Notes: generated by a model not told the origin, from the sequence alone. Positions 1 through 37,337 are shown, counted from the stretch's first letter. The stretch: 37,337 nt of DNA from Candidatus Cloacimonadota bacterium (GCA_034722995.1 JAYEOL010000059.1:1-37337), one strand, 5' to 3'. Numbers and translations: made by a program.

Positions 1-2
1 TA

Positions 3-1268
3 ATTCTTTTATTTTCTGTCCTATTTTTTACAGTTTTGGAAGCTTATAATTCCAATAAAATTTACTTAATACAGATAGATGGAATAATTGGACCACCTAT
101 AGCAGATTATGTAGTCAAAAATATTGAAAAGGCAGAAGAGGATAATGTTCATGCAGTTTTATTGGAAATTGATACACCCGGAGGACTTTCCACATCTATG
201 CGGAAAATCATAACAAAAATTATAAACTCTCCTATCCTGGTAATTGGTTATGTTACACCAGAGGGAGCTCGTGCTGCTTCTGCAGGTGCTTTTGTTATGA
301 TGGCTTGCGACATTAGTGCGATGACTCCTACATCCAACATCGGTGCAGCTCATCCTGTAACTATGGGAGCGAAGATAGATTCTACAATGGAACGAAAAGT
401 TATGAATGATATGCTTGCTCATATGACTTCGCTTGCTGAAAAAAGGAATAGAAATGTAGAAGTTGCAAAAAAGATGATAACAGAAAGCATTTCTTTGACT
501 GCAAAAGAGGCTTTTGAACAAAATATAATTGATTTTATTGCTAAATCAAGAGCTGAACTTCTTGAGAAAATTGATAATCTTGAAATTGAAAAAAATGGTA
601 AAAAAATTGTCTTACAAACAGAAAACATAGAAATGGTCACTCTTAAAATGAATTTTATTGAACGATTTTTTTATCATATTTCTAACCCCAATATTGCTTA
701 TATTCTTTTGATGCTTGGTATTTATGGAATTCTTGCCGAATTTTCATCACCGGGTATTGGGTTTGCAGGTGTTTTTGGAACAATATCTTTATTATTAGCT
801 TTCTTTGCACTTTCAAGTCTTCCTGTAAACCTTGTAGGTATTTTGCTGATTGCTGTTGGGGTAATACTATTACTGTTAGAGATAAAAGTCCAGTCTTCAG
901 GAATATTAGGCATAGGAGGAGTTGTGAGTATTATATTAGGCTCATTAATGTTAATTCAGACAAGTGCACCATTTCTCAAAATATCCGTCTCATTAATAAT
1001 TGGTGTGGGGGTGTTTACAATTTTATTCTTTCTGTTACTTATCACGCTTGTATTCAAAGTTCATCACAAAAAAGTTACAACTGGTAGAAAAGGACTGATT
1101 GGCGAGAAAGGATATGCTAAAACATCATTAAAACCAGAAGGCACTGTGTTTGTTCGTGGTGAACTCTGGCACGCTGAATCAATTGATGGAAATATCAAAA
1201 AGGATGCGAAAATTGAAGTTTCAAAAATTGAAAATCTCAAGCTTTTTGTGAAGAAAATAAAAGGCTAA
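3..1268 (+). CDS. NfeD-family membrane-bound serine protease (5' end outside window)
   Basis: This is a ClpP-like membrane protease of the NfeD/stomatin-operon-partner type, which in its family cleaves hydrophobic segments of membrane proteins using a Ser-Lys dyad. The reading frame is open to the left edge and encodes a hydrophobic stretch (ILLFSVLFFTVL) just before the first apparent start (TTG at 36), so that TTG is probably internal and the true start and most of the signal peptide lie outside. The nucleophile Ser is seen in ARAASAGAF (codon 279-281). The candidate Lys is in the SLAEKRNRN segment. Several membrane helices follow (about 690-1060), then a soluble C-terminal NfeD OB-fold-like domain (GLIGEKGYAKT...VRGELWHAES). 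Family assignment is confident. No stomatin partner lies downstream. Confidence 0.9.
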   Translation: MLLFSVLFFTVLEAYNSNKIYLIQIDGIIGPPIADYVVKNIEKAEEDNVHAVLLEIDTPGGLSTSMRKIITKIINSPILVIGYVTPEGARAASAGAFVMMACDISAMTPTSNIGAAHPVTMGAKIDSTMERKVMNDMLAHMTSLAEKRNRNVEVAKKMITESISLTAKEAFEQNIIDFIAKSRAELLEKIDNLEIEKNGKKIVLQTENIEMVTLKMNFIERFFYHISNPNIAYILLMLGIYGILAEFSSPGIGFAGVFGTISLLLAFFALSSLPVNLVGILLIAVGVILLLLEIKVQSSGILGIGGVVSIILGSLMLIQTSAPFLKISVSLIIGVGVFTILFFLLLITLVFKVHHKKVTTGRKGLIGEKGYAKTSLKPEGTVFVRGELWHAESIDGNIKKDAKIEVSKIENLKLFVKKIKG

Positions 1269-1355
1269 AATACGAAAATTCTAAATAAATTTAGTAATAA
1301 CCTTGACGAATACAAAATCTGCTAAATAATAAAGTAAAAATTTCGGAGGAGTGAA

Positions 1356-2372
1356 ATGAAAAGAAAGATATTATTAATAATACTGCTACTTTCTTTAATA
1401 GTGTTATTAGCTTGCCAAAGTAAGTATATGACAACAGCAAAGCTTGCAATACGAGATGAAAATGACCCTGATAAGGCAATTGAAAATCTTCAGAAAGAGA
1501 TTAATAAAAACCCGACAAATGTTGAAGCATATCTTTTCTTGTCGAAAATTTATGGGCAATTTAAAAAGGATTATATCAAATCCTATAATTATGCACAAAA
1601 AGCATTGGAATTAGACCCTCAACAACAAGAGGTGATAAACAAAATTAACCTTACTTGTTGGGCTGAATTATACAATCAAGGACTTAAATATTACAATTCA
1701 GAAGATTTTAAAAATTCCCTTGAATCATTCAAAAATGCTGTAAAAATTTGCCCGGATAGTCTTAGATCTAAAACAATGCTGGCAGGCGTATATGCAAAGG
1801 TTGATTCGTCTAAAAAGGCTATTAAAATTTTTACTGAAATCGCAGAAAAATTACCAAATGATGTTGCTTCCAGAAAAACTTTAGCTAATATGTACTTTTC
1901 CAAGAAAGAATATGAAAATGCTATTAAATATTTTGAAGAACTATCGGAAATTGAGCCCCAAAATGTAGATTGGCCTTACAATATTGCTGTATGCTACTCC
2001 AACCTTAATAATCCTGAAAAAGTACTTAAGTATTACAAAAAAGCTGCTGAAATCAAACCCGATGATATAGAATTACTTTATAAAATAGCTGATGATTACT
2101 TTAATAACCAAAATTATGAAGAAGCTTCTAATTATTATATAAGAATTATTGAAATAAATGATAAAGAATTAGATGCCATTAAATATATCTGTTATTCATT
2201 TAGTAACAGTAAAGATTATGAAAACTTAGTTAAATATGCAAAAAAGTGGGTTGAACTTGAACCTGAAAATAAAAATTCCTACCGTTTTATTGTATTAGGA
2301 CTTCAGCAAACCGGGCAAGATAAGGAATCACAAAAATATATTAAAAAATTAGAAGAACTGAAAAATAAGTAA
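1356..2372 (+). CDS. TPR-repeat lipoprotein
   Basis: The protein has 338 residues and begins with a lipoprotein signal (MKRKILLIILLLSLIVLLAC, lipobox LLAC), so it should be lipidated on Cys20 and anchored in an envelope membrane. From about residue 30 to the end it consists of tetratricopeptide repeats (for example AYLFLSKIYGQFKKDYIKSYNYAQKAL and DIELLYKIADDYFNNQNYEEA), about eight helical pairs. TPR lipoproteins usually scaffold envelope complexes; no partner can be named from this sequence. The start is supported by GGAGG seven bases upstream. A perfect 20-bp palindrome follows the stop. Confidence 0.9.
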   Translation: MKRKILLIILLLSLIVLLACQSKYMTTAKLAIRDENDPDKAIENLQKEINKNPTNVEAYLFLSKIYGQFKKDYIKSYNYAQKALELDPQQQEVINKINLTCWAELYNQGLKYYNSEDFKNSLESFKNAVKICPDSLRSKTMLAGVYAKVDSSKKAIKIFTEIAEKLPNDVASRKTLANMYFSKKEYENAIKYFEELSEIEPQNVDWPYNIAVCYSNLNNPEKVLKYYKKAAEIKPDDIELLYKIADDYFNNQNYEEASNYYIRIIEINDKELDAIKYICYSFSNSKDYENLVKYAKKWVELEPENKNSYRFIVLGLQQTGQDKESQKYIKKLEELKNK

Positions 2373-2380
2373 AGAAGAAA

Positions 2381-2416
2381 TTTTCCGTAATTACGGAAAA
2401 AATAATCCTCGCGGAC
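2381..2416. repeat. Palindrome pair after the TPR gene
   Basis: Positions 2381-2400 form a perfect 20-bp palindrome (TTTTCCGTAA followed by TTACGGAAAA). It is directly followed by a GC-rich hairpin (CCTCGC-GGAC-GCGGGG, with one G-U pair). Neither has a clear T-run, so a simple Rho-independent terminator is not certain. It may be a protein-binding site or a REP-like element. The GC-rich part ends just before the Shine-Dalgarno of the next gene. Confidence 0.6.
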
Positions 2417-2433
2417 GCGGGGAAGGAGGAAGG

Positions 2434-2619
2434 ATGAAAACACTGGCATGGATTTTCGGAATAATTGCTGCACTTTTAGTGCTTGCAGGTTGCATCAATT
2501 ATCTGGCACCAAACTGGCTTTTTCATGTAGCGAATACAGTTTCTTATTTCCATGTAGCAAATGCCTTCTTACTATTCACTATTGCTTTCTTAGTGTATCC
2601 GAAGATAGAGAAGAAATAG
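2434..2619 (+). CDS. Small two-helix membrane protein
   Basis: The protein has 61 residues and two hydrophobic segments (about 4-22 and 40-56) separated by an aromatic, histidine-containing linker (WLFHVANTVSYFHVANAF). The internal repeat of FHVAN is noticeable. A Cys at residue 20 (LAGC) resembles a lipobox, but the second hydrophobic segment fits an integral membrane protein better. A strong ribosome site (GGAGGAAGG) immediately precedes the ATG, which argues that the gene is real. I do not recognise a family and propose no function. Confidence 0.7.
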   Translation: MKTLAWIFGIIAALLVLAGCINYLAPNWLFHVANTVSYFHVANAFLLFTIAFLVYPKIEKK

Positions 2620-2633
2620 ATATTTGTTTTTAT

Positions 2634-3269
2634 ATGCCGATAAAAGGAATTCTATTTGACCTGGATGGTGTAATTGTAGATACGCTCCATTATCACTTTT
2701 TAGCCTGGCAGGAAATGTTTCACAGAAAGGGCGGTGAGGTTAAAGAACTCACCGTCCTTCTTCATGAAGGGAGAAGTTCAAAAGAAATTCTCCCTATTCT
2801 TATAAAAGAAAGTGGAATACAAATTCCAAAAGAAAATTGGCATGATTTTATTGAACAGAAACGCAAATACTATCGTTCAATAGTTAAAATTAAGTTTTAT
2901 CCTGACGCACTTGATACAGTAAGAAAATTGCGTAAGTTAGGAAGTAAATGTGCCTTGGTTACTGCTTGTGCCAAAAAAAATATGGAAAAAGCATTAACAC
3001 CTGAACAGCAATCTTTATTTAATGTAATTATTACTGGTAATGATATTCCAAGAGCCAAGCCGCATCCAGACCCATACGAGATTGCTCGTAAGAGTTTGGG
3101 ATTAAGGAAAGAAGAATGTCTTGTTATTGAAAATGCTCCCCTCGGAATACAATCTGCAAAAGCTGCTGGGATTCGCTGTGCTACAATTGCTACTACTCTT
3201 CCAGAGAAATATCTAAAAGGTGCAGATTTTTATTTAAAAAAATTATCAGATATTTTTAAATATATATGA
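2634..3269 (+). CDS. HAD-superfamily hydrolase, beta-phosphoglucomutase-like
   Basis: The 211-residue protein is a HAD subfamily I phosphatase or phosphomutase with the expected four motifs: FDLDGVIVDT (nucleophile Asp9, acid/base Asp11), LVTAC (Thr110), RAKPHPDPY (Lys142) and VIENAPLG. In motif IV the usual acidic pair is Glu166-Asn167, a variant seen in some members. The cap domain lies between about residues 17 and 85. The open frame continues upstream to 2448, but that part overlaps the preceding small membrane gene. The first Met that gives a normal HAD N-terminus is the ATG at 2634, 14 bases after that gene's stop. There is no good Shine-Dalgarno, so translation may be coupled. The substrate cannot be told from the sequence. 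Confidence 0.88.
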   Translation: MPIKGILFDLDGVIVDTLHYHFLAWQEMFHRKGGEVKELTVLLHEGRSSKEILPILIKESGIQIPKENWHDFIEQKRKYYRSIVKIKFYPDALDTVRKLRKLGSKCALVTACAKKNMEKALTPEQQSLFNVIITGNDIPRAKPHPDPYEIARKSLGLRKEECLVIENAPLGIQSAKAAGIRCATIATTLPEKYLKGADFYLKKLSDIFKYI

Positions 3270-3319
3270 GTCTGCTCTAAAAACCATTAAAATGGTTGAA
3301 GTGCATTATTTTCCTTAAA

Positions 3320-3401
3320 CCCACAACTGAAGTTGTGGGCTACCTAACCCACTAACTATAGGCGAATTAGTGTCATAGAAGCCCACAGTTTTAACTGTGG
3401 G
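3320..3401. repeat. Paired GTGGG hairpins
   Basis: Two similar perfect hairpins lie about 40 bases apart. One is CCCACAACT-GA-AGTTGTGGG (3320-3339); the other is CCCACAGTT-TT-AACTGTGGG (3382-3401). Each has a 9-bp stem and 2-base loop. The stem sequences differ (AACT versus GTT ends) but pairing is kept. They look like REP-type interspersed palindromes between the HAD gene and its terminator. Confidence 0.7.
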
Positions 3402-3426
3402 AAAGGGGGAATAAAAACTGATTTTT

Positions 3427-3445
3427 AACCCCTTCAGGGGTTTTT
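3427..3445 (+). terminator. Rho-independent terminator
   Basis: AACCCC-TTCA-GGGGTT followed by a T-run. The stem is short but GC-rich and lies 158 bases after the HAD stop, on its strand. It probably ends the NfeD-TPR-HAD group of genes. Confidence 0.65.
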
Positions 3446-3479
3446 ATAGTGAACTCATATAACTCATATATAAATTATG

Positions 3480-3525
3480 GAGTCGACAAGTCCATTTTCG
3501 GTTACTCAACAGAGTTGAGCACTCC
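3480..3525. repeat. Nested hairpin next to the cyclase 3' end
   Basis: GGAGT (3480-3484) pairs with ACTCC (3521-3525) and encloses an inner hairpin, CTCAAC-AGA-GTTGAG (3505-3519). It ends 4 bases before the stop codon of the cyclase on the opposite strand. It may serve as that gene's transcript end or be another dispersed palindrome; no T-run is present. Confidence 0.5.
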
Positions 3526-3528
3526 GTA

Positions 3529-5646
3529 TTATTTTGAAGTTAATGTAAATACACCATCCCAATCTTTTGAAGGAAGGCGTAGTTTATACTGCTTGCATCT
3601 TTCAATATACTTCTTACAAGGTTCATCTTCTTGAATTTTTAAAGCTTGCTCAAATTTTTTAATTGCGTCATCCCACAATCTTTTTCTATATAAAACTAAT
3701 CCATCGGCAAATAAATTGTAAAGAACTCTTTCTTTTTCGGGCAATTCACCTTTTTTGCATAATAATTCATAAACTCTAACCGGTTTACTCCTACCAACAA
3801 CACGAATCATATCTAATTCCCTGACTTCAATGAAACTCTTAGCAGCTTCGTAAGTAAATTCACTAATCATAGAATATGTTCCATACTGCTTATTAGCCCC
3901 TTCCAAACGAGCAGCTAAATTGACTGAATCTCCCATCATCGTATAATCCATCCTCGTGCGTGAGCCCATATTACCTACTACCATTGGGCCAGTATTAAGT
4001 CCGATTCTCACTTTCATATTATGAACAAGTTTAGGCCAATGCTTCTCATGCGACCATTTTTCTCTTAACTCTGCAAGCCGTTGTTGCATCTCAATACTTA
4101 CCAAACAAGCCCTTTTTGCGTGGTTTTCAAAAGGAACAGGTGCACCAAAAAAGGCAATGATTGCATCACCTTCAAATTTGTCTACAGTCCCTTTATATTT
4201 AAGTATAATGTCTGTCATATCAGTTAAATATTCATTTAACAAATTAACCAGTTCTTCGGGAGTTAACTTCTCAGAAATAGTTGAAAACTTGGCTATATCA
4301 GAAAAGAAAGCGGTTAGAACCTTTTCTTCTCCTCCCAGTTTGAGCATACCTGGATTTTCAGTAAGCTGTTTTATAATACTGGCAGAAAGGTAATGCTGAA
4401 AGGCATTTTTTATAAAACGCTTCTCTTTTCTTCCAAGGTAATATTGATAGACCAGATTACCCAAAAAAGAAATCAAAATACCAGTTGGCAATTCTGTTGC
4501 ATTTATCAAAATGTTTTTTCCAGTAAAAAGATAGGACACAGAATAAAGATAAGCAATTATCAAAACAACAGATAATATTATATTAACAATCGGCTTTCTA
4601 ACTAATTGAAAAATAAAATTAATAATAAGTATTAAAATCAATAAACCAATCAAGAAATATAGAAAACTAAATGAAGTAATACAATCATTATGCAGCACCA
4701 TTTCCAAGAAATTTGCATGAATTTCTACACCTGGCATAAGCTTTCTTTCATCTCCATAACTATAAAATGGTGTAGCAAAAAGGTCGTGTAATTCCTCTGC
4801 AGTAGCACCTACAAAAACAATCTTATCTTGAAAGGTTTTCTTGCTTAAATACTCGTCAAAAGTGTTAAATTCAATACCGAACTCTTCCTCCTTAAATGTT
4901 GTAAATTTTTCATCATCCAATACTGTATCCATAGAATATACGGGAAAAGTATATGCCTGACCATAATAATTAATAAATGCTGTATTAGATGAATATTTTG
5001 GAAAAATGTAGTGACCTACTTGAAATTTGTTTGTTGAATTTACAATCTCAGGCTCACTTTTTATTTTATCTCTTATTAAAACTTGTAATGCTTTAATTCC
5101 AAGCGAATAATATTTCGCATCCTGAAAAGTTGCAAAAAGGCTATATTGCCTTACAAAACCATCAGGGTCTAAGGAAATTCCAACTAATCCCCAATCAATA
5201 TTTCGCTTGGTGATATCTGATATGGGTTTTAGAATACTTTTTTGGACAGAACTACCAATTTTCTGTTTTATTAATTTTCCTGCAAAGATAACATTGCCAT
5301 ATTTGGCCGCAGACTCTGCAAGCAATTCATCTTCTTCTGGTAAAGATGGCTCAGTGAATTCAATATCAAATATGATAAGTTTCGCACCAGCTTCGTTCAA
5401 ATTCTCAATGAGCTTTGCATAATAACTTCGCGGAAAAGGATATCTGCCAAGTTCCTTGAATGATTGGTCAGAAATTTCAACTATTACAATATCATTGGAT
5501 GGTTTTTTCTTTCCTCTTAATGAAAAATTTATATCTATCCATTTTATTTCTAAATTTTTGTAGATTGGAGTAAGAGAAAGTATAATTGCTATAAAAAACA
5601 CAGATATAGAAAAAAACAAAATAAATTTAAATTTAATTTTTTTCAT
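3529..5646 (-). CDS. CHASE2-domain class III adenylate cyclase
   Basis: The 705-residue membrane protein would make cyclic AMP in response to an extracytoplasmic signal. Order: N-terminal membrane anchor (about 5-25), an outside CHASE2 sensor (about 30-325, with IVIVEISDQSFKELGRYPFPR), three membrane helices (about 327-402), then a cytoplasmic catalytic domain (about 440-620). The metal-binding aspartates are in FFSDIAKFS (Asp450) and KFEGDAIIAFFG (Asp494). The purine-selecting Lys490, with Thr of YTMMGD, is the adenylate-type pair typical of class IIIb. A short helical TPR-like tail (ADGLVLYRKRLWDDAIKKFEQAL) follows. I chose the ATG at 5646, which gives a normal anchor, over an in-frame GTG 15 bases upstream. 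The gene stands alone on this strand; no cAMP receptor is visible in the window. Confidence 0.92.
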   Translation of the reverse strand: MKKIKFKFILFFSISVFFIAIILSLTPIYKNLEIKWIDINFSLRGKKKPSNDIVIVEISDQSFKELGRYPFPRSYYAKLIENLNEAGAKLIIFDIEFTEPSLPEEDELLAESAAKYGNVIFAGKLIKQKIGSSVQKSILKPISDITKRNIDWGLVGISLDPDGFVRQYSLFATFQDAKYYSLGIKALQVLIRDKIKSEPEIVNSTNKFQVGHYIFPKYSSNTAFINYYGQAYTFPVYSMDTVLDDEKFTTFKEEEFGIEFNTFDEYLSKKTFQDKIVFVGATAEELHDLFATPFYSYGDERKLMPGVEIHANFLEMVLHNDCITSFSFLYFLIGLLILILIINFIFQLVRKPIVNIILSVVLIIAYLYSVSYLFTGKNILINATELPTGILISFLGNLVYQYYLGRKEKRFIKNAFQHYLSASIIKQLTENPGMLKLGGEEKVLTAFFSDIAKFSTISEKLTPEELVNLLNEYLTDMTDIILKYKGTVDKFEGDAIIAFFGAPVPFENHAKRACLVSIEMQQRLAELREKWSHEKHWPKLVHNMKVRIGLNTGPMVVGNMGSRTRMDYTMMGDSVNLAARLEGANKQYGTYSMISEFTYEAAKSFIEVRELDMIRVVGRSKPVRVYELLCKKGELPEKERVLYNLFADGLVLYRKRLWDDAIKKFEQALKIQEDEPCKKYIERCKQYKLRLPSKDWDGVFTLTSK

Positions 5647-5666
5647 CGGAAAATATACCACATATT

Positions 5667-5776
5667 ACACACCCCGTCTCCCGATAAATCGGGATCCACC
5701 CCTCTCAAGAGGGGATTTATTTGATTCCCCTCTAATAAGAGGGGAAAAATTCTCCAGAGGAGAATTAGGGGTGTGT
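5667..5776. repeat. Branched cluster of palindromes
   Basis: An outer 9-bp stem, ACACACCCC (5667-5675) with GGGGTGTGT (5768-5776), encloses four perfect hairpins: CCCGAT-AA-ATCGGG (5680-5693), CCCCTCT-CA-AGAGGGG (5699-5714), CCCCTCT-AATA-AGAGGGG (5727-5744) and ATTCTCC-AGA-GGAGAAT (5749-5765). Almost the whole 110 bases can fold as a multibranched structure on either strand. It fills the spacer between the cyclase start and ddl. It is probably an interspersed MITE- or REP-like element, and could also block read-through from ddl. Confidence 0.75.
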
Positions 5777-5857
5777 TATTTTCATCATCCTTTGCGTTCC
5801 AATTATATCGGGACATGTGTGTTTCATCACAAAATGAACAAAAGGCATGAAGACATT

Positions 5858-6143
5858 TTTTGTTTTTTCTCTTTTTTCAGAGAAACTGCCAACTGCTACT
5901 GCTACTGCCACTGCTACTGTTAATTCCAATTTCTTTCAATAATTCGGTTAATTAGTTCATCAAAGCTGATACCAACAGCTTTTGCTGCCATTGGAACAAG
6001 TTTTGTTTTTTCTCTTTTTTCAGAGAAACTGCCAACTGCTACTGCTACTGCCACTGCTACTGTTAATTCCAATTTCTTTCAATAATTCGGTTAATTAGTT
6101 CATCAAAGCTGATACCAACAGCTTTTGCTGCCATTGGAACAAG
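5858..6143. repeat. Exact 143-bp tandem duplication carrying the ddl 3' end
   Basis: Positions 5858-6000 and 6001-6143 are identical as far as I can read. Each unit contains a T-rich stretch, a short CTGCTA-type hexamer array and the last 27 codons of ddl including its stop. The functional copy of the ddl end is the right one (6063-6143). The left one (5920-6000) is a detached remnant. The period is not a multiple of three, and nothing else of ddl is repeated. Together with the palindrome cluster this accounts for the gene-free stretch 5647-6062. Confidence 0.9.
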
Positions 6144-6998
6144 GCTTAATGCTGTCATTCCGGGTAAGGTATTAACTTCTAGGAAATAAAATTTTTCCCC
6201 ATCATACCGAAAATCTATTCTTGCATAATCTCTGCATTGGAATTCGTTATAAATCTTGAGTGCATAATTGCTAACATTGTCAGATTCTTCTTTTGAAAGT
6301 TTTGCTGGAACCTCATAAATACTTTCTCCTTTTGTGTATTTATGCTGATAATCATACCAGCCCTTTTTCGGTTTGATTTCCACAACTGGAAGCGGTTTAT
6401 TCCCAAGCATAGCTACAGTTATTTCCCTTCCCTTTATATATTCCTCAATTAAAATTTCGTCATCATGCTGAAACGCAATATTAAGTGATTCTCGTAGTTG
6501 GCCTACTTTCTCAACAATAGTAATCCCAACTGATGAGCCCGAGGAATTTGGTTTAACTACAAAAGGTAAAGAAAATTTTTCCAAAATACCTTCAATAGAT
6601 ATACTTTCGTTTTTATAAAAAGAAATAAATTTAGGAACAGTGAGTTGCAAATTCTGAACTAAAAGTTTGCTTATTTTTTTATTCATAGAAACAAAACTTC
6701 CGAAAGATTTTGACCCGGTAAAATTAATATTATGGATTTCAAAAAGTCTTTGTATAGTGCCATTCTCACCATCTCCACCATGTAAACCATTAAAAACGAT
6801 ATCGCATTTGATGGTCAATATCTCTTTCAACATACTGGAATAGCTCATTTTACCATTATGAAGAAAGTCTTGAGGGTCAATAATACGAACAATTTTTTTG
6901 AGATTTATTAATGCTTGTTTTATTGCATTACTGGTTTCTAATGAAACCTCTCTTTCATTAGATATGCCACCTTGTAGGAGAACTATTCTCTTGTTCAC
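6063..6998 (-). CDS. ddl: D-alanine--D-alanine ligase
   Basis: This cytoplasmic ATP-grasp enzyme joins two D-alanines for the peptidoglycan precursor. The 311-residue length fits the DdlB type. Visible motifs are QGGISNEREVSLETS (N-terminal substrate loop), NGLHGGDGENGTIQ, PFVVKPNSSGSSVGI (ATP-grasp lysine and glycine-rich loop), EEYIKGREITVAML and LEVNTLPGMT (metal and D-Ala site). The start is a GTG (6998) giving the usual N-terminus; no better ATG exists. A weak AAGGA lies about 16 bases upstream. The gene is 124 bases downstream of ackA, perhaps a separate unit. Its last 27 codons are duplicated immediately downstream. Confidence 0.95.
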   Translation of the reverse strand: MNKRIVLLQGGISNEREVSLETSNAIKQALINLKKIVRIIDPQDFLHNGKMSYSSMLKEILTIKCDIVFNGLHGGDGENGTIQRLFEIHNINFTGSKSFGSFVSMNKKISKLLVQNLQLTVPKFISFYKNESISIEGILEKFSLPFVVKPNSSGSSVGITIVEKVGQLRESLNIAFQHDDEILIEEYIKGREITVAMLGNKPLPVVEIKPKKGWYDYQHKYTKGESIYEVPAKLSKEESDNVSNYALKIYNEFQCRDYARIDFRYDGEKFYFLEVNTLPGMTALSLVPMAAKAVGISFDELINRIIERNWN

Positions 6999-7120
6999 AA
7001 TTATTGTAATATAATCCTTCTTTACCTAAGTTGAAAAGATAAAAAGATTAGACTAAAATTATTTCCGAAAATTCTTAGTTGTGTTTTTTTTGTAATTTTG
7101 AACATTTAAGTTTTGAAATT

Positions 7121-7148
7121 GTTTAGGATTTAGGGTTTAGGATTTCGG
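7121..7148. repeat. Heptamer array RTTTAGG at the ackA 3' end
   Basis: Four tandem heptamers read on the + strand: GTTTAGG, ATTTAGG, GTTTAGG, ATTTCGG. The array contains the ackA stop codon and encodes the last residues of the kinase (SEILNPKS). Degenerate 7-nt periodicity may continue to the left (7101-7120). Confidence 0.8.
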
Positions 7149-8346
7149 ATTTTTTTAATATTGCTTCTGTCTCCATCGCAATCATAAGTTCTTCATTGGT
7201 TGGTATCTTAAGTAATTTTACTTTTGAATCCTCACCTGAAAAGTCTAAAATTCCATCTTTGGTGATTCTGTTCTTTTTTCTATCAATAATAATACCCAAA
7301 GAGTTCAGATTTGTGCAAACCATTTCACGAAGTATAGGCATATTCTCGCCGATTCCACCAGTAAAGACAATTATATCAACCCCATTCATAACAGTAAAAT
7401 AAGCACCGATATATTTTTTTAATCTATATACATAGATTTCCAGGGCATCAGATGCTTTTTGATTTTTCTTTTCAATCTCTTCTTCAATAACCCTCATATC
7501 GTTGCTTATCTCTGAAAGTCCAAGCATTCCACTTTTTTTATTCAAAATATCATTTACTTCCTGACGGTTCATACCAAGGGTTTCAATCATATAAAGTGGG
7601 ATAGCGGGGTCAAGGTCACCGCAGCGAGTTCCCATTACCAGTCCTTCTAAAGGTGTAAATCCCATTGATGTGTCAACAGATTTTCCTTTGTCTATTGCTG
7701 TGATTGATGCACCATTCCCAAGATGGCAGGTAATAGTCCTGAGCTCGTCCAAACTTTTCCCAACATATCTTGCTGCTTCTTTGGCTACATAATAATGTGA
7801 GGTGCCATGAAAACCATATCTTCTAATCTTATGTTTAGTATAGTATTCAAGAGGGAGTGCATAGAGAAATGCCTTTTTAGGCATAGTTTGATGAAATGCC
7901 GTATCAAAAACTCCACACTGCGGAATATCAGGAAATATTTTCTGACTGGCTTCAACTCCTTTGATATTGTGAGGATTATGTAATGGAGCTAATTTAATAC
8001 ATTCTTTCATTGTATCCAGCACTTTTTCATTAATTTTTACTGAGCCGGAGAACTCCTCCCCACCATGCACCAGTCTATGACCAATAGCATCAATATCATC
8101 CTTGTCTTGAATAACTCCATACTTGGAATCCATCAAATTATCCGAAATTAGCTTAATGCCTTGTGTATGATTTTCAACAGAGATTTTTATATTTTGCTTT
8201 TTTACCTTTTCAGATTTAAAAGTAAAAAATGAAATTTCCTCCCCAATCCTTTCAACAATTCCTTTAGCCAGAAGCTCTTGCATATCTGAATTAATGAGCT
8301 GAAATTTTATAGATGAACTCCCACAATTTAGAACCAGGATATTCAT
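7123..8346 (-). CDS. ackA: Acetate kinase
   Basis: The enzyme interconverts acetyl phosphate plus ADP and acetate plus ATP, giving substrate-level ATP in fermentation. At 407 residues it is close to the usual 400. ASKHA motifs are present: VLNCGSSSIKF, GHRLVHGGE, FDTAFHQTMP, YGFHGTSH, HLGNGASITAI, TPLEGLVMGTRCGDLDP and FTGGIGEN. The ATG lies one base after the ndk stop, with GGAG inside the ndk 3' end, so the two are translationally linked. The C-terminal tail ILNPKS is written by a heptanucleotide repeat array rather than by conserved kinase sequence. No phosphotransacetylase gene is seen nearby. Confidence 0.97.
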   Translation of the reverse strand: MNILVLNCGSSSIKFQLINSDMQELLAKGIVERIGEEISFFTFKSEKVKKQNIKISVENHTQGIKLISDNLMDSKYGVIQDKDDIDAIGHRLVHGGEEFSGSVKINEKVLDTMKECIKLAPLHNPHNIKGVEASQKIFPDIPQCGVFDTAFHQTMPKKAFLYALPLEYYTKHKIRRYGFHGTSHYYVAKEAARYVGKSLDELRTITCHLGNGASITAIDKGKSVDTSMGFTPLEGLVMGTRCGDLDPAIPLYMIETLGMNRQEVNDILNKKSGMLGLSEISNDMRVIEEEIEKKNQKASDALEIYVYRLKKYIGAYFTVMNGVDIIVFTGGIGENMPILREMVCTNLNSLGIIIDRKKNRITKDGILDFSGEDSKVKLLKIPTNEELMIAMETEAILKKSEILNPKS

Positions 8347-8347
8347 T

Positions 8348-8791
8348 TTAGACTTCTCCTTTCTTTTTGTGTCTGAAAATTACATCTATCTCATATACAG
8401 CACTTTCAATACTATCAGATGCATGGATAGCATTTCGTTGTATATCAGTACCATATCTATTTCTTATTGTTCCTTTGTCAGCAATTTTTGAATCAGTATC
8501 TCCTGCTAATCTTCTTAATCTATTAATTGCATCTTCTCTTTCAAGAACCATTGTAATAATTGGACCGCTCGTCATAAACTCAATTAATTCATCGTAAAAA
8601 TGTTTATTTTTGTGGATGTAATAAAACCTCTGAGCAATATTTCGATTCATCTGGAGCATTTTCATTTTTAAAATATTGAAATTATTGTTTTCTAATATTG
8701 TAAGTATTTCTCCGATTTTTCCGGAAGAAACCGCATCAGGTTTTATAAGGCAGAGTGTTCTCTCTATATCCAAATTATTTTGGGGAGTCAT
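8348..8791 (-). CDS. ndk: Nucleoside diphosphate kinase
   Basis: The enzyme transfers phosphate from ATP to NDPs through a phosphohistidine. The 147 residues match the family (about 140) plus a short basic tail (RHKKKGEV). Landmarks are ERTLCLIKPDAV at the N-terminus, the TMVLEREDAI and RLRRLAGDTDS nucleotide-site segments, and RNAIHASDS with the catalytic His. The gene lies between a small cysteine protein (16 bases upstream) and ackA (1 base downstream). Its pairing with ackA links ATP production to NTP balance. The ribosome site upstream of the ATG is weak, consistent with coupling to upstream genes. Confidence 0.96.
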   Translation of the reverse strand: MTPQNNLDIERTLCLIKPDAVSSGKIGEILTILENNNFNILKMKMLQMNRNIAQRFYYIHKNKHFYDELIEFMTSGPIITMVLEREDAINRLRRLAGDTDSKIADKGTIRNRYGTDIQRNAIHASDSIESAVYEIDVIFRHKKKGEV

Positions 8792-8807
8792 ATAAACCTA
8801 TAGGGCC

Positions 8808-9008
8808 TCATTTTTCTTTATTACTCTCTTGTGTTTTCTTATCAATTGAAGATTCTTCCTTTTTTTTCTCAATTTTCTTTGCTTTGAACTGTCCGCAATT
8901 CTGTGATTTTGAAACAATCATTCCAAACCACTTTGATGAAAAATTTTCACAATGTTGACTTTTCCAGTAAATGCAGTTTTCACATGCTATCTTTATCTGG
9001 TCTGACAT
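8808..9008 (-). CDS. Small four-cysteine protein, putative metal- or thiol-binding
   Basis: The 66-residue protein has Cys at positions 9, 12, 20 and 38 (CENC, then HC, then NCGQF) and a highly charged Lys/Glu tail from about residue 42. The C-x2-C-x7-C-x17-C spacing could bind zinc or an iron-sulfur cluster, or form disulfides. It starts 5 bases after the trxA stop and ends 16 bases before ndk, all on one strand. That makes it a genuine operon member and a plausible thioredoxin client or accessory. I do not recognise a named family. Confidence 0.75.
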   Translation of the reverse strand: MSDQIKIACENCIYWKSQHCENFSSKWFGMIVSKSQNCGQFKAKKIEKKKEESSIDKKTQESNKEK

Positions 9009-9013
9009 AAATT

Positions 9014-9334
9014 CTATGAAATATATTGGTCTATTTTTTCTTTAATGTTCCTTTTAGGAACCACGCCAATCATCTGGTCCATTGCTTTTCCATCTTTGAA
9101 TATAAGTAATGTAGGGATGCTCATAATGCTAAACCTTTGTGCTATTTTTGGTTCTGCCTGCACATCACATTCTGCTATTACTACTTTTCCATCATCTACC
9201 TCATTTGCCAGTTCATCAATAACAGGGTTCATCATTTTGCAAGGCATACACCACTCAGCCCAAAAATCTACTAATATTACTTTACCTGAGTTAACAACTT
9301 CATCAAAGTTTTTTTGATTCAATTTTATTGCCAT
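9014..9334 (-). CDS. trxA: Thioredoxin
   Basis: A 106-residue cytoplasmic thiol-disulfide carrier with the thioredoxin fold. The active site is WCMPC (residues 28-32), with Met in place of the usual Gly. The cis-Pro loop is SIPTLLIF. The remaining landmarks (VLVDFWAEWC, CDVQAEPKIAQRFSI, GVVPKRNIKEKI) are typical. GGAG lies about 7 bases upstream of the ATG. It is encoded 38 bases after trxB, its likely reductase. Confidence 0.96.
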   Translation of the reverse strand: MAIKLNQKNFDEVVNSGKVILVDFWAEWCMPCKMMNPVIDELANEVDDGKVVIAECDVQAEPKIAQRFSIMSIPTLLIFKDGKAMDQMIGVVPKRNIKEKIDQYIS

Positions 9335-9372
9335 ATATACTCCTATACTATTTTCTTATTTCAATATCAGAA

Positions 9373-10332
9373 TTAAAATTTCATATTTTCAATATAGTGA
9401 CCGGCATTAATAGCTGCTCTTGCTCCTGAGCCAACTGCAGTAGTAATCTGCTTGACAGTATCAATTGTTGCATCGCCAGCTGCAAAAACGCCATGAATAT
9501 TAGCATATTGATTTTGGTCAACGATAATATAACCGCTTTTATCTCTTTTAACAAATCCTTCTAAGAATTCTGTATTGGGTTTTAAGCCAACATAGATAAA
9601 AACACCGGAGACTTTAATTTCCTTTATCTCATTAGTTTCGTTATCTTTTATTTTTATATGTGTTACTGATTTGCCATTACCTTCTATGCTTAATAATGAA
9701 CTGTTTAAATTAAAATTTATATTATCATATTTTTCTATTTTATCAAGTAAGACCTTTTCAGCAGTAGGCTTGGGAAGAAATTCAACAAACTCAATTTGTT
9801 TAACAAATCTTAAAAGAAATAGTCCTTCTTGAATACCAGAATTTCCACAACCAATTACAGCAATCTTTTTATCTTTATAGAAGAAACCATCACAAGTAGC
9901 ACAATAAGAAACACCATGACCCTTATATTCTTTCTCTCCAGGAATATTCAACAACTTAGGCTCTGTGCCAACTGCTATAATTATCGCTTTAGCTTTAATC
10001 TGTCCAGAGTTTGTATAGATTATTTTATATTTATTGTATTGGGAAGAAATGTCTTCTTCTATTTTAACTACTCTATCGGTAATAATTTCTACACCATATA
10101 TTTTTGCTTGGTTCACCATATTTTCAGCTAATTCCATTCCTGAAATACCATCAGGAAAACCAGGATAATTTTCTATCAAATCAGTAGAAGTTGCTTCTCC
10201 TCCAACTATCCCATTTTCCATAATGCATGTTTTGAATCCTGCACGACTTGAGTAAATACCTGCAGTAAGTCCGGCAGGACCTCCTCCAATGATGATTAGG
10301 TCATACGGTTCGTGTTTTCGTTCATTCATCAT
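9373..10332 (-). CDS. trxB: Thioredoxin reductase-like flavoprotein
   Basis: A 319-residue FAD enzyme that should reduce the adjacent thioredoxin. It has the FAD site IIIGGGPAGLTAGIY (13-27), the redox-active CATC (144-147), a second dinucleotide motif VIGCGNSGIQEG (159-170) and the C-terminal FAD motif GVFAAGDAT. After the second nucleotide fold the normal NADPH-phosphate motif HRRxxxR is missing; the sequence there is IEFVEFLPKPTAEKV. The enzyme may therefore use NADH or another donor such as ferredoxin. Two consecutive ATG codons (10332 and 10329) are possible starts. The Shine-Dalgarno AAGGA lies within a heptamer array filling the grx-trxB spacer. Confidence 0.93.
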   Translation of the reverse strand: MMNERKHEPYDLIIIGGGPAGLTAGIYSSRAGFKTCIMENGIVGGEATSTDLIENYPGFPDGISGMELAENMVNQAKIYGVEIITDRVVKIEEDISSQYNKYKIIYTNSGQIKAKAIIIAVGTEPKLLNIPGEKEYKGHGVSYCATCDGFFYKDKKIAVIGCGNSGIQEGLFLLRFVKQIEFVEFLPKPTAEKVLLDKIEKYDNINFNLNSSLLSIEGNGKSVTHIKIKDNETNEIKEIKVSGVFIYVGLKPNTEFLEGFVKRDKSGYIIVDQNQYANIHGVFAAGDATIDTVKQITTAVGSGARAAINAGHYIENMKF

Positions 10333-10365
10333 TCAAAATTCCTTGTTCAATATTCATAATTCTTT
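10324..10365 (-). repeat. Heptamer array GAATNNN between grx and trxB
   Basis: Six heptamers read on the + strand: ATTCATC, ATTCAAA, ATTCCTT, GTTCAAT, ATTCATA, ATTCTTT, i.e. GAAYNNN on the coding strand. The array runs from the grx stop codon to the trxB start codons and supplies the trxB ribosome site. Confidence 0.75.
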
Positions 10366-10616
10366 CAGACCTTTATTCCCAATAATTTATCTAACTTAGC
10401 TCTATCAAATCCAATTACAGGTCTATTATTTACAAGAGTTACAGGAATACCTTGTTGACCAGTTCTTCTAACAATATCTCTTGCGGCAGATGAATTTTTA
10501 GTAACATCAACTTCTGTAAATCTAATTCTATTCTGATGAAGATAGCTTTTTACTTTTTTACACCAAGAACAATATGGTGATGTAAATACAATTACTTTAG
10601 GAGGTTGATTAGACAT
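10365..10616 (-). CDS. Glutaredoxin-like protein
   Basis: An 83-residue thioredoxin-fold protein of the glutaredoxin/NrdH class. It has active site CSWC (16-19), basic residues after it (KKVKSYL), the TxxIPVTLVN cis-Pro region and a GFDRAKLDKLLG helix that usually contacts glutathione or partner proteins. It heads the thiol-redox cluster, 32 bases before trxB, so electrons may come from that reductase (NrdH-like use) rather than from glutathione. Ribosome site AAAAGGA is upstream of the ATG. Confidence 0.9.
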   Translation of the reverse strand: MSNQPPKVIVFTSPYCSWCKKVKSYLHQNRIRFTEVDVTKNSSAARDIVRRTGQQGIPVTLVNNRPVIGFDRAKLDKLLGIKV

Positions 10617-10637
10617 TTTAAAATCCTTTTAATTCAT

Positions 10638-10709
10638 TAAATTGAGCATCACAGAAATTAGAAAAATGATTAACACTCTGATAAAAGCAATAATTTCTTG
10701 CTCAATTTA
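10638..10709. repeat. 11-bp inverted repeat upstream of grx
   Basis: TAAATTGAGCA (10638-10648) and its exact complement TGCTCAATTTA (10699-10709) flank about 50 bases in the region expected to hold the promoter and leader of the redox cluster. It could form a leader stem or bind a regulator. No convincing -35/-10 pair was found inside. Confidence 0.45.
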
Positions 10710-10770
10710 TTAGCTCCAGAATTTCTTAAAAGAATTTATATATGTCAACATTTATAAAATTGAGTGTCAA

Positions 10771-10812
10771 ATAAAACAAAAAGCCCATTCACAATAAATC
10801 GAATAGGCTTTT
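10771..10812 (-). terminator. Terminator of hsp20
   Basis: On the minus strand AAAAGCC and ATTC-side arms pair with GAAT and GGCTTTT (one mismatch), followed by TTTTTGTTTTATT. The stem is about 11 bp. It lies 40 bases after the hsp20 stop and isolates that gene from the redox cluster. Confidence 0.75.
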
Positions 10813-10851
10813 CATTCCAAAGGCAGATCCTTCGGATTATTTTATCAGGAT

Positions 10852-11265
10852 TTATTTGATTTCAATCTTCTTTTTGGCTTCAATCTCTCTTGTTTTGGGG
10901 AATGTTATCTTTAAGATTCCTTTCTCAAAGCTGGCAGTGATATCTTTTTCTTTAATATCTTTTGGAATGGTAAATGAACGAGAAAACTCGCCGTAAGACC
11001 TTTCTCTGCGATAATAATTTTCTTCATCAATAGTCTTATCCTTTTCAAGCATACCGCTAACTATTAGAGTATCTCGGTCCAGTTCAACTGAAATATCTTT
11101 TTTAGATAATCCGGGGAGTTCAAAATCCATATGAATCTCTCCTCCCTTTTCATAAACATCCACAGGAATTCTGCATTCCCCACGGTCAAGGAAATGCGGC
11201 ATAAAATCCTGCTCAAAGAATCTGTTAACCAGACTCTTAAATGGTCTATATCTTATAATATCCAT
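10852..11265 (-). CDS. Small heat-shock protein, Hsp20/alpha-crystallin family
   Basis: A 137-residue ATP-independent holdase that binds unfolding proteins. The alpha-crystallin domain spans about residues 35-130, with VDVYEKGGEIHMDFELPGLSK at its start, the YYRRERSYGEFSRSFTIP region and the GILKITFPK signature near the end. The start is the ATG at 11265, 5 bases after GGAGG; an upstream in-frame TTG overlaps that ribosome site and is unlikely. It is a single-gene transcript with its own promoter, a perfect CIRCE operator and a terminator, so HrcA heat-shock control is expected. Confidence 0.95.
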   Translation of the reverse strand: MDIIRYRPFKSLVNRFFEQDFMPHFLDRGECRIPVDVYEKGGEIHMDFELPGLSKKDISVELDRDTLIVSGMLEKDKTIDEENYYRRERSYGEFSRSFTIPKDIKEKDITASFEKGILKITFPKTREIEAKKKIEIK

Positions 11266-11290
11266 ATTTACCTCCAAATAAATTATTTAT

Positions 11291-11314
11291 TAGACTGCCT
11301 ATTTTGTCAGTCTA
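11291..11314. promoter_or_regulatory. Inverted repeat in the hsp20 leader
   Basis: TAGACTG and CAGTCTA are separated by 10 bases, at or just after the expected transcription start of hsp20. It could form a 5'-terminal mRNA hairpin or be a second operator. Confidence 0.45.
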
Positions 11315-11319
11315 AATAT

Positions 11320-11347
11320 AATATAATTGTAAAAAATAGAATGTCAA
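11320..11347 (-). promoter_or_regulatory. Sigma70-type promoter of hsp20
   Basis: On the minus strand TTGACA (11347-11342) is followed after 16 bases by TATATT (11325-11320). The start codon lies about 55 bases downstream. The -35 match is perfect and the -10 has one mismatch. Confidence 0.7.
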
Positions 11348-11354
11348 GAAAAAA

Positions 11355-11381
11355 TTAGCACTCTTATTTTAAGAGTGCTAA
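11355..11381. promoter_or_regulatory. CIRCE operator (HrcA binding site)
   Basis: TTAGCACTC, nine bases, GAGTGCTAA: an exact match to the CIRCE consensus bound by the HrcA repressor. It lies 7 bases upstream of the -35 box of hsp20 rather than downstream of the promoter as in Bacillus. Control of hsp20 by HrcA is inferred; hrcA is not in the window. Confidence 0.93.
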
Positions 11382-11453
11382 AATATTTTCTAAAATCAAT
11401 AATTTTTTATTAATTTAATTGCATAGGAATTTCCTTTTGGATGATACACATTG

Positions 11454-11510
11454 AGAAACAGGATGAACCTGTTTCTACCCGCCCGGGTAGATTTGGGTTT
11501 ATCCCAAATC
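11454..11510. repeat. Three hairpins in a row
   Basis: AGAAACAGG-ATGAA-CCTGTTTCT, CTACCC-GCCC-GGGTAG (11475-11490) and GATTTGGG-TTTAT-CCCAAATC (11490-11510) follow each other with shared edge bases. They lie between the gtrA-like stop and the CIRCE site. Together with that site, the promoter and the leader repeat they make up the gene-free stretch 11266-11584. Probably an interspersed palindromic element; it may also end the gtrA-like transcript. Confidence 0.65.
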
Positions 11511-11584
11511 ATAACTTGATTGTTTATATATGAAATTTTTTCAAAAATTTTAGTGTATATATAGTGTATATATCTAAATATTTA

Positions 11585-12022
11585 TTAGCCAATATCTTCT
11601 TTTGCGGTTTCAATCATTACTTTTTCTTCTTTAAATATTAATTTCTCACTCATAAAAAAATTAACGGTCCCTGAGAATAATAACGCAATCAAATTACATA
11701 CAACCACATCAAAATGAAAAATCCTTTCTATGGTAATAAGCAATGCCATTTTAACTCCAAAAGAAATCAATGTGGCTATATTATAAGCCGGAATACGACC
11801 AAGAAAATCTTTTTTATTATGATGAACACGATGATTCCATATCCAAAAATAGCAGATTACATAAGCAACCAGTATACCAGCCTCAAAAGAAATTGATGGA
11901 CCTAAAATATAGGTTGTAAAATAAGAATGGAAAAAAAATCTGGTTAAAATAAATAGAACAACTGTATCTACAGTTGCTCCCGCTATCCCCCTTAATGTAA
12001 ATTTCAGAAATCTCTTAAACAT
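11585..12022 (-). CDS. GtrA-like family membrane protein
   Basis: A 145-residue integral membrane protein with four hydrophobic helices (about 10-32, 38-62, 82-102, 108-128). The family signature is visible: KFTLRGIAGATVDTVVLFIL at the start, FEAGILVAYVICYFWIWNHRV in the middle and ALLFSGTVNFFMSEKLIF at the end. GtrA-like proteins are thought to help move lipid-linked sugars across the inner membrane. There is no glycosyltransferase beside it to fix the substrate. AGGA lies about 10 bases upstream of the ATG. Confidence 0.85.
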   Translation of the reverse strand: MFKRFLKFTLRGIAGATVDTVVLFILTRFFFHSYFTTYILGPSISFEAGILVAYVICYFWIWNHRVHHNKKDFLGRIPAYNIATLISFGVKMALLITIERIFHFDVVVCNLIALLFSGTVNFFMSEKLIFKEEKVMIETAKEDIG

Positions 12023-12181
12023 ATAAGTCTTTCCTATACCTCACCAAAGCTATATTGGAATGGCAATTATCTTTCTATGAATTCCAAGTAAGCAATCTCC
12101 ATATTTCCTTAAATAAATTTTAAACAAAAAATAAAATACAAGAAAAAAATGTTCAAGTTTTTTCTTATTTTTATGTGAGTA

Positions 12182-12210
12182 TTGACAAAAAATTTTACTT
12201 CTTATATTTA
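12182..12210 (+). promoter_or_regulatory. Possible promoter of the deiminase gene
   Basis: A perfect TTGACA (12182-12187) is followed by TATATT after 15 bases, or TATTTA after 17. It lies about 40 bases upstream of the ATG at 12248. Spacing is not ideal, so this is tentative. Confidence 0.4.
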
Positions 12211-12247
12211 CAACTAAAATTAGAATCTATTGTCTTGGAGATCAATT

Positions 12248-14035
12248 ATGAAAAAAATATTATCGGTTTTTATATTAATATTAATATCAACTTCTTCATC
12301 AAATGCATTTGAACATAAAAACACAAAGCCAAAAATCTTAAGTCTCAAAGAAGAAGAATGGTTTAAAGAAAATCCGGAAAGTTTACCTCATTGGATGACT
12401 GAAGAAGAGAAGCAAAGAATTGATGAAATTGGTAAAGATTTTATGCCAACAGACCCTCCTTCTTCACCAATAAGACAACCAGCAGAATTTGAGCCAATGG
12501 AAGGAGTTTTGATTAGATATCCTTTTGGAATTTTTACATCCATTATTGCTGAGATGGCTGAAGATGTTATCGTTTACTGTGTGGTTACTTCATCTCAACA
12601 ATCAAGTGCTTATACTGTTATGTCAAATGCTGGCGTTAATATGGATAATGTTCAATTTATTAATTGTCAAACAGATTCGTACTGGATACGAGATTATGGT
12701 CCCTGGTTTATCTTCAATGGTGAAAATGAATCCGGGATTGTAGATTTTATCTATAATAGACCTCGCCCTTATGATAACGCGGTGCCAGGACATGTAGGCA
12801 GTTATTTAGGAATTAATGTATACAATATGAATCTTGTCCATACAGGTGGGAATTATATGACTGATGGACAGGGTATTGCAATTTCAACTGACCTTGTATG
12901 GCAAGAAAATCCGAGTATGACTCATGTAGAAATTGACTCAATTATGAATGAATATCTTGGAATTAATACTTATCATGTAGTGCCAGACCCAAACAATACA
13001 TATATAAACCATATTGACTGTTGGGCAAAGTATTTAGCCCCTGATGAAATTATGATTAGAGAGGTGCCACAAAGCCATCCACAATATGATGAGATTGAAT
13101 CTGCTGTTGATTATTTTGAAAGTCAGCTAAGCTGTTATGGAACACCTTATAATATCGTAAGAGTCTATACACCAAGTAATCAGCCTTATACAAACTCACT
13201 TATTTTGAACAATAAGGTATTTGTGCCTATAACAGGAAGTTCATGGGATGATGAGGCAATTGCTTCATATCAAACAGCTATGCCAGGATATGAAGTATTG
13301 GGCTTTACAGGTAATTGGGTTTCCACTGATGCCCTTCATTGTAGAACTATGGGGGTTACTGATAGAGGAATGTTATACATTAAGCACACACCTATTGAAG
13401 ATACAGTTTACACAGTAAATGACTATTTTGTACAAGCCAACATAATTCCTTATAGTGGTGAGTCAGTGACTGAAGATTCTACTCTTGTTTATTGGAAGAC
13501 TTCAGATGAGGATGAATTTAATGCTATTCAGATGGACCATGCTGGCAATCGCTACTTTGCATTTATCCCATCTCAACCTGACGGAACAACTATACAGTAT
13601 TATATCCATTCTGCTGACAGTTCTGGTAGAAGTGAAAATCATCCTTACATCGGTGCTCCAGATGCTCATTCATTTTATGTGCAAAGTGGTGTTAGCACAG
13701 ATACGCAAATTGCTACCTTGAAAAATGTAATACTTTATCAAAATTATCCAAATCCCTTCAGTAATTTCACCACAATTTCATTTAATTTAGCCACCTGCCT
13801 TCGTCAAACTACGGCAAGACAGGCAAAATCACACAAAAAAGCACAAATAAAAATTTATAATGTAAAAGGACAGCTAGTAAAACAATTAAAAATTAAAAAT
13901 TTAAAATTGAAAATTAATGAGATTGTCTGGGATGGAAAAGATGAAAGCGGAAAGCAACTTCCTAACGGAATATATTTCTGTAGATTATCTTCTGGAGATA
14001 AATCAGCAGTTAAGAAGATGATACTTCTAAGATAG
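12248..14035 (+). CDS. Secreted Porphyromonas-type peptidylarginine/agmatine deiminase
   Basis: The 595-residue precursor has a signal peptide (MKKILSVFILILISTSSSNA), a PAD_porph catalytic domain (about 70-385), an Ig-like segment (about 395-490) and a FlgD-like sorting domain (about 500-595). Catalytic residues can be placed: Asp149 in IRDYGPW, His198 in HTGGNYMTD and Cys365 in ALHCRTMGV. MEGVLIRYP and HIDCWAKYL are also typical. It should convert arginine (in peptides or agmatine) to citrulline or carbamoyl-putrescine. Export and domain order match P. gingivalis PPAD, so peptidylarginine is the likelier substrate. The start follows GGAG by 7 bases; an in-frame TTG upstream is ignored. The sorting domain carries an odd 13-residue insert (TCLRQTTARQAKS) and a heptamer array. 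Confidence 0.88.
   Translation: MKKILSVFILILISTSSSNAFEHKNTKPKILSLKEEEWFKENPESLPHWMTEEEKQRIDEIGKDFMPTDPPSSPIRQPAEFEPMEGVLIRYPFGIFTSIIAEMAEDVIVYCVVTSSQQSSAYTVMSNAGVNMDNVQFINCQTDSYWIRDYGPWFIFNGENESGIVDFIYNRPRPYDNAVPGHVGSYLGINVYNMNLVHTGGNYMTDGQGIAISTDLVWQENPSMTHVEIDSIMNEYLGINTYHVVPDPNNTYINHIDCWAKYLAPDEIMIREVPQSHPQYDEIESAVDYFESQLSCYGTPYNIVRVYTPSNQPYTNSLILNNKVFVPITGSSWDDEAIASYQTAMPGYEVLGFTGNWVSTDALHCRTMGVTDRGMLYIKHTPIEDTVYTVNDYFVQANIIPYSGESVTEDSTLVYWKTSDEDEFNAIQMDHAGNRYFAFIPSQPDGTTIQYYIHSADSSGRSENHPYIGAPDAHSFYVQSGVSTDTQIATLKNVILYQNYPNPFSNFTTISFNLATCLRQTTARQAKSHKKAQIKIYNVKGQLVKQLKIKNLKLKINEIVWDGKDESGKQLPNGIYFCRLSSGDKSAVKKMILLR
13794..13823 (+). repeat. Palindromic insert inside the deiminase gene
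   Basis: An imperfect palindrome, CCTGCCTTCGT...ACGGCAAGACAGG, sits in frame in the sorting domain between ISFNLA and HKKAQIKIYN. The paralogous domains in this window have only PKNTKEAEI there. It encodes most of TCLRQTTARQAKS. Confidence 0.65.
13884..13918 (+). repeat. Heptamer array AATTRAA in the deiminase gene
   Basis: Five units: AATTAAA, AATTAAA, AATTTAA, AATTGAA, AATTAAT. Translated as the LKIKNLKLKIN loop before WDGKDESG. Confidence 0.7.
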
Positions 14036-14061
14036 TATAAATATTTTGCAGAAATAAATTC

Positions 14062-14099
14062 ATGGGTAGGATTTAAAAATCAAATCTACCCATTTTTTT
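14062..14099 (+). terminator. Terminator of the deiminase gene
   Basis: ATGGGTAG pairs with CTACCCAT and inner ATTT with AAAT, with one bulged G, followed by a seven-T run. It lies 27 bases after the stop. Confidence 0.85.
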
Positions 14100-14120
14100 A
14101 TAGTTTTCTCAAGTTTCACA

Positions 14121-14155
14121 TTAGATATTTGTAATTTGATATTTGTAATTTGTTA
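14121..14155. repeat. Intergenic heptamer array TTTGTAA
   Basis: Five units: TTAGATA, TTTGTAA, TTTGATA, TTTGTAA, TTTGTTA, in the space between the deiminase terminator and the end of mltG. Confidence 0.75.
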
Positions 14156-14231
14156 TCTAAAGTTTCAAAGAGATGAAAATTTCATAATAAACTTTTTATA
14201 ATATCTCCTACGAAATTTAATTATGGAAAAT

Positions 14232-15203
14232 TTATATTCTATTCAACTTTTTTAGATGTTCTCTATAAGTTGTAGAAAAGATATGCCTTGAGTTTTTGCC
14301 AGCGAAAAAGAACAAGTAATCGGTTTTTGCTGGATTTAATGCAGCAGTAATTGATTCTAAGCCGGGATTGCAGATTGGAGTTGGAGGCAAACCAATGTGT
14401 TTATAGGTATTATAAACAGAATTAATTTTTAAATCCTCATAATAAATTTTCCTTCGTGATTTTCCCAATAATTCCAATGCATAAGCAACTGTTGGGTCTG
14501 CTTGTAGAAGCATTCTATTTGCAAGTCTATTTTCATATACACCTGCAATTATAGCTCTTTCATCATCACAAATTGCTTCTTTCTCAATAATTGAAGCTAA
14601 TATCAAAGTGGAATATAAAGAATCAAAAGGAATTTTTTCAGGATGAATATTATTAAACTGAAGAAAAAAATTATCAACCATCATTTTTATGATATATCCT
14701 TCATCTGCAAAATATGGGATGTAATATGTATCTGGAAAAAGAAATCCCTCAAGACTTTCTACTTTAATATTCAAAGGAGAGATAAATGTTGTGTCATTGG
14801 TTAATTTAACAAATTTTGAATAATCTGCTAAGTTGTTTCGTGCAAGTAGATACGCAATTTTACGAACTGTAAATCCTTCTGGAATCGTAATCTGATTTTT
14901 AACTATCTCAGCATTAGAAAGAACTCTTATAACACCAATCAAAGAATATTTTCCTGAAAAATTGAACTTTCCGTAATGTAATTTTTGCTCTCGGTTTAAT
15001 AACTTCACAAGAGTAACAAACATTGAAGCAGAATGAATTATTCCTTCTTCTTCTAAGCGAGAACCTATCTTAGCAATTGAAATCCCTTTTTTTATATTAA
15101 TCGTTTTATTTGGAATTATTTGAGGTTTAAATACACCAATAAAAAAAGAAACCGAAAAACCAACTATTATTAGAATAAGAATAAAAAACAAGAACTTTCT
15201 CAT
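14232..15203 (-). CDS. mltG: Endolytic murein transglycosylase
   Basis: The protein cuts nascent peptidoglycan strands in the periplasm and so ends glycan elongation. It has 323 residues: one N-terminal membrane anchor (3-24), a LysM-like segment (about 35-115, with IPEGFTVRKIAYLL) and a catalytic YceG domain. The catalytic Glu207 is in ILASIIEKEA; supporting motifs are LEGFLFPDTYYIP, VYENRLANRMLLQADPTVAY, HIGLPPTPICNPGLESI and FSTTYREHLKKLN. The ATG lies 1 base after the ruvX stop and lacks a Shine-Dalgarno of its own, so translation is probably coupled. The ruvX-mltG pairing is common in bacteria. Confidence 0.95.
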   Translation of the reverse strand: MRKFLFFILILIIVGFSVSFFIGVFKPQIIPNKTINIKKGISIAKIGSRLEEEGIIHSASMFVTLVKLLNREQKLHYGKFNFSGKYSLIGVIRVLSNAEIVKNQITIPEGFTVRKIAYLLARNNLADYSKFVKLTNDTTFISPLNIKVESLEGFLFPDTYYIPYFADEGYIIKMMVDNFFLQFNNIHPEKIPFDSLYSTLILASIIEKEAICDDERAIIAGVYENRLANRMLLQADPTVAYALELLGKSRRKIYYEDLKINSVYNTYKHIGLPPTPICNPGLESITAALNPAKTDYLFFFAGKNSRHIFSTTYREHLKKLNRI

Positions 15204-15204
15204 A

Positions 15205-15618
15205 TTATTTTCTATTTGCTAAATAATCTTTTAATATTAAAGAAGCTGCAATCATATCCAGCCTGAACTTATTCTTTTTCAAAGATTTTTTTTTTAGATG
15301 TAGAACTTTGATTGCTTCTTGTGTAGTGCAAGATTCGTCAGAAAATATAATAGGTAAATCAATATATTGTTTTAATTCTTTTGCGAAATTTCTAATCTGT
15401 ATTGATTTTTTTGTTTCAACATTTTCAGTATTTAGAGGAATTCCAAGAATGACTTTCTCTATATCCTGTTTATTTACAATCTCAGCAATTTTTGAAAAAA
15501 ATAAAGGGGTCTTTTTTGTATCAATTGTTAAATATGGAAATGCGATAAGCTGAGCTGGGTCAGACAGAGCTATACCTATATGGCGTTCGCCATAGTCAAT
15601 TGCTAATAACCTTTTCAA
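15205..15618 (-). CDS. ruvX: RuvX/YqgF family RNase H-fold protein
   Basis: The 137-residue protein belongs to the family described as Holliday-junction resolvases or as nucleases for pre-16S rRNA maturation. The RNase H-fold acidic motif is AIDYGERHIGIALSD at the N-terminus. ILGIPLNTE and IIFSDESCTTQEA follow, and DMIAASLILKDYL supplies the last acidic position. The best start is a TTG at 15618 giving the usual MKRLLAIDYG; the nearest upstream ATG hits a stop at once. A rare start and weak ribosome site suggest low translation. Confidence 0.9.
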   Translation of the reverse strand: MKRLLAIDYGERHIGIALSDPAQLIAFPYLTIDTKKTPLFFSKIAEIVNKQDIEKVILGIPLNTENVETKKSIQIRNFAKELKQYIDLPIIFSDESCTTQEAIKVLHLKKKSLKKNKFRLDMIAASLILKDYLANRK

Positions 15619-15652
15619 AACAAGTTACATCCCTTTCAGTCATTGCTACTTA

Positions 15653-15817
15653 AGTCTTACTGTCTGGACTTACCTTGAAACGAAGTTTAAGGTGAGAACA
15701 GACAAATTTTCTTTATCATCTTCGCAGTTCTCGGCTCAAACTTACTCCGTTCTCTTCGAGCCAAGTCCTGCTGTCTGGACTTATCCCGCAACGAAGTGCG
15801 GGATGAGAACAGACAAA
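15653..15817. repeat. Two hairpin repeats with compensatory stems
   Basis: Copies at 15653-15706 and 15763-15817 share the frame AGTCyTrCTGTCTGGACTTAyC ... GAGAACAGACAAA. In both, GTCTG pairs with CAGAC. The inner stems differ but remain paired: ACCTTgAAAC-GAA-GTTTAAGGT in the first, ATCCCGCA-ACGAAG-TGCGGGAT in the second. Between them a third hairpin is possible (GGCTC with GAGCC, about 15733-15762). This covers most of the gene-free stretch 15619-15937; no gene is seen in the remainder. Confidence 0.75.
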
Positions 15818-15937
15818 ATACACATTTCGCAATCCTAAACTTATGTGTCAGAAAAAAAGGAAATTCCTGTGCAATTAAATTATTTATCCCTTTTAGTGGG
15901 ACTTTTCTTCTTCCTTAGACTGTGTAATTTCCTCTTT

Positions 15938-16255
15938 TTATTCTTCCTTTTTGGGTTTTTGTTTTGCAGATAATTTAAGTTCTTCTATGGTCTTTTTAGC
16001 CATTTCATTCTTTTTATTAATGTCCTCTATCTCTTTAAAAATATCTGCAAGGAATGAATCTTTTGAAAATTCATCTTTCTTAGAAAAGATGTATTCTCCG
16101 ATTTCCTGGTAGCAGGAATTAATTGCTGATTTTCTAGTTGCTATTTCAAGTTTCAATTTTGAAATATTCGCAACATGCTCAGCTTTCCCAGCCACTTTAG
16201 AAAGGACACTACTAACTTCACCTTTCACCTTATCAAACATTTGCTTTGTTTCCAT
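15938..16255 (-). CDS. Small coiled-coil protein
   Basis: A 105-residue, charged, mostly helical protein without signal peptide. The N-terminal part (MFDKVKGEVSSVLSKVAGKAEHV) is amphipathic, and residues about 25-95 have heptad-like leucine/isoleucine spacing suggesting a coiled coil. It ends in a basic-acidic tail (KQKPKKEE). The ATG at 16255 follows GGAGG by 6 bases; the longer open frame upstream is not needed. It is divergent from the giant protease gene. I do not recognise a family. Confidence 0.75.
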   Translation of the reverse strand: METKQMFDKVKGEVSSVLSKVAGKAEHVANISKLKLEIATRKSAINSCYQEIGEYIFSKKDEFSKDSFLADIFKEIEDINKKNEMAKKTIEELKLSAKQKPKKEE

Positions 16256-16427
16256 TATTACCTCCAACCAAAAAATAAATAACAACCCTGATATGTCAAT
16301 TAATTTAGTACACTTTACATCAAAAAAAATTTTCAAAAATATTTCTCTTGACAAATAAAATCTTAAGCAAATTTTTTAATCAAATTTTTTTGAATAAAAA
16401 TAAATTAAATAAAAAATGGAGGAAACA

Positions 16428-19400
16428 ATGCAAAAATCAACATTTAAAAATTGGTCTATACTGTTATTGTTGTTCTTTTCAACAATTTCTTTTCTGTTTG
16501 CTAAAGAATTGAATATTAATCTTATTAACGATGAAAACAGAATCACAGTAACTGAAAACACCTATGAAAAGTTGAGTATATCTTACTGTTTCTCACAAAT
16601 CAAAAGCTTTGAAGTTCAAACTAAAAAAGGTGTGTTTAATGAAATTATTATTCCCAATACCTATTATATTGGTGAAATTGGCACACCAAAACTTCCTGCT
16701 TCAAAAAAACTTATTGAAATACCTTTTGGTGCAGAGGTATCTGTAAATGTAAAAAGTTATACAATAACTGAATACAAACTAAGTGATTATGGTATTACAA
16801 ATCCAATAATACCTGTTCAACCTTCTTTGCCCAAAAATATTGACCCAACCACTGTTGAGTTTGAATACAACGAAGATTCATATAATCAAGATGCTTTTAC
16901 TGAGCATGAATTAGCAACCGTTGAAATTTTGGGTGTGCTGCGTGGTGTTCGTCTTGCTCGTATTGATGTCTGCCCTGTTCGTTACAATCCAGTTACCGGA
17001 GTAATTCAGGTTTATAACGATATTGAAGTTGATGTAAATCTTACAGATAGTGACAGAGGGTTAACTGAATATATCAAAGCATCTACCTACTCACCTTATT
17101 TTGAATCAGTTTACGAAAGAATAATTAATTATAGACAACACGGATATCCTGCTCATCCTGATTTAACAACATATCCTGTAAAATATTTAATTGTATCTGA
17201 CAGAATGTTTGAAACACAATTACAACCCTTTATTGAATGGAAAACACAAAAAGGTTTTACTGTTATTGTTGCATATACTGATACACTTGGTTCTTCAGCT
17301 GCTAATATTCAAACTTGGATTCATGCACAATATAATGCTGGGACACCAACAGACCCAGCACCAAGCTTTGTCCTGCTTGTAGGAGATACAGGTCAAATTC
17401 CAGCTTCAGCAACAGGCTCTGCAACCTATAAAGTAACTGATTTATATTATTGTAGTGTTGATGGCGATTATTTCCCGGAAATGTATTATGGAAGGTTTTC
17501 TGCTACAAATACCACACAAGCACAAACTCAGGTAAATCGGACACTTTATTATGAGAAATATGAATTTGCCGACCCATCATATTTAGATGATGTAACATTA
17601 ATTGCAGGGGCAGATGGTTACTGGAATCCTGCTGTAGGTCAGCCAACAATAATTTATGGAACTAACAATTATTTCAATGCAGCGTATGGATTTGATGAAG
17701 TGCATGCGTATCTTACAAGTTATGCAGGATGCTATGCTACTATTGACGATGGAATTTGTATGATAAATTATACTGCTCACGGTGGTCAAACATCCTGGGG
17801 TAATCCTAATATGAACCAAACAATGGTAAATAATTTAACAAATGTAGGTAAGTATCCACTTGCAATTGGAAATTGTTGTCTTGCATGTGATTTTGGCTAT
17901 TCAGAATGTTTTGGTGAAACATGGGCTAGAGCCACTCACAACACAACTGGCGAACCTACTGGTTCAATCGGTTATATTGGTTCTGCACCCTCTTCATACT
18001 GGTTTGAGGATTTTTATTGGGCTGTAGGTGCATTCCCAATTGAAGGGAATAATAATGGCTATGTTCCTCCTTATGATTCAACTTCATGGGGAGCTTATGA
18101 TGCTCCATTTGTTACAGATTATGTGACACAAGATGCTTTAATCTTTGTTGGTAACCTTGCTGTTACTGAAGCTCATACTCAAGGCTATCCTACTCATGTT
18201 AGTGCGGGTCCAATCTACTACTGGCAAGCATACAATTTGCTTGGTGACCCATCCGTTGTAGTATATATGACTCAAGGTGAAGTTAATGATGTAAGTTTCG
18301 CTGGTTTATTGCCAATCGGTTCAACAAGCTTTACAGTTGAGGCAGAACCGGGTTCTTATGTTGGAATTTCAATGAATGGGGTTTTACATGGTGCTGCTTT
18401 AGTTGATGAATCCGGTAGTGTTGATGTCCCAATTATACCGTTCACTACAGCTGGAACAGCAGATATTGTGGTAACTAAACCTCAATATCAACCAGTTATG
18501 GAAACTGTTGTAGTTGCAACACCAGCAGTGGTTATAATTGACCCAACCTCCATTCCAATAGATACTCTAACCGATGTAACAATCTCTGTTTATGAAGAAG
18601 ATGGCACTACACCTATTCCAGATGTCAATATTGAAATTTCAGGGTTAGGAGCATTTGGCACTTTAGAAGGTATTACTGATACAAGTGGTATTTGCGTTCT
18701 AAATTTTGGTGGCCATTATGGCGGAACACAGGTACTCAATTTAAGAGGATGGCGAGAAGGTGATGGTTACAACCTATTTGAAGAATCTATGGAAGTAACA
18801 GGAGGTTTAGACCTTACTAATCCAGACATCTGGATTACAACAACATTCGGGCTATCTGATACCTTTGGACTGAATATGCCTGGAACAGCTCATTTTACAC
18901 AAGATGAAACTGATTGCGATTATACTATCTATGTTGTTGATGCAGATACATTTATTACAGAAACCATAAATGATTCAATAACTTATACACCTGCAACTCT
19001 TACAGATATTTATGGATATATAACTAAAACTGATTATAATGTTTATTCCGAACTCTTTACTACAATAGAAGTGTATGGCACAGTCTCAGGTATAGTAACA
19101 GAGAGTGAGAATGGAGACCCTGTTTCTAATATTGAGGTTAAATTCTATGAACAAGGTGCTGACCCAACAACTGATGACCCATTATTCACTGATATAACTA
19201 ATGTTAATGGATTCTATGAAATTACCGAGGACCAACCTGTTGATTATTATGATATCTATATTAATGAATGGGGATTCAATCCTTATGAAGAGTTAAACTA
19301 CTTCCTTGGTTATGGCACTAATTCTCATGATATTGTTATTGACCCTGTTGAAACTGCTGTAGTTCACGGAAGAATTTATGATGAAAACGGAGCTGTTAGC

Positions 19401-20471
19401 AATACTACCATAACCTATTACCGCTCTGATAATGGTGAACCATATGATACTGTATATGTGTCAATGTCAGGAAGATACAGCACATGCTTGCCTTATTTCA
19501 CTTATGATGTTTATGTAAGTGCTCCTGAACATGTTCCTTTTAGAGGTTCCATTACTATTGATAGTGATCTTACTGTTGATTATAGCTTAGGTTTAGCAGC
19601 TTTATTCAGTGACTTTGAAGATAATGATGGAGACTTTTCTCCCACTCCCTCAACTGATGCATGGGAATGGGGTGAACCCACTGCAGGAAATATTAATGCT
19701 TATTCAGGTATAAATGTATGGGCTACTAATCTTGATGGGTATTATGTAGATAATGTAGACTGGTATCTTAACTCCCCAGAATTTACTGTGCCTGATAGTG
19801 GTATATTAAATTTCTATCATTATCATAACTTTGAAGGTAGTAAAGGTGAAAAGACTCTCTATGATGGAGGAAATGTAAAAATCTCAACTAATGGTGGGAC
19901 CTCATTTAATCTTATTACTCCAGTAGGTGGTTATGATGGAACTATATCTGGTTTTAATCCAGACGAACCTGGATTTGGTGGCACAATTGATGAATGGGAG
20001 TTAGTTGAGTTTGACCTTAGTAGTTATGAAAACGATGATGTAATCTTAAGATGGCATTTTGCCTCTGATGGCTCTGTTAATAACTATTATGGCTGGTATA
20101 TTGATGATGTGCTTGTTGGTGACCCTAATAGTAGCGAACAAATAATAAATCATGTTTCTGTTAATAGTCCTCCAATAACATATAAACTTGAATTATACCA
20201 AAACTATCCTAATCCTGTTAATCCCGATATAGTCGGGACTAATATCTCTTTCTCATTGCCCAAAAACACGAAGGAAGCAGAAATAAGGATCTATAATATA
20301 AAAGGTCAGCTTGTAAAGAATTTCGAACTCCGAACTCTGAACTCTGAACTTAATAATGTTATCTGGAATGGAACAGATGATTCAGGAAAACATGTTGCTA
20401 ATGGTATCTACTTCTATAAACTTTCAATTGATAAAAAAAATATTATTAAAAAAATGATCATATTAAGATAA
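16428..20471 (+). CDS. Secreted gingipain-like C25 cysteine protease 1
   Basis: A 1347-residue exported protease. Order: signal peptide (1-25), propeptide-like region with a VNLTDSDRG-type end (about 30-220), C25 catalytic domain (about 254-615), Ig-like domains (about 620-880), a carboxypeptidase-regulatory-like domain (about 883-1050), a jelly-roll adhesin-like domain (about 1058-1236) and the FlgD-like sorting domain (about 1250-1347). The dyad appears intact: His451 in NYTAHGGQ and Cys483 in GNCCLACDF; the FGETWARATHN segment is also typical. The true start is the ATG after GGAGG (16418-16422); an ATG 12 bases upstream overlaps that site. Only 23 bases separate it from protease 2, so they are co-transcribed. 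P1 specificity cannot be read from the sequence. Confidence 0.9.
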   Translation: MQKSTFKNWSILLLLFFSTISFLFAKELNINLINDENRITVTENTYEKLSISYCFSQIKSFEVQTKKGVFNEIIIPNTYYIGEIGTPKLPASKKLIEIPFGAEVSVNVKSYTITEYKLSDYGITNPIIPVQPSLPKNIDPTTVEFEYNEDSYNQDAFTEHELATVEILGVLRGVRLARIDVCPVRYNPVTGVIQVYNDIEVDVNLTDSDRGLTEYIKASTYSPYFESVYERIINYRQHGYPAHPDLTTYPVKYLIVSDRMFETQLQPFIEWKTQKGFTVIVAYTDTLGSSAANIQTWIHAQYNAGTPTDPAPSFVLLVGDTGQIPASATGSATYKVTDLYYCSVDGDYFPEMYYGRFSATNTTQAQTQVNRTLYYEKYEFADPSYLDDVTLIAGADGYWNPAVGQPTIIYGTNNYFNAAYGFDEVHAYLTSYAGCYATIDDGICMINYTAHGGQTSWGNPNMNQTMVNNLTNVGKYPLAIGNCCLACDFGYSECFGETWARATHNTTGEPTGSIGYIGSAPSSYWFEDFYWAVGAFPIEGNNNGYVPPYDSTSWGAYDAPFVTDYVTQDALIFVGNLAVTEAHTQGYPTHVSAGPIYYWQAYNLLGDPSVVVYMTQGEVNDVSFAGLLPIGSTSFTVEAEPGSYVGISMNGVLHGAALVDESGSVDVPIIPFTTAGTADIVVTKPQYQPVMETVVVATPAVVIIDPTSIPIDTLTDVTISVYEEDGTTPIPDVNIEISGLGAFGTLEGITDTSGICVLNFGGHYGGTQVLNLRGWREGDGYNLFEESMEVTGGLDLTNPDIWITTTFGLSDTFGLNMPGTAHFTQDETDCDYTIYVVDADTFITETINDSITYTPATLTDIYGYITKTDYNVYSELFTTIEVYGTVSGIVTESENGDPVSNIEVKFYEQGADPTTDDPLFTDITNVNGFYEITEDQPVDYYDIYINEWGFNPYEELNYFLGYGTNSHDIVIDPVETAVVHGRIYDENGAVSNTTITYYRSDNGEPYDTVYVSMSGRYSTCLPYFTYDVYVSAPEHVPFRGSITIDSDLTVDYSLGLAALFSDFEDNDGDFSPTPSTDAWEWGEPTAGNINAYSGINVWATNLDGYYVDNVDWYLNSPEFTVPDSGILNFYHYHNFEGSKGEKTLYDGGNVKISTNGGTSFNLITPVGGYDGTISGFNPDEPGFGGTIDEWELVEFDLSSYENDDVILRWHFASDGSVNNYYGWYIDDVLVGDPNSSEQIINHVSVNSPPITYKLELYQNYPNPVNPDIVGTNISFSLPKNTKEAEIRIYNIKGQLVKNFELRTLNSELNNVIWNGTDDSGKHVANGIYFYKLSIDKKNIIKKMIILR
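20222..20238 (+). repeat. In-frame palindrome TCCCGA-TATAG-TCGGGA
   Basis: It encodes PDIVG within the sorting domain of protease 1 and resembles the intergenic palindrome at 5680-5693. Confidence 0.7.
20318..20352 (+). repeat. Heptamer array GAACTCT in protease 1
   Basis: Five units: GAATTTC, GAACTCC, GAACTCT, GAACTCT, GAACTTA. Translated as FELRTLNSELN. Confidence 0.85.
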
Positions 20472-20494
20472 ACAAAAAAATATGGAGGATTAAT

Positions 20495-23400
20495 ATGAAA
20501 AAATATCTATGCCTATTAAGTGTAATATTATTCTTGTGCAGCAGTCTTTTTGCGGCTCAAGAAGAATGGATTACATTATCTAATTCTAATAGTAGTTATG
20601 CGGTAGGTGTTAATGTAGTTAGTTCAAACGAAAATCTAATTGAAATAGAATATCAATTAAATGGATTCTACAAAAAGCCTGTTGAGATTAACGGAGAAAA
20701 ATTCTCAAAAATTATTCTACCTGATGAAAGCATCTTTTTAGAAGAGGGATTACCAGAACTTCCCCGAATAAATCGCAGTATCATAATACCTGCCAAAGTA
20801 AAGATGGTTGCAAAAGCAGTTAATTATGAAATAGAAGAATTCAAAAATATCAAGATTATTCCATCCAAAGGAAATCTACTTCGTAGTGTGAATCCAGAGG
20901 ATGTTCCATATACATTTGATAATTTCTATTCAACTGATAACTGGTTCCCACAGGAGATTGTAACAACTTATGACCCTTATATCTTACGCGATGCACGAGG
21001 AATGGTTGTTGAAGTTCATCCATTTCAATATAATCCTGCACAAAAAATCCTGCGTGTATACAAAAAAATTAGAGTAAAAGTTGAAAATGTAGGATTGGAT
21101 AATATTAATATTTTAGATGTTGATTTATCAGACAAGCTCACTGCTGATAGAGAGTTCCTAACCATTTACAATCGCAGATTTATCAATTTTGACAAGGAAA
21201 GATATGACCCAATACCAGAGGTTGGTAATATGCTTATTATCACTTATGATGCTTTTCATGATGAAGTGCTTCCTTTATACGAATGGAAATTACAAAAAGG
21301 CATACCTACTGAGTTGGTAGATGTTGGCACCATTGGGAATAATTATATTGCAATTAAAAACTACATCCAACAGAAATATGATAATGAGGGTGTTACTTAT
21401 ATTTTATTAGTTGGAGATGCGGAACAGATACAACCGTATGATGATGACAAGGACCCGAAATACACACAGTTAGCTGGATATGACAGTTATCCTGATGCAT
21501 TCATAGGCAGACTTTCCGCGCAATCTATTCCACATGTTGAAACACAGGTTGAACGCTTTATCACTTATGAAAGAGACCCTCTTATTGGTGGAGATTGGTA
21601 TCATAAAGGAACTGGTGTAGCATCTGCTCAAGGTTCAGGAATAGGATGGAACGACTGGGCTGATTATGTGATGATGGGTATAATTCGTGATTCACTTTTA
21701 GCTTATACTTATTCCGATGTAGACCAAATTTATGACCCCGGGGCATCAGCAGCTCAAGTTACTGCTGCTATTAATGCTGGAAGAAGTATTACTAATTATT
21801 GTGGCCATGGTTTACCTACATCATGGAGTACAACTGGTTTTTCTAATAGTGCTGTTAATGCTCTGGTTAATGACAATATGTTGCCATTTATTATAAGTGT
21901 TGCTTGCAATAATGGACAATTTCCGGGGATGACCTGTTTTGGAGAAGCCTGGCTGCGAGCTACAAATAATACAACAGGCGAACCAACAGGGGCAATTGGC
22001 TTTTATGGCTCAACAATAGGTCAACCATGGGAACCTCCTATGCCTGCTGAATATGAAGCCAATATGCTGCTCGTACATGAAGAGAAGAACACCTACGGTG
22101 GATTATGTTTTAATGGTTCAATGTTTATGATGGATGAATGCCCAATTCCGGGTCCTGATGTATTTGAACATTGGACACTATTTGGAGACCCTTCTTTACA
22201 GGTTAGAACTAATACTCCCGAAGAAATGACTGTATCTCACTCCCCAATAATTCCCCTTGGTTCAACTACTTATGATGTAGAAGTGGTTGGTGTGGAAGGT
22301 GCATTAATTGGATTGTATATGGATGACACTCTCTATGGTTATGGCTATACTGATGAAACCGGAAATGTAACTATTACACTTCTTGAAGAATTACTTAATC
22401 CCGGAGAAATGACATTAACAGTAACTGCATATAACAAAATTCCATATATTACAACAATTGATGCTATCATTCCTGTTCAGGTTACTATTTCACCTGATAC
22501 AATAAATGTAAATGAATCAACTGAAGTAACTGTTACAGTTTTAGATAGTGATGGAATTGAGCCAGAGGTTGGAGTTAATGTTTGGGCTATGGGACTGGAT
22601 TATGAAATCGACTCTGTTGCTACCGATACAAGTGGGGTAGCAATTTTAACAATTAACTACCAATTCGGTCCAAGTTTAAGCATATTTGGACAAAGACCTG
22701 ATGATAGTTATTTATTATTTGATGAACTTCTATATGTAATTGCACTAGACCTTGCTGACCCGGATTTAGAAGTAACAACTGACTTCGGACTTACAGATGG
22801 ATTCGCTATGAATCTTCCGGGAATAATTCATGCATATTGTTCTGAAGATGAAACAACACTTTGGGCAAAATTAAATGATAATGAGTATATTTCCACAACT
22901 GAAGACACACTTGAATTTATTCCTGATGAATTAGGAACTGTATATGCTATCATTTCTAAATCTGGTTACAACTTGTATCAAGAAGAATTTCCTGTAATAA
23001 TTGCTTATGGCACAGTCTCAGGCATAGTAACAAACAGTGAGACTGGAGGCCCTGTTTCTGATATTGAGGTAAAATTCTATGAACAAGGTGCTGACCCAAC
23101 AACTGATGACCCATTATTCACTGATATAACTAATGCTTATGGATTATACGAAATTACTGAGGAGCAACCTGTTGATTATTATGATATCTATATTGATGAA
23201 TGGGGGTTCAATCCTTATGAAGAGCTAAACTACTTCCTTGGTTATGGCACTAACTCTCATGATATTGTTATTGACCCTGTTGAAACTGCTGTAGTTCACG
23301 GAAGAATTTATGATGAAAACGGAGCTGTCGGCAATACTACTATAATCTATTACCGTTCTGATAATGGTGAGCAATATACTGAGGTAAATGTTGGAATATC

Positions 23401-24400
23401 TGGAAGATATAGCGTTAGCCTTCCTTATTTCACTTATAATGTCTATGTAAGTGCTCCCGAACATGTGCCTTTTACAGGTTCTATTCCCGTTGATTGTGAC
23501 CTTACCGTTGATTATAGTTTAGGTTTAGCTGCTTTATTCTGCAACTTTGAAAATAATGATGGAGACTTTTCTCCCACTCCTCCAACTAATGCATGGGAAT
23601 GGGGTGAACCTACTGCTGGTGGTATCAATGCCTATTCTGGTGTAAATGTATGGGCTACTAATCTTGATGGGCATTATGTAGATAATGTAGACTGGTATCT
23701 TAACTCCCCAGAATTTACTGTGCCTGATAGTGGTATATTATATTTCTATCATTATCATAATTTTGAAGGCAGCAAAGGTGAGAAGACTTTCTATGATGGA
23801 GGAAATGTAAAAATCTCAACTAATGGCGGAGCCTCATTTAATCTTATTACTCCAGAAGGTGGTTATGATGGAACTATATCTGCACTTGGACAGTTAGGTT
23901 TTGGCAGCTCAATTGATGAATGGGAATTAGTAGAGTTTGACCTTAGTAATTATGAAAATGATGATGTAATTTTAAGATGGCACTTCGCCTCTGATTATTC
24001 TCAACACCAATATTATGGCTGGTATATTGATGATGTGCTTGTTGGTGACCCTAATAGTAGCGAACAGTTTATTCATCCTCATGTTTCTGTTAGTAATACT
24101 CCAATAACATATAAGCTTGAACTATATCAAAACTATCCTAATCCTGTTAATCCCGATATAGTCGGGACTAATATCTCTTTCTCATTACCAAAAAACACAA
24201 ATAATATTGAACTAAAAATATACAATATCAAAGGACAGCTTGTAAAGAATTTTGAACTCCGAACTCTGAATTCTGAACTTAATAATGTCGTCTGGGATGG
24301 AAGTGATAAGAATGGAAAGAGAGTTGCATCAGGATTGTATTTCTATAAAATCTCTGCTGGGAATGAAACAATTGTTAAGAAAATGTTGTTAATGAAATAA
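20495..24400 (+). CDS. Secreted gingipain-like C25 cysteine protease 2
   Basis: A 1301-residue paralogue of protease 1. Signal peptide MKKYLCLLSVILFLCSSLFA, propeptide region to about 235, C25 domain about 244-570 with His438 in NYCGHGLPT and Cys471 in SVACNNGQF, the latter very close to the gingipain ACVNGDF pattern. Ig-like domains follow (about 575-830), then the same regulatory-like domain, jelly-roll domain and sorting domain as in protease 1, nearly identical at DNA level from about 23007 on. GGAGG lies about 8 bases upstream of the ATG. The catalytic halves of the two proteases are far more diverged than their C-terminal halves. Confidence 0.92.
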   Translation: MKKYLCLLSVILFLCSSLFAAQEEWITLSNSNSSYAVGVNVVSSNENLIEIEYQLNGFYKKPVEINGEKFSKIILPDESIFLEEGLPELPRINRSIIIPAKVKMVAKAVNYEIEEFKNIKIIPSKGNLLRSVNPEDVPYTFDNFYSTDNWFPQEIVTTYDPYILRDARGMVVEVHPFQYNPAQKILRVYKKIRVKVENVGLDNINILDVDLSDKLTADREFLTIYNRRFINFDKERYDPIPEVGNMLIITYDAFHDEVLPLYEWKLQKGIPTELVDVGTIGNNYIAIKNYIQQKYDNEGVTYILLVGDAEQIQPYDDDKDPKYTQLAGYDSYPDAFIGRLSAQSIPHVETQVERFITYERDPLIGGDWYHKGTGVASAQGSGIGWNDWADYVMMGIIRDSLLAYTYSDVDQIYDPGASAAQVTAAINAGRSITNYCGHGLPTSWSTTGFSNSAVNALVNDNMLPFIISVACNNGQFPGMTCFGEAWLRATNNTTGEPTGAIGFYGSTIGQPWEPPMPAEYEANMLLVHEEKNTYGGLCFNGSMFMMDECPIPGPDVFEHWTLFGDPSLQVRTNTPEEMTVSHSPIIPLGSTTYDVEVVGVEGALIGLYMDDTLYGYGYTDETGNVTITLLEELLNPGEMTLTVTAYNKIPYITTIDAIIPVQVTISPDTINVNESTEVTVTVLDSDGIEPEVGVNVWAMGLDYEIDSVATDTSGVAILTINYQFGPSLSIFGQRPDDSYLLFDELLYVIALDLADPDLEVTTDFGLTDGFAMNLPGIIHAYCSEDETTLWAKLNDNEYISTTEDTLEFIPDELGTVYAIISKSGYNLYQEEFPVIIAYGTVSGIVTNSETGGPVSDIEVKFYEQGADPTTDDPLFTDITNAYGLYEITEEQPVDYYDIYIDEWGFNPYEELNYFLGYGTNSHDIVIDPVETAVVHGRIYDENGAVGNTTIIYYRSDNGEQYTEVNVGISGRYSVSLPYFTYNVYVSAPEHVPFTGSIPVDCDLTVDYSLGLAALFCNFENNDGDFSPTPPTNAWEWGEPTAGGINAYSGVNVWATNLDGHYVDNVDWYLNSPEFTVPDSGILYFYHYHNFEGSKGEKTFYDGGNVKISTNGGASFNLITPEGGYDGTISALGQLGFGSSIDEWELVEFDLSNYENDDVILRWHFASDYSQHQYYGWYIDDVLVGDPNSSEQFIHPHVSVSNTPITYKLELYQNYPNPVNPDIVGTNISFSLPKNTNNIELKIYNIKGQLVKNFELRTLNSELNNVVWDGSDKNGKRVASGLYFYKISAGNETIVKKMLLMK
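24151..24167 (+). repeat. In-frame palindrome TCCCGA-TATAG-TCGGGA
   Basis: Second coding copy, identical to that at 20222, in the sorting domain of protease 2. Confidence 0.7.
24247..24281 (+). repeat. Heptamer array GAACTCT in protease 2
   Basis: Five units: GAATTTT, GAACTCC, GAACTCT, GAATTCT, GAACTTA. Same loop as in protease 1. Confidence 0.85.
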
Positions 24401-24410
24401 AGGATAAACA

Positions 24411-24446
24411 AACCTTGCGAAGGTTTACTGAAACCTTCGCAAGGTT
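24411..24446. repeat. 16-bp perfect inverted repeat made of two smaller palindromes
   Basis: AACCTTGCGAAGGTTT and AAACCTTCGCAAGGTT are exact complements around ACTG. Each arm is itself palindromic (AACCTT-GCG-AAGGTT and AACCTT-CGC-AAGGTT). It fills most of the space between protease 2 and the beta-helix gene and could act as terminator, attenuator or dispersed element. Confidence 0.8.
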
Positions 24447-24464
24447 AAATTTTACAAAGTTTTT

Positions 24465-26513
24465 ATGAAAAGATATCTTGTCATTTTAGTAATTCTGTTC
24501 TTCTACCGAGTCATTCTCTTCTCAATTGAGGTTTCTGGTCATATTTCCACCGATACCGTTTGGTCACCGGAAAATAATCCATATCTCGTAGTGGACAATA
24601 TCTTTATAGATGAAAATGTAACTCTTACGATTGAACCAGGCACCATTGTAAAATTCAACACTGCGGATAAGGATGGTGGAGATTTTTATTACGATAATGG
24701 ATATACAGAAGCAAAATTTATGCTCGTAAGAGGAAAATTGGCAGCAGTTGGTACAAAGCAGGACAGTATCATCTTTACTCGTAACAGTTATGAGGTAGGT
24801 CAACGTTGGGGCTCTATTATTTTTATGCCAGAAAGCGACTCAACATCAATCCTAAAGCATTGTAAATTTGAATACAGCTATTTTATAAGACTTGTTTTAG
24901 GTGGTGCATATTATCAAGGTGCAGTCTCTTTTTTGAATTCCAAAGTAACTATTACAGAGTGTCTATTTAACAAGTATCTTTTTGGAATTTCATGTTATGA
25001 TTATAGTTCACCGTTAATATATAAAAACAGATTCACAACTGACCCAGGTGATGAAGATTCAGAATGTTATAGAGCAATTGATCTCTGGCATGCATATCCT
25101 ATTATTTTTTATAATGTTTTTGATAATGAGAGAACTGGTATTATATTTGGTTACCCATATACAGATTTACAAATTCCTGTAGCCTACAATACATTTATCA
25201 ATAGTTCTAATGGTATAATTTCGGATGAAGGCAATATATATATATACAAGAACAGTTTTTACAATTGTAATCTATCAATAGATACGTATAATGATATAGC
25301 AATAATAAAGGAGAATAACATTGAAGGAGGTGGAGGGATAGAGGCAGATGGAACAATCACTATTACAGAAAATATTATAACAAATGTTGGAGGTGCTATT
25401 CTTACCTGGGATTATAGCAATTGCATTATTAGTAATAATATTCTTACAAATAATGGAACAGGTATACACAATTATTATAATACATCAATAATCAGTAACA
25501 ATCTAATTATAAATAATGATAATTACGGGATAAAATGCTCTGGATATGACCTTGCACCTTTAATCATAAACAACATAATTGCAAATTGCTATAGAGGGAT
25601 TCGGTCAAAGGCAGATAGTTATATTATTAACAACATATTTTACAATATTGAGGATTATATAATATCTTATCATTATGCACAAGGTGTTAATTTTAGCGTA
25701 GGTAACTGCTGTTTACCAGATTCTATTGAGGACGATTATATTGACCTTGGTGGTAATATAATTGCGGATCCCATCTTCGTAGATCCGGAGAATGGTGATT
25801 TTCATTTACTTCCTATAAGTCCTTGCATAGATACAGGCACACCGGATACAAGTGGATATTTCATCCCACCATTTGATCTGGATTATGCTTTTCGTATCTG
25901 GGACGGAGATAATAATGGAGAAGCTATAATAGATATGGGATGTTATGAGTTTGGTGCTATGTATATTGGTGGAATTGCCGGACAGGTAACCTTAAACAAC
26001 GGAGATGGTTTCGTTCCATTAACACGGATAGAGATAGATGGTGAAATTGCCTATCCAGATACAAATGGATACTATGATGTGAATTTACTTCCTGGAGTTT
26101 ATGAAATAACTGCAACTCTGGAAGGATATGATGATGTAATTATTTCCGATATTGAGATTTTAGAAGGGGAAGTTACAATTCTCAATTTTGAGATGAATTC
26201 AAATGTTGGTGTTGATGATAATATTGTTAGTGAGGTGTCAGGGTTTGAATTAAGTAATTATCCTAATCCTGTTGTCAACTCAACTAATATCTCTTTCTCA
26301 TTGCCCAAAAACACGAAGGAAGCAGAAATAAGAATCTATAATATTAAAGGACAGCTTGTAAAACAATTCAAAATGCAAAAGGCAAAAGGCAAAATGAATA
26401 TCCTTTGGGATGGAAAAGATGATTCTGGAAAACCAGTTGCTAATGGAATCTATTTCTATAAACTTTCAGCAAATAATAAAAACTTCATCAAAAAAATGAT
26501 AGTATTAAAATAA
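24465..26513 (+). CDS. Secreted right-handed beta-helix protein with sorting domain
   Basis: A 682-residue exported protein. Signal peptide (1-21), an N-terminal cap with VDNIFIDENVTLTIEPGTIVKFN, then parallel beta-helix coils rich in Asn/Ile (about 95-440; ISNNILTNNGTGIHNYYNTSIISNN) as in NosD or pectate-lyase folds. The end cap FHLLPISPCIDTGTPD and DMGCYEFG follow. Then come a carboxypeptidase-regulatory-like domain (about 505-580) and the FlgD-like sorting domain. Such proteins bind or cleave polysaccharide; no lyase active site is evident, so binding is as likely. No Shine-Dalgarno is seen before the ATG. The palindrome 18 bases upstream may have displaced it. Confidence 0.88.
   Translation: MKRYLVILVILFFYRVILFSIEVSGHISTDTVWSPENNPYLVVDNIFIDENVTLTIEPGTIVKFNTADKDGGDFYYDNGYTEAKFMLVRGKLAAVGTKQDSIIFTRNSYEVGQRWGSIIFMPESDSTSILKHCKFEYSYFIRLVLGGAYYQGAVSFLNSKVTITECLFNKYLFGISCYDYSSPLIYKNRFTTDPGDEDSECYRAIDLWHAYPIIFYNVFDNERTGIIFGYPYTDLQIPVAYNTFINSSNGIISDEGNIYIYKNSFYNCNLSIDTYNDIAIIKENNIEGGGGIEADGTITITENIITNVGGAILTWDYSNCIISNNILTNNGTGIHNYYNTSIISNNLIINNDNYGIKCSGYDLAPLIINNIIANCYRGIRSKADSYIINNIFYNIEDYIISYHYAQGVNFSVGNCCLPDSIEDDYIDLGGNIIADPIFVDPENGDFHLLPISPCIDTGTPDTSGYFIPPFDLDYAFRIWDGDNNGEAIIDMGCYEFGAMYIGGIAGQVTLNNGDGFVPLTRIEIDGEIAYPDTNGYYDVNLLPGVYEITATLEGYDDVIISDIEILEGEVTILNFEMNSNVGVDDNIVSEVSGFELSNYPNPVVNSTNISFSLPKNTKEAEIRIYNIKGQLVKQFKMQKAKGKMNILWDGKDDSGKPVANGIYFYKLSANNKNFIKKMIVLK
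26370..26397 (+). repeat. Heptamer array AAAAKGC in the beta-helix gene
   Basis: Four units: AAAATGC, AAAAGGC, AAAAGGC, AAAATGA. Translated as KMQKAKGKM before WDGKDDSG. Confidence 0.85.
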
Positions 26514-26528
26514 ATAAGAATAGGTTTT

Positions 26529-26558
26529 ATTGCGGGGTTTATTTATAAGCCCCGCAAT
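26529..26558. terminator. GC-rich hairpin after the beta-helix gene
   Basis: ATTGCGGGG pairs with CCCCGCAAT over a 12-base loop. There is no T-run, so termination is uncertain. It ends 15 bases before the start of the next gene and could be a leader hairpin. Confidence 0.5.
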
Positions 26559-26572
26559 TCTGATAAAAAAAT

Positions 26573-28015
26573 ATGATGCAAGATATATTTTATATTTCCA
26601 CGCTAAAAGCAATAAAAACGCTTTCTTCAGATAGAAGATTACAAATTCTGAATTACTTGGTCAATGCAGAATATACTGCACAGAAATTAGGAAAAATTCT
26701 CAAAATCAAACCTAATGTTATTTGGTATGATATTAAACAATTAGAAGACGCTGGACTAATTGAGTTGATTCATTCTGAACATGTTAGAGGAACTGTAAAA
26801 AAATTCTATAGAGCTGTTGCTAAAAACTTCTTTGTGGATGTCTCACTTGGTAAAGCAAACATTAATAAATTCAATAAAATACAGAATATTATTAATCAAG
26901 AAATTGACGATTGGAACAGAGAAAAAATAATAAAAATCAGCTTTAACGATGTTGCTAATAAAATTATAAATAAAAATTTAAATATCAAAGAAAACGAAAT
27001 TATCGCAATCAGCTATCAGCCAATGCATCAAAAATTAGTAGAAGACCTTGTGGTTGAAATTGCCAGGAAAGGTGCTTATGCTATTCCTATATTCTTGACT
27101 AAAAGAATGGAATATAACTTAATAAAAAATGTTCCTTTAAAATTCGCCTGTAGAGATGTAATCAGTGACTTTCTATTAGATAAAATTGATGCTCATATTA
27201 TATTTTCTGGTGAATTTTTAGAAGAAGATAATGAATTCCGCTTTACACAGGATTTAATGGAAAAAATTAATCAGATTGAAGAATCTAAAAGAGAAAATAT
27301 TCGTAAAACCTATCAAACAAAGGTTCGTTTCTTGACTATTGATACTTTACAAAACTATCAAATTACAGAATTAAACCCGGAACTTTGTAAGAAGATGTAT
27401 TGGAAGTCTCTGAATATTGAACCTGATTCTCTTCATAATGAGTGTGAATTTGTACAAAGAAAATTACAGTCAGCTAAAAATATTGAAATAACAGATGGTA
27501 TCAAAAGCAAGCTAAACATTTCTCTTTCAAATCCAAAAAGAATTGAAATAAAAGAAGGGATTGCCAATAGTCAATCCTCTGATTCGGCACTGCCCGGGGG
27601 AATGGTTGTTGGGCTTCTTGAGAATGGAAGTATTGAAGGCGAATTCCATACTGATTTTGCGTATCTGTTTGATAAAAAATTTGAAAATGTTTTTATAAAA
27701 ATTGAAAATGATAAATTAATTAAGATAATTACAAAAGATAATAATAACGAACTCCAAAAAATGTTCAATAATGCAGATGGTGATAAGGATGTTGTTGGGT
27801 CATTCTGTATCGGGTTGAATCCAGAAATCTATCAGAATATTGGTCATCCTTATATTAATTCAAAAATTTATAGTGCAATGAGTCTTCAAGTAGGATGGGA
27901 TGAATTGGAAGTAAGTCAAGTAGATTCTGATATGATTGCACAATTCTTTATGCTTAATAAAACAATTATGGTTGATGGTGAAATATTATTTAAAAATGGA
28001 AAATTATATAAATAA
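26573..28015 (+). CDS. ArsR-like winged-helix regulator fused to a degenerate M29 aminopeptidase-like domain
   Basis: A 480-residue cytoplasmic protein. Residues about 8-85 form a winged helix (LSSDRRLQILNYLV, SAEYTAQKLGKILKIKPNVIWYDIKQLEDAGLIEL-type pattern). Residues about 123-478 resemble aminopeptidase T/AmpS (family M29): DVANKIINKNLNIKENEIIAI, LPGGMVVGLLENGSIEGEF, VGSFCIGLNPEIY. Metal-ligand positions known in the family look replaced: the Glu of PxGE is Met344, the LGE Glu is Ser410 and the HWD-type His is Asp451. It is likely a DNA-binding regulator using a dead peptidase fold as sensor. Start ATG (26573 or 26576) has no Shine-Dalgarno. Confidence 0.7.
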   Translation: MMQDIFYISTLKAIKTLSSDRRLQILNYLVNAEYTAQKLGKILKIKPNVIWYDIKQLEDAGLIELIHSEHVRGTVKKFYRAVAKNFFVDVSLGKANINKFNKIQNIINQEIDDWNREKIIKISFNDVANKIINKNLNIKENEIIAISYQPMHQKLVEDLVVEIARKGAYAIPIFLTKRMEYNLIKNVPLKFACRDVISDFLLDKIDAHIIFSGEFLEEDNEFRFTQDLMEKINQIEESKRENIRKTYQTKVRFLTIDTLQNYQITELNPELCKKMYWKSLNIEPDSLHNECEFVQRKLQSAKNIEITDGIKSKLNISLSNPKRIEIKEGIANSQSSDSALPGGMVVGLLENGSIEGEFHTDFAYLFDKKFENVFIKIENDKLIKIITKDNNNELQKMFNNADGDKDVVGSFCIGLNPEIYQNIGHPYINSKIYSAMSLQVGWDELEVSQVDSDMIAQFFMLNKTIMVDGEILFKNGKLYK

Positions 28016-28030
28016 TAAGGAACAGAAACA

Positions 28031-28087
28031 ATGATACAAAACCCACGCTATTCTCTTGAAGTGAAAAAAATTTATGGTTATATTTAA
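28031..28087 (+). CDS. 18-codon minigene or gene remnant
   Basis: ATG preceded by AAGGA at a usable distance encodes MIQNPRYSLEVKKIYGYI and then stops. It lies between the HTH-M29 gene and a small exported protein. It could be a leader peptide or the 5' stump of a lost gene. Very uncertain. Confidence 0.25.
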   Translation: MIQNPRYSLEVKKIYGYI

Positions 28088-28112
28088 GAAGCCAGATATT
28101 TAGGGAAAAATT

Positions 28113-28445
28113 GTGACATCTAATAATGAAAAGTTAAAAATAAGAAGAAAAGTAACTCTTTTGTTGTTTTGCATCTTACTCCTTCCTGCTTTAGCTTTTA
28201 CTAATAAAAGCGTATCTTCAACTCAAATATCAGTGTTCAGTTTACCATTTCTTACTTTTCAGAGAAATGATTGTATGAGCTTGCAATCTGAATTTGAACA
28301 AGGGACAGATATCTTGTGTCCAAAGGGTGACCTGCCAGATGGATCTACGAAGGATAATAATGAGAGTTCGAATATTCATCGCCGTAGCCATAGAATACGA
28401 AAAGCAGTTAAATCTAAAGTAAGCTCTATCAAGGGAAATGAATAG
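28113..28445 (+). CDS. Small exported hypothetical protein
   Basis: A 110-residue frame starting at GTG (AGGGA 6 bases before). Residues 13-30 are a likely signal peptide (VTLLLFCILLLPALAFT). The mature part has two cysteines (DCMSLQ and DILCPKG) and a strongly basic tail (HRRSHRIRKAVKSKV). No known family is recognised. The GTG start, lack of neighbours and unusual composition leave some doubt that it is expressed. Confidence 0.5.
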   Translation: MTSNNEKLKIRRKVTLLLFCILLLPALAFTNKSVSSTQISVFSLPFLTFQRNDCMSLQSEFEQGTDILCPKGDLPDGSTKDNNESSNIHRRSHRIRKAVKSKVSSIKGNE

Positions 28446-28672
28446 TATTCTGACATTATTTGTTTTGAAACAGTAGTATCTATTAGAAATTCAGAATTTT
28501 TCTGCTACCACCTTGTTAAATAACTTAAAAATGAAGTCAGAATATTACTAAACCAGTTTGTTTATCGGGTTAAATCAGGTAAAATGTAACAAATTAAATC
28601 TTCTACAGGATGATAAATTCTTCCTTAACTTGTTCTCTAAACAGGTGAAAAGAAAGATTTATAGGAGAAATC

Positions 28673-31600
28673 ATGAAAACTAAAAAAGTTAATGCCAATC
28701 AAAAAACATTATGCTTTTCAACTAAAGTATTTTCCGCTTTATTATTTTTTTTGATTTTCATTTCCATATCTTATGCCCAGACCTTTTACGAAATTACTAC
28801 TAACGGCTGGGGACAGGGAATGAGAATGAGTAAGCCGGTATTTATGGATATTGATGAAGATGGATTACTGGATATGTTCATCACAGACGGATGTTGTAAT
28901 GGGAATATTAAGCACTTTGAACAGGCTTCAGGAAATTCATATAAATTTATATTAATTACACAAAAATTTAATGATATTGAAATAAAATATCCTTCTGCTC
29001 CTGCCTTTGCTGATATTGATGGAGATGGATTATTAGATATGCTCATTGGGGAACAAGATGGAAATATCAATCATTATGAACAGGTTTCATCGGGTTCTTA
29101 TGCTTTTAACCTGATTACTGAGAATTTTAATGATATTAGTGAGTGGCACACAGTTCCTTTTCTTTTAGATATTGATAATGATGGTCTTTTAGATTTAATT
29201 GTTGGGAAATGCAGTGGTCAAATTAGTCATTATGAGCAAGTTTCGGAAGTTTCTTATGACTTTGATTTAATTTCTGAACAATTTAATGGAATTGATGTAG
29301 GAAATTTTTGTACTCCTACAGTTACAGATATTGACGGAGATGGTTTATTGGACCTGATTATCGGTGAGGGTGAAGAATCTGGTAATTCAGGAGGTAATAT
29401 TTTTCACTATGAACAGAATTCACAAGGGTCTTATGACTTTACCTTAGTCACAGATAATTTCAATGAAATCAATGTGGGTAGATTTTCCGCACCAACATTT
29501 ACTGATGTTGATGATGATGGACTATTAGATTTGTTCATCGGTGAATTAGATGGCAATATTAATCTTTATGAGCAGGACTCTGCCGGAGATTATGATTTCA
29601 ACCTCATTACAGAATATTTTGTTGTCATTGATGTAGGTAGATTTTCTATACCAACCTTTGCTGATGTAGATGGTGACGATTTATTGGATATGTTTATTGG
29701 AGAATATGATGGTAATATCAATCATTATGAGCAAGTTTCAACTGGTTCTTATGAATTTACATTCCTATCAGATAATTTTTGCGGGATTAATCTGGAATCT
29801 TCTAAACCAACCATTACTGATATAGATAATGATGGACTCTGGGATATGATTGTGGGAGAATGGCGACATGGACATGTTTTACATTATGAACAAACAACAG
29901 CTGGTAGCTATGATTTTACATTAATTACTGAAAACTTTGTTGAGGTTAATTTTGGTGGAAGCCCAGCCTTTCACTTTACTGATATTGACGACGATGGATT
30001 ATTAGATTTGTTGGTTGGTGTCCACACTGGAAATATCGGTCATTATGAACAAGATTCAGAAAACTCATATAACTTTACCCTAATCTCAGAAAATTTTAGT
30101 GGGATAGATGTAGGAAGTTACGCAGTCCCAACCAGTTGTGATATTGATGAAGATGGCTTATTAGACTTACTTATTGGAAAACAGCATAATGGAAGAATCT
30201 GTCATTATGAGCAAGTTTCAGAAGATTCTTATGATTTTATACTGATTGATCCGAGATTTAAAGATATTAACCGAGAATATCGTTCAGCTCCAACTTTTGC
30301 TGATATTGATGGTGATGGTTTAGAAGATTTTTTAATAGGTGCTTATGATGGTGGAATATGTTTTTATAAAAGGTATAATGAAATAGCAGAACAATTTACC
30401 AAGATTACCGAAGGTGATATTGTAAACGATAATGGATGGTCCATGGGTTGTAGTTGGGCTGATTATGACGACGATGGTTATTTGGATTTGTATATTACTA
30501 ATACAGGGAGTGGCAGTCCTTTTAATCCTGAAGAAAACTTTCTCTATGCGAACAATGGGAATGGTACATTCACCAAAATTACGACCGGTGATATTGTTAA
30601 TGATGTTGCCACCTCTCATAGCAGTAGTTGGAGTGATTATAACAACGATGGATATGTAGATTTGTTTGTTGCAAATAGTGGCGTGCCGGGTGGTCCTAAT
30701 TCTCTATATCAAAACAATGGCGATGGCACTTTTACTAGTATTACCAATGGCCCTATCGTAGAGGATATGAATTTCACTCAGAATGGTGTCTGGGGAGATT
30801 TTGATAACGATGGAAATTTGGATTTAATGACCACAAGTTGTATGGGCACTTATCTATATAGAAATAATGGCGATGGAACCTTTGCAGAAATGTACATTTT
30901 GAACGAAGGATATTATAAAGGCGTTGCTTGTGCTGATTATGATAATGATGGTAATTTAGATGTATTTCTAACAAAATATGTAATGGGCGGTGCCAATAAT
31001 GCTTTATATCGCAACAATGGTGATGGTACTTTTACCAGGATTATTGAGGGTGCAATTGTTAACGATGGTGGGAGTTCTCCGGGAGGTAGCTGGGGTGACT
31101 ACAACAACGATGGCGATTTGGATTTGTTTGTTCCTAATACCGACATAAATTTCTTGTATCAAAACAATGGTGATGGTACTTTTACCAAAATTACTGAAGG
31201 TCCGATTGTAATTGATGAGGGTACCTCAAGAAGCGGAAGTTGGGGCGACTTTGACAATGACGGTGATTTGGATCTATTCGTCACAAATGGATACGGTGAG
31301 AATAACTTTTTATACGAGAATATGGGAGATGGGACATTCATCCGCATCACGCAGGGTGATATTGCCAATGATGGTGGTTATTCCATTGGTTGTAGTTGGG
31401 CAGATTATGATAATGATGGTGATCTGGATTTATTTGTTACAAATACTCAAGAGCCTAACTTTCTGTATCGTAATGAGACAGGAAATAATAATAATTGGAT
31501 TAATATAAAATGTATTGGTATTGTATCCAATACCTCTGCAATTGGAGCAAAAGTTAGAATTAAAGCAGTAATAAATGGAATTCCCGTCTGGCAAACGCAA

Positions 31601-33088
31601 GAGATTTCAGGACAAACAAACGCATGGGGGCAAAATAGTTTAAATGTAGAATTCGGACTTGGTGATGCCACAATTATTGACTCCCTTGTAATTGAATGGC
31701 CATCAGGTAGAACACAAACTTTAATGAATATTGATACAAATCAATTCTTAACAATAGAAGAAGGCCAAGATGAGTTGGGTGTGGATACTGTTGTTTCTAG
31801 ACCAGATGAGGATGTATTAGTGGCAGTTTATATCAATGAAAATCAGCAAAGTTTTAGTTCAGCAGATATAATTCTCAATGGCTATACAGAGGGCGTGGAA
31901 TTTCTGGACCTTATAATAGAAAACAGTTTAGTTGGAGATGCCAATTGGATCTACGAAGTCAACGAAATTGATGGTAATCTCTTGATTGCCCTTGCTGGTT
32001 CGGAAGATATTACAGGAGATGGTATATTATTCTGGCTCAAATTTCATACTGGAGTTTCTGAAGGGTTTGTCCCAATAAATATCGTTTCTGCTTTATTCAA
32101 TGCTGATATCATCCCTACTCTTCTTACTAATGGCGGTATTGAGATTGTCTTTCCTGATTATGGTGATGTGGATCAGAACGGATTTGTCCAGAGTTTCGAT
32201 GCATCCCTAATCCTAAAATATCTCGTCGGTTTAGTTGTCCTTGACCCGTATCAACAATTAAACGCAGATGTTACAATAGATAATACAATTTCTGCTTTGG
32301 ACGCTACCTTTATATTACAATATATTGTTGGCATTATTGACTCCTTGCCCTATCCAATAACAGGAGATGAATATTTGGCTTCTGGTATTCCAGAAATGTA
32401 TAATCAAACAATTTTACCCGGAGAGATAATTGATGTGCCAATAAATCTTACCTGTGTAGAGAATATTTACTCATTTGAAGCAACAGTTGAATTCAATCCT
32501 GATGATTTAGAGTATCTATCTTCTACATTTGCAGAAATTTTGGAAGATTTTATCATTGAAGAAAACTTAGATGGGGGATTAGTCAAATTTTCAGGAACCG
32601 GACTTGATGCTGTAAATAATGATGGTGAATTACTGATACTTCACTTTGCTGTTAAAGAAGACTTCAATTCAGATTCCACATTTGTAGGACTTAATCAATT
32701 GAGATGGAATGAAGATGATGTACAAATGAACTGCGCTCAAGCAAAACTTACAAACTCATTGTCAATAAGTAATGAAGAGCCTGTTCTGTGTTTTGATCTA
32801 AGTCAAAATTATCCAAATCCTTTCAAGCCGGAAACATTGATAAACTATAGTATTAAGAAGGAATCAAGAGTAATTCTTGAAGTCTACAACATCAAAGGAC
32901 AAAAGGTCATAACTCTTGTTAACGAGAAATTGAAACTAGGTTATCATTCTGTAGTCTGGGATGGAAAAGATGATTCTGGAAAACCTGTTTCTAATGGTAT
33001 CTACTTCTACAAACTCTCTATTGATAAATCCAAAGGCATTTCATCTGAAAGAACAAATATTATCAAAAAAATGATTATATTAAAATAA
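28673..33088 (+). CDS. Giant secreted FG-GAP/VCBS protein with ASPIC, cohesin-like and dockerin-like modules
   Basis: A 1471-residue exported protein. Signal peptide to about residue 36 (ending SISYAQ). Ten repeats of about 54 residues follow (DIDGDGLLDLxIGE...HYEQ...YDFTLI; about 50-570), then seven VCBS-type repeats (DYDNDGDLDLFVTN...LYxNNGDGTF; about 575-935), so two beta-propeller-like arrays with Ca-binding Asp loops. Next: UnbV/ASPIC domain (about 940-1030, EWPSGRTQTLMNI), a cohesin-like domain (about 1035-1161), a paired dockerin-like module (1163-1227, GDVDQNGFVQSFDASLILKYL and a second F-hand), a second cohesin-like domain (about 1240-1365) and the sorting domain. GGAG precedes the ATG. 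Probably a surface adhesin or scaffold. Confidence 0.9.
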   Translation: MKTKKVNANQKTLCFSTKVFSALLFFLIFISISYAQTFYEITTNGWGQGMRMSKPVFMDIDEDGLLDMFITDGCCNGNIKHFEQASGNSYKFILITQKFNDIEIKYPSAPAFADIDGDGLLDMLIGEQDGNINHYEQVSSGSYAFNLITENFNDISEWHTVPFLLDIDNDGLLDLIVGKCSGQISHYEQVSEVSYDFDLISEQFNGIDVGNFCTPTVTDIDGDGLLDLIIGEGEESGNSGGNIFHYEQNSQGSYDFTLVTDNFNEINVGRFSAPTFTDVDDDGLLDLFIGELDGNINLYEQDSAGDYDFNLITEYFVVIDVGRFSIPTFADVDGDDLLDMFIGEYDGNINHYEQVSTGSYEFTFLSDNFCGINLESSKPTITDIDNDGLWDMIVGEWRHGHVLHYEQTTAGSYDFTLITENFVEVNFGGSPAFHFTDIDDDGLLDLLVGVHTGNIGHYEQDSENSYNFTLISENFSGIDVGSYAVPTSCDIDEDGLLDLLIGKQHNGRICHYEQVSEDSYDFILIDPRFKDINREYRSAPTFADIDGDGLEDFLIGAYDGGICFYKRYNEIAEQFTKITEGDIVNDNGWSMGCSWADYDDDGYLDLYITNTGSGSPFNPEENFLYANNGNGTFTKITTGDIVNDVATSHSSSWSDYNNDGYVDLFVANSGVPGGPNSLYQNNGDGTFTSITNGPIVEDMNFTQNGVWGDFDNDGNLDLMTTSCMGTYLYRNNGDGTFAEMYILNEGYYKGVACADYDNDGNLDVFLTKYVMGGANNALYRNNGDGTFTRIIEGAIVNDGGSSPGGSWGDYNNDGDLDLFVPNTDINFLYQNNGDGTFTKITEGPIVIDEGTSRSGSWGDFDNDGDLDLFVTNGYGENNFLYENMGDGTFIRITQGDIANDGGYSIGCSWADYDNDGDLDLFVTNTQEPNFLYRNETGNNNNWINIKCIGIVSNTSAIGAKVRIKAVINGIPVWQTQEISGQTNAWGQNSLNVEFGLGDATIIDSLVIEWPSGRTQTLMNIDTNQFLTIEEGQDELGVDTVVSRPDEDVLVAVYINENQQSFSSADIILNGYTEGVEFLDLIIENSLVGDANWIYEVNEIDGNLLIALAGSEDITGDGILFWLKFHTGVSEGFVPINIVSALFNADIIPTLLTNGGIEIVFPDYGDVDQNGFVQSFDASLILKYLVGLVVLDPYQQLNADVTIDNTISALDATFILQYIVGIIDSLPYPITGDEYLASGIPEMYNQTILPGEIIDVPINLTCVENIYSFEATVEFNPDDLEYLSSTFAEILEDFIIEENLDGGLVKFSGTGLDAVNNDGELLILHFAVKEDFNSDSTFVGLNQLRWNEDDVQMNCAQAKLTNSLSISNEEPVLCFDLSQNYPNPFKPETLINYSIKKESRVILEVYNIKGQKVITLVNEKLKLGYHSVVWDGKDDSGKPVSNGIYFYKLSIDKSKGISSERTNIIKKMIILK

Positions 33089-33111
33089 ATAAAACATAAG
33101 TGAGGTGTAAA

Positions 33112-36100
33112 ATGAAAGCAATTAAAATCGCAACATTACTGCTCCTTATAGGAGCAATGACTTGTTTTGCAAGCACCATTTCTAAAACATATTACTTTGA
33201 TGAACCTGTTTTGATATATGAAGGAGATTATTCAAAAGTTCATATAGAAGATGGAGTAACATTAGGAACTCCCGGTGAACCTGCGATTCCTTATATTGGA
33301 ATCAGATTATTACTTCCTCAAGATGAAAGTATCGTAAGTGTGTCCCTTGCACTAAAAGACGAAGTAAATTTAGGAAATTATATTCTTTGTCCAAAACAAC
33401 AGCAAGTTCCTCTATCAAAAATTGAAGGTGCGAAATTCACAGAACCTAATCCGGAAATCTATCAAAGCGAAACCCAATTTCCATCACGCCAATACAATAA
33501 TTACAGTACACATTATCTTGCTGGATACTCTATTGGATTTCTGGCGCTAACTCCAATTAAGTATATCCCCGCAACAGGTAAATTGTCATACTACAAAGAA
33601 ATAATTGTTTCAGTAGAAACTGAATACAACGAAGTAGCTGAATCAGCTGGACGGTTCTTATTCAAGAATCCTCAGGTAGAAAAAAGATTACAAAAGTTAG
33701 TTGATAATCCAGAAAAAATTGATAATTACATAATTACAAAATCAAGAGACGATGATGCCTATGATTACATTATTGTAACCTCTGCAGACTATTCTAATGA
33801 TTTTCAACCTCTGGTAGATTTTCATTCTCACCGGGGCTATAGAACTAAGATTGAATTAGTTAGCGATATTTATACTAATTACACTGGAGTAGATGAGCAG
33901 GACAAAATCAGAAATTATTTTATTGACCAGTATTCAAATGGTCCAATTAAATTTGTCCTTTTAGGAGGTGATACAGCACCTGATAATCCTTCTGAGAATA
34001 TTGTTTCTCATCGTGGACTTTTTGCTGACCCTGGAAGCGGTTATGCAGACGACAATATTCCAGCTGATATGTATTATGCCTGTTTAGACAGAACTTCTGC
34101 TACAGGTTCAGGTCCTGATTGGAATAATGATAATGACAATAGATGGGGTGAACCCAATGAAGCAGACCTTCTTGCAGAATTTTATATTGGAAGAATCTGT
34201 ATGAACAATTCTACTGAAATTGCTAATGCCATTAATAAAATGATGCTCTATTCTGAAACACCTGTGGCTGATGAGTTGCAGTCCGCTCTGCTTGTTGGAG
34301 AGTATCTTTGGGGACCACCCTATTATCCGACTACCTATGGGGGAACTTATATGAATGAGTTAATCGGTGGATGCAGTAATAATGGCTATACAACGGTTGG
34401 TATTCCTACTGATTGGGATATGTCCACTTTGTATGAAATGAATGGATATTGGACATCATCAGATTTATATACTCAATTAAATCTCGGACCAAACCTGCTT
34501 TGTCATCTTGGACATGGCAGTCCCACTCATTGTTTAAATATTGATAATTCAGACTTAACAACTTATCACATTACCAATGATGGAATTACATATAACTTTA
34601 TTAATGGCTATTCTCAGGCATGCTATTCTGGTTCAATGGATAACTGGCATTATAATGGATATTATGTTGGTGATTGCTTTGCAGAAAAGATATCAACAAT
34701 GCCCACAGCAGCTTCAACCTTTATAGCCAATTCTCGTTACGGCTGGGGTGAAGCGGGAGGAACCGATGGAGCCTCTCAAATATTTAACAGAGAATGGATT
34801 GATGCTTTCTTTGATGATGGTATATATTCCATTGCAGGAGCCAATCAAGTGTCAAAAGAACATGCTATCCCATTTATTGAAGCACAGCAAGTTGTAAGAT
34901 GGTGCTGTTACGAATTGAATGTTTTCGGTGACCCTTCTCTTGAACCCTGGACTGAAGAACCTACAAATCTATCTCCCACATATCCTCAAGCAATAATGGC
35001 TGGAACACCAGAAATTGATGTAATTGCTCCTGCTTTTTCAAGAATTACTGTTTATGATGACGATACTATTTATGGTTATGGTATGACGAATTTCTTGGGA
35101 GAAGGAACAGTTATTTTTGATAATATACCTCAAGAAGCAGGAATTATGCATATCTCAATCGTTGCACATAACTATTATAAATATGTTGGTGATATTACGG
35201 TTACAGCTTATGTCGTGAATGTTTTTCCTGACACTATATATGCTAATGTGCCATCAACAGTAACTATTACAGTTTTATCCCCAGATAGCATAACTCCAGA
35301 AGTTGGGGTAAATGTATGGGCTGAGGGCTTAGATTATATTTCAGATACGGTTGTTACAAACGATGATGGAATTGCAAATTTAACAGTAAATTATCCATTT
35401 GGTCCAATTGCCCAAATCTACGGACAGAGACCCGAAAACGATTATTATACATTCCATGAAGAATTACATGTAATAGCAGATGACCTAACAAACCCAGACC
35501 TGACGGTTAGTACTAATTTTGGTTTGGAAGATACATTTGCTCTTAATCTATCAGGAACAATTTATGCATATGTTGAAAATGATGAAACTACACTCTGGAT
35601 AAGTATTGATGATAGTTTATTATTTAGTACTTCTGGAAGTAGCTATGAAGTTACTCCATTAACAATGAATCCAGTTATATCAATAATCTCTAAATCTGGT
35701 TACAATTTGTATCAAGAAGAGTTTCCTGTAATAATTGCTTATGGCACTGCTTCAGGCATAGTAACAAACAGTAATACTGGAGACCCTGTTTCTGATATTG
35801 AGGTGAAATTCTATGAACAAGGTGCTGACCCAACAACTGATGACCCATTATTCACTGATATAACTAATACTGATGGATTTTACGAAATTACCGAGGAGCA
35901 ACCTGTTGATTATTATGATATCTATATTGATGAATGGGGCTATAACTCGTATCAAGAATTGGACTACTTCCTAGGTTATGGCACTAATTCTCATGATATT
36001 GTTATTGACCCTGTTGAAAGTGCTGTAGTTCACGGAAGAATTTATGACGAAGATGGAGCAGTAAACAATACTACTATAACCTATTACCGCTCTGATAATG

Positions 36101-37134
36101 GCGAGCAATATACTAAGGTAACTGTTGGAATATCTGGAAGATATAGCGTTACTCTTCCTTATTTCACTTATGATGTTTATGTAAGTGCTCCAGAACATGT
36201 GCCTTTTAGAGGCTCCATTACTATTGAATGTAATCTTACTGTTGATTACAGCTTGGGTTTTGCGGCTTTATTCTGCAACTTTGAAAATAATGATGGAGAC
36301 TTTTCTCCAACTCCTCAAACTGGAGCATGGGAATGGGGTGAACCTACTACTGGTGATATCAATGCTTATTCAGGTATAAATGTGTGGGCTACCAATCTTG
36401 ATGGATATTATGTAAATAATGCAAACTGGTATCTTGAGTCACCTGAATTCACTGCTCCTGATAGTGCTATTCTAACCTTCTACCATTATTATGATTTTGA
36501 ACAGGCCGGTTCTGGCACACTGTATGATGGAGGAAATGTAAAAATCTCAACTGATGGTGGCACCTTATTTACTCTTATTACTCCAGAAGGTGGTTATGAT
36601 GGAAATGTTACTGCTCTTGAAGAGCAAGGATTTGGCGAAACAAACTATGATTGGGAATTAGTAGAGTTTGACCTTAGTAACTATGAAGGTCAAGATGTTA
36701 TCCTGAGATTACATTTTGCTTCTGACCAAGGTGTTTGTGACCATTACGGATGGTATATTGATGATGTACTTGTAGGTAATCCTAATAATAGTAGTACTCA
36801 AATAATACATCCTCATGTTTCAACTGACAATACACAATTAACATACAAACTTGAATTATACCAAAACTATCCTAATCCTGTGAATCCCGATATAATCGGA
36901 ACTAATATCTCTTTTTCATTGCCGAAAAACACGAAGGAAGCAGAAATAAGAATCTATAATATCAAGGGTCAGCTGGTAAAGAAGTTCAAAATGCAAAATG
37001 CGAAGTGCGGAATGAATAGTATGGTATGGGATGGAAAAGATAACTCTGGAAAACCCGTTTCAAATGGCATCTATTTTTACAAACTTTCTACAGCTAAGAA
37101 AAGCATTACCAAGAAAATGATACTGTTGAGATAA
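33112..37134 (+). CDS. Secreted gingipain-like C25 cysteine protease 3
   Basis: A 1340-residue third member. Signal peptide MKAIKIATLLLLIGAMTCFA, propeptide region to about 210, C25 domain about 217-616 with His468 in CHLGHGSPT and Cys504 in YSQACYSGSMDN. Ig-like domains follow (about 620-870), then the regulatory-like, jelly-roll and sorting domains shared with proteases 1 and 2. The ATG at 33112 follows GAGGTG; an in-frame GTG 12 bases upstream overlaps that site. It starts 23 bases after the FG-GAP gene, so the two are likely co-transcribed, ending at the terminator at 37166. Confidence 0.92.
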   Translation: MKAIKIATLLLLIGAMTCFASTISKTYYFDEPVLIYEGDYSKVHIEDGVTLGTPGEPAIPYIGIRLLLPQDESIVSVSLALKDEVNLGNYILCPKQQQVPLSKIEGAKFTEPNPEIYQSETQFPSRQYNNYSTHYLAGYSIGFLALTPIKYIPATGKLSYYKEIIVSVETEYNEVAESAGRFLFKNPQVEKRLQKLVDNPEKIDNYIITKSRDDDAYDYIIVTSADYSNDFQPLVDFHSHRGYRTKIELVSDIYTNYTGVDEQDKIRNYFIDQYSNGPIKFVLLGGDTAPDNPSENIVSHRGLFADPGSGYADDNIPADMYYACLDRTSATGSGPDWNNDNDNRWGEPNEADLLAEFYIGRICMNNSTEIANAINKMMLYSETPVADELQSALLVGEYLWGPPYYPTTYGGTYMNELIGGCSNNGYTTVGIPTDWDMSTLYEMNGYWTSSDLYTQLNLGPNLLCHLGHGSPTHCLNIDNSDLTTYHITNDGITYNFINGYSQACYSGSMDNWHYNGYYVGDCFAEKISTMPTAASTFIANSRYGWGEAGGTDGASQIFNREWIDAFFDDGIYSIAGANQVSKEHAIPFIEAQQVVRWCCYELNVFGDPSLEPWTEEPTNLSPTYPQAIMAGTPEIDVIAPAFSRITVYDDDTIYGYGMTNFLGEGTVIFDNIPQEAGIMHISIVAHNYYKYVGDITVTAYVVNVFPDTIYANVPSTVTITVLSPDSITPEVGVNVWAEGLDYISDTVVTNDDGIANLTVNYPFGPIAQIYGQRPENDYYTFHEELHVIADDLTNPDLTVSTNFGLEDTFALNLSGTIYAYVENDETTLWISIDDSLLFSTSGSSYEVTPLTMNPVISIISKSGYNLYQEEFPVIIAYGTASGIVTNSNTGDPVSDIEVKFYEQGADPTTDDPLFTDITNTDGFYEITEEQPVDYYDIYIDEWGYNSYQELDYFLGYGTNSHDIVIDPVESAVVHGRIYDEDGAVNNTTITYYRSDNGEQYTKVTVGISGRYSVTLPYFTYDVYVSAPEHVPFRGSITIECNLTVDYSLGFAALFCNFENNDGDFSPTPQTGAWEWGEPTTGDINAYSGINVWATNLDGYYVNNANWYLESPEFTAPDSAILTFYHYYDFEQAGSGTLYDGGNVKISTDGGTLFTLITPEGGYDGNVTALEEQGFGETNYDWELVEFDLSNYEGQDVILRLHFASDQGVCDHYGWYIDDVLVGNPNNSSTQIIHPHVSTDNTQLTYKLELYQNYPNPVNPDIIGTNISFSLPKNTKEAEIRIYNIKGQLVKKFKMQNAKCGMNSMVWDGKDNSGKPVSNGIYFYKLSTAKKSITKKMILLR
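36988..37015 (+). repeat. Heptamer array AAAATGC in protease 3
   Basis: Four units: AAAATGC, AAAATGC, GAAGTGC, GGAATGA, translated as KMQNAKCGM. The palindrome equivalent to 20222 is also present upstream (36885-36901) but decayed by one base on its right arm. Confidence 0.8.
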
Positions 37135-37165
37135 AACCCATCTTCATTGTTAATATTAAAGCTAA

Positions 37166-37195
37166 GGGCTCCGATTTTTCGGAGCCCTTTTTTAT
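37166..37195 (+). terminator. Strong Rho-independent terminator
   Basis: GGGCTCCGA-TTTT-TCGGAGCCC followed by six or more T residues, 31 bases after the stop of protease 3. Confidence 0.95.
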
Positions 37196-37329
37196 CAAAT
37201 TAACAACAATCTGAATATAAAACTTTGACAATAAAATCAAATAAATATTAAATATCAAAAAAATATATGAACCATGTATGTCCCGATACATCGAAACGCA
37301 CCCGTCTGGGCGCCGAGCCTGAAAGGAGC

Positions 37330-37337
37330 ATGAAAAT
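37330..37337 (+). CDS. Start of a further gene (cut by the window end)
   Basis: AAGGAGC followed by ATGAAAAT looks like a ribosome site and start codon. Only the first two codons and part of a third are visible, so no function can be given. The preceding 45 bases are unusually GC-rich. Confidence 0.4.

Follow-up and report, generated by a model that had tools for sequence, protein, structure and literature searches.

What makes or keeps a fixed 7-nt period in short tandem arrays whose sequences are unrelated? The question arises from a stretch of 37,337 nucleotides of a Candidatus Cloacimonadota bacterium (the window), in which a first-pass annotation had listed eight arrays of head-to-tail heptamers. 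All eight are present at the positions given. Array strength was scored as the matches at lag 7 and compared with lags 5, 6, 8, and 9 and with an order-2 Markov simulation of the window. An RTTTAGG array (about 7121 to 7152, unstranded; lag-7 score 17/21) spans the stop codon at the 3′ end of the minus-strand acetate kinase gene; a degenerate array, GAATNNN in minus-strand reading (10324 to 10365, unstranded; 22/35), lies directly 5′ of a thioredoxin reductase-like gene and overlaps its start; and a TTTGTAA/TTTGATA array (14121 to 14155, unstranded; 20/28) occupies a convergent spacer. On the plus strand, AATTRAA (13884 to 13918; 24/28) encodes a hairpin (KQLKIKNLKLKINEIVWDG) of the T9SS domain in a peptidyl-arginine deiminase-like protein, and GAACTCY (20318 to 20352; 23/28) encodes the same hairpin (NFELRTLNSELNN) in a C25 peptidase. 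The same domain position, also on the plus strand, carries GAACTCY in the next protein (24247 to 24281; 20/28), AAAAKGC (26370 to 26397; 18/21), and AAAATGC in a C25 peptidase (36988 to 37015; 16/21).

Lags 5, 6, 8, and 9 scored below lag 7 at all eight arrays. Equally good positions were expected 0.0 times per simulated window for seven of them and 0.2 times for the array at 10324 to 10365, the weakest of the eight and marginal against the simulation. Weak inverted complementarity around a gene end links the arrays at 14121 to 14155 and 13884 to 13918 (score 17, reached by 1% of random windows). The annotation had counted eight separate places; the arrays exist, but five of them (13884, 20318, 24247, 26370, and 36988) share one homologous protein-domain position, which it had missed, and are therefore not five independent places.

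PF18962, TIGR04183, and PF13860 scored above the curated cut-off in the four proteins scanned. All three do so for the plus-strand T9SS sorting/FlgD-Ig domain at 13730 to 14032 of the peptidyl-arginine deiminase-like protein, and profile matches place the domain at 20184 to 20468 (plus strand) in the C25 peptidase. The arrays lie between IYNIKGQLVK and VVWDGKDDSGK, where an AlphaFold2 model (pLDDT 89.9) predicts that the array-coded residues form a hairpin of strands 46 to 53 and 60 to 64. In about half of the readable copies of this Por_Secre_tail/FlgD_ig domain in the genome, the hairpin contains a heptamer array: a lag-7 array was found in 27 of 52 readable loops, against 1 equally strong array at any other lag. 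SprA is encoded in the genome, so export by the T9SS is plausible. A second site in the first loop of the domain, for example at about 13770 to 13835, carries palindromic inserts (ATCLRQTTARQAKSHKKAQ in the window protein) that differ among paralogues and among orthologues.

Could an alternating 7-residue pattern in the hairpin dictate the DNA period? Array-bearing loops do encode the hairpin and mostly keep the canonical 23 residues, so the arrays replaced loop sequence instead of adding to it. When synonymous codons were recoded at random, however, the period was lost in 24 of the 27 array loops, which makes it a property of the DNA and not a by-product of the protein (36988 to 37015 is the weakest of the five domain arrays, with a recoding P of 0.43). 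Array-free loops are equally long without such a pattern; the plus-strand domain at 32795 to 33085, with a canonical loop (ITLVNEKLKLGYHSVVWDG) and no array, provides an internal control. With the T9SS domain excluded, period 7 still leads across the genome, with 74 arrays against 23 and 24 at periods 8 and 9. A protein-level constraint is accordingly very improbable, and where predicted proteins contain heptad peptides (ELRIxN, for example), these should be taken as readings of DNA repeats.

The genome (G000; 1.89 Mb in 75 contigs) was examined over 1.64 Mb, of which 1.56 Mb was unmasked. The unmasked sequence contained 94 arrays of period 7, compared with 9, 23, 24, and 8 at periods 6, 8, 9, and 10 and 41 at the harmonic period 14; periods 4 and 5 were almost absent, and order-2 Markov simulation produced about 1.0 period-7 array. 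The annotation had proposed a genome-wide scan of tandem periods against dinucleotide shuffles and would have given up its claim had period 7 not stood out. TRF returned 132 period-7 arrays versus 19, 35, and 38 at periods 6, 8, and 9, and 1.3 in dinucleotide-preserving shuffles; period 7 thus exceeds its neighbors and far exceeds shuffled sequence. The units are AT-rich, as chance arrays in AT-rich DNA would be, but simulated and shuffled sequence yield so few arrays that the prospect of a chance origin is negligible.

The 94 arrays comprise 50 distinct consensus units, which are diverse yet not fully free: AATT-cored heptamers number 34 and TTAA-cored heptamers 1, an imbalance due in part to the composition of the genome, where AATT is 1.7 times as frequent as TTAA. 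The units are no more palindromic than genome heptamers (self-complementarity 3.48 versus 3.35), and a hairpin inside a single array was rejected as the cause of the period on that ground. A scan of 109 Cloacimonadota genomes used equal-information patterns, with AATT four times at fixed spacing. Spacing 7 was found in 70 genomes (1166 matches), spacing 6 in 3, and spacing 8 in 9, and the reversed control, TTAA, was much rarer in most of the 109. Heptamer numbers vary widely among these genomes, some of which have none. Overall, the excess of period-7 arrays is real and far above any other period in Cloacimonadota. Individual genomes deviate. In samples of G024 and G018 (L161 to L165 and L171 to L175), 100 kb of G024 contained nine period-11 arrays and zero of period 7, and periods 8 and 9 lead in G018; in G060, AATT arrays of period 8 are numerous (AATTAAAC and others), with 34 matches against 5 at period 7.

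Comparison among relatives supported the suggestion of the annotation that the period, not the sequence, persists, as near-identical flanks enclose different heptamers at orthologous and paralogous sites. At L086:5515, the genome has CCAATGA where its G003 orthologue has AAAAGGC between near-identical flanks; at the intergenic site L066:5138, GAGCGTA stands against RTTCGGG in G005 with the flanks kept; and within the window, the arrays at 26370 and 20318 differ in unit between flanks that are 89% identical. Where paralogues had flanks of 80% identity or more (19 pairs), the unit was shared to within one base in 37%. Length changes, seen in few cases, involve whole 7-nt units; a GAAACTY array in the genome (L063) and its counterpart in G003 (L200) are exactly one unit apart in length, and L295 and L305, described below, provide another case. 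In IleRS, a 7-residue (21-nt) in-frame heptamer insertion is present in G000, G003, and G005 and absent from G001 and from the rest of the class as far as the alignment could be read; this array grew out of local sequence. Arrays can thus arise in situ, and in this lineage tandem arrays whose sequence drifts are generated or retained with a step of 7 nt.

The IleRS array and the one-unit indel between orthologues are what ordinary slipped-strand expansion would produce if polymerase slippage favored a 7-nt step and such loops escaped mismatch repair, in which case such repeats could form anywhere, the arrays next to the PF05635 genes considered below would be a special case, and the window arrays would be unrelated to them. 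MutS repairs short loops; MutS1, the one repair protein looked at, is intact, which argued against loss of mismatch repair as the cause, and together with the near absence of periods 4 and 5 it fits repair of short loops. That most arrays are lone is also in keeping with slippage. The proposal is a published one: heptanucleotide repeats of varied unit were reported in 2007 to be in excess (Mrazek, as cited in PMC4679880 and PMC4692102), and slippage with a 7-nt polymerase contact was suggested at that time. The excess is therefore not new, nor is the idea of slippage with a 7-nt step, a mechanism that the annotation had held would be new. As described there, the repeats resemble the present arrays in that period 7 leads the longer units, units are many, and length and sequence vary among related genomes. 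The present arrays are likewise over-represented against chance and neighboring periods, with whole-unit copy changes in few cases. We give slippage as the sole source of the window arrays a little less than an even chance.

Recombination or gene conversion of the hairpin segment among about 75 T9SS paralogues, drawing on different donors, might also exchange units. One G000/G003 orthologue pair differs along a 130-nt tract spanning two loops, possibly a conversion tract, and certain units are found again in numerous paralogues and genomes. Such exchange accounts for spread but not for period 7 in every cassette; no donor was identified, and intergenic arrays at one site (L066:5138) differ in unit as well. 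We therefore regard cassette exchange as unlikely.

Elsewhere in the same genome, arrays are inverted around PF05635 genes, a configuration that the annotation had missed. One region (L121, G000:C22:60001-73607) holds 13 of the 94 arrays in 13.6 kb. Several of these stand in inverted orientation around ORFs matched by 23S_rRNA_IVP, PF05635 (Pfam), and annotated as four helix bundle protein. Complementary flanks, defined by alignment of the two gene flanks with a score of at least 18, were found at 12 of 18 Cloacimonadota PF05635 genes versus 6 of 446 control ORFs, and both arms were periodic with equal period at 7 of the 18 versus 1 of the 446; no arms were detectable at 6 of the 18. The arm unit differs from locus to locus, yet it matches as complement between both ends of one element, as in GGTTAGA/TCTAACC, AATAGTG/ACTATTC, and, at period 8, ATTTGGTG/ATCAACAA. 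The step is not as strict as first claimed, since some arms have a period of 8 nt and others are degenerate at about 6 and 9 nt. For 16 of the 94 arrays a PF05635 gene is no more than 300 nt away, a zone that makes up 1.4% of the DNA (12-fold excess, p = 3e-13); the other 78, including the eight of the window, have no such gene nearby. Across the 109 genomes, PF05635 and heptamer counts correlate with a rho of 0.38, uncontrolled for relatedness and composition. The L121 region appears as a hotspot or island of repeated single-strand-binding-like, nucleotidyltransferase-like, and PF05635 genes.

Complementary flanks were also found at 17 of 17 plasmid PF05635 genes (from Nostocales and other cyanobacteria, Treponema, Bernardetia, and Chlorohelix) and at a Monoglobus (Bacillota) gene, which with the plasmid set makes 18 genes in five phyla; neighboring-gene controls gave 0 of 47. 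In 12 of the 17 plasmid loci both arms are clearly periodic, all with period 7, and the units include TAATTCG, TTCAAAA, GAGGTCG, GAAGTCG, CAATTCG, and others. Four-helix-bundle proteins that are related also have related units (rho −0.48 over non-independent pairs); the structure of a relative of the PF05635 protein has been solved (2rld). Two gut phage-labelled records contain a PF05635 gene at which arms were not found (2/2), and a PF05635 search of viral contigs found no relative.

Uninterrupted sites were available for three comparisons. On Nostoc plasmids, the cytosine methyltransferase gene is intact in L303 and L304, whereas about 300 nt mid-gene is replaced by the element in L295 and L305, with a third allele in L307. 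About 180 nt of the host gene is replaced in L291 relative to L300, L301, and L302 (L300 is 95% identical to L291 where aligned), and at a cas2-cas1 locus arm, gene, and arm stand in place of about 68 nt at the end of cas1. The replaced host sequence thus ranges from 68 to about 300 nt, with no evident target-site duplication at the three sites. In the three methyltransferase alleles the arms number 4+4, 3+3, and 4+4 units, and L295 and L305 differ by one heptamer at both ends. Folded as RNA, the L295 arms are predicted to pair in a terminal stem of 32 bp (z −6.85). Heptamer arrays of this class therefore form the ends of an element that consists of arm, PF05635 gene, and complementary arm and that replaces host-gene sequence. 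Slippage alone explains neither why members of one gene family in five phyla are flanked by complementary units, nor the replacement of host sequence, nor a one-unit change in both arms. An insertion sequence or MITE was rejected as well, given locus-specific arm sequence, the lack of fixed terminal inverted repeats, and the replacements without evident target-site duplication.

The closest known system is the intervening sequence (IVS) of 23S rRNA with an S23/IVP ORF, as in Coxiella and Leptospira: about 430 nt long, with complementary ends that form a stem, it takes the place of a short host-gene segment, is sporadically distributed, and has been called selfish, and its four-helix-bundle proteins, one of which has a solved structure from X. 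campestris, have no known function (PMC4990558). The elements described here share the PF05635-type ORF, the complementary stem-forming ends, and the replacement of a host piece. They differ in location, as PF05635 loci were found in a cyanobacterial methyltransferase gene, at cas1/cas2, in other protein genes, and in spacers, for which reason we call them IVS-like and not rRNA IVSs; they differ also in their ends, which are tandem heptamer arrays with a unit particular to the locus. The element looks, and probably works, like an IVS, with ends of a kind not described for IVSs, and we infer that arm, gene, and arm constitute a selfish element of the IVS type. Its transcript would fold into a long hairpin through the complementary arms, and the hairpin would likely be cut by RNase III, as in 23S rRNA IVSs. 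In that case, complementarity and register, not sequence, are selectable, and arms would gain or lose whole units together. This reading offers no reason for a step of 7.

Other heptamer arrays, mostly intergenic, are described in two reports: cyanobacterial STRRs, GGGAATC in Xanthomonas, and GGGGAYT in Nostoc (PMC4692102), and TAACTGA in Beggiatoaceae (PMC4679880). One inverted pair is described there for Xanthomonas. Each such family has one consensus, in contrast to the roughly 50 units here, and a cyanobacterial STRR identity was rejected for this reason. The accessible text on the heptanucleotide repeats of 2007 does not link them to PF05635 genes, to inverted pairs that flank a gene, or to replaced host sequence. 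Bacillus repeats also conserve size and not sequence, but the parts available give units of 52 or 20 to 21 nt and describe no pairing around a gene (PMC8161180).

No PF05635 gene was found near any of the eight window arrays, which makes them lone members of the class. They may be single arms, gene-less derivatives, or products of the same 7-nt slippage, a view we consider rather less likely than not. Within coding sequence, arrays would be retained only where they are tolerated, as in the exposed hairpin of the sorting domain. Direct derivation of the T9SS arrays from PF05635 elements was rejected: an inverted partner was found for only 3 of 26 T9SS-loop arrays. PF05635 matches come within 1 kb of a T9SS domain at a single place, L086, as three fragments of one disrupted gene region. 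Gene-less inverted heptamer pairs with short loops occur at G075:C54:81-153, G075:C42:5361-5427, and L112:12315-12413 of G000 and are possibly miniature versions of the element.

The account that we favor, and consider somewhat probable, joins a lineage that carries 7-nt-step arrays with an IVS-type PF05635 element that has array ends, the lone arrays being possibly derived from it. Its extension is more doubtful, namely, that IVS-like elements with locus-specific heptamer arms occur across phyla and that the bacterial heptamer excess in cyanobacteria, Xanthomonas, Beggiatoaceae, and Cloacimonadota, lone arrays included, consists largely of their arms and footprints. As far as the open-access literature was searched, most subscription papers lying outside it, no paper joins heptamer arrays and PF05635 genes, and the arrays as inverted complementary ends of these genes appear to be new. 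For the dominance of heptamers among longer bacterial short repeats, slippage had been the only proposal; a link to S23/IVP proteins makes both testable. Free arm sequence with a kept period and complementarity points to a structure-dependent process, either RNA hairpin processing or hairpin-templated copying, and to elements of a type that breaks into protein-coding genes, including cas1 and a DNA methyltransferase gene.

On plasmids, PF05635 elements were seen inside defense or DNA-modification loci (L287, L290, L310, L289, L294, and L295), where they separate cas2 from cas1, hsdS from hsdR, or helicase from methylase genes, or else interrupt the gene for a cytosine methyltransferase. Avd of diversity-generating retroelements has a fold related to that of the four-helix-bundle protein; no reverse transcriptase appeared among the annotated neighbors of PF05635 loci. 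The genome also contains a short GC-rich palindrome, TCCCGAT(n)ATCGGGA, in 91 copies (0.1 with shuffled arms), of which the window holds those at 5680 to 5693, 20223 to 20237, and 24152 to 24166. Its presence differs between orthologous places, at 20223 and 24152 it encodes part of the T9SS domain (NPDIVGTN), and it has the look of a small mobile palindrome, one that inserts into coding sequence as well. Finally, the end of a D-alanine ligase-like gene contains a perfect 143-bp tandem duplication at window positions 5858 to 6143.
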